Part shown: piece by piece, positions 1 to 64,000 of the stretch
Numbering within the stretch: the stretch's first letter is position 1
How the letters are laid out: every line of letters begins with the position of its first letter
Assembly: GCA_019915135.1 (NCBI GenBank)
Contig: JAHLMK010000002.1
Location: forward strand, 2,480,001 to 2,544,000
Length of the DNA stretch: 64,000 nt
Source: Strobilurus pachycystidiatus
Lineage: Eukaryota > Basidiomycota > Agaricomycetes > Agaricales > Physalacriaceae
Direction of reading: 5' to 3'
The notes under the pieces: generated by a model
The model's database searches: none
What the model saw: only the letters and a program-made list of their open reading frames with translations
Told to the model about the DNA's origin: nothing
Made by a program: the position numbers and the translations under genes

Positions 1-504
1 TTGAAGATTTGGATGAACGGATGTCGCGTACATATCGCCAGCGCCAAGACTTGTGCGCCTCTGTATTTCCGTATCAACAGAGAAAAGCAATAGTGTGCTA
101 GTGGTATCCGCACCTGTCCAACGTTTTGTCATGTTTCGTCCTAACCAGATTGAGCACGCAAAGCAAGTCGGGGTCCTTCGAATCGTCCTCTTCGCCAGGC
201 AGCCCCATGCCCCTTATTTCCGGCGAGTCCAGGCCTACCACAGGCGAAATAGTGTTAAATGGCGTTTGGTTGAGGAAGAATATCGTCCAGTCGTCAATCT
301 GCATCTCCGCGCCGTCAGGCAGCATCGACATGGCGAGCACCCTAGAGAGCGGCAAGTGAGCAGCAGTACGCCAGCGGGGCAGGTGATTGCGCACTGTTCA
401 TCGACGCCGAGCGGCTGGGGGAACTGGTATTTGAGCTGCGCCCCATGATAAATGTGGAATTCAGCGAGCAGGACGAATGAGCAGTGATTCCCCTGGCTGC
501 CCAT
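1..504 (-). CDS. Afi1/SPA-type DENN-domain protein, N-terminal part (runs off window)
   Basis: Exons on the minus strand are 504-395, 341-114 and 60-1, with 53-nt introns at 342-394 and 61-113; the gene continues past base 1. The start ATG at 504 gives MGSQGNHCSF, followed by an AEFHI..GA.L.YQ.PQPLG segment, then DDWTIFFLNQTPFN and DLLCVLNLVRTKHDKTLDRGA, ending in ICTRHPFIQIFK. This order is characteristic of the first part of the fungal DENN-type 'stabilization of polarity axis' proteins (Afi1-like), which link Arf/Rab GTPases to polarity and vesicle traffic. The assignment is from family knowledge. Only about 130 residues are present, so the rest of the DENN domain cannot be assessed. Both splice junctions restore the frame exactly. 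Confidence 0.8.
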
Positions 505-3500
505 CGTGTGCGTCCTCGTCGGGGTGGTCGTGCGTCCTCGTCGTCGCCTGCAGCGCCGTGACCGTCTGGGAACCCGTCGGCAGACGTGATAGAGCGATCG
601 TGGTGGTGGTGTGTAGGCAACCGGAAGCAATCAATTTATTATTACCCTCCTTCGATCACCTCGTTCAACAACATCAACAAGAAAGTACCATGGCGATTCA
701 CGAGGGCGGCATTCGTTATCTCATTGAGATAATCGCTTGATAAGTCGAGCAAAAAAGCACTCCAGAGCTTTGCTATGTATGACCTGCGCGTGGTGTGCGC
801 GTGGATCATAACGGCAACATCGACTCTTCACGATTCAGGGAAGCATACACAAAGACAATATCACACGCAACGAAAACAAAGTGTTAGCACGCTTTGCCCA
901 GCCATCTAATACTCAGAATAGCCATTGAGTACGTATCACACGACAAGCAGGATCGGCACGCTTTACCGCGACCTGGCCACTAATTTGACAGCCATGTCCT
1001 CCGTCCCGTGTCGACGTCGGTTGTAGACCTTGCCCTACTCAACATCAAGGGAGTACATCGATGAGTATTCAAAAAGTTGTACACCAAAGTCTAACGCGAT
1101 CTCTCTGGTCCTAAGTAACTTGTAAGAGCGGTCCATTCGTGGGAGTTCGTGGGACACACACGAAAAGAACGGACGGTCTTCAACGAGAGCCGGTCAACTC
1201 TGTAGACCCGAATCAGTCCCATCCAGTACACTTGATGACAGTCAATCAAGATTCAAGTGTGAAGTACGTGTTGGATATCCGTTGGCTGGGAGTCAGACTG
1301 CCAGAGTCTGGAACAATTCGGAGCCAGTAGATTGACTATCAAGTTCGCAGGATATGGTTGTCTAGGGTTGGCTTTTGAGAAGGGAAGACAGCTCATAAAT
1401 TTCGTGTTTATGAACAAGTCGAACACCCTGGCCGCGATCCCCGAGTGGATAGATGTCCTCTTTTAGCAGCCGGCAGCAGTAGTACTGAGTGATTTCGAAG
1501 CTGTTCGGAAAGGATCCGGGGTGTGCATCCAGCAGGCCTGTCTTAGAAAGAAACGGCGCGCCTTCACTTCGATGCGCAGGCTGTCGCGGACCGCCGCTAA
1601 GACCCTCTCGGGGGTTGCCCTCGGTCTGGCCACCGTGACATCAAATAGCGGAACTCAACGAAAGCGGAAGGAGTTGCTCAGAGAAAGCAGGCTCAAGTAT
1701 CATAGCGTAAGACTCTGTCAACCAAATAGCAAGGAATGTAGGCTTAAGACTTAGTGATCATTTGTGCGCGTAGCATTGGATTCTGCGAATCAAGACAGCA
1801 AAAGGACGCAGGATACTTACTGGTAGGAGCGCTGATCCAGGTATTGTTCGCACACATACAGAAAGGTCGTGGCGGATTTTCTGAGCCGGCACCTCAGTCA
1901 AGTGAGGCAGACGAGCTAATGAGTTGACACCCCAGTTTAGTGTACTCAGATTAGCGCTGATCTAGGTTGATTTCCACACATACAAAGCATGAAAGGTCGT
2001 GTCGCATCTTCTGAGCCGGTTCCTCAGTCTAGTGAAGCAGACGAGCTGATGAATGAGTTCAGTGGAACTCAAGTTGGAGTATGAAATACCAGGTGGTATC
2101 AACTCTAGCTAGTCGAGAGTCCTACCGCTTCTTTCGAAGAGACCTTGCAATTAGCCTGACACCAAGACTATTTCAGATGACACCTAGTTAGATCAAGATA
2201 TCTTCTAGGAGATGAGCGCGAAAGACGATCGAGGATTTGAGCAACAACATTGTCAGATGGACGTGAACACGACAGAAGGGCGATAAAGGGTTTGAGAGTT
2301 CGACGGTGAGGTGCATGATCAAGGCCCAGTGCAGCAGAGTCACATACCGCAGAATAATCGACACTCGTCGTCCCAGTCACAGTGTTCGTCATCTTCCGGG
2401 TCGTCTTCGCCAGAACAACCTGTTGTCACCGTGTCCTTGATTTGCCGTCATTGTAGATATAAGAGCATGAGTGAGTCCTATCGCAGCCTGAAGTGAATAT
2501 TGTAGCTGTTGTGCGTATTGTCAGATTCAGAGTGGCAGGTTAAAAAAATGTGAGTAAATGGAGTAAATGCGCAAGCTAAGTGAGCTACCCCGAGTGCGAT
2601 CGGCGGTGGCGGGCACTTTCCATTCTAGGCTGTCCCGAGTCCCGACCACTTTGATTGGTGCGGGGCGCTGTCGGCTCATTGTGGTATCGGCTGCTGCAGA
2701 CTTTCGCAAGTTTGCTTGTTTGCTTGGATGAAGTCATATGCTTAATGCGGTGCTGGGCCACGACTCGAAACCAAATCTAAAGTGACTGCTCCGTAGTCTC
2801 AGTCTGACTGGCTGTCAAGGCCAAGTGTGGCGTTTACCGACATAAGCCCGACCGGACTGATATTCTGGCCTGGGGCTTGGCCGCCAAGGCACGTCAACCG
2901 AGCTGTCCGACCGTCCTCTACTCCTAAAGCGCCTGATATGTGAGGTCAACGCTCAACTCAACCGCTAAAACGCTGTAGGGTCGAGAGGTGAACCGATCTC
3001 ACAGGTTCGTACTTGCTCAACATAAGTATGAGGATCCACAAGCATCCACCGCACAGATGTGATCGCGATCCCATTACTTATGATTGTGTTTCGAGGCTGT
3101 ACCGTCAGATCTGCTTGGGACTCGACCAAGCGCTCTTGGCGCTTGGCGATGGCTAGTGGAGGAGTGATCAAGGAGTGATGCAGGCAGCACACTTCAGCAG
3201 AACGGAGTAGGTTTTACCTGTCATTGCTATGGAAGCGCCACGACTGAGAGTTTTTTCGTGGGAACACTCAAGAGTGCAAGCCGGAAGGGATCCGAAGGGT
3301 GAGACAGTGAATGACAAGACGGCTCGGTGTAGTGGAAGATGATGTTGGCAAGACTATCGCGACGGTCCAACTTATTGATCAGGAAGGACGTACGATGAGC
3401 GGTAGTACTCGAGTCGTCAGTGAAGCCCAAGAAAACAAGAGTGAACGATCTTTCATGAGGATTCCTGGTGAACTACTGAGTGATGGAGCGGAGGGGAGAA

Positions 3501-3669
3501 CGAAATTTCAGCTCATCAAAATGTATAGGTTTAGGCACTGGCACTCCCACACGTGGGTCCCTTCCAATTGCAACGTCACTGTCACCTGAGAACAGGTTTC
3601 CGGCTTTCTCGTGGCACTGGCTTGGCCACTCGTCTCTCTTTCTCTCTCTCCCATCTCCCGCGGTGCCCA
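505..3669. other. Gene-poor interval with no convincing coding sequence
   Basis: Short reading frames occur on both strands, but none has a family signature, a splice pattern extending it, or a plausible length. The only clear structure is the decayed ~124-bp direct repeat at 1829-2061. The first few hundred bases are presumably the promoter of the DENN gene, and the last few hundred that of the aspartic protease. Heavily diverged transposon remnants cannot be excluded. Confidence 0.5.
1829..2061. repeat. Two-copy imperfect tandem repeat, ~124-bp period
   Basis: The segment from about 1829 (GCGCTGATCCAGGT) to 1925 recurs from 1953 (GCGCTGATCTAGGT) to 2061. Shared blocks include CACACATAC, GAAAGGTCGTG, TTCTGAGCCGG, CCTCAGTC and GCAGACGAGCT. 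The copies differ by scattered substitutions and small indels, so the duplication is old. No reading frame runs through both copies. Confidence 0.8.
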
Positions 3670-5630
3670 ATGTTTTCTCTACCGCTTGCGCTGGCTCTGT
3701 TCGTCTTTTCCCCGCTCGCGACAGCCGACCCTGTGCATGTGGGGATATCCCGCCGATCCTCTGGTGGCCGTGTTGACTACGCAGCTGCTGCGGACCTCAT
3801 TAGGCTGAAATACGGCTACCCCGTCTTCAACTACACCCAACCGCTCTTTGAAGAGTCGCGGCGCCGGAACAAGCGAGCGAGCGCGGAATCCTTCCAAATC
3901 ACAGACCAGGTCCGTCCATTCTCGACGGAAACTCGCTGATCGTGGCTCACAAGCCCTTTCAGAACAACGATGCACTCTACTTTGCCTCAGTCGACATTGG
4001 CACCCCGTGAGTGCCTCCTCCTTTGTGCTCGCAGAGCTCCCAGCCGCCGTCGTTACCGACGCACTGCGCGTCGATGCCGTCATCCTGCGCAGTTGCCCCA
4101 CTTCTGCTTACTGAGCCGGTGCTAAGCGTCCATTTACAGCGCGCAAACTCTGAATGTCATCTTGGACACGGGCTCTTCGGATCTTTGGGTCGTCGACTCG
4201 ACCTGTACAACATGCTCGTCTTCTACGCCCTTTTTCACGCCCACAGACTCTTCGACCTCCAAGACGGCCGGAGGCCCTGGCGCAGAGACCACCATCAGCT
4301 ATGGATCGGGCGCCGTGGCTGGTACATTATCTTCAGATACAGTAACCATGGGCGGATTCACAGTTGATGAACAAGTCTTTCGTATGTCCTCCGTCAACAT
4401 CATTCGACGCGTGGTTTGATCGATATTAATACAGTTGCTGTTGACCGGACAACACAAGGCTTGTTGAGCGGCACCGTCTCAGGAATCATGGGCCTTGCTT
4501 TCATAGCCATCGCTTCAACGCGTTCGACACCTTTTTGGAAAGCGCTAGCGGACGGCAACGACCTTTCCACTCCAGAAATGAGTTTCTGGTTAGACCGCTT
4601 CCGTGGCGATAATACCGCCTCCCAGGAGGAACCCGGAGGCACCTTTACATTGGGCGGCACCAACTCTTCGCTGTTCACCGGAGATATCGAATTTCTTGAT
4701 ATGCCCGTAACGACACCGTCTTTCTGGATTCTTCGTCTGACCGGTCAGCCATCTACCTTTGTGATGATTGCTGCGCGATTGCTTAGCAATGTTCATAGAA
4801 CTGACCGCCAACGGGAACTCTATCGACCTGTCGACAGGCACCACGTCGTTGGCCGCTATTGACACCGGAACGACGCTCATCGGTGGTCCACAAGCTGATG
4901 TTGAGGCCTTCTGGAGTCAGATTGACGGCTCACGAGCGGCTAGTGGGCAGCCCGGCCTGTTCGCTTTCCGTGAGTAGTGTTTTTTGTCTAGGTTGCAACA
5001 CACGGCGCTAAGAATATCTAGCTTGCTCCACGGACATCAATGTGACCATGTCCTTTGGCGGTAAATCATGGCCATTGAATTCGCAAGATATGAGCTTGGG
5101 GCCCGAGCGGACAGGGAGCAGCATGTGTCTGGGCGGGATCTTCGACCTTTCCGCCGGTAGCAACATTCCCGCCAACAGCGGCACGCCTGGCTGGGTTGTC
5201 GGCGCGACGTTTTTGGTACGTTCCTCACATGGCGTACTTACCAGGCTTCCGCTAACTTGCCCACCCTTGCTAGAAAAATGTCTACTCCGTATTCAGAGCG
5301 TCCAATCCTCCTGCTATTGGATTTGCGCAGCTCTCGGATGCGGCAGGTGGTTCATCAGGTTCGGCTCCGTCTTCGTCATCTCCTGGTCCCTCCGAGTCGC
5401 TTACCAGGAGTGTGGCCAACACAGGAACCCCCGGACCCGCCGCAAGTGGATCTTCTGGATCAGGATCAGGCTCTGGAACGGGTACGAGCAATGGAGCGTT
5501 TTTGGTCTCCGGTGCGCTCTAGTTTTGTGGCCGTGTGCTGTGAGATATATATCTGACCATCTCGTTAGGATCGGTGTTCGGTGTACTGATTAGCGGACTG
5601 ATCGTGATTCTTTCTGCACTGAGGCTGTGA
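3670..5630 (+). CDS. Secreted pepsin-like aspartic protease (A1 family), membrane/GPI-anchored type
   Basis: Exons are 3670-3909, 3954-4006, 4140-4381, 4435-4743, 4787-4969, 5022-5215, 5274-5511 and 5569-5630 (506 aa). Residues 1-19 form a signal peptide (MFSLPLALALFVFSPLATA), followed by a propeptide. Both catalytic motifs of the A1 family are intact: DTGSSDLWV (Asp107) and AIDTGTTLIGG (Asp307). The flap tyrosine lies in ISYGSG and conserved GTPGWVVGATFL sits near the C terminus. After the catalytic fold comes a Ser/Gly/Pro-rich linker and a final hydrophobic stretch (VLISGLIVILSALRL), as in yapsin-like surface proteases or GPI-anchored forms. The enzyme should digest proteins at acidic pH at the cell surface or outside. 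The first intron (3910-3953, donor GTCCGT) is the least certain junction, chosen because it joins ITDQ to PFQNNDALYF in frame. Confidence 0.9.
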
Positions 5631-5942
5631 TATACATATACGGACGCTATCGTTTCTTGAAATATCTATCGGTTTGCCCGAACTTCCCATACCATAGCAT
5701 GATCATAGGATATACATAGGCTACTGACACGCACTTTCTCTGATATAGACCGCAGTTTCGAAGTTCTTTTTACGGGTCCTTTCAGGCTATTGGTGGCATA
5801 CATCAAACATTGGACAGATCGCAGCGCAATACGACAGCCCATATCTATTCACACCACCGAATCCTACTCCGCAAGGTGGCCAACGTTCTGTCTATTTTGG
5901 GATGGATGTTAGCACGCCAGTCCTGTCGGAGGGAGCGAGGTG

Positions 5943-6731
5943 TTAGACTAACTCAAACCGACCCAAGTAATTTCCTTCAGGCGAATAACGGCAGACGATG
6001 TACCGAGACGGAAGTTGGGGCCAAAGGGTGCCGGCGCCGCATTCTGCTACTGCGCACGCCACACTAGTCGTTGTCTTCCATACGACCTGGAAGCAGTCAG
6101 AAGCCCGAGTCTGACGCGGCAATGCACAAAACTGACCTGTGTAAAATGGGCTGTGTCGCGCGAAAATGCGGGTTGGTTGTCTACTGTGCGTGAGGTGCGA
6201 TTCTTTGTTTCGGGAGTGGGTGGGAACTTTACAGTTATATAACTCTGCCAGTGGGACCTTGATATGAGACACACTTGACGATGATGATTTGGGGTGCGCA
6301 CACTTACCGGCTTCTCCCATCCAGACCTCCATGGCTTGCTGAATCCCAGTGGAGGGCTGCGTGTTGAAGTACTGCCGGTGAAGGATTCTGATAAACGGAC
6401 GTCCGCAGATGCAAAGTTAGTACGTACCAAGTTCTCGCCGTACCGACCACCAGCCACGCTATAGAAGTACGTTGTTATTCGGACTTGGATGGCAATGCCT
6501 GGCGACTGACCTGTGCTGGAATTTGCATCGCTGAGCCCACTGCAACGTTCCTGGATATAACTCTTCATCCCATACCAAAGGGTTCGCCCCGTATTGTTTC
6601 CGGGCGTCGTTGTGGGCAGCGAGTACAGCGTCCACGAAGGTATCCTTTCTTTCTAAGACTGTCGGCGCGGCATTGCATAGCGTCCCCATAACAGACAGGA
6701 ATACTAGTACAAGGAGCCACTTGGGAAACAT
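5943..6731 (-). CDS. Secreted CAP/SCP (PR-1-like) domain protein
   Basis: Exons on the minus strand are 6731-6511, 6458-6428, 6371-6308, 6244-6233, 6183-6137 and 6086-5943 (172 aa). The fourth exon is only 12 nt, and five introns of 50-63 nt interrupt a 519-nt CDS. Residues 1-22 are a signal peptide ending in CNAAP. The CAP fold follows: FVDAVLAAHNDARKQYG, NPLVWDEEL, GGRYGENL, then signature motifs HFTQVVWK and YIVCRYSPEGN. These match the fungal Pry/PR-1 family, whose members bind sterols or other lipids outside the cell, some acting in host or substrate interaction. The specific ligand cannot be told from sequence. Overlapping long frames in the same stretch are shadows of unspliced introns. 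Confidence 0.88.
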
Positions 6732-6820
6732 GACGCGAATTCTGTTGCGATGTACTTGAAGTCTAGCAGTTGGGTATATATACCCTTTGTGAGATTGGAT
6801 CATCTCGTGAGTGACGACGA

Positions 6821-7145
6821 CGGCGTGCGTGCTGTTCGTCGCAGAAATCATGACCGGTCGGAGGAAGACATCGCATTCGCGCTCGGCGGGTTCAGAGCCT
6901 ACTTTAAATGCGTGGTCTGAGTAGATAACAGCGTGCATAATGTTCCTCGCAGAAATGATGACCGGGTCTGGAGACGGTATCGTAGTATTTCTCGGCGGCT
7001 TCTTGAAAGCCTACTTAGAATTCATGGTTCAAATAGATAACGGCGTGCGGAATGGTCCTCGCAGAAATCATGGCCGGGTCTCAAGACGGTATCGTATTAT
7101 CTATCGGCGGCTTCAGAGCCTACCTACTTTTTATGGTCGTAGATC
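6821..7145. repeat. Three-copy ~110-bp tandem repeat upstream of the CAP gene
   Basis: Copies start at about 6821, 6931 and 7041 and share GCGTGC, TTCCTCGCAGAAAT.ATG, ACCGG, GACGGTATCGTA, CTCGGCGGCTTC and GCCTACTT. Spacing between the GCGTGC starts is 108 and 112 bp. The latter two copies could encode similar peptides beginning M.LAE.M.GS.DGIV, but the frame is not kept through copy 1 and there is no gene context. The array begins about 90 bp upstream of the CAP start, so it lies in that gene's promoter. Confidence 0.85.
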
Positions 7146-7384
7146 TTCTGTGGCGTATAACCGTCATCTCAAATTGCGCAGGAGGATCGGTACCGGTTGA
7201 GCCTACGGTCACTGTCGAGATTTGGCATCCTAATCGGAGGTCCACTCAAGAAGGAAACTGAATGACACGGGGCGGCGTGTCAGTCTTCCTTGCTGTGTGG
7301 AGTTTGTTGTTGACAATACGGCATGTCATAATGGTACATGTACTTACTTTACTACAAGTAACGAGGCAAAATTATCGAGCGTAT
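7146..7384. other. Short intergenic stretch between the repeat array and the F-box gene
   Basis: No coding potential was seen. It holds the 3' side of the F-box gene and the distal end of the tandem array. Confidence 0.4.
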
Positions 7385-9209
7385 CTATGTAGGACCATCA
7401 ATGGTAATACTGCCCCTTCCGTTGTTTAGGAAATAAGATGTGTAGACGGAGGATAGACACCTGGTTTTCAAGCTCTCCTCGATGTAGCTCTTCAGTGCAT
7501 CGATTGAGGCATCAGTATACTGCTCTTCGGTACTGGAGGGTACCAGATGCACCTGTATCTCCAGGTGATCCAGGATGCCGAGTAGCGCGTTCGACGACAG
7601 AGAGGCATCTAACTGAGACCATATTGGATCCGTTATCCAGACGGGCATAGGCCAGTCAATCTCGCGGCTCATATGCACCAGCACGTTCAAAGTGAGGTGC
7701 CGCAAAGCCGAGGTAGGCGCGGCGCTGGAAAGCGAACCCGTACACCAGAAGATGTAATCGAGGTAGTCGTAGTGCCAGCTCTGAGCTACGCCATTGTGCA
7801 GACGAAGGTGCACGTCGAATTCGAACATTTCAACATTGTTCAGATCCAGAGGGATATTCTCATGGTGGAGGTAATCTGGGGCCGCGAAGTTGTCAGTAGA
7901 GAAAGCAAGTGGACCGTGACTTGTGAGTGCTCACAGGACATGGTAAAGTAGGACCCGTGTTTATGCCACCAAGAAGTTAGATTTAAAATGCGGACAAATT
8001 CTTCGACCCTGAAATAATTCCCACGGTTTCTGGTCATTGCGGCAAACGATTCAGCTCATTCCGCACCGAAAAGGTCGAAAATTTTACGAAAATTTCTGAA
8101 AATTTGTCCACATTTTCACATCTAACCTCTTATAGGCATAAACACGGGTCCTGGTAAAGTCGGCGGCAGCAATATGCAACTCTTGTAAAGGGGGTTCTCG
8201 GTTGAGAAAGGTATTTAAGATGGCCAACATGTCTGCTCCAGCACGCATCGCCTCAATGATGAGTATGCGAACCTCACGCAAGGGTGAGGCTGGACTTGCG
8301 AGCAAATTCAGAAGGATATGGTCGCCCTCGCTCATCAAGGATAAACGCAGCACGACGATATCCAGAATACCTGCATCCACTGAAGGGAGAAGGTCAGCCC
8401 AGAGATCTCGGGTTTGCCCGAGATTGAAGTCAAGTTGAGGGCTATCTGGAACGGGTACGGATATGTCGTATGGCCTTCCTAGGTGAAGGAAGCCGAGATC
8501 AAGCACTGGCAAGTTGGTGACTGCGCGGAAGATAGCGAGTAGGACTCCGAGTTTCAAGGAACATTGAACCATCCTCAGAGTATGAAGACGGTTCTTGCCT
8601 TGCCCGAGAGAGTGGGACAGTGACATGGGGTCAGCCATGTTCCAGAAGTTCATTCTCTCGAGTGTTAGACCTTCGAGCTGTGCCATACTCGAGATATGAG
8701 AGAGAAGACCTGGAAGGCCGGTATCTTTTGATAATGTATATGGGCTGTTGAGTCGTTTGCGCTTCATCGGCCGAGGGGAACCGTCTTCCTCGTCATACCC
8801 TACGAGGCCGGCGCCATTGTAAGTAGCCGAGGGATGGCTGGTGATAGGCGCATCTGCGAAGCGTAAATGGTGTATATGTTCCGCAACGTCGGGTACGGCT
8901 CGGAGGAGATCATCGAGGTTGATGACCGCTTTTGTAGAGGACACCTTGGATGACAACGGTGACTGGAAGGGAGCACGAAGTACCACCGAGCTGAATGTTC
9001 GGCGGCGAATGATTGGCAGAGTTTCCCGCCAGATGAAGGCAATGGAATGAAGGTCCTCATCGTCGAGATCGTCAAGGATCATCGTCTTGAGCTCGAGAGG
9101 GAGAGTGAGAAGTGAGCCAAAAGGTTCGTAAGGAGGCTGTGATTTGCTTTAGCGTCAATTGATGAGCTCGGTGCGGGTATGATACTTCAGGTTTCGAAAC
9201 TGAGGCCAT
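7385..9209 (-). CDS. F-box/LRR-like protein gene interrupted by a hAT-type MITE
   Basis: The start ATG at 9209 opens a 24-nt exon (9209-9186). A 49-nt intron then leads into an exon from 9136 carrying the F-box core LPLELKTMILDDLDDEDL, followed by leucine-rich segments typical of fungal F-box proteins, the substrate adaptors of SCF ubiquitin ligases. The original exon ran to 7935, then an intron (7876-7934) and a last exon 7875-7385. A 203-bp MITE (7950-8152) plus its 8-bp target duplication now sits in that exon and adds an in-frame stop if left unspliced. A GTTAGA..TTTCAG pair inside the MITE (8126-8009, 118 nt) would remove the stop and restore the frame, giving 532 aa with 31 extra residues. 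Whether that splicing occurs is unknown; otherwise this is a pseudogene. Confidence 0.7.
7950..8152. mobile_element. 203-bp hAT-type MITE with perfect 8-bp target duplication
   Basis: Terminal inverted repeats begin AGGACCCGTGTTTATGCC: 18 bp identical at both ends, with imperfect pairing continuing to about 50 bp. The element is flanked by the direct repeat GGTAAAGT at 7942-7949 and 8153-8160. An 8-bp duplication is the hallmark of hAT-superfamily transposition. There is no transposase, so it is non-autonomous. The interior is AT-rich and contains a usable-looking donor and acceptor pair on the minus strand. Confidence 0.9.
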
Positions 9210-10966
9210 AGTCGAATGCTGGAGCCGATAAGAGTCGATAGTGTTAGAGGGAGAGCACCATTGACGATGCTGTTGAGTAGGCGTATGTCACTGACGAAGG
9301 AAGACAGTGTGATGTAAGGCACGTAATTTGCTAAAAATGAACAGACAACCGCAGTCCAAATACATACTAATATTAGAACAAGGCGGATGGGCGGACGGCG
9401 GATGGCGGATGGCCCCGTCCGGTCTTTTGAGTAGGTCGGGAACACTTTACACAATCGTTCGCGTACTGCTGCCTGCTTTAGTCGGGTACTATTTGTACAA
9501 CCGTACGCGACCTTTATCTTAAGCCGTACCCGAACCATGTCGTCGACCCTACGAGTCACCTTCTTCAAACCCTTCCCGTAGTGTTCCAGAAACACGCCCC
9601 GAAGTACTGAGGACCCCGACCCGGAGCCTCTTTCAAACTCTTTCAGTGGGCATCTAGAAACATGTCGCGACCTCTTGGTGTGCAGGTCCCGTAGGATCAA
9701 ATTTGCTGTTTCCGTATAGTTTTGGAAACACTACCGTCTTCTCGTCCGCCATGGCCACTGACTTACATCCTTTCCTGTATTCCCGTACCGACGTGGGTAA
9801 GCACATGAGTTGACCCGCCGGCTTGACCACAACTTGATTCAACATAACAGATGTACAAGTAGCAATGAGTGAGCTTGGGCAAGTTGAGAGCTATGCCTCG
9901 TAATAGAGAACTAGTAAAGGAAGAGTAAATATGTCCATCAAGTGCCCCCGTATAAGTTACAAGTGAGTAATCAGAGCAACAACAGTACTTTGGTGTCCAG
10001 TTTAATGATAATCCCAGTATTCTGGGGGACAGTTCTAAGACGGTGTGTTGGGGTACTATTTGGTAGAATGTCACGTTTTTGTCGATGATCTTTGAGGTGC
10101 TGGAATATTGATTACTTCAGGAAGAAACCGCAACAGATCCAACCTCAGGGGAGATGTACGCGTCTTTACGTGCACCTTTCAGTTGGCAATGCAGCCGGCA
10201 ACCTGAGTGTATCCATGAAGACCGATTGGATGAACACTGACCGATGTGCTTTACTTTGCCGTGCCGTGACGCTGGATGGAAGATGAGCACTAGCTGCCCC
10301 TTCCATGTAGCTAGCATCAATGTTAGTCTCTCTCACCGAGTCTGGATGGATGCTGAAGATCAATGTCAACGCCGCTCACAGTGGAGTACAGTACTACGGG
10401 ATACTTTATGGTCTTATTACGCAACACCCGCCAAGGGTGCTACGCGTTGTACTGCTTTCTGAGTCCGGGACATATTGACATGATAGCACGGGCACTATCC
10501 AAATGAATGGTCGCGAAGCTTTTTGAAAACGGTTCGCGTTGCTCAATCTTGACCATACGGGACTGCTTAGTTCGTGGATCCGGGTATGACCAAAAGAAGA
10601 ACACGCGTCAATTCACTTGCTGGGTACCCGAAGTGCTGTTGGATAAATTTGCGTGCCCATCTGGAGAAGTGACGCAACTCGCTTTGGAAACAAGTCGGGT
10701 CGTGTTGACAAAACAGTACTCGACGCATGGCACAGATCGTACGGGTGCACTCGTAGCAAAAATCTCACGCTTACGTAATCAATCCGCCATCCGCCCACGC
10801 CAGGTCCTAGATTTTGTACAATATGCGCAGTCCGCTCAGACTCCGACTATGAGTCCAAATATTCGATATAGTTCATACTTGAGGATAAGAGTTCTGGGGG
10901 GGGGGGGACGTAGGCGAGTGGAGGTAGTGGTAATGGCCTAGAGAGACGTTCGTAGTAGAAAACAGC
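9210..10966. other. Intergenic stretch, unclassified; possible old insertion
   Basis: Reading frames here have no recognisable family. GC-rich direct copies of GGCGGAT occur at 9382-9412, and their reverse complement (AATCCGCCATCCGCCC) at 10781-10796. These could be ends of an unclassified ~1.4-kb insertion, but the similarity is short. A run of twelve G lies at 10896-10907. The last bases abut the CACTA element. Confidence 0.35.
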
Positions 10967-11186
10967 CACTATGGACCCCAAGGCGGGTGACAATGGCTCT
11001 GTTGGCGGGCGAAAGTGACCAGGTACCCGCCAACCAAGGAACACCGAGCGAAAATCGGGCGGGCGAAAGTCGCCCGCAAATAGATACCCGCCCGAAAGCC
11101 GAGCTACTCATAATTGCCCGCCTGTCAGTACCCCGTAGACCGAGTGATAAAAGATGACCGGCAAAGGGCATGATGGAAATCTAACT

Positions 11187-14100
11187 TTATTCACCCGGAA
11201 CATAGAATGAACGCTGTACGGTACCGCTGCGATCCAGAAGGACATATCCACGGTCCATCCTCGGGATTCTACCAACAAGACACTGTACGCAAGTCATGTC
11301 CACCACCTCAACAGCATTCCGCATCACTGAATACGATGGCATCCCGACTCTATTGACAGACTCGACACGGCAGGGGTTGATTGCCGCCAGGATGTACGTC
11401 GTGTCCTTCTCGTGGCCGAGTGTGGGAGATGCAGGAAATACGACGACGATGATGTCCTCGAGTTGACCGAAGAATTGCTTCTGCTCAAATTCCGGTTCAG
11501 CGCGATGTTTCCGAGCATTCTTGTCCACCAGCATATCGTACTATGTTGACCATCAGTGAGACAGTAGCACAAACACAAGCCTCAAACTCACCCGAACATA
11601 AGTTGCATCCCGACGGTCTTCTGCATAAGAGGACAAGGTTGAAGCTCGCATATCATCACCACCTTGAAGTCGCCGGACTTTGCTCCAACGTGTGACAGCA
11701 GTCTTGTTGTAGAAGCTGGCTACTGTCTTTTTGTTGCAGTTGAACCGAGTAGCGAATGAAATGACAATCTTTCGATGTAGTGCCTCGCTGACTGTAGAAG
11801 CCGGCTTTTGAGGAGGCAACAAAACACACTCTGGATCTGAGGAGAATAATAAGTCGATGGATGACATGGAAGCGGAGGCACGCACATGCTGGGTCTGCAA
11901 ATTGACCTTTAACGGTGCCGTCTGAAGGTGACCGAAGTGACAGTTCCTGTTCAAGAGCATAGACCGTCTTGATCTGAGAGAGGTGCGCATATGACACCAG
12001 GTAGTTGTCAATATTTGCGAATGGATAGCGCCTGCTCTTGATGGCGGGCTGAAGGCGTCCGCAATAGCGCTCAGTAGGAAACGCCCAGTACGCCCAGACG
12101 GGACCCATTGTTTCAATCATGTCTGCGACGTGGAGTAGAGCGTGAATGGTCAGCGGACAGGTGCTGCAGCGGCTGGGAGAAAATTGATAATAAAGCTCTT
12201 CATATGTTCGAACCCATTGAACAAAGCCCTTGCGGATAGCGGCGACATCTTCCACCGAAGAGTCAAATTGCATACACCGCTGGACGAGAGAGGAGAAATC
12301 GAGGAAGTGGGAATAGTATACGTCCGACGTAAACTTGTGCTCGAGCAGAACGGGTCCGATGTACAACAGCCAGAATGACCAGCTATCTGCCGTTGTTGCC
12401 TGCTTGTCATCCGCGATATCGGGTGGACGAGCACCGAAACAGGATGGAATGGTTGATCCCGCTGCTGCAGTCGCAGCGCCGATGGCTTCCCAGACTCTTT
12501 TCTCGAAGTGATAGCTCCCAGTGCCCTCATCGAGATCTTTGAAAGAACCCGACCACAAGAGCACGAGATTCTTGAGCACATTCTCAAAGATGAGATGCAT
12601 AAAGTCATATGGGAAGGAGATAGGGAATGAGAGGGATGAGAGTGCCATGAAAATCGAGGTTCCCTTGACGCCGTACTCTTTCGCCAGGCGTTCGGAATGT
12701 GTGGTCCGTGCCGCAAACTGGACTGCTTCGGCCTGTTTCTTCATCTCTGCATGCGTTCGAAGAGGCAGATGCTCGGGATTATATGTCTTGATGGCTGATG
12801 GGTTGGACGTCACCTTCGGATGATTTGAGCGATCCAAAGGCACATAGTAGACCTTGCCCTCAGGCGCAGCAATCCCCTCGATATTGCACAAGCGACACGG
12901 CCGTACGCCATTGTGCCCCTTCATGCGCATGACCATTGAGACAGCTGGAATGTCTCCGAATACGACGATGAGGTAGGCCCGAAGAAGGAAGAGTTCGCGG
13001 CGGTCAATGTCGAATGCCGTCACACCACGGGCGAGCTTGAGCAGCTCCTGTACAAGTGGCCAGGCAAAGGAGTCGAAGTCCTTGGGCTTTTTGGGGCCCG
13101 GAATGACACCAACGCAGAGAATGTGCTCCAAGTGGAAGCGAATATCAGGGGGAAGATTATAGTCGTATATGAGAAGGGGCCAGCAGGTCTTTTTGCGACG
13201 GCGCCATGGCGCAAAACCATCCGTCGAAAGGCCGAGGCAGAAATCACGGAGATCTGCAAAGAATTTGTATGTCTGTGCCTCACCATCAATAGTGACAAGC
13301 GAGCGGCACAGACTTTGATAGTGGGATCCGTCAAAGATGTCGGACACACCCTGTCCAGTAGACTTGAAGGCACCACGATAGCGAAGTTTGTCGATCATAG
13401 ATAAGCTGCGGTAAAATCCAATGAGGCGGGGAATTAGAGGAATGTAGACAAAATGTTTTCGGGCTCGCTTGGTACCAGGGCGGTAGCGCGGCTCTTTACA
13501 ATGTGAACAAAGTGTCTCCGATGCATGTGAACCGACATAGCAGACGCATGAGTTGATGCAGCAGTCGTACACAATAGGCTCAATGCGCGAGAAAGCCTCG
13601 GCTTGTGCCTTCGTCGATTTCCAGGATGCAACATCATCGTTGGGGAATGCGAACCGTAATGCGGCAAAGTCTTCCAAGGTGAGGTGTCGCTCGACTTTGA
13701 AGGCATAATGTCGCAGGGTTGCAAGCTCTTCAGCCGTAATCTCGCAACCTAGAGTTTAGATGAGGAGAATTCGAAGCCCACAAGTACTAATGAATACCAA
13801 TATCTGCAAGTTCCTGCTGGAGCTTCTCCTCGATAAGCTCATCGACTGAGAGACCACGATCAAGATCGTCCGACATGTTCTCTTCCTCCCAATCTGAATC
13901 TGGAAGCTCTTGATGCCAGTCGACGCCATTTTCGTGGTCGAGACGTTGGTCGTCAGAGTCAGTCGCGTCCTCCTCATCCGTAACGTCTTCAATGGTTGTT
14001 CTGTACGGGTGTTCGAAATCGGCATCACTTGCACTGGCATTAGGATGCTTGGTAGATATGAGTACATCTGTGCTGGGCATAAAATTGAAACGCACCTCAA

Positions 14101-14416
14101 CGTTGTCCACCGTCATTGCAGTTCCCAACTGGATAGCTGAGCCGTTGTCGGTAGAGATAGGACCCGGTACATGATCATCGCCTTCAAAGTTGTAAAGGCT
14201 GTCATCGTCAGATGCATCCGCATCGTAGGAATTGCTGAAGACAGGATTAGAGGAGGACACCGTCAACTGAGGGACTTGAGAAGCTCGGTGTCGCTGTTCC
14301 TGACGTTGACTGAGAGTCCTGCCACAGCATGCGCAAACCACATAGGTTTCCTTGCGGGATTTCTTTTTGGCAGGCTTGTCGACTCCAGAGGGTGCATGGC
14401 GCTTAGGACGGACCAT
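11187..14416 (-). CDS. Tnp2-family transposase of the CACTA element
   Basis: Exons on the minus strand are 14416-13798, 13748-11907, 11836-11592 and 11540-11187 (1,019 aa). The N terminus has a basic stretch and a CxxC/HxxxH-like motif (CACCGR..RQEQRH), then an acidic region. The core carries family hallmarks: CPYC-type knuckle (CSHCKEPRY), SDIFDGSHY, LGLSTDGFAPWRRRKKTCWP, GVIPGPKKPKDFDSF, FGDIPAVSMVMRMKGHNG, SFPYDFMHLIFENVLKNL, STCPLTIHALLHVAD and GPVWAYWAFPTERYCG. The C-terminal exon has the conserved FFGQLEDI and TCVQCLVGR blocks. These identify the Tnp2 family (PF02992 type), which cuts and pastes CACTA elements. All three junctions keep the frame with no stop or frameshift, so the enzyme may be functional. 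Confidence 0.92.
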
Positions 14417-14669
14417 TAAGTTGGTTGGTGTTGAGCTGGTCGTTGCTGAGTTGTTGGTGTCAGGTTCGAGAACGGATGCGCGGCGTCAGAGGAAATGACA
14501 AATGAAATAAATTCAGTCTAGATCAGTGCTCTGTGAGCAGGTTAGGACCTCTCAGGGCGTCTCGTAGTGAATCCAGACTGACCTCGAAATATTATTTAGA
14601 GGTCAGGCCATGTACGCTAGCTTTCGCTCCAACTCCCATCTTCAGCACTTGCCCCCACCTCCATCAAAC
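14417..14669. promoter_or_regulatory. Shared divergent promoter of the two CACTA genes
   Basis: The 253-bp spacer separates the start codons of the Tnp2 gene (-) and the accessory gene (+) and must hold both promoters. No sharp TATA box or repeat was identified. Placement is by position only. Confidence 0.5.
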
Positions 14670-15969
14670 ATGACCAACACCGGAACCGCCACTCGACGCA
14701 GCACGAGGAAGACCAGAAATACTTCAACAATTGATGAGGCTAGTACCGTCACATTGAAGGCCAAAGGTACGATGCAGACTTCTGTGACTCTGACATCATC
14801 CTGACTATCCCAGACCTGAATGCTGACGGCGGAGGTGCCACTATGGAAGCTGGAAAGAGTAGAAAACGAAAGGGAAACACGGGCAAGGGTAAGACATACA
14901 GTTGCATGACGAGTATACACTAACAAACCTTGCAGACAACAACAGCAACAAGCGCGCCAGGAAGGAAGTCTCCGACGCGACGTCCGACTCGGATGTGACC
15001 AAGAAACAGACCTTGGCCGAAGGAAACATCTCTGATGAGACGGCTGACTTCGAGGCGCGCAAACGAGCATTCATGGCTAAAGCACTGGGTGAGTCAGATG
15101 ATTCGTGGCTTCTCTACACCTCCTGAAACCAGTTTAGCCGACTTTGAAGCCCAGCAGGCAGCATTAGCGAGCACACCTGTAAACACTGCTCCAGCAGATC
15201 CCGGATCCGTTCCCGTTCCCGTTCCCGCTCCCGCTCCTGCAGAGACTTTCCATGAGAGAGATCCTAGTGCCATGTTATCCACTCCGGCTCCAGCTGTCAA
15301 TCATCGCCCAGCTCTCGCTGCCACCGGAACTGTCAAGAAGACTCCAGTACTGCGCAAGGCAACCGACACCATCTTCGGAGATACTCCCGATGAGTGTGGC
15401 AAGTTGACGGCCAAATGGGACCCCAAGGTCAAGATTGAGGCGATCCCCAAGCCGAAGGGAGAAGCAGGTGATGGGAGAAAAGGTTTTAACATGCAGAACA
15501 CCGTTGACTTGGACGATGAAGACTACGATCAGTTTTTGGTTTGTCACATCACTGCACCCGTCACTTACTCTTACGCCATCACAGGACCATGTCCGTAAGG
15601 CTGCAGTAGCTTGCCGCATCGACGAATCCCGCCAATTTCGCCAGCAGGATCCTGAGGTTGTCGCCAATGTCTGCCGCAAGGTGCGCTTTCAACTTGAAGA
15701 TGTCTTACATCATTCATGTGTTTGGTTTGCAGGTCGCGCATGACTTGCCTTACTTTTGCAAAGAGCGGTTCCCCGGTCATTGGGCCATTCGCGAGGCCTT
15801 GAAGCTCAACCTTAGACACCGACGCAAGTTTGTTAATAAGAAGACACGCCAGCCCGCTGCACACAAGGTCGACAAGGGGTGTGCTTTCCACAATCACGGA
15901 GCCGTCTATGTCTCGGATGGTGAAGGCCATCATGAGCTCGAGGATCCCTCTGATAACGAAGACGCGTAG
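14670..15969 (+). CDS. CACTA accessory protein of unknown function
   Basis: Exons are 14670-14766, 14814-14888, 14936-15088, 15138-15538, 15585-15680 and 15733-15969 (352 aa). All introns are 44-52 nt and in phase. The N-terminal third is basic and low in complexity (RRSTRKTRNTS, KSRKRKG, NNSNKRARK). A Pro/Ala-rich linker with alternating PVPVPAPAPA follows. The C-terminal half is better ordered, with VDLDDEDYDQFL, ACRIDESRQFRQQDPEVV and DLPYFCKERFPGHWAI, and ends in an acidic tail. Its place inside the element and divergent pairing with Tnp2 suggest a helper or DNA-binding role like plant TnpA, which is inference from position only. A more upstream in-frame ATG exists at 14610; 14670 was preferred. 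Confidence 0.75.
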
Positions 15970-16306
15970 ATGGCGCATAGTGCGTGTATTGTTTTCTATT
16001 GCATTACCCGCTACTGACTATCACCAGCATGGTCTTCGTCAATGCCTCGAACTTCTTCTAATCAATCACCCAAACCCACCTCCATTCTTCTCCATCATGG
16101 TTCACAATCTCCTTATCCTATCTTCTAAGTATCCTAATGTTCGTCACTAACTCTGAATTCTATATTCCGTACATATAAGTTGGGCTTTTGAATATATCCT
16201 ATTCTCAAATCATCGCATCGCACGCATACGCAGCCCCAATACACTGTCAGAGGAACGGTCACAAAAGTCCTGGTTCACGAGCGGTAACACCTCGCTCAAC
16301 GGTGCT

Positions 16307-16360
16307 TTTGACCTCGTCAGACGGTCTCTTTAACCTCGTCAGACGGTCTCTTTGACCTCG
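16307..16360. repeat. 22-bp tandem repeat inside the right end of the CACTA element
   Basis: TTTGACCTCGTCAGACGGTCTC is followed by TTTAACCTCGTCAGACGGTCTC and a partial third copy, TTTGACCTCG. It lies just inside the right subterminal region and is probably part of the transposase recognition structure. Confidence 0.8.
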
Positions 16361-16528
16361 CTCCGCTGCTCGCTAACCGAGTTAAAAGGACGACAATTCT
16401 CGCCCGGCTGTCACCCGCCCCAACCGGGCGACAAACGAGTACTTCTAGCCCGCTCACCTGGGGAATATACACCGCTAACCGGGTGATTTTTCGGGCGACA
16501 ATTGCCCGCTGTGCGGTTTGTAGTGAGC

Positions 16529-16974
16529 GTGGGACCTATCTTTAACTTATGACATCTGGATGACGAGGATCGACAACTTCCAAACAACCGCCAGTGGCCA
16601 CCACTGACTAGTACTGACTTCTCACTGTCAGATTCGAGCTTCGAATTCACAAGCAGCACATCGATTGATCCTCGATTTTGCACACTCAAGATCTCGAGCT
16701 TCATTATCTCCCTATGTTACCCAATGACACACTTCCTCCTACATATTGCCTACATAAGTCTCTGGTAAGCAAGTCCTGCTTACTGATCAGTGTCATCAGT
16801 GTTTGAAGCACTCTGCCAACAAGCATATGTATTCGAGTATCTTCCATGCTATTCTCTATTCTATTCAGACACAACAATCCGACATATACCCTGTCCTATC
16901 GGTGATTACTGTGTTTTGACGTCAGCAACAAACGTCAAAGCGCCCTGCACAGCAAAGTATATAACTTCTGTGAA
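16529..16974. other. Intergenic region between CACTA element and OYE gene
   Basis: No coding signal was found. It should contain the promoter of the OYE-like gene that starts at 16975, so the transposon end lies about 450 bp upstream of that start. Confidence 0.5.
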
Positions 16975-18306
<1,332 letters not shown>

Positions 18307-18718
18307 ACGTTTATCTTCTGCTTTGGGTAGATACGTCGTATAGATATTGATTCATAAAATGAAGCAACCGACGCATGGCTTCAGTCGACGAGTACCAGAG
18401 ATTCTTTGCAACAGCAGTAAAACGGCAAAGCGGCCAAGCCCAAGTTTGGCTCCAACTGCCAAATGCAGAGAGAATCTGCTTGACCACCAACACCCATCTA
18501 CCTACGCGATACTATCGCTTTTTTTCGCGCCTCTCCTCCACAAAAATCGTTGCCCTTGTTGTCTGACGCGTTTTCTTCTATGATCCTTTCTGGGACCCGA
18601 AAATGTGCGTGTTCGGAGTTCACAGGTAGACATTGCTGCAACATTACTGAAGAAAGTACAGGGCAAAATCGCAGACCGCCTATATAACAATTACAGGTGT
18701 ACAAGTCCGACGGAAACA
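18307..18718. other. Intergenic region between convergent OYE and hypothetical genes
   Basis: No gene was recognised. It presumably carries the 3' untranslated ends of both convergent genes. Confidence 0.5.
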
Positions 18719-20773
18719 TCATGCCTCCGCCTTCACCTTGCCACCGAGACATCTCTGCGCTGAATAGCTCAACCCTCCGGACATTCCGACACCATGATCT
18801 CCGTCATACCCAACTTTCCCAGTTTCCTTCTTCACCATCAACCGCCTCTCCACATACTCCTTCGCATTCACGTCCACATCCACGTCTACGCGCTCAAACT
18901 GGAACGTGAACCCGGTGTCATCCGGCGCGAGGGCGACGCTCGTCACGGTCCTCAACGGCGACGGGGCTGGCATCCATTTCTGCTTCCACGGCCGATATTG
19001 CTTCGCGTTCGTGCGGCTACGCCCTGGTGTTCGGGACTTCGCGTTTAGGTCGTCCGCCATGAGCCTCCTGCGCTTTCGTTCTATCTCTCTCTCGGTGTGA
19101 ACGCCGTGGTACTCGGGCTGCCGCTTCTGACTACTTGACGGCACAGGCGGTGGGGGCATTTTGGACACATCGGATGACTTCGCATAGGAGGGTTCCTTGA
19201 GCACCGACTGGGCATTGTCGTGGTCCGAAATCGCTGCCGCCTTTGCGACGCCGGCAGAGCCTCCGCCATTCGCAGCTGAAGCTCCGCTGCTGCGTTGAGG
19301 CTGGTTTATGACGTCGAGAAGGGGGCCGTGATCCTGCGAGAACTTGGTGGGAAGCAGGTTCTTCTTCGCTGTCGTCGAGCTACCGATCCTCGCCTTCGTC
19401 GGGGCCTTTGTCGCGGTAGCGGAATTTCTCAAGCCTTTGTTAACCAATGCTGCTAGGTTCTTTATGCTCTCTAAAGGTATGTCGAAGGTGATTGGTAAGG
19501 ACTCCTGGCTCTGGGAGGACTTGGTCGGAAGCATGTCGCTCTGCTTTGCCGTCAGCTTGCGTTGGGCAGCCTTCGAATGCATGTCTATTTTGGGGACCTC
19601 CAAGCCGTGAATGACTGGTTTTGGATTCAAGCGGATCTTATCGCCTAATGGGCTAGTGGGAGGTGCACAGCGGGGCTTTGGTTTGACTGGACGGCTAAGC
19701 TTGGTGGCAGGCGGGGTCGAAGGTTCCTCACCCTCGGTATCGACATCATCCGGGCTCACATCATCGCCAGGGAACTTCCGCTTCCGTATGAGAGAGCCAG
19801 CACAAGGTTGTTCTGCGTCTTCGCCCCGAACTGTTGGTTCCGCGCGTCGACCATCTGGTCGACGCGTCCGAATCACGGCTTCGTTCGTCCGTAAAGCTGG
19901 CTGTGCCGATGTCCTCGATTTGCGGGTGGCGAGGAATGCCTGCCATGCATCCTCATCGATGATGTCGATAGCCAGAGGAGTCGACGGCGGAGGTGAGGTG
20001 TCTTTGCTGGACATGCTCTTCAGGGTGTCACTGACGAGGCGTATCCTTTTCCTAGCCCTTTCCTCACGGTCATGCCAATCCCAGAAGTTGGAGGAAACGC
20101 CTTCCGCGACGTAGAGGCGCCCACCCAGGACGTCGCGAGGGTAGAGGCCCACAGAGCCGATGGCCTTCAGAACATCATCAGCAACAAAGCTACATAGACT
20201 GGAATAGGACTTATACGAACCCTTTTCTTCAGAGAGTCTACCTTCCGTTGGACATCGTCGTGTTTGCGTTTCCTGAAAAAAGCTCTGCGCCGCTTATATT
20301 TCTCTAGCCAGACCGCTTTATGGTCGAGGGTCCACTTGAATTCCCGATCGGCTATCCAGACATCGCGCCAAGCTTGAGGACTGTTCTTGTATTCCTCGAT
20401 GTCGTCTACGTCGGGCTTGGAGAGATCTTTCTCTTGGATGAAGCCGACCTTTAAGAACCACACGATGCTGGCGACGTCAAATAGATTGGCGTTGTGGAAA
20501 GGGTCGAATGAGCGGTCGCGCCCATAGAACCGGTTGCTCGAGATGAGGCGGACGGTGGGGAATTCTATGGTGCGAATCCCTGAAATGTTGTATGGCCAGA
20601 AATTCAAGTTAGCGCCTTGCAATTCTAGTGTCCTTGCGAGGGAGGTAATGTGGTCGAGGTTCGCGTACGCGTTGTTCGGTATCTGATAAGTTTGGCATGT
20701 GAGGTGAGTGACATTGCTTTCTTGAAAGCAAGAGAGACAATTGATGACTCACAGAATGGTCGACCCACGGCAT
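18719..20773 (-). CDS. Conserved hypothetical basic protein, probably nuclear
   Basis: Exons on the minus strand are 20773-20753 (21 nt), 20682-20221 and 20164-18719 (642 aa). The first exon encodes MPWVDHS. Residues about 8-150 form an ordered domain with IPNNAYANLDHITSLARTLE, RLISSNRFYGRDRSFDPFHN and VGFIQEKDLSKPDVDDIEEY. A strongly basic helix (YKRRRAFFRKRK, DSLKKR) follows, then GLYPRDVLGGRLYVAEGVSS. The remaining ~430 residues are low-complexity, Ser/Pro/Lys rich and probably disordered, with several basic clusters resembling nuclear localisation signals. No domain family was recognised. Its ordered N-terminal part resembles the product at 29705-30605 (see findings). The intron at 20165-20220 uses a GTTCGT donor. 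Confidence 0.72.
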
Positions 20774-21397
20774 AGTGGTGTAAATTCACGACAATTATAT
20801 CAAAGGTGGCGACAATGTCGGCGGTACTCTGTGTCGATGAGGGGAAAGGACAGAGCGCTATGACCAGCGCGTCGAGCCTCAAATGTGGTCTCGTGACCAG
20901 AAAACATCAACCATCTTGGGCCACATGCAGTGCCATTGTCCACCGTTCAATTGTTGGCCGAATCAGGAAGATGTTGGCTGAACAATGGCGGTCTTGTCTT
21001 TGAGACTGCTGAATAACCGTAAGGAAACGCATTTTATCTTGTGTAGGTATCCATGTCGCCACACTTTGCGCTGACCGCCGCTTGAGAATCTCTTACCCCT
21101 TCTCTTGGATAGAGTACGGAAGTTCAATAATATGAAGGTGCTATATTCAATTCACCGAGCTCTGTATCATATCGTACATGTTTTCAAAAGTCTTCGAGGG
21201 TGAACGCGTTGGGGAGGCGGGAGCAAGATGCATGCCGACCCCGCCTGAATGTCTATTTGAGGAAATGGCGGAGTCCAGCACGTGGCGGAGGCGTGGGAAC
21301 AGCTCGTCAAAAAATCCTGCGATCATTCTGGCGGAACTGTGTGATACACCATCCATACCCTCCCTATTCCCCTCTCCTCCCCCGCCACATCTCCGCC
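20774..21397. promoter_or_regulatory. Divergent promoter region of the hypothetical gene and NOG1
   Basis: The 624-bp spacer lies between start codons on opposite strands. No specific motif is claimed. Confidence 0.4.
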
Positions 21398-23806
21398 ATG
21401 TCGACGAGCGGACTCAAGGCCATTGCGCCGGTGCCCACGGCGGCCGACTTCCTGGACATCGTGCTGTCGAAGACGCAGAGGAAGACTCCTACAGTGCGCA
21501 TTATCATCATGGAGACGGGCTGCTTATCGAACATGTGTCGGGCAGGTCATCCACAAGAACTTCAAGATCAGCAGGATACGGAACTTCTACATGCGCAAAG
21601 TCAAGTTCACGCAGGATTCGTTCGATGAAAAGCTGGGCGGCATTCTGACAGAGTTCCCCATGTTGGACGTGCGTTGCGCAAATGCTTGGCTTTTTGATTG
21701 AAAATACTCAATCTTTTGTTAGGATCTGCATCCTTTCCTTTCGTCTTTAATGAACGTGCTTTACGACAAGAACCACTACAAGCTTGCGCTGGGTCAGCTC
21801 CGGACGGCAAGACATCTGATCGACCATGTAGCCAAGGACTATGTTCGTCTGTTAAAATTCGGTGACAGCTTGTACCGATGCAAGCAGCTCAAAAAGGCTG
21901 CTCTTGGTCGGTAAGCATCTATGTTCCATCGAGTCTTAGGCATTCTTGTTAAAGCTTATCGACAGTATGGCAACAATAATGCGCCGCCAAAAAGACCCCC
22001 TCGCCTACCTCGAACAAGTCCGCCAGCACATTTCCCGTCTCCCCGCCATCGATCCTAATACCCGAACCCTCCTCATCTGCGGTTACCCCAACGTCGGCAA
22101 GTCGTCCTTCATCAACAAGGTCACCCGTGCCGATGTCGACGTCCAACCCTACGCCTTCACCACAAAATCCCTCTTCGTCGGCCACTTGGACTACAAGTAC
22201 CTCCGCTGGCAGGTCATCGACACGCCCGGTATCCTCGACCACCCGCTCGAGGAGATGAACACGATTGAGATGCAGAGTATCACTGCTTTGGCCCATCTCA
22301 AAAGCGCTGTCCTGTACTTTATGGATCTCAGTGAGCAGTGTGGTTACACGGTGGAAGCACAAGTGAGTCGCACCCTAGCTCAGACGTTTGTGAGACTAAC
22401 GTTTTTTCGTCAGTGTAAACTCTTCCATTCGATAAAACCCCTCTTCAACGGCAAACCCACTCTCCTTGTCCTCAACAAAATCGACGTCATGCGTCTCGAA
22501 GACGTTCACCCTGACTCCCGCACCCTTGTCCAGGAGATCATCGACGCCGAGGACGTTACCTGCGTTCAGGTCTCATGTTACTCCGAGGAAGGCGTCATGG
22601 AGCTCAAAAACAAGGCCTGTGAGGCCCTCCTGGCCCACCGTGTCGACGCCAAAATCAAGGGCAGCAAGATCAACTCTGTTATCAACCGGATACACGTTGC
22701 ACAGCCCAAGCCTCGGGACGAGGTCGTGCGGACTCCGTTCATACCAGAGGGTGTGAAGGAGAAGAAGAAGTACGACAAGAACGACCCGGAGAGGCGGCGG
22801 TTGCAGAGGGACATCGAGCTGGAAGAGGGTGGTGCTGGTGTTTTCAATATCAACATGAGGCGTACGTCGCTCCTTTGTTTATTTTGGCGGTGCACTGACC
22901 TACCTGCAGAGGACTATCTCCTCAAGGACCCGTCATGGAAGGAGGACATCATCCCCGAAATCATGGACGGCAAGAACATTGCCGATTTCATCGATCCGGA
23001 CATTGCTGAGAAGCTCGAGGCGCTGGAGCGGGAAGAAGAGAAGCTGCAAGCTGAAGGGTTCTACGACAGCGACTCTGACATCGTAAGCTCCGCCTCATTT
23101 CGGCTCCAACCTTGACTGACGAGCTTGCACTAGTTCAACTCCGATGATGAACGGGAAGCTGAGGAGGCGCAGGTTAACCTTGCTCACAAGATCCACTCGC
23201 AGAGTATCAAGAAGAGCAAGAAGAACCAATCGCGCATGCCGCGGTCGGCCACGATGCGCACGCTCAGTGACTTGACGGATGGGCTCACGCAGGCAGGCTT
23301 GGATCCCAGTCGGATACAGGATCGTGCAGATATGTTGGCCAAAGTGGCTGGGGCCAAGCGGAAACGTGCCGAGGACGCGCAGATGGATGTGGACGAGGAC
23401 GAGGATGAGGATGATGAGATGGACGTGGACGGGGAGGTGGCGCCCAAGCTCAAGCGGACAAAAGCCAACACTGGCAAGGTGGCTGTCGTTTCGCGCAGGG
23501 CACCAAAGACGGATCGGCGTTTCGCTGGTCTGCGGGATGATGCGGTAAGTGACATCTCGTATCGCCGGCAGCAACTCATGACGATTTGTGATCTTTAGCA
23601 AGCGAGCAAGGCCAACAAGTTGCGCAACCTTGGACAGCGTCCGCGGAATCAACTCGCCAAGGCTGGTGAGGGTGATCGTGATATTCTTACGAAGATGGTG
23701 AGTCGCCTGTCCCTCGTCTGCCCACCCCCAACTTTGACTGACTGTTCCGCAGCCGAGGCATTTGTTCGCTGGCAAACGCAAAGGTGGGAAGACGCAAAGG
23801 CGTTGA
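21398..23806 (+). CDS. NOG1: Nucleolar GTP-binding protein 1 (60S ribosome biogenesis GTPase)
   Basis: Nine exons: 21398-21493, 21546-21668, 21723-21910, 21966-22362, 22414-22861, 22910-23082, 23134-23544, 23599-23697 and 23753-23806 (662 aa). The N-terminal NOG1 domain ([51 protein letters not shown]) leads into an OBG-type GTPase. That domain has G1 GYPNVGKSS, switch [10 protein letters not shown]3 DTPG and G4 NKID, plus the family-specific DLSEQCGYT. The C-terminal tail has [16 protein letters not shown] and basic and acidic stretches. NOG1 acts on nucleolar and cytoplasmic pre-60S particles, and all catalytic motifs are intact. Length matches the family. It is a conserved single-copy housekeeping gene, useful as a placement anchor. 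Confidence 0.97.
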
Positions 23807-24257
23807 TAGAATACAGTCACCTGTCCGCCTGTGTGTTGTATTGCGCTTCGGAATGGTCATGATGCTTGATGACAGCCACGCCACAGTATTGAGAGTCCGC
23901 ACCCGGTGTGAATCACACATCCACACCCAATGTGCCCGCTGTCTGTTCTTTGTCTTCGAGTCGTTCTCGGCTCACTTATCGCACACAAAGGCGCCTTAGT
24001 CCAATCGGAGTCTATACACGTGTAGTAACATACGGAATGATATATACTCTTCTCCTCCATCCCGTCCTGTGCCCTGCCTTCTTCGAGCAGTGAACGTCAA
24101 GCTCGTACGTTTCCCATCAAGACGGCTTGTCGTGTGTGATTGAGGTGCGTTGATCCGGGCCAGTCTACGAAATTACCCTTATCCGATAAGTGAAGCGTCT
24201 GCTCATGCTGCTTTCAATTATTCGTCCATAGATCCAGCGTCATCCGCGAGCGCCGCC
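23807..24257. other. Intergenic region between NOG1 and F-box gene
   Basis: No gene or repeat was recognised. It contains the NOG1 3' end and the F-box gene promoter. Confidence 0.5.
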
Positions 24258-25558
24258 ATGTCGTCGGGGTTTTCTCGCCTGCCGCAGGAGCTCGTCGACC
24301 ACATCGTCGACCATCTCCACGACGATCCGCCCTCGCTGCTGCACTGCGCGACGGTCTGCCGCGGATGGCTCCCGGCAAGCCGCGTGCACCTCTTCAGCAA
24401 AATCCACCTCGAGATCTCGCACACCGTCAATGCGCGCTGCACCCGCCTCTGCGCCGTCCTCGACGAGAACGCGGAGCTCATCCCGCTCGTCCACGAGGTC
24501 CACATCTCCGAGCTCTGTGCGCCGAACGGCCCCGTTACGTCTGTCGCGCTCCCGTCCCTCCTGTCCAAGCTCGGCCACCTCCGACGCGTGGAACTCGTCG
24601 CGAAACTGCCCACCGCGCGGTGGGACCAGCTCAAGCCGCCGCTACGACGCGCTATTGAGGCGGTGTTCCGGCTCCCATCGCTTACATACGTCCGCCTATC
24701 GAGATGGACGTTCCCCAGCTGGGACAAGGTGTCCTCGCTCTTCAAGCACAGTATCGGGCTGCTCGGCGTTTCCCTCAAAGAGATCGTCTTTCTCGTCGAA
24801 CAGGAACAGGATCCATCATCGTTGTCGACGTCAAACGAGGATCCATCATTGTCGCCGCACGATGGCCACGCACACGCATTGACAGACAACGTGGCGAACA
24901 CTCCTCATCTTACATTCCTCACGCTTGACTTTGTGGACTTTACGAATCTGAACGAATGGCTGGAGGGTCCGATGGACATGACCAGGATACGCGAGTTCCG
25001 CCTCGCCCACTCGGACGCCATGGACGGCGATAAGCTCTTACATGCCTGTGGGAGCTCTCTGGAACGATTTCACTTCAAGCCGGGCAGCAGTGGGACAACA
25101 ATATGTAAGTGTCGTTCTATCCGACTCGCATTTCTCCAACTGATGTTTCTATCACAGTGGGACCGCCGCTAGGTCTAGGACACTGTTCGAACCTACGCTC
25201 GTTGCGGTTGACGCTGGAGGAGTATCCAGACATCCTCGGATGGGTGTTCGACGTGATTTCGAGCATACCCGTCTGCGGGACACTGGAACACGTAGCGCTC
25301 GAGTTCTTCATTGACCCGAAGAAGCTGGGCAATTGGGTGGGCATAGACGAGGTCCTGTCGCGCTTTGACTCTCTGAAGGAAGTGGCCATCGGTGTGTTCG
25401 CGCAGCACACCCACGCTGAATTCCTGAGGGTGCAGGACGACATGCGGGGCTTGAGGGAGCGGGAGGTGTTGCGGGTGTATGAGTTGGCTCGGAGGACGCA
25501 GAGCCATAAACTGTGCTCGCGATTGACGCCAATGATAAGCAGCTTTGAGGAGTGCTAG
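24258..25558 (+). CDS. F-box domain protein
   Basis: Exons are 24258-25104 and 25158-25558, joined across a 53-nt intron (415 aa). The N-terminal F-box reads LPQELVDHIVDHLHDDPPSLLHCATVCRGW, the classical Skp1-binding motif. The rest is a leucine-rich region with repeating hydrophobic patches (LSKLGHLRRVELVAKLP, LTFLTLDFVDFTNL, LRSLRLTLEEYPDIL), presumably the substrate-binding part of an SCF ubiquitin ligase. The target is unknown. The ATG at 24258 has a strong context (GCCGCCATG); an in-frame ATG at 24150 would add 36 residues without similarity. F-box genes of this type are greatly expanded in Agaricomycetes; this window has three. Confidence 0.9.
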
Positions 25559-25675
25559 GTCGGATGTGATTTCTTGGACTGGACGTGGCAGGGGTCGGGA
25601 CTGCAGTTACGATTCCCCGGCTTTCTTGGGGTGCTGTTATGAATGGGGGGCATGAGCATATATTACAATTACACA
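25559..25675. other. Short spacer between convergent F-box and G-alpha genes
   Basis: Only 117 bp separate two convergent stop codons, so the 3' untranslated regions must be very short or overlap. Confidence 0.5.
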
Positions 25676-27795
25676 TTACAACAACCCAATTCGCGATATA
25701 TGTTGTCTGATGATAGCCTCACCCACTGTATGTAGGGTTAGTTATGTGGTGGTACTCGAACTGAGTTGATATGCATACCGGCTACAATGATTTTCTGGGT
25801 CGCAACGATATCCTGACAGAAGGTTGAGCGACGTCTGACATGGGCAAGAAATCTACCCACCAGCATCGACGTGAAATGCTACAGGTGAATCCCGGAAATT
25901 AGAGGTGTCAAGTGATGTCAAGGATGGAATGGACGTACCACATACAAATGTCGCTGTCCGACGTCCTTCCGCTTGTGCACTTGCAGGAAGTGCGCACGGA
26001 AATATTCCGAAACGTCTTCGAACCGGTTGGGTCTGTCTCCGTAACTTACAATGCTACAGGACCACAGACATCAAGAATTGGATTTGGAGTGGAGGCCATT
26101 TGGGACGTACTACTTTTGCACCCGAGTACCTGAGGCGAGTTTCTTTCTCAATAGATCCATCTGCGATTGTTGAGTTGTATGTAGCTCGCTCGGATGCAAG
26201 TGGCTGAAACGTACCTTATTCAGCAAAAGTACGAGATGCGCGTTCTTCAAGAGCTTGTTCGATACAATGGCTGTGAAGAGTTTCAAGGAGTCGTCAATCC
26301 GATTCGTCCGACCGTCTTCTTCCAGGTACTGTGACGATTTCGTTAGCGTTGAGAGTGCTTCTGACACCTGAAAGGAGATTACCTGGTCAAATGCTGATAT
26401 CGGAGCGAGGAAGATGATAGCCGTCGCTGGGGCGGCACTTTAGTCTGAGCTGGGGATGTTGAGATAAGACTCACCATCCTCGAAGTAAGGCATCCAGGCG
26501 TGCCGCTGACCCCAAGGATAAGCACACATTGTGACCAACCTGAGCGAGGGACCGACGTACCTGACCTCGCTGTTAACGGGATCAATGTGGGATGACAATA
26601 AATTGGACGGAAAACACTTACAGCACCACCGACATCATACAGCTTCCAGTCGTAGACGGTCCCTCCCATGTTGATGGGAAAGTGATGCTCTATCACACCC
26701 AGCGTTTGGACACGCACGTTGAGGATGTCGTCTAGGGGCGGCCAGTGAGCAGAAACTAACTTCGAGGTAGGCACCACGAGTCACCTGTTATCGGGATATA
26801 GTCAGGTTCTGAGATGCGTATTATATTGTCCAAGAAACTAAAGGAACGAGCTCGGTTACGATCTGAAGCGAGAAGAAAAGACCCACTATGAACCGGCCTC
26901 CTCTAGCTTCAGGTGTCGAAGAGTAATCAAACGTTTGACAGCAGGGTGTTCCCATAGAGCATTGATATCAAGACGGGAGTTGTAGAGAGATTTGGCGGCC
27001 ATTGTGGTGACGATCTGTGCCTTTGCCGTGGTGCGCACATCACCCACACCCAGCGGCCAGCTGCGCGTGCTGGTGACCAGTGATTGCCAACCTGCGCGAA
27101 CAAAGACGCCCGCACGACCGCCGCCGATGGCTAGGCCGCCGCTCAGTTCGGATGCGAGGGCGTCCTCCATGGCAACTACAGGTAATAGCCGTGCCCGCAG
27201 CTGAGAAATGCCGTTCTGGGAGGCGTGAAGGTCCAGCTGCACCGGCGAGTTGGGAGTTTTGACAATGGGGCGCGATAGATCGTAGTCCAGCTCGTCGAGA
27301 ATCATCCGGATGGCCTTGATAATGTTGAAGTGGACGATAGGCTTCCATGAGGGCCGTTCGTGTTCGAGCGAGTGGGAGGCATAGTACAGCTGGAACTGCT
27401 TTTGCAGTGTAGACTTTCCTGTCAGAGATGGTGAATGGGAGTGCTATATTGGGATAGGATGCGCCATACCCGACTCCGCCTGGCCCAGTAGCATCACTGC
27501 GTGTCCGCTTCGTCAAACAGCCCCAACCAACATTTGGCTGCAACGCGCACCTTTTACCTCTTTCCGCGTCGCGTCCTTGCGCCTGAGTGACTCTTTCTAT
27601 GGGCGATTATTAGCCGACTGTTGGTCCTCGAAGAATCCCACATACCCTGAGCTCCTCGTCGATATCACTGCTAACACTGTGTGCCTCGGCGTCAAAAAAG
27701 TCGCTCTCAGGCTTGAGGATGGGTATGTCCTCGTAGCGGACAGGCGTGTTGACCATGGGGATGCTGTGGCGTCGGGCAGCGCTGGTGGAGGCCAT
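25676..27795 (-). CDS. Atypical large-type heterotrimeric G-protein alpha subunit
   Basis: Fifteen exons on the minus strand: 27795-27646, 27596-27551, 27496-27470, 27418-26887, 26837-26785, 26731-26622, 26569-26561 (9 nt), 26505-26475, 26426-26383, 26328-26215, 26160-26111, 26053-25939, 25878-25861 (18 nt), 25812-25779 and 25725-25676 (460 aa). All G-alpha motifs are present: P-loop GQAESGKST (residues 70-78), ILNVRVQTLG (switch I Arg), DVGGARGQRHAW (switch II), FLAPISAFDQ, NKMD (371-374) and DIVAT. Three departures from canonical subunits are visible. The catalytic Gln after DVGG is Ala306, the N terminus (MASTSAARRH) lacks the MG myristoylation site, and the C terminus ends RIGLL without the usual Cys. 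Such divergent subunits are a recurrent basidiomycete class; receptor coupling and GTPase rate may differ. Confidence 0.93.
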
Positions 27796-29704
27796 TATAG
27801 AAGATGGTGGTACAGAAGGAAGATGATGATGATGCTGATTGTAGTCGAGAACATCGCAAGTACGACCCGGGAATGATAGTGGGGAAATGAGTTGATGTGG
27901 TGCCAAGTGATGAGGTGCCTGTTCCGCTTTCGGATGCGCATCATTTGATATTCATTCACCTCCGGGTATAACTGCACTCGACATGTCCTCGCTGCTGCAA
28001 GTTTGCGGTTCGTATTTCGTGCGAAGGACGTCTCTCTCTCAGTTCGGCCCTCTGTACGACATATTTGATAGATCACATCACGCCCGGCTTGTTGTGAGCC
28101 TGAGCCCCTCCGCTCAATTCTTGAAACAAATTTATCCGAAGCTGTTTCGGTGACCGGAGACATCAGTAAAGCGATGAACAAATGGAAGATGAGTCACGAC
28201 CAAAGGTACTGTAACGTCTGCCACCACCTTCCACTCGTCCTCTGCACATCCGGATGGATGACGATCAGGACAGCGCACATCTGCGATCGTCTCCACTTGC
28301 GGTGTCTATCCTGACAGACATAGACGTTCCGAGCTGATTGACCCAGCTGCTAGCTGACAGAAGATGTGTGTAACGAAGGCTATAAATGATATTTTCCCAT
28401 GAAACAATGGCTTATAGGACTGGATCACATCCTATCACATCCTGCACATGGTGGTGATTGACTAGATGGAGATGTTCATGTGTAAAGTCAGAATGCGCAA
28501 TACAGTCATCACCTCATCATTGAAAACGCCTGTCGAGCAACTCCAAGTGCAGTTCAAGTAGTCATACCCGTCGCGGGGCCTCACGTCCGAAGATTGACGC
28601 GCGCGTACTATACGCCCGTGCTGATCGCTCGGTGATATATGGGTTCCGTGGTTTCGTAGTATGTCGCACGGTAGTAGCCTGATATGAGAGCGTGTACTCT
28701 GCAATTCGCAGTGCGACAGCAGGCGGAGTTTAGGCCTAGCATCGGAGGAGGTACCAAGAAACGCCCTTTTGGATGATAGCCTTGGACGCTTTCGTCGCTT
28801 CGGGATGATCCTAGGATTGCTTCAGAAGGCAGAGCAGAGATCAAGTATTCGTACGGGTTACGTGAGAGCAAATGCAGGGAAAGGGTGGGCGCCAATCGTA
28901 CTCATCAAGCCAGAGCACCTAAAACACAAGACTTGCCCGAGTCATCCAGGTGAATAACCAGTCGAAGTTTCGAAAGTGATTCGGCTGATGAGAAGTAAGT
29001 ATCTGAATTAACACACCAGAGGAGCATCAAGCACGAGAAGATCATCACACCCCAAAGCAGAATGAGCTAGCAACGACGGTTTCCAAATTCCGATCCTACT
29101 ATACGCTATACCAATCAATATGAGGACTAGAAGTGCTGGTTTAGAATGATAGAAGTTACACACGCTTGAGGGCGAGGCGCTACCGCAACACATAAGCATA
29201 AGCGTCGGAACAGGTTGGTATCAGCGCTATGAAGGTGGTGATAATCATCAAGCAGTTGGGCAATTAGCCGTAGGGTTGCATTGATGAACAGATGAGACCT
29301 CTAGATAGGGCGAGCATGAGTCCATAGATCAGGACGTCGTAGTTGGTACTCAAGAGTCAAATACCATCGGAAAGAAAGGGTGGCGCATATTTGGTGCTGC
29401 TTGTCATCCGCTTTTGAGGGTGACATTGCACAGCTTTGCCTTCATATTCCCCGCGGCAGACTGCCATGATCACAGCCGAGTTTTGAAGGTGATGCCCACT
29501 GGCAGGAAAAGGAAGCCTCAAACTCGCCGAATCGCCGTAAGTAGGCATGTACGACTGAATGACTTCAGCTCTTTCAGATTCGTCATCTTCGTGCAAGTCT
29601 AAGGCGCCTTGCAGACCCATATCTCCTTGCGTCACCTTATTGAGGAGAGACATGAAGGTGGATTGTGAATCACATGAGTATAATAGCTACAAGAATCACT
29701 AGAT
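27796..29704. other. Gene-poor interval, nothing firmly recognised
   Basis: It holds the G-alpha promoter. A minus-strand frame at 29357-29653 (98 aa, starting MSLLNKVTQGDMGLQ) has a protein-like composition but no known family, no splice extension and no neighbour support. Other frames overlap in several phases. No repeats or tRNAs were found. Confidence 0.45.
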
Positions 29705-30605
29705 CTAATAGGTCTCCGACTCGTAGTCCACAAACTGAACCTCTTCATCGTCCTCCAAATCATCCCTCTCTTCCCACTGAACCAGCGGAGATCCACCCGG
29801 AGTCCATACATGCCTCTTCCACTCGAAAAAGTCCCAGGCGGATCGCGATCTCCCTTTCCCTGGCCTCTGTCGTACTTGGAGTATCTTGGCGGCGCACTTA
29901 TGCCAATGCGCCTGGACACTGTTCGGCAAGAACGGAAGAGGTCTTGTTTTGCGTTTCAAGCCTTGGGCGTTGCGCGAGTTGAGCTCGACGAGGCGATAGC
30001 GGTTTATAGCCTCGGCTGCGCCCAAAAAGACGTTCATACGGACGTAAAAGGTGGCTTGTTTGCCCGTGGTGATATCCTGGAATTCAGTCGTTCAGTGGTT
30101 GTGCCCATGAATAAGAGGCCGAGAAACGCACGATCATCAATGGGGTGGGCAGCGGGTCCAGCTTGGTGAGGCAGCGCCGTAGCTGAGCCTGCCAGTGAAT
30201 GTGGTAGGCATGGCGCCAGTGGATCTTTTGCACCAGAGCGAGAGACGCGTCGAATAATGGGTCATTGATACTCCAAACGACCTTGCCTGCCGGTGATTCG
30301 TGATACTGCCTCAGAGCGATGCGGTCTTCTAGGACGAGATGCTCGTCTTCAATGAAGTCTACATTTGAAAGACAGCTGAGAGTACGGATACTGAACGCGT
30401 GGCTCGGATCGAATGGGTCGAACGACTCCGGTGGCGCCGAGGAGGATCGAGTCGACACGAACCGAATGGGTAGGTCGCGGGTCAACATGGAGACACGGTA
30501 GAGACCATAGGACAAAATTGGTGGTTGAGATGCCAGTGGGGAGATGAGATATCTGTCTTGTAGTAATGCAGGACTCGATAGACTTGGGGGAGTTGTACGA
30601 TCCAT
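29705..30605 (-). CDS. Conserved hypothetical protein
   Basis: Two exons, 30605-30132 and 30076-29705, are joined across a 55-nt intron (donor GTGCGT) to give 281 aa. The intron restores a single frame from MDRTTPPSLS to the acidic C terminus EVQFVDYESETY. Ordered segments include IRFVSTRSSSAPPESFDPFD, VDFIEDEHLVLEDRIALRQY and QKIHWRHAYHIHWQAQLRR, with a basic, Trp-containing C-terminal part. No signal peptide or membrane segment was seen, and no family was recognised. The FDPF...L..V.FI.E..L pattern also occurs in the product of 18719-20773, hinting at distant relationship. Confidence 0.75.
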
Positions 30606-30980
30606 TTTAGTGTGGCAGTGGTGGTGAGGAACAAGAAGACGAGATGTGCCACTGAGTGTGGACGGTGGCCACAGATCAAATGAAACGCGTCAAGTCACGA
30701 GGTTGGCATGCTTTGCTCTTTGTCTGCGCACGCGTAGATCAAAGTATTCACACCCAAAGGGGGTAAGAGACGAGGTAGTATTGCCACTGAGCGCGTGTCA
30801 TATTCCGTGGCGAGGCGCGCAATAAGTCTTGAAAAGTCTACGAAAATAGCACCTCAAAGCTTACATTCAATTTCGAGAACTTCGTCTATGCGACCCACGC
30901 GTGCCGGCGAAAATCGAGAATAGTGTGCCACCATTGTCGTCGAGAGGATACACGATGTTAGTATCTTGCCCGACAACTGA
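30606..30980. other. Intergenic region
   Basis: Nothing was recognised. It contains the promoter of the hypothetical gene and the 3' end of the aldo/keto reductase. Confidence 0.5.
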
Positions 30981-32347
30981 CTACTTGGGCAGTTCAGGGC
31001 TTTCAAGGTCTACCACATTCTTGTACATTTCGGCGTAGCGTGCGCCAGGGATGTCAGTCTCGGCGGCAATCTTCCTGATAGAGGCAACCTCCTCCAAAGT
31101 CAGGCTAATCTCAGCGGCGGCGACATTCTCCTCCAAGTACTGGTATTTTTTCAGATATCAAGCAGGATTCGGAGGTAGCAGGACGACGTTACGAACCTTG
31201 ACCGTCTTGGTACCAGGAATGACAACAAAATCCTCGCCTTGAGCCAGAATCCACGCCAGGCAGGCCTGACCAGCAGTGGCATTGTGAGAGCCAGCGAGAT
31301 CCTTGATGCGTTCTCCGAGGTTGATGATCTTGGGAAAGTTTGCCTCGGAGAATCTGTGGAAGTGGTTAATGACAAGAAGACAATCATCATCGACTCAGAC
31401 TTGCTTGGGGACCTTCTTTCGTATGTCATTCGGTGGGAAGTCATCCGGGGATTGGAAGCGTCCCGCAAGGAGGCCTTTGCCGAGAGGGGAGGCGCAGACG
31501 ATGGTGATGCCGAGCTCACGAGCAGTCCTCAGGATGTCGGATTGGGGGTCCTCAATGCGCAGCTCGAAGGGGGAGAACTCCACCTGGATTGCTGAGATGG
31601 GATGCACGGCATGCGCACGACGAAGATCCTTGGCTGTGCATCTCGACATGCCCAGGTATCTGACTTTGCCCTCCCTAGGAAAGGAAGACGCGTCAAAGGT
31701 GAAAATTGAGGAGGTGTCATTACTCACTTGACGAGCTCAGCCATGGCGCCGACGGTGATCTCGATGGGCGTCTTGGGGTCAACGCTAAAACCATAGGGTC
31801 AACAACAAAAAACACATGGACAAAGAAATGGGGACAGACGCATGTTGGTAGAACAGGTCTATGCTCTCGACGCCAAGTCTTGCCGAAGACCTGTTGAACG
31901 CCTCTCGCACGTATTCAGGGTCTCCCCTGCGGGCGCCAGTGAGATCGAGGCCAAACTTGGTGGCTAGAAAAATCTCGTCCCTCTTTCCGGTATTCTTGAA
32001 CCTAGATCAAAATAAATGGATTGAGGAAACGCCGGGGGAGGGGCGCGTACCATTCGCCCAGCAGCTCTTCAGAATCGCCGTAGACAGCAGCAGTGTCCCA
32101 ATGTTTACAGCCGAGCTCATACGCCCTATCGAGCACCTATTCTGAGGTTGAAGACAGCTCCACACTGACTACACAGAAATCTACGCACAGCTAACCGAAC
32201 TTCATCAGAGTCGATGGGGCCATGGCCTGCAGCGATACCTTTCATGGGGATCAGAATCATGTTTTTCGAAGGATAATTAGACAAACCCATAGCGCCATAG
32301 CCAATAGGGTGAATGAGAGACTCGCCAATCTTGCGGGTGGGGGCCAT
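30981..32347 (-). CDS. Aldo/keto reductase
   Basis: Eight exons on the minus strand: 32347-32287, 32238-32189, 32136-32051, 32001-31840, 31784-31728, 31674-31405, 31353-31197 and 31139-30981 (333 aa). The barrel and full catalytic tetrad are visible: Asp51 and Tyr56 in [13 protein letters not shown], Lys81 in FLATKFG, and His119 in LFYQHAVDP. Later blocks are [33 protein letters not shown] and [18 protein letters not shown]. It matches the fungal YakC-like branch of NADPH-dependent reductases acting on aldehydes or ketones; the substrate is unknown. The intron at 31354-31404 is of GC-AG type (donor GCAAGT). The gene lies 785 bp from terpene cyclase copy A on the same strand, so a role in tailoring its product is conceivable but unproven. 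Confidence 0.93.
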
Positions 32348-33132
32348 TGTTGCAGCGAAGTATACTTCACCATCCAAAATTAGCATAGACTTTATAGTTT
32401 CCAGAGGAGCCAGCAAGGACGGTCATGATGATATGAATGAATGGGCCGCGGGCCGTTCAATCGTAAGCAGGACAGTCAGATGCTCTAAAGCAAAGCCTCG
32501 GATCGTTTGTTGTAGATGATGGGCAAGTTCAATCACAATTATTAATAGACTTGAGCCCGCGAGCGACATAATACAGCTGACGCAACCGGCAAGTGCCGTG
32601 CGAAAGCACTTGTAATCGCTCCAGGTTCGACATGACTGCGACTTGTTCAGCTACCAGCAATGGCACATCAGCAGGCATGGATCGTCGAGCGCAAGGGACG
32701 CCCAGAAGACGCGCTATCTTTCCGGAAGGAGTGGCCAGTGCCGACCAACTTGAAGCTGGGAAAGCGAGAAGTGCTGGTCGAGCCTTAGCTTGAATCCAGC
32801 GTAAGTGCTCGGATAGCTTGAGATTCTCCTCAGTGCTTCGAGCAATGCATACATGCAGAGGATACAAAGTCATGGGTTGTGTCCCCAAATTTTTCGCCGA
32901 ACACCCTTTCCCTGACGATTACGACCTTGCAGGCATCATTGAGGAAGCCAATAATTCTGCTGATGGCACGGGCGACCGGCATATCTAAATGGTCTTTGCT
33001 CGTGTACTCAACTGAATCTCTTTCAGAGTCTCTGGCGACGCCGAAATCTATAGTACAATCGTAAGTAGAAGGTAAGAAAAGTTTTAAAGTAGCCTGATTA
33101 TCTAGTCAGTGGACATAAGGAAGCGCTGTACT
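32348..33132. other. Intergenic region with an unsupported 119-codon frame
   Basis: A minus-strand frame at 32529-32888 starts MGTQPMTLYP and contains a weakly leucine-rich end (MSNLERLQVLSHGTCRLRQL) reminiscent of the tail of an F-box/LRR gene, perhaps a relic. No splice sites connect it to an F-box. The stretch also holds the AKR promoter and the 3' end of cyclase A. Confidence 0.4.
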
Positions 33133-34888
33133 TCAGTGGCGCTGTAAGTGATGTACATGCTTCGAGGCCCTCCTCCAGACTCGGAGTCCGGAAAACCAAA
33201 TCGATGTGACTTTGTGAGCTGTTTCCTGGGCCTGAACATTCGGAGTGGTCTCGGAACTCTTCCGTTTGGTCTCCGATGCAGCATCGGATCCAACGAAAGT
33301 TGAAGTGGGCGAAGGAGAACGGGAGTGGAAGGTGAGGATGGCCTTGATAGCAAGCGCGGTGCACAGTCCGCGATTGCCAATCTTGATTCCGGACGATCCA
33401 TACTTGTAAATCCATCCCATCTCCCATCCACCGTCGTCGCACTGTAGCTCAAGAAGAGCACAGAGATCAACTTCATCCCTCAAACCCACGTACTCGCAAA
33501 CCAAGACGCGCATAGACAGAGCGAGGGAGTCTCCCTGGACACCTATTCGTTCCGCTACGCGCTCCTTCAACAGTGGCTTCAAGCTGTGGTGCAAATCTAC
33601 ATCTCCCGTCTGTTGCAGAAGACGCATGAGGAAGTACAGGAAAGACTCTGCCGTCGCGTAATAACGCGTCCCTTCTAGGTAGGCGCGATTCGCGAGGACG
33701 CTGTGAACCCATTTCAAGGTATACTTGAGGTCACCACCCCGTCCGACGGAATAAAATACATTCAGAACATTCACGCAAACGACAGGGTCAAACCTGGGGC
33801 GATTGTGATCAAAGTATGTCTGAGGGTCAGCTGCTTAGTTGCCTTGTGTATATGAGGATACAAAGATTTGCATACCTGAATAAGACCGTCCGTGTTTAAA
33901 TAGTCGAGCATCTCATCCAGCACGCTTGAGACAATCTGCTTGTCCTTCTGCAGGATCGTTAACCCCAGAGATGTCGTATCAAGATCGTCTGGGAAGTCCT
34001 CTGTAGTTAACTGTACCTTTCCTTGAGGCTGAATGAGTTCTCGTGCAGGAAGGCATGCGCGGCCTCACCCTGAAAGAAATTCCACTTTCCCACGGGCTCT
34101 GTCAGATTCACCAGTGACCTAACAGGATCTGAGTACCTGCCAATAGAGTTTGAGTCGACCGCATACCTATCCGCCGTCACCTCAAGAATTAGAAGTTGAG
34201 CGAAATTCTCCCGCAGCTCAACGCCGCTATCCGTAACCGAATACATCCTCCCAGCGTTGGCCGTCATGAAGCCTTGCCCACGGGCAACAGGGTCTCCCAA
34301 AAGATTGCGAAGACAGCGTTTGACAGTGGCTTTGTCGTCAAACACAATTCCACACATGCCCATGGAGCGGGCAGACAAGACATTGTCGAACTTGTCATCG
34401 ACAAAGATGGCGGAGTACGGATTCGTGCCAGTTTGCTCGAGGACGTGTCTGTAAAACGCGAGATGAGGCTTGCGCTCGCCTAAGCCGCCCGACGTGAACA
34501 CGCGGTCGAAGAGCCGCCAGTCTGCGGGTTTTGCTCGGAGGACCTCGTAGTCTGGGAGTGAGATGTTGGACATCGCATAGACCTTCAGGCGGGGGTCGCC
34601 CGCCTTCAGTTCTCGTATGAAAGCCATCATTTCTGGGTCGGACTGGAGGGAGTCCCGGGCCTGTTCAAAGCCTTTGCAGACTTCCTGTGGGTCAAGGGAA
34701 AACTCGAGCGCCACCCGCTCATAGCAGATCTGCTGCGAAAGCCGGCCTCGCTCGTAGTCTGCCCATGTTGGTGATGAGAGGATGCGCCGGAAGGTTTGAG
34801 ACGATATATTGATGGTCGTATGCGAGGACCATGAGAAGAGGACATCTCCGATGTCGAAGATGATAGTGTCAAAGTGTGGTGGAAGCAT
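33133..34888 (-). CDS. HAD-type class II terpene cyclase, drimane-synthase-like, copy A
   Basis: Exons on the minus strand are 34888-34069, 34000-33876 and 33819-33133 (543 aa). Residues 1-~220 are a haloacid-dehalogenase fold: DIGDV (Asp12, Asp15), YAMSNIS, LGERKPHLAFYRHVL and FVDDKFDNV. The C-terminal half carries D279LDTTS284, the DxDTTS motif of the fungal HAD-like sesquiterpene cyclases (AstC/DrtB type). These protonate farnesyl diphosphate to drimane-type products. LLELQCDDGGWEMGW resembles the QW motif of terpene cyclases. Both active sites appear intact, so the product may be a drimanyl or albicanyl diphosphate or the free alcohol. The start MLPPHFDT is shared with copy B; an in-frame upstream ATG extension is 5' leader, since its protein sequence is not conserved. 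Introns occupy identical positions in both copies. Confidence 0.9.
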
Positions 34889-35345
34889 GGATGAGAGAAG
34901 GGTGTAGGAGAGCACTCCAGATGGGATGACTTGGGGTTGTATGTTTGCGATACTATAAGGATTCAGAATACATATTAGCCGGGTACACTGTATGCCCATT
35001 GCCCACTTTGCATCCGAAATGTGGTCCCACGTCCTCTGCCACCACCAGATCCGGTCTTGAACGGCATCCATGCGCATCTGATGATGGTGCAACAGAAGTG
35101 GCAAAATATTGTCATGAGAAATGTATACGATCGAGCGAAGAGTGAGGGCTAAACCTATCGTGAAGAGTTGCATAGTACTGTAGCCGAGTCGATAAGCGTA
35201 ATGCTGAAAGCGCCACAATGATCACAATGCGGAGCGTTTGACAATGCGTAGAGATGCGCCTGAATAGTAGTTTGTATCCGAGCGCTTGCAAAATGCGATT
35301 GGGACAGGGTATTGAGCGTTGCTGAATCTACGAGTTCGAGTAGGC
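34889..35345. promoter_or_regulatory. Upstream region of cyclase A, homologous to that of copy B
   Basis: Read on the minus strand, this stretch matches DNA upstream of copy B, for example CATTGTCAAACGCTCCG at about 35230-35246 against CATTGTCAAACCCTCCG at 51399 and 50839. It also shares TAGATTCAGCAACGCT at 35315-35330 with 51316. It therefore contains the shared cyclase promoter, interrupted at 35346 by a MITE. Confidence 0.75.
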
Positions 35346-35740
35346 TAGGGCTTAGTTTATAATTATTCCAGCAATTATAAACGGTTTATAGGTTTTTTGG
35401 TCGTCAAAGGTGTTTATAAACCGGTTTACAAACAGTTGGCCGAGATCCCCGGGCGCCAGCGTACACGTCAAAAATCCAGATCCTGGAAGCACCCAAGAAG
35501 CTCTAAAGCCTTCCGCTTCCGGATCCGTCCCACCATCCTTCCAGACGCTTCCTTTGGTCTCGCCACTGTCGTCGTTGCTGAGCACGTCGAGTCCTGCCTC
35601 CACCAGCTTGGGACCCGCCAGGCCTGTTACATAATATAAACATTATAAACATTGGGATCCCGAGGCGACCTGTTTCTAACGTTTAAAAAGGGTCTGTTTC
35701 TAACCCTGTTTACAAACACTCTGCTCTAAACTAAGCCCTA
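35346..35740. mobile_element. 395-bp hAT-type MITE with perfect 8-bp target duplication
   Basis: Inverted ends start TAGGGCTTAGTTTA (14 bp identical). The direct repeat GAGTAGGC flanks the element at 35338-35345 and 35741-35748. The interior has several TTATAAAC and TTTACAAAC subrepeats near the ends. No transposase is present. It is inserted in the region upstream of cyclase A; copy B lacks it. Confidence 0.92.
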
Positions 35741-35748
35741 GAGTAGGC

Positions 35749-35987
35749 AGCTGTAGCTCGACGCACTGGGCTATTTACGCCGAGTGAGGGAATATGTGAG
35801 ATTCTCATGGCCAATGTCGAGGAATCAAGAGGACACCAATTAATGTCACGCACGGTCCAATAACGGTTGCTGTGAATAAAAGGAAGGCAGCCGATTTCAA
35901 ACAAGACCGTCATGAAAGTCGCAAAGCACGGAGATTGGTGAGCATGAGGGATGAGAATGAACGGGTCCAGATACCGTAACAGTGGTA
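35749..35987. other. Remnant of the cyclase/tRNA intergenic region between two insertions
   Basis: On the minus strand this piece aligns with DNA between the tRNA and cyclase B. Shared words include CATGCTCACC, TGCTTTGCGACT and GGTGTCCTCTTGATTC, found near 50562, 50581 and 50676. This shows that the MITE and the 3.27-kb element were inserted into a formerly continuous spacer. Confidence 0.8.
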
Positions 35988-38900
35988 AGGTACTCGACAC
36001 CCATGAGCAACCAACGCCATGTGGCCTTGGTCACGCGTGACAGCCCAGTCCTAATCGGGCCATCAAGTCGCGTCTTCAGCATTCATCGCCTGACTGCACA
36101 AGCTCAGAGACCTATTGAATCGAACTGGCTCCGTAAATCTCTCGAGTATAGCATTAAGATTATGTGTGTGATTTTCTGGTCTATTTAATGCAGCCAACAT
36201 TGTGAAATCTTTTGATTAACATGTATATCAAGCAATACCCCCCTGCTCAAGCTCGTTCATAATGGATTCCGGCAGGACACGATGTCCGCGGTACTTCCTG
36301 GAGGCCCAGGCCGCTTGACGACCATTTAAACCGCGCTCATATGCGTCCACGAAGCGAAAAGCACGAGTGAAGAAGCTGTAGTATGAATTCAGTCACAGTA
36401 TAGCATTCAGGATACAAGAGAGTCTTACCGGCGGATGCTGACAAGCGGAATCTCATCGAGAGCAGCTAAGGTATACTTCTCGAGAAGATCCTCACGTGAT
36501 GACTCTGGGTTGAGACGGTAGAGCCGCTTTGCATAGCCCCAACATTGCTCAATCGGATTGAGTTCACAATGGAACTTCGGCAGGAACAGAATGACAATGC
36601 CCCATTTCTCCATCGCCAGCTCCAGAAGTGACTTACCCTCCGCAAAGTCCGGCTCATTGAAGAGGATCCGTCGCACACAGCACTGTGTTGCACCTGCAGC
36701 GCACTTGAAGGAAGGACACTCTGCCCGTAATCCACTCCGGCCTTCCAGCTCCTCACGGTCATATCCCCGCTCGGCCAAGATCTGAACCATACCCTTGAAC
36801 AACCCAGGAGAGATAGAATCGTCATCCGGCCAATACAAGGACTGAGGCTCTCCGGTATGCGGATTGATAGTGTCCGCCATTTTGATCTTCTCCTTGACGT
36901 ACTTGCCTTTAGCATCATAGACCTGCTTGCCTTCAGCGTCAAGCAGGTTCCGAGCAACTAACCAGTTCTGATCCGACTTCGACTCGTTCTTCGGCATATG
37001 ACGAGCGGAAAGAGCATCATCGGGGCGTTTGCAATGAGTAGTGGCGTTGTCGTAAACAAACACATGCTCGAACTCGGGATATGACTCTGCCAAGATACTG
37101 GCGGCTTCTTCTGCCTGCGAGATCACGTCAGGACAGGTGAAGTAGCCATCACGGTTCTTCCCAGGACGGAAGATGCGACGCGCATTCCGCAAGCCATCCT
37201 TAGACCAAAGCCAGCCAATCTCAGCACTGACAAAGTCCGCAACCATCAAGGAAACACCCTCGCCCTTGCGATAGGGCTTTGCTGGTGCATCCTTGTGTAT
37301 CCACATTTTTCGGCGTCGATCGTGAGCATAGAAAATTGACTCGTCGTGGTACCAGATGATTATGCGCTTTCCGTTGATGAATGTCGGGATTGAAGTGGAA
37401 GTGGAGGGAGCAGTAGCGTCAGAGGGTGTGGTCAAAGAAGCGTCAGGAGAGGTTGCAGGGGAAATAGAAGAGGGTGATGCAGATATGTGCGTCGGAATAG
37501 TGGTGGCCTTCATGGGAATCTCGTTTCCATCACAATCATAAGTTTGGATACGTTCCTTGAGCTATGGTACATTAGCGGGCGTGTTAGACAGTCAACAGAG
37601 ATAAGAACATTACCTTTTTGAGAGCTGGGATATAAATCTTGTCACGGTGGAAAACAACATCTGTGCGCTCATGTCCGTCGACATACTGACCCTTCTTGGC
37701 TTCTTGCCAGCGAAATTCCAGAGAATGAAGATACCGCTCCGCCGTCCTACAGGAGATGGACTTGGTAATCCCAAACTGATCCTTCACGTCAGGCGATGAG
37801 AGAAAGAGTACCAGTTTATCCGCGTTGATGTCGTTTCCAAGCTCCTGCAGGTGTAGTCTGATTGCCTGCGTTAGATCTTCGTTCTCGAGCATTGTTGTGT
37901 TCCAGTATCCGTAAGGGTTGAGCGGGAGGACCTCGCGATCCTCAATGAATGCTCGAACAAGACGACGAAGGATTCGTGCGCAGTAGAGACCTTTACAAAG
38001 GGAAACTGCTGCCTGCAGTGATGATGCGCCCCAATGGCCATATGTCGCAGACAATTTAGTCGTGTAAAAGGAAAGCATAGACCGCATGCCTTCCAGTCGA
38101 TGGCGCAGGAACGGGTCAAGTTGAACGTTGACATACCCGACAGCACGTTTGCCATTGATTGTGCGATGGGGTTTGAGTAACTCCTTCACGGCAGCCAGAG
38201 CATCAAGGGCAAGGCCAATTGTAGGCGCTTCACGGAGGCGGCCATTGCGTCGACGTGCCTGTTCACGAGATTCCGAGGTGGAAGGGGTATCAGCAACAAC
38301 TGGAGACGGGTCCGTGTTGGAGAAGGCAGGGGTAGCAGATGATGGGGACTCCGGGGTGGGATCCACACGTAAATCAGCCTGCTGATCATCAGACATATCC
38401 GACGCGATGGAAGCAGTGTCGGCAAAGGTCTCATCAAGTATGCTGTCCGTCTCAATGAGATAGGGACAGTCAGTTGCGAGTGTGCTGAGGTGACGAACAG
38501 AGCCATCATCAGGGACATCCTCAAGCAGGACAGATGTTGACGGGGAGGAAAAGTGAAAGTGTGCTGGATGGAACGGGCAATCGGGACGCAGATCAACACC
38601 GGGTGCAACAAGCTCAAGGATGGGGAACGTGAGACGCGTCGATGGATTGACTGCGAGAGCAGGGGATGCGACTCCAGATGCAAAGGTCCCAAAGAGCTTC
38701 TTAAACGGGGATGGGATAGTGCTGAACGCGCGCACATGCTTGGGCTGTGCTGGCGTCGTGAAAAAGTCGCTGTCATTGGGTAATGAGGTGATGGCGGGGG
38801 TCTAGAAAGGAATCAGAGCCGCTTAGTGGGGTAAGACGCGACAACGTACATTTTCCTTCTCTGATGCATCTGATTCGGATGTCCGGGGCCTTTTACTCGG

Positions 38901-39256
38901 TGAATTGCGCGGGGATAGCGCGTCTATAGCGTGTTTGAGTGTTTCCTTGACCGCATTCTTTGCACCCGCAAAGTTTAGCGCGCGGGATTTCCTCCAAGAC
39001 TTCTTGTCTCCCATAGTGTGGATGGAAACACAAAGATTACGTGGCTTGACGCACCTTTTTCGATCATCCGAGTGCGCAGATCTCATTTTAGACACAATTT
39101 AGAGAAAATCTTGCAGTCATTTTTATTCTACGCTGATGTGGTACGGAATATGAACGCTTTCCGTCGATTTCACTGTCATTGATGCGGCTGTGTAGGCCCG
39201 ATTAGGCTGTCACGCTTTGCCACATGGCGTTGGTTGCTCATGGGTGTCGAGTACCT
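35988..39256. mobile_element. 3.27-kb TA-flanked DNA transposon with large DDE transposase
   Basis: The ends are inverted repeats beginning AGGTACTCGACACCCATGAG. They are identical for 38 bp and then continue with gaps through GCGTGACAGCC and CTAATCGGGCC. TA dinucleotides flank both ends (35986-35987 and 39257-39258), as in the IS630-Tc1-mariner superfamily. The element holds one four-exon transposase gene filling most of its length. The complete ends, TA duplication and open frame suggest recent activity. Confidence 0.9.
36228..39014 (-). CDS. 877-aa DDE transposase (IS630/Tc1-mariner-like catalytic core)
   Basis: Exons on the minus strand are 39014-38850, 38801-37614, 37561-36429 and 36375-36228. 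The N-terminal ~450 residues are unlike Tc1: basic start MGDKKSWRKSR, a Ser/Pro-rich region, then an ordered part with GYVNVQLDPFLRHRLEGM. They include a helix-turn-helix-like region (KSISCRTAERYLHSLEFRWQ). The catalytic core follows with WYHDESIFYAHD (first Asp), VFVYDNATTHCKRPDDAL (second Asp) and FHCELNPIEQCWGYAKR (third acidic residue). A conserved tail GRQAAWASRKYRGHRVLP ends the protein. The core and the TA target site fit the IS630-Tc1-mariner superfamily, but the protein is over twice the usual size. All three introns (48-53 nt) keep the frame. A start at 39095 would add 27 residues. Confidence 0.88.
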
Positions 39257-39349
39257 TAAGAAGAAGAGAAACAGGCACTTGCACCTGGAGACGGGCCTGA
39301 TCTGCCGATCGAACCTCAGAACCTATAGGGCTGTACGCGCTATGTTTTC

Positions 39350-39421
39350 AGCAGCATGGCGCAGTGGTAGCGCGCGGGGCCCATAACCCCGAGGTCACTT
39401 GATCGAAACAAGTTGCTGCTA
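39350..39421 (+). tRNA. Initiator tRNA-Met (CAT)
   Basis: The 72-nt gene folds as a cloverleaf: acceptor AGCAGCA (39350-39356) pairs with TGCTGCT (39414-39420), discriminator A39421. The anticodon arm is GGGG-CCCATAA-CCCC with anticodon CAT. Initiator features are the A1-T72 end pair, consecutive G:C pairs closing the anticodon loop, and ATCGAAA instead of TTC in the T loop. No intron is present. A second identical gene lies at 50338-50409. Confidence 0.95.
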
Positions 39422-39446
39422 CTAATTCTACTTCAGTACCGTCAAC

Positions 39447-39452
39447 TTTTTT
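39447..39452 (+). terminator. Pol III T-run downstream of tRNA-Met
   Basis: Six consecutive T lie 25 nt after the tRNA 3' end, a standard RNA polymerase III terminator. Confidence 0.7.
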
Positions 39453-39824
39453 GCTTCCTTCGTATGAATCTGCATTTTGATTATTATTTCTCGAATCTCA
39501 TTGCTTCCTCAGATGACAGTCTACAGATCTTGACTCGTGCTGAAGCCTGAATTTCTTCAACTCTGCATTCTTCAACGTCGTCCAGCGCCACTTGTTCCTG
39601 GTCGATCGAAATAGGGTTAGGGCTGTTGTGATCGCCTTGTGGCAATCAACTCTTTCCTGACAGTGACCATCATGCTCCCGGTGAGTCCAACTCGTTGCTG
39701 GCCCAATGCCCGTGCTCAGTCGTTGCTAGTAAACACCATCTACGCTTTCGACTTCCACCTTACCACCGGCAACCTCCACGCAGTCCTCGCCACTCAGGGA
39801 CACCGTACCATCATATCGACCAGC

Positions 39825-42045
39825 ATGGATCCAACACGCTCAAAACCGAGGAGAATGCCCACCACGTTGACGCTAAAGCAGCGCCTTGCCGCTCTCTCCA
39901 CTGCACCCTCTTCCCCGACCAGCTACAGCCAGCAGCCATCGCCGGAAGTGGAATCACCCAAGAGGAGGAGTTTTTTCAACACACCGTGGAACAACAAGTC
40001 TCGGACTTCGGTCGCGGACGGAAACAGCTTTGAGCTCGGAAAGGTGCAGGAGGTTATGGCCAAGCTCATATTCCAGGCCGGCGTCGACTTTGAGTACGTC
40101 GTTCCAAAGCTTTGTCTGAACTCAAGCTGACCTGCAATTGATTAGGACGCGCCCAATGTGAGCCAACCCACCACCTTGCTTCTTTGCTCATGCCTCGAAA
40201 GGGTCGTCCTCAATGCCTCTGCACTGCCAGATCCCAGGGATGTCAACTATGATCTGCTCCTATCTCGTGTGCTGGCCTACCTCAATCTCTACGGTACGTG
40301 CTTTATCCTTCGTTTCTCATTTGATCCCTAACGCAGGTGCAGTCGAGGCGGATTACACGGTCGTCTTCTTTGCCGCCGGGAGTAAACACACACCGGGATG
40401 GAATTGGGTCTGGAAAGCGTATCGGGGGCTGAACAGGAATTACAGGAAGAACTTGAAGCGACTGGTGTGTACTCTGAGCTTTATCTCTGAGCCCCGTCTG
40501 ACCGCTCGGCAGTTCATAGTGCATTCCAACTTTTTCTCCAAGAGTTCGTTTACCCATCCCTGTCGCAGTGCTCCAATTCACGTCACTTGCAGTGCTCTTC
40601 TCCCTTGCCGGCGCGATAATAAGTCCCAAGTTCTTTCGCAAGATCACATACATCGATACCCTCTCCAATCTTGCCGCGCAAGTGCCAATAACACAGATAG
40701 ATATTCCCCCAGCTGTCTACCAGTGCGTCCCTCATCTTCGAAATTTATGACTCAACCGTTGTTAAATTTTTGTTAGGGAAAACGGTAAACACGAGAGGAA
40801 GATAATCCTCCCTATACCCGTATCCTCTTCGACATTCGGCGTTCCACTTGCAGACCTCATGGGCTCCTCGGGCGAGAACTCTGCCCTCCCTCGGCCTGTT
40901 AAGGACTCCATACAATTCATACGAGAGGCTGGACTGTATGAGGATGGTCTTTTCCGGCGCTCACCTTCGTCAGCACTGCTTCGCGCGGTACAGGATGCGT
41001 ACGATCGAGGAAACGTGGTCAACCTCGAGACCTTTGGCGACCCGCACCTAGCGGCGGTGTTGATCAAGAAGTTCCTGAGGGACTTGCCAGAGCCGGTGTT
41101 TGGGGACGAGACGTATGCGGTGATACGCAGGTGTCCGGAGGTGAAGAGCGATATGAACGACATGGCCGCAGTGCGGTATGTGCGAGAGGTCATATTGCCA
41201 GAGCTCGAACCGTGCATGTACATTCTATTGAGTGCGGTGCTTCGTCAGTCATTATCAACGTTCTGCGCCCGTATACCGCTCAACCATCCTACACAGATCT
41301 CATGCACGAAGTTTCATTGAGAGCGGACTCGAACAGAATGGACGCACACAATCTCGCTGTCGTGCTCACGCCCAATCTCGTCAAGTCGAACAACCCCATC
41401 AGGGATGTCATGATGTGCGGCGTTCCCGGCGCACCACCGCTCTATCCCTCTTCCGCGCCCACGCCCACCATCTCCAACAGAGCGGCTCTGTCTGAGAACA
41501 AGACCACTCTAGGCAGTGTGATCAAACTCTCGATACAGCGGTACTACGAGATATTTGACGAGGTGCGGGACCGCAGTGAGGCCCTTCCGCCGAAGCCGTC
41601 CAATCGCATCAGCACGGGGAGCTTTGGTGGGGACCCGCGGTACGTTCTCGGCGAGGACGAGGAGGACTCCATCGACGATGGGATGCTCGTCATGCCCCTC
41701 GGGTCCTCCCCGCACGGGCACCACGGGCACGCCAACAACCCGTCCATATCTGGCTCCGGCCCGCCGAGCGCGTGGGGCGCGAACAACGGGTTCAAGCCGC
41801 GCCACCGGAGCACGCTGTCGAACGGGTCGTCGATTCCTTCTTCTTCCCAAGACGCCAATAAGCCACGCTCGACGATCTCTATTGAGAGCTCGGGCGGGCC
41901 GGGGCGGAAGGGCTCGATCTCGGTGGGGAGGGGGACGGTGCGGAATGGGAAGAGCGCGGGGGCGGGGGTGGAGGCGATTGGGATTACGGCGGAGGGGTTC
42001 TTTAGTGCCCCGGCGAATGCGCCGCCTGTTCCTCCGAGGCCGTAG
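39825..42045 (+). CDS. CRAL-TRIO (Sec14-like) plus RhoGAP domain protein, Ecm25/ARHGAP1-like
   Basis: Eight exons: 39825-40093, 40146-40157 (12 nt), 40202-40293, 40343-40464, 40513-40543, 40593-40722, 40777-41243 and 41297-42045 (623 aa). A Ser/Pro-rich N terminus precedes a lipid-binding CRAL-TRIO/BCH-like domain: DVNYDLLLSRVLAYL, DYTVVFFAAG, PGWNWVWKAYRGL, IVHSNFFSKMLFSL. The RhoGAP domain follows, with GVPL, LYEDGLFRRS (arginine finger near Arg279), FGDPHLAAVLIKKFLRDLPEPVF and NRMDAHNLAVVLTPNLV. The C-terminal tail is Ser/Gly rich and ends PPVPPRP, a likely SH3 ligand. It should switch off Rho-family GTPases at membranes in polarity or wall control. The intron before VEADYT was set at 40294-40342 because of branch-point spacing. 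Upstream in-frame ATGs at 39639 and 39669 are possible starts. Confidence 0.9.
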
Positions 42046-44700
42046 GGGGTCTGTGTATTTATGGGTCTGGTATCTATTGGCTGCGATATACCTTGTTCAT
42101 CCGTTTGTAACGATGAGGATACTTTGGATAGTTCTTTACTTTCCTAGGGGATTCCATGTAATTCTCAGATTGAAGGTAGAGAGAGATAGCTTGAGAGACA
42201 TGTAGTAGCGGGCGGTTATTGATCGAGACCGTGGGTGATTTCAAACATCGCTCCCTCGAAGAAACCTCATTCAAATCAGGAACGATAAAGTCACAACCAC
42301 AGTTGGGTGGCGTAGTTTTTGTGATCACGAGGAGTTATGATCTTTGATGCTTGGTACATGACTCGTCCAGTAGTCATTTGTGGGGGACTTACACCCCCTT
42401 GACAGTTTGGTCACATACCTTGTCAACCAGTATTCGGTACTTGTGCAGTGGGAGCTTCTCGAGGAGATGGGATTTAACTATACAATTGGACGCGAGAACG
42501 ATAATTTACGAGATAAGTTATACGCTATATATCCTGCCGCACCGGTTTACGAAGACATCAGGGCCTGCACTTGAAAGGCACTAAGCGTTCCGGGACACTG
42601 CTAAGTGTCCTGGTTGTCACATCCAAGAGTTTACCCGAAATTCCCCCGTCGTGCAGGCACCGATTCCTGCTGACTGATTGCTGCTGACTCATCACTCTGC
42701 CACGACTACTAACACGTTTCCCTCCCTCATTTCCTCGCAAATGCCAGCGCCCGGAACGCGGCCACCATTCTACCCTAGCCGGCCAGGACAGACCCAAGCC
42801 AACCCTGGATGACGCAGAGCAGGCCATAGACCATAGACCGGACAGTTGTGTCACTGGGCGACCAAGAACGGTGATGTGCAAGTTCGGAATAGACCTCTGA
42901 AAAAGAAGCTATCGTCTAACCACACTATCAATCCTTATCACAACTAGTACTCCTTGTAAGGGAGCTGGGGTGCACAAAGGTTCGAGAGAACAAGGTGCTT
43001 TTGGGTAATGGAGAAATAGAGATGTATTCCGAATGCTGTAGTTAAACTACGAGTTGTTTTTTGGGGGTGTAGGGATTCTGATCGAAATGACACAAGAAAA
43101 CCTTGAAGTCGTAGGCCGAACCTCTTGACGTATGAAGACCTTAAACAGCGCAAGGCAATGTAGCTTCTACCTATCAAGTGCTCTGGTGTACAAGGACTTT
43201 GTCTTGGAATCGTCAGGCCGCTACCGCAGGTTTTACGCCACTGGACTGCTAACGATAAGGACTCCTTCTTGCACTTAAACCAAACTTCTAGTGTCTTGCA
43301 CCGGGACCAAAGGTTCCGAAAGGTGTCTCAGACGTTGACAACACTCGTTCAAACTCAACTTATTCCTCAAAGGAAAGTACTTCACGAAATAGTGTGAATG
43401 CAGGGCAGAACCACTTGCAAACCGGCCTTCTTGCGAATACAAGGTTCTAACACCAAGTAGATTCGTTGGTGCTCGACTTGGTTCGTCGGAATAAGGTTCT
43501 TTTGAGTCTTTCAAGGAGCTTGGCAACACCTGATGTCTTTAAATCTTGGAAAGGTCTTTGGGGTCTTTGGGGTCTTTGGGTTCTTTGCAGAAATGAGTCG
43601 AAACTCGAGATAGATTCACTACAATGGCTGCGTCTGACTAGCGGCTACTGGAGGGGGCTCTAAGCTACCGAAATATGGGTCCTTTGGGCCCTTTTATACT
43701 ACTGGTGGTCTCCTACTGAGTAAGCATCTATTCTAGGATCGGATACATCGGACATTTGAGTCATACAAATGCTGGGTTCTTATTGGCTATCCCTGGTCGA
43801 AACAACTGCGGACAGGCCGCTTGGTCCTTTAGCCATATACGCCACCTTGGCGGTATGGTATAATCCTTGGGCCCAGGAGATCGAGGTCCGATAAGGACTT
43901 CGATCCTTAGGTATCTTTACGATGCAAGGTCCTACGGACACCTGCTTTCTTGTGGATAGGTTGGATGGAGATCGTTAAGAACGTCCTTTCGAGCGCAGGC
44001 ACTACAGGGGAGTGCTTTCTTAAAGTGGTAATGCACCCTGCTTTTGGGGTGGTCCTTGATCGTGGATCATGATCGATCGGCATAGCGGAAGGCGTCAGTT
44101 CGGAGTCCTTGACAGCTCCGAAGATTGTTTCCCCAAAAGGGTTGTGACGTCCTTGAACTATTTCGGGACCTTCCAGGTCTTTGGGTTGAGGTGCGCAGGT
44201 CTTGGGTCGCTCGAACTGAACCGCCTGGAGACCTTTGGACCCTCCTTGGGTGCGAATGGTTATAGCACATCGTCTGTAGTACAAGGTACACGCAAAGGTA
44301 CGGGATCTTGAGAGAGATCCAACGCGCGGATAAGGATATTCGGATGAAGGTGATTGAAGGTTTCGATCGCGCCTGTCCTAATGGACTTGTTAAGGCGCCT
44401 GGACCTTGTCCTGGAGGCTTGCCCGCGTCAAGGCAGTCACTCCTGCGTGCTCTATCCTAAGTACTTGACTGGAGGTTCCTAAGGTCTTTGGGCTATTCAG
44501 GAATCACAAAATTCCCCGTTTCTAGTACTGGAATAGTACCCTGCGTATCAACGGGCAGCATTGACCCGTCACGATGCCAGCTACGTCGTCGCCATCTTGG
44601 GAGGACGCGGCATTTCGCGCGAAGTGGGCATGACCGTCTTGGATATGGATACGGCCCGACGACAAGAAGGACGTCGAGCTCACCGTCACGAGTGGCGACA
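42046..44700. other. Gene-poor, compositionally odd interval
   Basis: No gene was recognised. A plus-strand frame at 42380-42574 (MGDLHPLDSLVTYLVNQYSV) is an isolated 64-codon piece without a family. Between about 42950 and 44480 the + strand is unusually rich in words such as GGTCCTT, GGTCTTTGG and ACCTTGG, including a 9-bp tandem repeat at 43553-43587. This suggests a decayed repeat family, possibly a retroelement, but no reverse transcriptase, integrase or paired LTR was found. Confidence 0.4.
43553..43587 (+). repeat. 9-bp tandem repeat (GGTCTTTGG)
   Basis: Three perfect units at 43553-43579 are followed by a variant unit GTTCTTTG. It lies in the compositionally biased region described above. 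Confidence 0.85.
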
Positions 44701-45535
44701 ACATCTCTGGCCTCGGCCCTCGGCGCCACAGATGCATTCGAGGAGTGGGACAAGCTGCCGTCGCCCGCGTTTGCTACCACAAACACCAAAGCCAAAACCG
44801 AAACTGTCGGCGGCAATGATGATACTCATCTGGATCGTCCTCAGCTCGGCGGTCATCATTCACAACGATTATCTGTACAACACCCTTGCCTTCGAATACC
44901 CCGTCTTCCTCGTAACATGGGATTTGACTTTTGCTGTACGTGGCCCTGCACTGCGCCGTCTGCCTTCCGTTCACCCTTCACATATAGGCCATTAAGACCC
45001 GCGTGCTGCAACAGACGACAGCCTGCTCGACGGCGTCAAGTATGTCAACATCAAGAAGGATATGTCTGTTGAATCCATCCTCCCCATAGGCATACTTTTC
45101 TCGAGCGGTCTTATCTTCAGCAATACGGCATTTCCCTCTATCTCGGTGTTTCCTACATCCAGATGCTAAAGGTGAGCACTGCAATCTAGCCAGATTCTTC
45201 GTTCTCTGCGCTTTATGGCACATATTTCGGTCTGTCAACGCTGCTAGTTTGATGTCAGACAGGCAGTACGCTTAAAAGACGTGACGGACGTTCGCTTCAG
45301 CTTCTCTTACTCTCGTTACCTTGACTTACTCACTCAACTCCACCCAGGCTTTTGACCCAGTCGCCATCCTCCTCATCTCACGGACATTCCGCATTGCTGA
45401 GCCTAACCGCAAGCTCGCCAACATCGTCCGGCGTTGCCCTCGCATCTCACGGCGAACTACGCTTTGGCCGCTTCTGGTCAACATGACATCTATCTCCCAT
45501 GACCGGTCAATCATCGATTGACGCTTGCTTGGATG
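44701..45535 (+). pseudogene. Decayed triose-phosphate-transporter (TPT/DMT-type) family gene
   Basis: Recognisable blocks occur in order but in different frames. They are WIVLSSAVIIHNDYLYNTLA and YPVFLVTWDLTFA (about 44833-44937), and AIKTRVLQQTT after a clean intron ending at 44988. In a shifted frame come LLDGVKYVNIKKDMSVESIL, PIGILFSSGLIFSNTAF (to about 45140) and, shifted again, YLGVSYIQMLK (about 45140-45171). AFDPVAILLISRTF (about 45346-45387) and GVALASHGELRFGRFW (about 45431-45478) follow. These match the membrane segments of the fungal TPT/nucleotide-sugar transporter family, normally about 10 helices. At least two frameshifts, plus loss of the second half, make it a pseudogene. The reading frames are described, not repaired. 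Confidence 0.7.
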
Positions 45536-46981
45536 TCGTTAATGGTATGGATCCACTCTTCACCAATCTGTCGCCTCACCATAGTATCCAGAATTTGTCG
45601 AGAGCGAGTCAGACGCGCTTAGGTACGTCAAGGCCGCTCTCAAGCCAATGATCAAGATGGATGCCGACAAGCTCATCGTGTTGGTGCGCAGACCCTAAAC
45701 GTATACGGTGTTCCTTGTTCTCAATCCCACATAGCTGGTGTCATCGAAATCAAAATCCACAAGTACTGCCCAGGGAGACGAGCACCACGACGAAGAAGAA
45801 CGAGCCTCGACAAGGACGAGAACGGAGACCACGACGAGGACGAGAACGGAGACCACGACGAGGACGAGAACGGAGACCACGACGAGGCCGAGCACAAGCA
45901 CCACAACGAGGACGAGAACGAGCACCCCACGAGGATTGACTACCACATTGAGGATGAGGATGAGGACCACGACAAGGACTCCGACGAGGACTGCGATGAG
46001 GATCAGTATCACTGTATCAAGGATTAGCTTCCTGGCGGCGGCAAACTGTCATCCTATGCACTACAGCCATCATGATGACGACGATCCCATTCGGATGACC
46101 ACCACGACCAGAGGACCGCGACGACTGCTTCGCTCAAGCGCTTAGCTCTGGTATTCTCAGTTTGTACGTGCTTTCATCGATTATTGTATTCTCTCAATTT
46201 ATCATTCTTCAAGCTGTCTGTGCCTTCTGTATTCGGACATCAGCCATGCACCGAATGATCATACCTGACTTACTGCAGACTCCGTACCAGTATCTTTTAG
46301 TACCAAAGACATGCATACTGATGCATTTGCTTCATCGGAGTACTGGTTCTCGAGGATTGATGCATTTTAAGATGTGGGGTAGGCTGGAATCGCAAGGGAT
46401 CAAGGTCGAACATCTGTACACACCGATTCAATTTCACTTTGCTCAAAATGGTTATAGGAAGTAACGTTCGCACACACCCCGCGCGCCATGTTGTTCATGA
46501 GGCCCCCCGGATATGTCAGTATAGCAGTTTCTGGTCCGATGTTTACAGAAGGCACAATGCACACTCCCGATTCTCACAATTGCGCCGTCGTTGATCATGC
46601 AGAACGCAACGTGTGGCGGCACTAGTACTATAGCGACGTACGGAGCAATGTGCCGCCCTCTGAGATAATGGCGACTAATGAATGTGGTCCTGTGATTCGA
46701 AATCATGCTGGCCGACTACGATGACTACTGGTCGAACATGCTGTGTGGAGGATTGTGGATAAGTGTTTGATAGAATGCATGCATATAGTAGGAACATGGG
46801 TCCGGTCGGTCGGTTTGGGGTAACATCGCAAGCCGGCCCTTCCAGCTCCATGCAGTGGCCCGGACTCTGCCGCATGAAGTGGCGGCCTATACTGTTCATA
46901 TGTAAATGGAGAGGAATACCAGTGCGCGCCATGCACCATGGCTGTAGGCCCTGGATATGTGCCCACGTCCTAAGTTACACA
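45536..46981. other. Intergenic/degraded region with acidic minisatellite
   Basis: It contains the 24-bp minisatellite at 45807-45883 and no intact gene. A stretch at about 45586-45690 could encode FVESESDALRYVKAALKPMI but leads into the repeat and then stops; it may be an unrelated gene fragment. From 46150 to 46981 only overlapping short frames occur. Confidence 0.45.
45807..45883 (+). repeat. 24-bp minisatellite, about three copies
   Basis: The unit GACGAGGACGAGAACGGAGACCAC repeats about three times and decays into related GACGAGGACGAGAACGAGCAC DNA to about 45930. In one frame it encodes DEDENGDH repeats, in another RTRTETTT. The 24-bp period keeps any frame open, so the long frames across it are not evidence of a gene. 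Confidence 0.85.
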
Positions 46982-48044
46982 CTAATCCACACAACTGTTG
47001 ATCGTTACAGGTCCTTGGCGTTTTTGAAGCCTCGCTGAAACATATCTCCACGCTGGGCGATCACACAGTGCCGCCTCGACCTCCTTCACGGCCTCCGTGG
47101 CGTAGACGCGGACGTCCTCGCTTGGCAGATCATCGAAGCAGACAACGCTTTGCGTCTTCTTCAGCCATCTTTTGACGTCATCAGCGGGGAGGACTTCTTC
47201 GCGCTTTCGTTTACGAGTTGATTTGGATGGAGAGGTGGCCGAAGTTCCTTGGGTCAACAATGGACAAGAAGGTTTCGACTTTGGGCAATCATAGAGTTTG
47301 AGGAAGGCGGGAGGCACTGGCTGCTCAAGAAGACAGCCGATACGGTGGACTACGTCGCTTTCGTCGATGTCGGTGTACAGTAGGCGTGGTAGGTAGCACA
47401 TGCAGGGTGAAGCGCCATCAAAACCTGGGGTATATCCGTTCGTGCTTCGTGACCTCCTGAGTGAGGGAATCGCGAATGTACAGAGCCTTGGAGTTGGGCT
47501 GTACGAGGGTATATATGTATTCTGGAGCGACGGGAATCTGGCAATAAAATCTGAATCAGAACATGGATCGACCTGATCATGATGAATTCTACCTCGTCAC
47601 TGAATTTCCTCCTCTCCTTTAATTGGCACGTTTGATTATGCGAATATAAGCTCAAGAGCGTGTTGAGTACAGTCGGATGGGCTCTGCAGGATAGACAGAA
47701 CTTTTGCATAAAATGTCGCAGGCTCGGCAGTCGGTTGCACTGGGAGCCTGAGCTTGAATGTCAGATCTGAAGACAGCCATGCATCACTCGACGCTCGCTC
47801 ACCTTGTACTACATCGAGTACAGAGTTCAGCCTCGGTTTGAATTGTCTCGGCTCAAGACCGTTGAAGTATTCAAAAGCTACAGTCTGTGGGGAGTATAGT
47901 CCAGGCTGCCGGTGGGATTAGTGAGATACGTACTTCGGAAGCCCCCATGCCTCTGTATAATAATATCGAGCATGAGACCGTCGATTCGAGAACAGGCAAT
48001 GCAGAGAAACAGTCCACGGGGAGAACAGATGTTGCCTTGGCCAT
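46982..48044 (-). CDS. Hypothetical protein, spliced
   Basis: Proposed exons on the minus strand are 48044-47934, 47884-47803, 47747-47593, 47537-47425 and 47357-46982 (278 aa). Each of the first three introns (49-55 nt) repairs the frame. The last (47358-47424, donor GTTTTG) is weak. The product starts MAKATSVLPVDCFSALPVLE and has a Cys-containing segment (FMQKFCLSCRAHPTVLNTLL). It continues with PEYIYTLVQPNSKALYIRDS and a basic cluster STRKRKREE that may be a nuclear signal, and ends in an alpha-helical acidic/basic region. No family was recognised and no function is proposed. Confidence 0.55.
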
Positions 48045-48431
48045 AATGTGAGTGCAAGTGGGGGTGAGGTTAGCCTGGAAACCCGGCTCTAGTAGCGAAG
48101 ACAGTCGTTCGCTGTATAGAGGGTGAGGTGATAAGAGCAAGTACGCCCACGTGATGGGCACTCACACCAAACACTGACAGTACCCCTGTCACGCATTCGA
48201 ATCTCGGCAAGTCTGTTATGTACGCTTGGATATTGGAATGAAATTTCGTGGGGGTCTAATGTATTGACTTCACTTCGACGACGTGATTAGACCGGTCCAA
48301 GCAATTCAAGAATCAAGGCAACTCGATCTCACACGATATTCGAGGACCTCGGCTGCTTGAACGACAATTTCACCCGACACTCTTTCCACTGGGAAAGAGA
48401 CTCGAGTCAGACTCAAGACCTTAGACGGACG
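48045..48431. other. Intergenic region left of the transposon cluster
   Basis: It holds the presumed promoter of the hypothetical gene; nothing else was recognised. Confidence 0.45.
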
Positions 48432-48439
48432 TCGGAGGT

Positions 48440-48896
48440 TAGGGTGGCGCAGTAAACCCTAGGTTTTGATACACCTAGGGTTTACTGCGGTTATTAACGG
48501 TATTGACACGGTATCGAAACCTTGGGGGGTAGGTTTGAAGGTTTCGATACCGGCACATGACCATTTCACGTGACTGTGCTGGGGCAGTGGCGCGCGCCGC
48601 CGCGCCTGCCCACTTGTCAAGCTCTCTGAGGCTTAGATGAGGGAGGATGAGCGTGAGAGTGTGATATCAGACATGAAGCATTGAAGCACTACCCTCTCAC
48701 TGTGAGAGGCCAGAACATATTAGACAGTAACACGCGAGAAGTGGTTTGGGTGGCCAGCGGAAATTGCGCCACAAAGAATCAATCATGTGATCAATTCACA
48801 TGCCAGTATTGATACCGTTTCAAACCTACGGAGCCTCCGGTGGGGAGGTATCGATACCGTTACTAACACCCCCCGGAGGTTTACTGCGCCACCCTA
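48440..48896. mobile_element. 457-bp hAT-type MITE with perfect 8-bp target duplication
   Basis: Inverted ends TAGGGTGGCGCAGTAAACC are identical for 19 bp. Internal inverted homology continues as TAACGGTAT..ACGGTATCGA and GGTTTGAA blocks. The direct repeat TCGGAGGT flanks it at 48432-48439 and 48897-48904. No coding capacity is present. TAGGG ends with an 8-bp duplication are typical of hAT elements; the sequence differs from the MITE at 35346 apart from the first five bases. Confidence 0.92.
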
Positions 48897-48908
48897 TCGG
48901 AGGTTTTA

Positions 48909-49054
48909 TTGCAATTTTCATAATTGATCGCACTTGCAAAAAAAAAAAGTTTCAGTCGGCTAGGAGGCCTATTGAGTGAGCATTGACCGACGTTGACCTT
49001 TGCCAAACTCAAACTTTTTTATTTTGCGAGTGCAATCAATTATGAAAATTGCAA
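48909..49054. mobile_element. Stowaway-like MITE (TA-flanked, ~146 bp)
   Basis: The ends are inverted repeats TTGCAATTTTCATAATTGAT, continuing with few mismatches through GCACTTGCAAAA and AAAAAGTTT for about 45 bp. TA lies at 48907-48908 and 49055-49056. It could fold into a long hairpin. Ends and target site fit a non-autonomous Tc1/mariner (Stowaway) element. It abuts the hAT MITE's right target duplication. Confidence 0.8.
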
Positions 49055-49086
49055 TAAATTAAAATTTTTCATTCAAAAACCGACTA

Positions 49087-50303
49087 CTCGTTATAGGCAG
49101 AAGTAAGTACCCCGGGCCCGATCATCATTGTAGCCCGACGAATTTTGCATCCTCAATGGTATACAATGGAATAAATATTGAAGGAACTATTTAGTAGCGT
49201 GTATGACCTCCATCTGCATCTACGACAGCCTGAATTACGCGAGGGAGACGGCTGATGTAATGGTTTAACTCCTCAATGCTAATCTCATCCCATAGCTTGC
49301 AAAGTGTGCTACACAGGTCATTGTAAGACGCAGGCTGCCGGGAAAGGGCCCGTAGACGCTTCTTGAGAAGATTCCACATGCATTCAATTGGGTTGCAGTC
49401 AGGAGAGGACGGAGGATGGGGGAAGAGTGGGATGTTGTTCTCGTCAAACCAGCGCTTGGTGACTTTGCTCCGATGCGACGGTGCACCGTCTTGCTGGAAC
49501 ACAAAATTTGGCCGCTCTCTGACCATTTCAGCATGAAAAGACGCCAGAATGGGATCAAGCACCTGTTCTCGATACCGTGTGCTGTCCATTCCCCCTCCCT
49601 TGCCTCCCGGATACTCCAACACAACGAGTGGTCCCTTCTTGTCCATCATGACCACACTCCAGACCATGCAGCGAATCGGGTTTTGAGGAAGGTTCGGTAC
49701 ACAACACTCGTCCGCCAACTCCTCACCCGGCTCGCGACTGACCCAAATCCGACCCTTTCCGTCACCAAGGACAACGTACGCCTCATCAGAGAATGCCACG
49801 TTCCTCCACATCCTGGATGTCCACGGCTTGTGCTCACAGGCCCAGCGGAGACGCTTAGTCTTTGTCGGAGGTTTCAGAAGAGGAACCTTGCGAGCGACGC
49901 GTCTGTGGATGCCGCATTCAGCGCAAACACGTGCAATGGTGCGTGTGCTGACTGCTGGCTGCATCTCGTTGCCAATGTCCCGAAAGGGCTTCCTCCGATT
50001 GGCCTTCACCCTCGAAACAACATCCGCCTTCTTTTTTGAGTCCAGGATGGGCGGTCGACCGGATCTGGCGCGGTTCTTGGTCGAGCCAGTTGAGCGGTAT
50101 TTTCGGCTGATTTTCTTGGCTGAGTTGTAGGAGATGTCTTCGGCGTTGGCGGCGTCTACGAGTGACTGGCCAGCGGCGACACGTCCCATGAGTCGGTTTT
50201 TACGAGGTGAGTCAATGTGAGAGCCGCGAGGTACTGTTTTCGCCATGGTGGTTGACGTTGAGGCGCGATCGGGCCCGGGGTACTTACTTCTGCCTATAAC
50301 GAG
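49087..50303. mobile_element. Complete 1.2-kb Tc1 element
   Basis: The inverted ends CTCGTTATAGGCAGAAGTAA continue identically through GTACCCCGGGCCCGATC, about 37 bp on each side. TA flanks at 49085-49086 and 50304-50305. One intronless transposase gene fills the interior. Identical ends and an intact gene point to very recent insertion. The right end lies directly against the T-run that terminates the neighbouring tRNA gene. Confidence 0.95.
49191..50246 (-). CDS. Tc1-family transposase (DD34E)
   Basis: An intronless 351-aa protein starts at ATG 50246, inside the element; a longer upstream frame crosses the inverted repeat and is not used. The N-terminal paired-like helix-turn-helix region has RLMGRVAAGQSLVDAANAE and the linker motif GRPP. 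The catalytic core has VAFSDEAYVVL, VFQQDGAPSH and SPDCNPIECMW. Exactly 34 residues separate the second Asp from the Glu, which defines the DD34E Tc1 family. No frameshift or stop occurs. The enzyme would cut its own inverted repeats and insert at TA. Confidence 0.95.
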   Translation of the reverse strand: MAKTVPRGSHIDSPRKNRLMGRVAAGQSLVDAANAEDISYNSAKKISRKYRSTGSTKNRARSGRPPILDSKKKADVVSRVKANRRKPFRDIGNEMQPAVSTRTIARVCAECGIHRRVARKVPLLKPPTKTKRLRWACEHKPWTSRMWRNVAFSDEAYVVLGDGKGRIWVSREPGEELADECCVPNLPQNPIRCMVWSVVMMDKKGPLVVLEYPGGKGGGMDSTRYREQVLDPILASFHAEMVRERPNFVFQQDGAPSHRSKVTKRWFDENNIPLFPHPPSSPDCNPIECMWNLLKKRLRALSRQPASYNDLCSTLCKLWDEISIEELNHYISRLPRVIQAVVDADGGHTRY

Positions 50304-50304
50304 T

Positions 50305-50313
50305 AAAAAAAAA
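50305..50313 (-). terminator. Pol III T-run downstream of tRNA-Met (minus strand)
   Basis: A run of nine A on the + strand (nine T in transcript sense) starts 24 nt past the tRNA 3' end. It shares its first base with the Tc1 target TA. Confidence 0.7.
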
Positions 50314-50337
50314 GTATCTTCCAAAGAATCCGAATAT

Positions 50338-50409
50338 TAGCAGCAACTTGTTTCGATCAAGTGACCTCGGGGTTATGGGCCCCGCGCGCTACCACTGCGC
50401 CATGCTGCT
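50338..50409 (-). tRNA. Initiator tRNA-Met (CAT), second copy
   Basis: The reverse complement is identical over 72 nt to the gene at 39350-39421, with the same acceptor, CAT anticodon and initiator-type T loop. Its 5' side faces terpene cyclase B, just as the first copy's 5' side faces cyclase A. Confidence 0.95.
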
Positions 50410-50539
50410 GAGAATCAGATGCGTAGTGCTCCTCCTCGTCTGACTTCCATGGGACAAAACACGCAGAGGCATCGATCCGGCCCTGGTTTCAACTGCTCCT
50501 CTTCCTCTTACCACTACTTTAGGGTATCAACAAACGGAA

Positions 50540-51690
50540 AAGGACCCGTTTAACTTCACCCCCATGCTCACCGACTTCCATGCTTTGCGACTGAAATGAC
50601 GCTCCCGTCCGGACTGGGCTGCATCTTTTTTCTTCTGAGCCACCCTGAAGTTGGATGAACTGGACGTGTTCAGAGGTGTCCTCTTGATTCTTCGCCGTTG
50701 ACCGTGGAGACTGAATCAGCAAAAACTTGAAAATCCCAGTTACGTCTGCTTGAACAACTAGTATATTCAGCAACGCTCGGCATCGCCGTCCCGATCGCGT
50801 TTTGCAAGAGCCCGCGAACGACCGAGGCGCATATCTACGCATTGTCAAACCCTCCGAATCAAGATTATGGCGCTTATTAGTCTCAGGTTTCCCCTGATCC
50901 TTCCAGTATCATCTCGGCTTATTCAAGTTTCACGGTAGGTGTAGCCGTCCCTCTCTGCTCGCATACATTTGTCTCAACGTTTGTTTGGCCACTTTCTGTC
51001 ACGACAGCATCAAATGTGTACCGAGCCGCCCCAAACCGGACATGGCTGTAGCAAAGGACGTCGGACGACGTTTCGGACCCGCCGGGAGGCACTTCGTTTA
51101 TCTTCATCCCCATGCTCAACTATCTCTTTGCTCTGCGACTGAAATGACGGTCACGTCTGGACTGGGCTGCATCTCTATTCCTCTCAGCCACGCTGAACAT
51201 GCTCAGAAGGGTCCTCTTGATTCTTCGACCTTGACCATGGGGACTGACATCAGATACTTCCTCACACAGCAAGAAAGGCCTAATGGGGCGGGTTACATCT
51301 GCTTGTGCATCTCATAGATTCAGCAACGCTTAACACCCTGTCCCGATCGCGTCTTGCAAGAACCCGCATACGAGACACTCACCAGGCGCTGATCTGCGCA
51401 TTGTCAAACCCTCCGAATTATAATCATTGTGGTGCTATGTTGCGTTATCAGCCGTCGTCCTCACTCTTCTCTGGTCCTTCCAATATTGCGCGTAGCATCC
51501 CGGCTATTCAAAACCTCACGATAGGTGTAGCCGTCACTCTCGCTTGTATACACTTAACATAACGTTGGCTTCCCAGTTTCTGTTTGCGCCACCATCAACG
51601 GCGCATCGATGACACCCGAAACCGTGAGTGGTGGTAGCAGAAGACGATGTTCCGGAGGTCGGGTGGGCATACAGTGTCCCCGGCCAGTAG
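50540..51690 (+). repeat. Tandem duplication of the cyclase B upstream region (~0.55-kb period)
   Basis: The segment from about 50545 to 51090 recurs from about 51098 to 51680. Shared runs include CTTTGCGACTGAAATGACG (50582, 51129), GGACTGGGCTGCATCT, CCTCTTGATTCTTCG, CCCGATCGCGT.TTGCAAGA, GCATTGTCAAACCCTCCGAA (50838, 51398) and GGTGTAGCCGTC (50937, 51525). Divergence is moderate, so it is not recent. The stretch holds no gene and is presumed promoter. Confidence 0.88.
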
Positions 51691-51772
51691 GGACTATGAA
51701 CCCTATAAGTATCGCAAAGATACAACTCCGAGTCATACCATCTGGACTGCTCTCCTACACCTTCTCTCCTCC

Positions 51773-53437
51773 ATGCTTCCACCACACTTTGACACCCTCA
51801 TCTTCGACATCGGAGATGTCCTCGTCTCTTGGTCCTCAGATGTGGCCACCAAAATATCATCTCAGACCTTCCGGCGCATTCTCTCCTCGCCCATATGGGC
51901 AGACTACGAGCGGGGCCGATTTTCGGAGCAGACCTGCTATGAGCGGGTGGGGCTTGAGTTCTCTCTCGACCCAAAAGAAGTCTTCAAGGACTTTGAACTG
52001 GCCCGGGACTCCCTCCAGTCCGATCCAGAAATGATGGCCTTCATCCGAGAACTGAAGACGGGCGACCCCCGCCTGAAGGTCTATGCGATGTCCAACATCT
52101 CGCTACCGGACTACGAGGTCCTCCGAACAAAGCCCGCAGACTGGGGGCTCTTCGACCGCGTGTTCACGTCGTGCGGCTTAGGCGAGCGCAAGCCTCATCT
52201 CGCGTTTTACAGACACGTCCTCGAGCAGACTGGCGCGAATCCGTACTCCGCCATCTTTGTTGACGACAAGTTCGACAATGTCTTGTCTGCTCGCTCGATG
52301 GGAATGCGTGGGATCGTGTTTGACGACAAAGCCAATGTCAAACGCTATCTTCGTAACCTTCTGGGAGACCCCGTTGCCCGTGGGCAAAGCTTCATGTCGA
52401 GCAACGCTGGGAGGATGCATTCGGTTACGAATAGCGGCGTAGAGCTGCGGGAGAATTTCTCTCAACTCCTCATTCTTGAGGCGATGGCGGATAGGTATGC
52501 GGTCAACGTAAACGCTTTCCACATGTACTCACATCCTACTAGGTCACTGGTGAATTTGACAGAGCCCACGGGCAAGTGGAATTTCTTTCAGGGTAAGCTG
52601 CGCATGCCTTCATCTACCTGCACGACAACTCATTCGGCCACCAGGAAAGGGACAGTTGACTACAGAGGACTACCCCAACGACTTTGATACGACATCTCTG
52701 GGATTGACCATCATAAAGCAGGACAAACACGTTGTCTCGGGCGTGCTGGATGACATGCTCGAGTATCTGGACAACGACGGTGTTATTCAGGTATGCAGAA
52801 TCTTTTACATCCTCTCATATACAGAAGACAACTGAGCTGACCTTGCAAACAGACATATTTTGATCACAATCGCCCCAGGTTTGACCCAGTCGTCTGCGTG
52901 AATGTTCTGGGTCTGTTCTACTCCGTCAACCGGGGTGGCGACCTCAAGTACACCTTGCAATGGGTTCACAGCGTCCTGGAGAATCGCGCCTACCTAGAAG
53001 GGACGCGTTATTACGCCACCGCAGAGTCTTTCCTGTACTTCCTCATGCGTCTCCTGCAACAGACAGGGGATGTAGACTTGTCCCATCGCTTGAAGCCACT
53101 GCTGAAGGAACGCGTAGCGGAACGCATCGGCGCCCCGGGAGACTCCCTCGCTCTGGCTATGCGCGTCCTGGTCTGCGAGTACGTGGGACTGAGGGATGAC
53201 GTCGATCTCCGCGCTCTTCTTGAGCTACAGTGCGAAGACGGCGGATGGGAGATGGGATGGGTTTACAGGTATGGGGTCTCTGGAATCAAGATCGGCAATC
53301 GTGGGCTGTGCACCGCGCTTGCTGTTAACGCCATCCTCACTTTCCACTCGCATTCTCCTCCACCCCTCCTCACTTCCACCCTGGTTGGATCCGATGCTGA
53401 ACCGGAGACCGAACAGAAAGTCTCCGAGACCGCTTAG
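51773..53437 (+). CDS. HAD-type class II terpene cyclase, drimane-synthase-like, copy B
   Basis: Exons are 51773-52592, 52666-52790 and 52853-53437 (509 aa). Exons 1 and 2 match copy A in length (820 and 125 nt) and intron phase. The HAD motifs DIGDV, MSNIS, LGERKPHLAFYRHVL and FVDDKFDNV and the cyclase motif D279FDTTS284 are intact. LLELQCEDGGWEMGW is present. The C terminus is shorter than copy A by 34 residues, because the codon after SETA is TAG where copy A has CCG, although homologous DNA continues. Whether the lost tail matters is unknown, since it lies beyond the recognisable cyclase motifs. The promoter differs from copy A's by a tandem duplication. Confidence 0.9.
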
Positions 53438-55794
53438 AATGGTCAGGCCCACAAATGTACATAGATCGAGCTTTCCGGACTTTAGAGGAGGGCATCGAGC
53501 CATTTAGATGATAGATCGTTTATAGCGCCACTCAAGTATAGAGCTCCCTTCCCTCCACTGTCCCAATAACCAGGCGCCTTGAAAACTTTACTTAGTTCGC
53601 GAACGGCTAGACTCTAGGGGAAGTGTTATATAAGGTAACCAGATGTGAGGCAATAGACCTCGCACCTAGCAGTTCATGCAGTAGAAAGAGCAGACAAGTA
53701 CTAGTCAACCGCCAACGCGTGCGCGTCGAGAACTTCTCTTCGACGCGTCCATTATCCCGCACCAAACAGCTACACTCTGCGACAGAATATTTCTTTGCCC
53801 CCCGGACCACCCGCCATCCCTTCCGGGGTATCGCGTTAGCACGCTTGGTATGCTTGGGCTTTCTCTGGAACTTCAAGATCGTATTGATGTGGTCTTGACA
53901 TATAAAACGCGCCTGGTTGAAGACAGATCGCGCAGCTCGCCACGGACTTCAATTTTCAAATATCAGGTTTATGCCAGGCCCCGGCGCGCGCTAGCACTGC
54001 GCCATGCTGCTATACTGGACCACTCATGTCTATCCTAGGGGGCAGACCTCGAGCTCTGAGTTCAAGTCTCACTGTAATGTCTGCACTGGCACGATAGTAA
54101 GTTCGTCCTCCGCTTCAAGATTCGGGACGTTGTTGATCGAATAATCCATGCCCCGCAACTTGAGGTTCATCCTGCCAGTGAATGCTTCCTTTCCAAAATC
54201 CCTATTGAGTGCGCACTGACGCCTGGTCCTCTCTCCGATCTTGTGTCGCTAGATCACTTTGTTGAACGCATAATCCAGTCGCTGTTAACTTCCTCGGACC
54301 TCAACTTCCTCTTTACTCCCTTCTTCCCTCCCTCGGATCAGTCATTCATGGCTACAAGCAACTTCTTCTATGCACATCATTATGGTCTTTGAGCGGCTAC
54401 ACCTCCAAAGACTGAATAGCCTCGTTGATACCAGAGCGATACAGTACTTGCGGCTGCCAAACGATGCACGGCGTCCGTGGCGTCATCATCGCTACTGTGT
54501 ATGTAGTACCCTGGCCACGGACAGCCATTGACGTCTTCCCATGTGTGTGGCGTTATACATGACGAGGCAGCTCACACGCATCCACCATGACCTCGTTTGT
54601 TTGGTTGAAACTTGAATGCGTGGGAGGGGTGGCGTGCGTATGTATGTGTATGGTAACATTTGGCTTGAAGCTTCGATCTCGGACAGACTCTGCCGGGGAC
54701 CTACAACTGTCAACAGCTGGTTTCACGGTAGGCATGACCAAATTCAGATTGAAACAAAGTCGGCGTTTTTTGCTTCGACCATCACAAGTCCACGTCTCGC
54801 ATACTCTAGTGTCTGGCTCGGTGATGTATCACACACTGTCATCTCTTGACGGTGGACGCTACTATAGTGGATAGGCCACGACGCGTTCATCAGTCCCGTG
54901 CAACATGCATCATGCATGGCATTGGCACACTTCTTCGTGCATGACACTCTCTCGGATCATCCGCCTCGTGCTGGCCATGCTATGAAAATCCTCTGGACCG
55001 GGTCACGCTGCGGTGTCGCGACTCGGAACTCTTGGTCTCATGTATGCTACTTACCAGTGGTAGTAAATCTCAAGCCTCGCCGAATCATCGATGAGACGGA
55101 AATGTGGACGCCCGCTCAGCGCTCAGCACTGCACTTAATTTTACGTTTGTATCATGTGTCGTACCGGTGACCCAGCTAGACGCGTCTGTCCGTCTGTCTA
55201 GCCAGAGTCACGAACACAAGACGGGAAAGGCGTACCGAGGTCTGTGAATGTGCCCTAGACATGCACTTTCACACCTCCGTGCTTCGGGAGATCCACGAGT
55301 GTGTCGGGATCGGCGACCTACATTGCAGCATGCGGGGACACGATTAATATCCTAGCATTCCCAGAGCTGTGTGCTGTGGGCTGAGTGCTCACAGGTGATT
55401 GCGCTGATGAAGTACGTCGGCCCGGAGATAGACATCAGCACCCTCGAATTTTCAAGGCTACACTTGCTGAGAGGAGTTAACCTCGGGATAGCCTCCGGGT
55501 GCAGGGTCCCGATCGAGACCGCGTAACGAAACGAAAAAGCCCGAAAAGAAGGAGGGAAGGCAGATCGCACCGAAATGAAAAAAAACAAGGAAACAGAGCC
55601 ACATTTGCTTACCTTGCCTCATGTTCATCATGCGAGTGTGTGAAGCTAATGTACAAATTGATTGAGTTCCTGTCTAGAGTGCCATATTATACCATGTGTA
55701 GCCGAGAAAAGAGTAGGAAAGATGCAGAGCAAAGAGTATAATGATATGATAGAGGATGGAGGAAGTCAGACTATGAGACCCATGCGCAGGAAGA
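53438..55794. other. Intergenic region with a tRNA fragment, no gene
   Basis: The first ~90 bp are homologous to the end of cyclase A. A broken initiator-tRNA fragment lies at 53966-54011. The remaining frames overlap in several phases with no family similarity or splice logic. No transposon ends were found. Confidence 0.5.
53966..54011 (-). pseudogene. Truncated initiator tRNA-Met fragment
   Basis: On the minus strand it reads AGCAGCATGGCGCAGTGCTA then GCGCGC, the same as the 5' half of the two intact tRNA genes apart from GTGCTA for GTGGTA. It then becomes irregular (CCGGGGCCTGGCATAAACC) in the anticodon arm and stops. The T arm and acceptor 3' strand are missing, so it cannot give a tRNA. 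Confidence 0.8.
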
Positions 55795-56346
55795 CTATGA
55801 GACCCAGCGCCAGACCCGCCGCCACGATGGATCCTCCTTGGGTGTCTCCTCTGGTGGATCGGGCGGCGCGCCGAGGCCCTCGATGGCGGCAAAGGAGACG
55901 TAGCCGTCTATCAGGCGGCATTGCTGGCTGGCGGTGCGTGCGTTGAACTGGCGCGAGGGCGAGGGCGTCGGCGGGAGGGATGAGGGCGTGAACTCGGACG
56001 AGTCCAGCGAGGATGTGGGCGAGGGCTGTTCGCGCGGCGGCGTGGCTGGGGGTGCGCCGTGCGTCTGGCTGCGACACCGGCTGCCGCTCTGCCCGGTGCG
56101 GTCAGCGACGAACTTGAGAGACGCATGCAGCGGACCCACCCGCTCGTTGAGCACCCGTTCGAGGCGGACGCGCAGGACCTGTTCGTGTGGCGAGAGCATG
56201 AGGTCTGCGTCTGCGTCTGCGTCCTTTTCGCAGCGCGCCGCGACGGGGGTGCTGTGGCGGCGTCTGTGTCTGGGGCTGGGCGGGCTGGGCGGGGCGTCTC
56301 TGAGCATGTCGCGCAATAGCTTCTCCGAGCGGCTGGGGGAGGCCAT
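55795..56346 (-). CDS. Hypothetical Ser/Pro-rich protein
   Basis: A single-exon frame of 183 aa starts MASPSRSEKLLRDMLRDAPP at 56346. An in-frame ATG further upstream at 56472 would add 42 unconserved-looking residues. A helical segment HEQVLRVRLERVLNERVGPL could form a short coiled coil. The rest is low complexity (PPSPPSPRHRRRH, SSLPPTPSPSRQF) with a C-terminal YVSFAAIEGLGAPPDPPEET. No family was recognised. The length, codon evenness and isolated start favour a real gene; GC-rich DNA here creates long spurious frames on the other strand. Confidence 0.5.
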   Translation of the reverse strand: MASPSRSEKLLRDMLRDAPPSPPSPRHRRRHSTPVAARCEKDADADADLMLSPHEQVLRVRLERVLNERVGPLHASLKFVADRTGQSGSRCRSQTHGAPPATPPREQPSPTSSLDSSEFTPSSLPPTPSPSRQFNARTASQQCRLIDGYVSFAAIEGLGAPPDPPEETPKEDPSWRRVWRWVS

Positions 56347-58051
56347 GATGGGTGGGTGGGTGGGTGGGAAAACGCAGATGGCACTTTGCTCCCTCGATTC
56401 CAATACTTTTATGGGGCAGCGTGACGTGTCACGCTGGGTCACGGCTCCTTCGCGAAAAGAGCGCTGACGCACCGTGCAGCTTCACTGCTTCGCGCACTCC
56501 ACGTTGCGGAGCCGTTTCCCACTGCAGACTAGCCTCTTTGCCTGGCAAAAACGCATATATTCTGCGAGTATTCTGGCCACCGAAACCAGCCTCGCTGGCC
56601 CTCGGAAAGCGCCGAAAGCTGATGACGCCGACTCTGACGACCGTCATCGATCACCGCCTGATATTCCCAATTCGAGGACGCGGTTACGGGAGGGACACAC
56701 ACCCTCGTTTCCTTGCCTGGTTGCCCGAGTCTACTCCGAATATTACTCAGAGTCAGGATCAGTTCTCTTGTCGACCACAAACAATGCCAATGTTCTCAAG
56801 AAGGCCTTGTCTTGTCTTGTCAATGTCCTACCTTACGATCCTCTGGTCTATGCGTCAACCCCACTACAGGGCCCGACAACCCGGCTCACTGGCAGCGTGT
56901 GCACAAGGTACGACTGACCATCGACAACGTTGCTGCAGCCTGGAGGCCGGAGTGAACAATCTCAAGCTTCAAGTTTCGCCCGTCAAGGGCAGTGCGGTGT
57001 CCGTCTGAAATAGCCTCTTGGTGGTCCGGCCACGGACGTTCTCGACACACGCTGCTTTCGGTGTGGGGAAATAATTCAGATTTCTTCCACTTACTTACCA
57101 ACGTAAGGAACGGCAAGGCCCTTGTTCTTGTTCCGCTGATGAGATGAGGTCCTGGTAACTTATGTATGTATGTAATATCCCGTCTGTGTGAAGCATTCGG
57201 CGAATTCCTGTACCCTTGCGAATCCCACAGGCAGAAGGGATCAGTGTCCGAGTCATAATCGTAATCAGAATCAGCGTGCAATCACCTGTATTTAGGTAGG
57301 GGGGACGTCCAAACGGAAGACAGCAAGGGGCAGAGACTCGAGAAGTTAGTCTCGCGTACGCGAGGTTCTCCCTGTGAGCCGAATATTCAACGGGGCGCGT
57401 GAGTGTGCATGAGGCGTGGCGTTTAACGTTTGAACGCCGTCCGAACCCAAACCCCTCAGGAAAAGGCCAGACCACCGCACCAATTTCAGTTTCAAGTCGA
57501 GATCTATCCTCATGTCGTCCGGCAAGCACACAAGTGACAAGTAAGTAGACGATAGGCGCCCGGCGTCGACCTTTACGTTTGAGAGACCGTACGCGTGCCA
57601 GTGATCCGTAATAGCCTCCGGGAATAAGCGAAGTAAGTGCTTGAAATAGGCCCGACGAGGAAGAATGGCTAGGTGATCAATGAACGTATGCGGATGTCGT
57701 CTTTCTGCGGGGTAAGTACTGAACTGAAGTCGATAAGTAGGCCAGAGCCGAGTCCGGGTCCCGACGTCGGAACGATGATTGGTCGTCGTCAGCCCGTCAT
57801 CGCGTGCGCGTGGCGTGGAAAAGCCAACGCGCGCCAGGTCCGTCGCCGTCATCGCGCCGCGCGCCGCAGTCGTGATCACACGACTACTGCCGATCAGACT
57901 TCTCGGCGCGGAAATGCCTCGTTCTTATCTTATCACCGACGCTTTACATCTTCAGCTGAACTGCTTCTGTCTTCTGTCTTCTTTGCATGAATTACCTATA
58001 TAATCAGCGCAATGCACTCCCGCGACAATTTCTTCCACTAGTACTGCGTTT
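56347..58051. other. Intergenic region, no supported gene
   Basis: Several long overlapping frames occur because of low stop density. The longest (57346-57879, minus, 177 codons) has no recognisable motif. The right end should contain the GH76 promoter; TATATAAT lies at about 57998-58005, roughly 50 bp before the GH76 start. Confidence 0.45.
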
Positions 58052-59758
58052 ATGACCCGCTTCGTCTTCTCTCTGCTTCTCTGCATCACGGGCTCTGGTT
58101 CTGCGGCGTGGCGATGGTACGGGCCTAGGCATACATGTCCCCTCACCACCGAGCTCGCATTCGTACGTACGTCTGTTCGCCTCCGAGTCCGCGTCGTCTG
58201 ATACAGTGCGTCTTGAAGGAAACGACGCACCACCTGATGGACACGTACTACAACTGGACCACGGGGCGCCTGAACGGCGGGTCCGTCTGGACCGATGCAG
58301 TGGGTACTCCTCGAGAAAAACGAAAGGTTGAACGTTGAACTCCGGGTATAGAACGCGTTCGAGACGGTGCACATGCTGATGATCCAGAACGCCCGGACGG
58401 ACTGGGACGGCGTCGCGGATAACTCCTACATCGGCCGGAACGCGCTCAACGCGTCGACCAATTGGCAGACGTTTACGGGCGGGTATATTGACGATGCCGG
58501 TGTGGGTTACGTCAATGCATGGTCTTCCGCACGACGTTGACGGGCATTAGTGGGTCATCCTCGACATGTGGACAAAGGCCGACTACAAGAAGATACACGG
58601 CGAAGCCCACGTGCAGGATTTCCTGCGCAGCGCCGGGGAATTGTATGACAAGATGGCTGAGAATTGGGATGATGTCTGTGGCGGCGGAGGTGCTGTCTTT
58701 TGATCATGCTCCCCCCATTCAATTCATGACACTGACAGTGTGGTGGACGACTGACCATGGGTACAAGAACGCCATCACCAACCAGCTCTTCTTGACTGTG
58801 TCCGCTCAAGGCTCGTTACTTGATGGCCGCTATGGCGAGCTCCCTCTCATGAGTCCGCATAGGCTACCTGAGATTTGGAAACGAGACGTACTTGGAGAAT
58901 GCTAAGAAGGTCCGCGACGTCTTCTCTCTCGGGCTCTCATGTTCCTCTGACCTGACATCGTCTAGACCTGGGCTTGGTGTGAGTGCTCATCCCATGCCGC
59001 TTCTTGGTTCTTAGTTCTTGACTCATTATTTTGCACACTGGCTGGCAGTAGAGTCCTCCGGGATGCGGAACGCCGACGGTCTGTTCAACGATGGTCTTGA
59101 CAGCGAGTGTCAGAATAACGGTCAGACGACGTGGACGTACAATCAGGCTGTTATTGCTTCTGGGTTGGGAGCGCTGTACGTTGCCACCGGTAACGAGACC
59201 TTGCTCTCTGAGGCCGAAATCACGCTGGACGCTGCTATACGTTATAAGACCGTGAACGGGATCTTGGCTGAGTCTTGCGATAGCCCGGTTTTGACGGCGA
59301 CTCCTTGCGACATTGACCAGGTGCGGGTCCAACTTTGTTCCTCCGTGGCCGTGGCTTATTTGCCGACCTGAACGTATGTAGCAAACCTTCAAGGCAAGCC
59401 CAGTGCATGCCGAAGTTCACGGGATCTAAAACGTCCGATTCCGACAGGGCATCTGGACTAAGCACGTAGCGTACTATCTCATGTTCACAGACTCCAAGAA
59501 GACCATCTCGAAGTATGGTCCGTTTCTCGGTGCACAGAGTCACGCAGTCCAGAAATACGCCACCAACGCCTCCGACGATATTAGTAATCTGTGGTATACC
59601 GAGGACGAGGTGAGTGTAGCACCATTCTAAGTAAAGCGCTCATCATAACATAACATAATTGAATCTAGGGAGGGGCTATATATAATGTAAAGAGTCTACC
59701 CAGTGGGATTATGGCGCATGTCGCTGCAGCGCAGTACGGTGGCTGCGATGTCCAATGA
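58052..59758 (+). CDS. Secreted glycoside hydrolase family 76 (alpha-1,6-mannanase-like)
   Basis: Eleven exons: 58052-58162, 58207-58299, 58352-58501, 58551-58689, 58739-58810, 58863-58909, 58966-58978, 59049-59320, 59382-59393 (12 nt), 59448-59609 and 59669-59758 (386 aa). Residues 1-19 form a signal peptide (MTRFVFSLLLCITGSGSAA). Family hallmarks are WTDANAFETV, the tandem Asp motif GGYIDDAGWVILDMW (probable catalytic pair), CGGGVWWTTDHGYKNAITNQ, DGLFNDGLDSECQNNGQTTW followed by TYNQAVI, and FKGIWTKHVAYYL. GH76 enzymes cleave alpha-1,6-mannan, from yeast walls or in the fungus's own wall remodelling. Two introns are GC-AG: 58811-58862 (donor GCTCGT) and 59394-59447 (donor GCAAGC). If they are not spliced, the gene is broken. 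Confidence 0.85.
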
Positions 59759-59791
59759 CCTACCAACCAACCGAAAAATGCATTTTCGCGT

Positions 59792-60650
59792 TCACATCGG
59801 CCATACATCAGCCCTCCCCCGCCGGATGTCCTCCCAGTACGTCACGTAGTCCTTGGGATGGTGGTAGAACGGCTTCACCGACACGCGCGGATCGTCCAGT
59901 AAGGCCGCGGTGTCGGATGATGATGATGATGAGAGGATCATCTCCTCGAGGTCTTTGTCGTTTGAGATCAGCACGAGAGACTCGAGCTCCGTGCACTTTT
60001 CTAAAACCTCGCAGAGGACGGGGAGGAGGAACGCGTGCCGCCCAAGTCGGACTTCACCGATGGACAGGTGCGTGAGCCCGCGCAGCGCGAAGAGCGCGGC
60101 CCAGTCGCCGGTGGGTGAGGGGTTGACGATGTCTAAGTGGGTTAGGTGACTCCCTCGCGTGGACTGCAGGTCCCACGCTTCTACGGATAGCCGTCTGAGC
60201 GTCTTGAGCGGGAGACGCAGCCAATCAGCAGCAGGGGCCCGCGACCAGTAAACAAGGGATGAAACGCCGCTGCAGGCTGATATGATGCGGCGTGCGTCCG
60301 CTTCGCCGACGAAGCTGGTGAGGTAGAGGTGTTTGACGTGTGTGGCGAAGAAGGTGGGCGGCTTCTGGTCGACTGTGCGCATGAGCAGGGGGGTGGACTG
60401 ATTCCAGTCTAGCACTATGGTGCCGTAGATGAGGTGGTTCATCCTATGGTTGGCGGTGATGATGATCAATATCAAAAGGAGCCTTGTTTTTTTGGGAAGG
60501 GGCGACATACCTCGCACAGACATCCCGAGACAATGTGGCCAATTGGAGAGCGCTGCCTGGCTGTGAGTACGCTGCTATCTCGAATATGTGTAGCTCGAGG
60601 TCGGGTGGAAAGTTGAAAGTCGTTTCCCAGTTGTCCTTTGAGTCGGCCAT
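59792..60650 (-). CDS. F-box-like protein
   Basis: Two exons, 60650-60511 and 60443-59792, are joined across a 67-nt intron (263 aa). The N terminus FNFPPDLELHIFEIAAYSQP followed by ALQLATLSRDVCARM fits an F-box. The next segment YGTIVLDW is the strand that usually follows it in these Agaricomycete proteins. The rest alternates leucine-rich strands (HVKHLYLTSFVGEADARRII, LTHLSIGEVRLGRHAFLLPV) with helices, as expected for a substrate-binding repeat region. It is transcribed toward the GH76 gene, with only 33 bp between the stop codons. Confidence 0.82.
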
Positions 60651-61815
60651 GGTAGGAGGTAAAGTCTTGATCGCTAAGAACAGGGCTGTTAGGAGCCATT
60701 TCCCACATTGTTAGGTAACCTGCACTGGAAGCGGGATAGTGTTATGATCAAGTTGGCGCGTTCCTGGGTAGCTCCTTACCTGCTATAGTAGTCGGTCGGT
60801 TAGTTTGCCGTTGAAGGCTCAGAGTTGCATACTTACGGTATATATACCTAGATCAAAGTGAGTAAGTCAAGATCTCTAATTACACATCTTCAAGAGGTTG
60901 TAGGTACTACTTGTACTTCAATCAAAGAGGGGTTTAGGCCGGAGTGACGAGTTGACACTGGGGGTGTGAGTGTCTGCATTTGGGAACGTCATAAATAACC
61001 GAATTAGTCTCTTTCTACGTTCGTTCGCACACGCAGTCAAATTTAGCGCCTGTTTAGCGCGACTACGATCATCGCACCTCAGGCCTAGGAAGTTGGCTGT
61101 GTGGAATTGTGTCAAGCACTGCGGGATAGAGTCTTGGACATACCGCCTGACATTCGTTCTAAATATCATTGGACTCTTATGCAAGGTGTGCCACAGCTTG
61201 CTCTTGTTGCCGTCTTGTTAAGTACTTAAGATTTCCGGCAAGTATCACTCATGTGTGCAGTATGTAGGCTTGCTGCGGTAGGCGGTGAAAATCTCTGATT
61301 TGGTCGATCTCATGCGCAGCGTCACTATGTGATACCCTCGGCCGGCGAGGCAGCGCGCTTTCTTGAGCCTAACGACCAGATCGATACCATTTGTATGCAG
61401 GAGAAACTAAGCGGCGCATCTTCCGGTGTGAATCATCGAGCGGAGGTCAGCCTCAACGAAAATCACATTGCATTGGAGCGTGCGGTTTTTCGTTCATGGC
61501 GAAACTCTCGCCAAGGCAGCAACAGAACGGAATGTACGTGAGCTCTGTGAGCCCGATGACTGCGTTTCTGTGATCTTGGTGGAGACTCAAGTCCTCTTGG
61601 TCTAGGTTAACCGAAATTCTGACGAAGATCTGCCCAGGGCGAAGTGTCTTTTACATAGATCGGCGCCCACAACGCCCCCTGATCATCGATCATCATCGGC
61701 TAATTTAAATTAGCGTTGATGCGCATGCGCAGTTCGCGTTTTCTCTTTTTATTTAAGCAGCCGCTTTTCTGGAGAAACAGACTCCACCACCCCTCGCGCA
61801 AGACTTGAATCAGCC
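60651..61815. other. Intergenic region between F-box and zinc-finger genes
   Basis: This divergent intergenic region holds both promoters. A TATTTAAG TATA-like box lies at about 61750, some 65 bp before the zinc-finger start. No gene or repeat was recognised. Confidence 0.5.
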
Positions 61816-62688
61816 ATGGACCAGCAGACAGTCAACACTATGCTTCCCAGTATTCACGACATGTTCCCAGGTGGGAATCTACTCGAACGCTCATCCGTGC
61901 ACTCGCTCATTCATACGTTCCTTGCAGACCACCTCCTAGGTTTCCCTCTTCCCGACCCGCAGAGTCACCATTCCTCCTGCTACCACTCGAGTGGCTACCG
62001 TGATTGCCACTGCTCTCGCTCTCCTTCGAGTCCAAAACGTCGCCTCCCATCTGCCTTTCCCGTTGGCCATCATCCATACCCACTTGTCAACCGCAGCAAC
62101 AAGCCGGGAAGGAGTTCGGGATCCTCCTCCTCATGCTATTTCTCCGATTGCGAAGACGACCAACCATCTTCAGACAACGAAAGGAAACATCTTTGTGGTC
62201 TATGTGGAAAGACATTCAATCGTCCCAGCAGCCTCCGTATTCACATGAACACTCACACCGGAGTGACACGTATGTTTCCGCTCTCGTGTGTCCTCTCATA
62301 TCAATTGACGAGTTTCTCAGCTTTCAAATGTCCGTTCCCTGGTTGCGGCCGTTCGTTCAATGTGAACTCGAACATGAGACGCCACTACCGCAATCACACA
62401 GGTGCCAACCCCGAGTCTGCAACAGCACCGCGAGATCAAAGACTGGTGCCGTACGAATCCATATATTCCTTTGACCCGACGCAGCCGCCAGAGAGGAATA
62501 CATGGGGCGTTCATAGTCTTACTTACGACTCCCATCCCCACCATCGACCGATAGAGCATCACCGTCAACCACAGTCTAGTTACGACGACTCCTCCTCGCG
62601 ACCAGGGTGGAGGAAAGTCACTTGGGACGCGCGGGTTATGCAGCAGAGGAACGATCCCTACAGTTATCGTTCACCAAATCACAGTTGA
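61816..62688 (+). CDS. C2H2 zinc-finger protein, probable transcription factor
   Basis: Exons are 61816-62269 and 62321-62688 across a 51-nt intron (273 aa). Two adjacent C2H2 fingers are present: CGLCGKTFNRPSSLRIHMNTH and, after the linker TGVTPFK, CPFPGCGRSFNVNSNMRRHYRNH (broken here by its intron just before PFK). The linker resembles the standard TGEKPF, so both fingers should bind DNA together. The N-terminal ~130 residues are Ser/His/Pro rich with an acidic patch (SDCEDDQPSSDNER) that could act in activation. The C terminus is His/Pro/Ser rich. Target genes are unknown. Confidence 0.88.
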   Translation: MDQQTVNTMLPSIHDMFPGGNLLERSSVHSLIHTFLADHLLGFPLPDPQSHHSSCYHSSGYRDCHCSRSPSSPKRRLPSAFPVGHHPYPLVNRSNKPGRSSGSSSSCYFSDCEDDQPSSDNERKHLCGLCGKTFNRPSSLRIHMNTHTGVTRMFPLSCVLSYQLTSFSAFKCPFPGCGRSFNVNSNMRRHYRNHTGANPESATAPRDQRLVPYESIYSFDPTQPPERNTWGVHSLTYDSHPHHRPIEHHRQPQSSYDDSSSRPGWRKVTWDARVMQQRNDPYSYRSPNHS

Positions 62689-64000
62689 ATAATCACTGCG
62701 TGATTATAATGTGTACATGCACCTAAGTAAAATCTTTGACTACTTTGCTTCGCCGGCGACGCGGAAACCTCGCCGGACCGAATGTGCGTCGCGAGATTGG
62801 GGGCTGTCGAATCTTCTCCGTTGCCTCAGCTGCGGTGGCGCGCTCGCGGACACCGTCCTACCCGTAACGCTAAAGCGCAGTTAACAGTCTAGATTATGCC
62901 AAGACGCGAATGTCTTGTGTCAAACTGCGCGTTGCTATTCAAGCGCGTCGCGTTGTCAGGATCCTGTGATTATTTAGAGGAGAGCAAGCAATACGGCGAG
63001 TAAAGCAGAAACCCCTCTGGCTTGACGTGGCGTTGAGCCCCCGAGCACGTTGAAGTACTTAGCTTGCGCTGAACTTGCAGAGGCCTACAAGTAGATCACT
63101 TGATCCTGGCAGAATGCTGTCTGTCACACCCTATACATGCTTCTTCCTTCAAAGTTCCCTGCGCGGGGATCCCAACCCGCTCCGCAGCTCGAACATCGGG
63201 GCCCCGGGCGGTCAACTCGCCATCTCATTCGACCACGTATGTCTCTTTTGACATTCAGTGGGATCCTGGTCCCACGGGGTATCCTAGTTACAGATAAATG
63301 AGTACGGTATATAAGGACTTGAGTGACGGTTGCTGAACCCTACTTTCAGTCGGACCTCGAGCTTGCCCGTTTTCCTACAGTAAGCTTCTACCTGCGTCCA
63401 CACTAACGTTGAGCCTTGAGATTTTGAGAGCGCGTCGGCTGGACATGGTCTTTGAATTACCTGAACTCAGCCAGCTCCTCGTCAGATTGCATCTCTCTGG
63501 AAACTCAGGCGAAAATTCTTCTACATAGCGTCTCAATTCTCACTAGTAAGTGCTTCATCTCATAATGCATCACAAAAACTGTCGAACTCATGCTACTCCC
63601 AGCCTAGGCCTGCTACTACCAAATAGGCCCTAGTTACGTCGGAATCCCTAGCTTCCCGTAGCCAGGCCTAACCATGAAGTCCCTTTTCCAGGCTTGGCGT
63701 ATCCTAGGGCTATCCTAGGATCATGCTAGGATCAACATGGTTCATTGCTTAGATGACGCTAAGCCCATGCTGGGTATCTGTGTGTCTACACTAGCCATCA
63801 ACCAGGTATAAACACTGTTCACGCTAGGTCTATGCACTGTACACGCTGAAGATCACCTACTGCTTCGATTCACAGTAACCGGTTATATCCTGGTCAATAA
63901 GAGTTCCCTCGCACACACATGTCAAGTCAGAAATACATGCATCTCATACGAAGAAACACATTGTAAATAGCGAGAAGATGTTACTCCCTCCTTCACTCGT
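62689..64000. other. Right-end intergenic region with CTAGG-rich DNA
   Basis: No gene was recognised. From about 63600 to 63740 CCTAGG and AGGCCT-type words recur (CCTAGGCC, TAGGCCCTAG, TATCCTAGGGCTATCCTAGG), suggesting the edge of a decayed repeat. No paired termini lie inside the window. Confidence 0.4.

What the first reader, a model, noticed from the sequence alone, without database searches (positions are those of the whole stretch)
33133..53530. Inverted segmental duplication of an initiator tRNA-Met plus terpene-cyclase block
Two blocks of tRNA-Met(i), spacer and HAD-type cyclase face each other in opposite orientation. The block extends past the genes: minus-strand DNA at 35749-35987 shares CATGCTCACC, TGCTTTGCGACT and GGTGTCCTCTTGATTC with 50560-50690. 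The DNA next to cyclase A matches that next to cyclase B (TAGATTCAGCAACGCT). The tRNAs are identical over 72 nt, and in both blocks the 5' side of the tRNA faces the cyclase. Removing the two transposons from block A (about 3.67 kb with target duplications) and one tandem copy from block B leaves a spacer of about 0.8 kb in each. A tRNA gene travelling with a terpene-cyclase gene may mark a recombination-prone unit.
Basis: partly seen in the sequence, partly recalled or inferred. Interest (0 to 1): 0.88.

Follow-up and report, generated by a model that had tools for sequence, protein, structure and literature searches.

The report
Duplicated tRNA-cyclase block beside tRNA-seeking transposons
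A mushroom chromosome carries an old mirror-image copy of a block holding a start-tRNA gene and a terpene-making enzyme gene, and the edge of the copied block lies where, in this genome, a kind of small DNA transposon repeatedly lands: just past the ends of tRNA genes, facing the same way.

Summary
33073-35334 (minus) and 51311-53594 (plus) align at 81%; with two transposons (3674 bp) left out of block A, homology runs on to the 5' end of the initiator tRNA. Both cyclase genes look intact (85-86% identical; Ks about 0.3, Ka/Ks 0.24-0.30) and resemble AstC. tRNA identity proves nothing: four of six initiator genes are identical. No homology was found on the tRNAs' 3' side, so the block's inner edge is about the tRNA 3' end. 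A truncated initiator tRNA lies 390 bp past block B.

Following that edge led further. Two families of hAT-like MITEs sit just past tRNA genes in the tRNA's orientation: 20 of 20 copies tested, 19 with a tRNA above Rfam's cut-off, median distance 58 bp; 0 of 12 flanks of another MITE family. tRNA B carries one at 48440-48896, 68 bp away once later inserts are discounted. Six searches of an open-access library showed me no DNA transposon with this placement. That such insertions caused the duplication is a guess.

The parts
33133..34888 (-). Cyclase A, HAD-type class II terpene cyclase, 534 aa, introns 34166-34119, 34068-34022, 33875-33820
   Evidence: AstC 22tz E=3.2e-122; DLDTT at residue 270
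33073..35334 (-). Block A main duplicated stretch, 81% identical to 51311-53594
35346..35740 (.). hAT-like MITE in block A spacer, 8-bp TSD GAGTAGGC (35338-35345 and 35741-35748); a family different from the tRNA-associated ones
   Evidence: other genome copies
35806..35987 (-). Block A spacer piece, homologous to 50542-50706 and onward
35988..39256 (.). Tc1/mariner-like element in block A spacer, TA target duplication, DDE_3 ORF 36425-37513(-)
39259..39349 (+). Block A spacer next to the tRNA 5' end, homologous to the stretch from 50410 on
39350..39421 (+). Initiator tRNA-Met A
48440..48896 (-). Family-2 hAT-like MITE 3' of tRNA B, same orientation, TSD TCGGAGGT on both sides, 68 bp from the tRNA when the two later inserts are not counted
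48905..49058 (.). 154-bp element with terminal inverted repeats, 3' of tRNA B
   Evidence: I9
49085..50305 (-). Tc1-like element 3' of tRNA B, 39-bp perfect TIRs, transposase in ORF 49191-50324
50338..50409 (-). Initiator tRNA-Met B
50410..51772 (+). Block B spacer with tandem duplication (50547-51060 and 51095-51646)
51311..53594 (+). Block B main duplicated stretch
51773..53437 (+). Cyclase B, 500 aa, introns 52495-52542, 52593-52644, 52791-52852
53716..53871 (.). Dispersed repeat remnant, 70-74% to five other places
53985..54011 (-). 5' part of initiator tRNA-Met (27 nt, 1 mismatch; gapped similarity to nt 43)
   Evidence: the 27-nt pattern with up to 3 mismatches found 7 places, 6 of them whole genes

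Best explanation
The two blocks are an old inverted segmental duplication of a unit of about 3.2 kb: initiator tRNA-Met, about 0.8 kb shared spacer and a three-intron HAD-type terpene cyclase gene. The tRNA was already beside the cyclase before the duplication, and both cyclases stayed under purifying selection. The block's inner edge lies at about the tRNA 3' end; the stretch just past tRNA genes is where two hAT-like MITE families insert in this genome (20 of 20 tested copies), in the tRNA's orientation, and tRNA B carries such a copy. Inferred, not shown: the transposase is guided there by the Pol III machinery, as Pol III-targeted retrotransposons are, and this flank is therefore often broken and rewritten. 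Guess, about 0.2: a break left there by an older excision was repaired by copying the tRNA-cyclase arm in inverted orientation. The confidence below is for the duplication and the MITE placement, not for that guess.
For: Continuous alignment; introns kept, so DNA-mediated; dS 0.28-0.33 with dN 0.078-0.084 against 68-74% identity among the spacer copies, compatible with one age; no detectable homology 3' of the tRNAs; A and B sisters, SH-aLRT 100, C17 next, 99 (28 of the 120 listed homologues used). MITEs: 15 of 69 listed tRNAs have a listed copy within 600 bp, 14 on the 3' side (12 with the nearest copy at 13-159 bp, two at 514-515), all in the tRNA's orientation; random placement mean 0.25, largest 3 in 1000. 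All 20 further copies have a tRNA 29-154 bp before them on the same strand, 19 above Rfam's gathering score and one (L069) at 24.3 bits. Matched control: 12 flanks of 8 copies of the block A MITE family, same length and scan, 0 tRNAs. A run of four or more T lies between tRNA and element in 20 of 20; shuffled flanks give 9.0 of 20 on average, 15 at most in 2000. Exact 8-bp TSDs in 10 of 13 copies read at both ends.
Against: The MITE beside tRNA B is 92.6% identical over 135 nt to another copy, so it looks younger than the duplication and cannot have caused it. tRNA A has no such MITE. Three other close inverted tRNA pairs (Phe, Ile, Thr) shared only the tRNA and MITE copies at E<=1e-8; but A and B showed only the tRNA in that same test, so it would have missed a block like theirs. 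The transposase is only weakly recognised (DUF659, 30.1 bits against a cut-off of 34.7). By the listing-only measure the control is weaker: 17 of 81 family copies against 0 of 26 other repeats near a listed tRNA, Fisher p 0.011. In 4 of the 20 flanks another TAGGG lies before the element, in some of them a piece of an earlier element, so the distance is not always that of a first insertion.
Confidence: 0.8

Rival explanations
1. On the cause: plain inverted segmental duplication by replication template switching near a fork stalled at the tRNA gene; the transposons came later and have nothing to do with it.
For: tRNA genes are tied to breakpoints, gene-gain sites and duplication endpoints in yeast (PMC2675101, passages). 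The tandem duplication in B's spacer is about the age of the inverted one, as a multi-step switch could give. The MITE at B looks younger.
Against: No direct trace of template switching was looked for or seen. Does not explain the truncated tRNA at 53985.
Confidence: 0.45
2. On the cause: recombination between tRNA copies. An ancestral array of tRNA-cyclase units was rearranged through tRNA sequence, leaving the truncated tRNA at 53985-54011 as a scar.
For: The truncated tRNA is the only such 5' fragment found (27-nt pattern, up to 3 mismatches), lies 390 bp from block B and is on tRNA B's strand.
Against: Neither side of it resembles the spacer or the tRNA flanks beyond chance, apart from one weak value (5' flank against C1, z 2.3, 4 of 200), and no further cyclase lies beside it. 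With one mismatch in 27 nt it may be younger than the duplication. A dispersed repeat remnant lies nearby.
Confidence: 0.15
3. The two tRNA-cyclase pairs arose independently: tRNA genes came to lie beside two cyclase paralogues by chance.
For: tRNA gene identity alone is uninformative.
Against: Spacer homology up to the tRNA, same orientation in both blocks, only six initiator genes found in 51.8 Mb.
Confidence: 0.02
4. The MITE-tRNA association reflects loss of copies elsewhere or co-duplication of tRNA plus MITE rather than targeted insertion.
For: Only surviving copies are seen; lower-scoring copies were not tested.
Against: Several tRNA types, differing target duplications, narrow spacing and one orientation in 20 of 20; another hAT-like MITE family shows none in 12 flanks.
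Confidence: 0.12

Closest known systems
AstC / AncC / DrtB-type HAD-like terpene cyclases
   Same: HAD domain plus terpene cyclase domain; AstC (22tz) E=3.2e-122 over residues 7-468 of A; DxDTT and DIGDV motifs. AncC is called a basidiomycete (+)-albicanol synthase in PMC13244436 (passages).
   Different: Product unknown; two copies beside initiator tRNAs; A and B lack the C-terminal tail seen in C17 and Mucidula.
TRE3 and Skipper-2 retrotransposons of Dictyostelium
   Same: [quoted passage not shown] Skipper-2 also downstream (PMC5911963, passages).
   Different: Those are retrotransposons in amoebae; here elements with terminal inverted repeats and 8-bp TSDs in a mushroom. TRE3 is said to use the internal or an external B box; a simple B-box pattern occurred in 0 of 20 flanks here.
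Ty3 and other tRNA-targeted retrotransposons of yeasts
   Same: Position-specific insertion near tRNA genes.
   Different: LTR retrotransposons on the upstream side. [quoted passage not shown]
Dada DNA transposons
   Same: DNA transposons aimed at tRNA or snRNA genes (PMC3706591, passages).
   Different: Dada goes inside the gene, each family to its own RNA gene, TSD 6-7 bp, no terminal inverted repeats in the U6 and U1 families; here outside the gene, several tRNA types per family, TIRs, 8-bp TSD.
tRNA-associated breakpoints and gene-gain sites in yeast
   Same: tRNA genes about three times more often than chance at breakpoints and gene-gain sites (PMC2675101, passages).
   Different: Here a single inverted duplication that carries the tRNA itself.

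Membership tests
Segmental duplication (DNA-mediated) | Homology includes introns and non-coding flanks | tested here: met
Segmental duplication (DNA-mediated) | Homology covers the tRNA's 3' flank as well (not required; it locates the edge) | tested here: not met
   local z -0.7 and 0.9; best test a 60-nt global alignment, z 2.1, 10 of 300 shuffles as high
HAD-type class II terpene cyclase | Nearly full-length similarity to a characterised member, and DxDTT motif | tested here: met
HAD-type class II terpene cyclase | Makes a drimane-type product | not testable with these tools
   no enzyme assay
Initiator tRNA-Met | tRNA fold with CAT anticodon | tested here: met
Initiator tRNA-Met | Eukaryotic initiator marks (A1-U72, GATCGAAAC T loop; recalled) | tested here: met
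   sequences printed; the list of marks is recalled
hAT superfamily (the MITEs) | 8-bp target site duplication and short terminal inverted repeats | tested here: met
   10 of 13 copies exact; L050, L037b and L044b not
hAT superfamily (the MITEs) | hAT-type transposase in a full-length relative with the same ends | tested here: inconclusive
   L072: DUF659 at 30.1 bits, below the 34.7 cut-off; 7 relatives found, 6 with PF04937; no hAT dimerisation domain reported
Dada | Insertion inside the RNA gene, TSD 6-7 bp | tested here: not met
Pol III-targeted element | Regular position relative to tRNA genes of several types | tested here: met
   control
Pol III-targeted element | Contact with TFIIIB, TFIIIC or Pol III | not testable with these tools
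   needs an experiment

The most novel reading that the evidence does not exclude
A hAT-like cut-and-paste DNA transposon, with a full-length form carrying a Ulp1-type protease gene and a DUF659-like transposase gene, integrates at a regular distance past tRNA genes of many types, in one orientation, in a mushroom: a DNA-transposon route to the Pol III safe haven, on the side that a 2018 review knew only for retrotransposons of Dictyostelium. Breaks it leaves there seed local rearrangements such as the tRNA-cyclase inverted duplication. (The probability is for the targeting; for the causal link to the duplication about 0.2.)
Probability: 0.65. Interest if true: 0.78.

Novelty: new variant of a known kind. 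Interest (0 to 1): 0.6.

Why it matters
The duplication itself is an ordinary kind of event, made notable by a tRNA gene at its edge. The wider result would matter more: if hAT-like elements really seek the downstream side of tRNA genes, Pol III targeting has arisen in cut-and-paste DNA transposons in a way unlike Dada. The transposase could reveal a new tether to the Pol III machinery, and it might be a lead for gene delivery into a harmless site. It would also give a concrete reason why tRNA 3' flanks can become rearrangement edges in this fungus.

Tried and rejected
1. tRNA identity as evidence of duplication: rejected, five of six initiator genes are identical or differ by one base. 2. A third decayed cyclase unit to the right of the truncated tRNA: relaxed tblastn and spacer comparison showed none. 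3. C17 cyclase as a source with a tRNA: none in L020-L022 by ARAGORN or Rfam with lax filters; no flank homology. 4. The tRNA-associated repeats were first noted as solo LTRs; their ends and target duplications showed elements with terminal inverted repeats. 5. ARAGORN reported nothing in six of the twenty flanks, and the gathering-threshold Rfam scan listed 11 of 20; the scan with laxer filters found the other nine, eight above the cut-off and L069 below it. 6. Sub-threshold Rfam matches at 53800-54400 looked like chance. 7. A PDB search with the Ulp1-like ORF found nothing. 8. Six literature searches: no title or abstract start in the listings named a DNA transposon placed downstream of tRNA genes; I saw passages of two further listed papers with many tRNA mentions and found no such statement in them (PMC9584435; PMC6875170). 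Passages of PMC2715888 report tRNA genes next to horizontally acquired yeast genes. Only an open-access library was searched.

Counts and selection: I used 39 of the 82 rows and 42 of the 55 rows, dropping short pieces and cross-strand self-matches; contig lengths in its random placement were taken as the largest listed coordinate. The 20 flanks came from the upper part of the two lists (17 family-2 copies, one array led by family 1, two family-1 copies), leaving out copies already beside a listed tRNA and two arrays (C1:5945787 and C9:672161); lower-scoring copies were not tested. The 26 control repeats were 18 of 25 rows, 5 of 6 and 3, without the window itself and without second pieces of one copy; the 12 control flanks are 8 upstream and 4 downstream sides of 8 copies. 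The tRNA list is incomplete (63 of 1931 candidates scored), and five of its tRNAs lie on C33, probably the mitochondrial genome. The homologue list shows 120 of 549.
Full report
What was claimed.

Check. The window is C2:2480001-2544000 of a 51.8-Mb genome in 61 contigs. ARAGORN and Rfam give two tRNA-Met. Blocks 33073-35334(-) and 51311-53594(+) align at 81%. With them left out, the spacers are homologous up to the tRNA: global score 6.0 against -23.4 (sd 4.9) for shuffles, 0 of 1000 as high. The 58 nt nearest the tRNA alone are weaker (z 3.2; 7 of 2556 window stretches as high). On the 3' side nothing clear was found (best z 2.1). The tRNAs are identical, but so are others: of six initiator genes four are identical over 72 nt.

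The genes. Each cyclase has three introns and an open frame. A and B are 85% identical over 498 residues; dN 0.078-0.084, dS 0.28-0.33. Of 128 near-invariant columns in 120 homologues, A departs at 5, B at 7 and C17 at 3, and the DxDTT motif is kept. The closest solved structure by sequence is AstC. A third cyclase lies on C17, dS 0.91-0.96 to A and B, with no tRNA in 24 kb around it. In a tree of 31 rows (these three and 28 of the 120 listed homologues) A and B are sisters (SH-aLRT 100), C17 joins them (99), then Mucidula and Hymenopellis (99).

History. The promoter repeat in B (copy1-copy2 74%) is about as old as the A/B split (A-copy2 72%, A-copy1 68%). That the Tc1 and MITE inserts are later is inferred from their absence in the other block. 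A truncated initiator tRNA, 27 nt with one mismatch, lies at 53985-54011; the 27-nt 5' pattern with up to three mismatches finds this and the six genes; other parts of the tRNA were not searched as fragments. Its flanks match neither block, and a dispersed repeat remnant lies 113 bp away.

Where the evidence led. To ask whether tRNA-bearing duplications are common I fetched 20 stretches holding other tRNAs and compared them. Like tRNAs shared only the tRNA itself and two repeat families, but A and B also showed only the tRNA in this test, so it could not answer the question. The two families lay on the 3' side of tRNA genes of different types. They are not LTRs: their ends are inverted repeats and they are flanked by 8-bp duplications, exact in 7 of 10 copies and in three more. 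Of 69 listed tRNAs, 15 have a copy within 600 bp, 14 on the 3' side, all in the tRNA's orientation; random placement gives 0.25 on average and 3 at most in 1000. The one 5' case (C11) is, by its coordinates, a fragment of an insertion that lies 3' of the neighbouring tRNA.

Test. I took 20 further copies with no listed tRNA near and read about 420 bp before each. A tRNA lies there in 20 of 20, on the element's strand: 19 above Rfam's gathering score and L069 at 24.3 bits. Distance 29-154 bp, median 58. A run of four or more T lies between tRNA and element in 20 of 20; shuffled flanks give 9.0 on average and 15 at most in 2000, so the elements appear to land beyond the terminator. A simple B-box pattern occurred in none of these flanks. 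The 8 bases before the elements show no evident common motif. In 4 flanks another TAGGG lies before the element, in some of them a piece of an earlier element, as if sites were used again.

Controls. With the same read length and scan, 12 flanks of 8 copies of the block A MITE family, also with 8-bp TSD, hold no tRNA by Rfam or ARAGORN. By listing alone, 17 of 81 family copies and 0 of 26 other repeat copies lie near a listed tRNA, Fisher p 0.011.

Full-length form. L072 holds a tRNA-Arg, a family-2 MITE beginning 31 bp after it, and, inside that MITE, a 5.1-kb element with family-1 ends and target duplication GCAGTAAA. It encodes a Ulp1/C48-type ORF (PF02902, E=1.6e-4) and a multi-exon gene with a weak DUF659 match (30.1 bits, cut-off 34.7), with relatives in Pluteus, Pholiota, Agaricus, Marasmius and Hymenopellis. 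That DUF659 belongs to hAT-type transposases is recalled. That this element moves the MITEs is inferred from the shared ends.

Back to the window. The only family-2 ends in 64 kb are those of 48440-48896, on tRNA B's 3' side and strand, with exact duplication TCGGAGGT. Not counting the Tc1 and the 154-bp element that lie between, it starts 68 bp from the tRNA, as elsewhere. No family-1 end with up to 3 mismatches is in the window. So the inner edge of the duplicated block lies where this genome takes transposon insertions. The copy now there looks younger than the duplication, so it is not the cause; an older one may have been.

Known relatives. TRE3 of Dictyostelium has nearly the same geometry (40-150 bp downstream, same orientation) but is a retrotransposon, and the review of which I saw passages says that downstream insertion of retrotransposons is found only in dictyostelids (PMC5911963). 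Dada DNA transposons go into the RNA genes (PMC3706591, passages). In yeast, tRNA genes are enriched at breakpoints and gene-gain sites (PMC2675101, passages). Six searches of the open-access library listed no paper whose title or abstract start names a DNA transposon placed downstream of tRNA genes; papers outside that library were not seen.

Verdict. The duplication is real, old and ordinary in kind; the tRNA was part of it. The tRNA-3'-directed hAT-like MITEs are the more interesting finding.

Noticed in passing
Genome-wide; window 48440-48896; loci L036, L037, L039, L044, L047, L048, L050, L052-L072: Two families of hAT-like MITEs placed just past tRNA genes in one orientation (20 of 20 further copies tested); see main report.
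   Followed up: yes
53985-54011 (-): Truncated initiator tRNA, the only such 5' fragment found in the genome with up to 3 mismatches; origin unexplained.
   Followed up: partly
L072:440-5563: 5.1-kb element with family-1 ends nested in a family-2 MITE, with a Ulp1-like ORF and a DUF659-like gene.
   Followed up: partly
C2:2461711, 2519350, 2530338 (L007 and window): Three of the six initiator tRNA genes lie within 69 kb of each other; the one at C2:2461711 shows no shared flank with the other two.
   Followed up: partly
L033 (C33:132000-141000): Eight tRNAs on one strand within 5 kb, one with anticodon TCA; the 207-kb contig C33 is probably the mitochondrial genome (inference).
   Followed up: no
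11656-13677 (-): ORF with a Transposase_21 (tnp2) match.
   Followed up: no
45805-46014: Imperfect tandem repeat with 24-nt period.
   Followed up: no
50547-51646: Tandem duplication of the stretch before cyclase B, absent from A, about as old as the inverted duplication.
   Followed up: yes
C17:395520-397148 (L020): Third HAD-type cyclase paralogue, 75% identical, with a C-terminal tail like that of Mucidula which A and B lack.
   Followed up: partly
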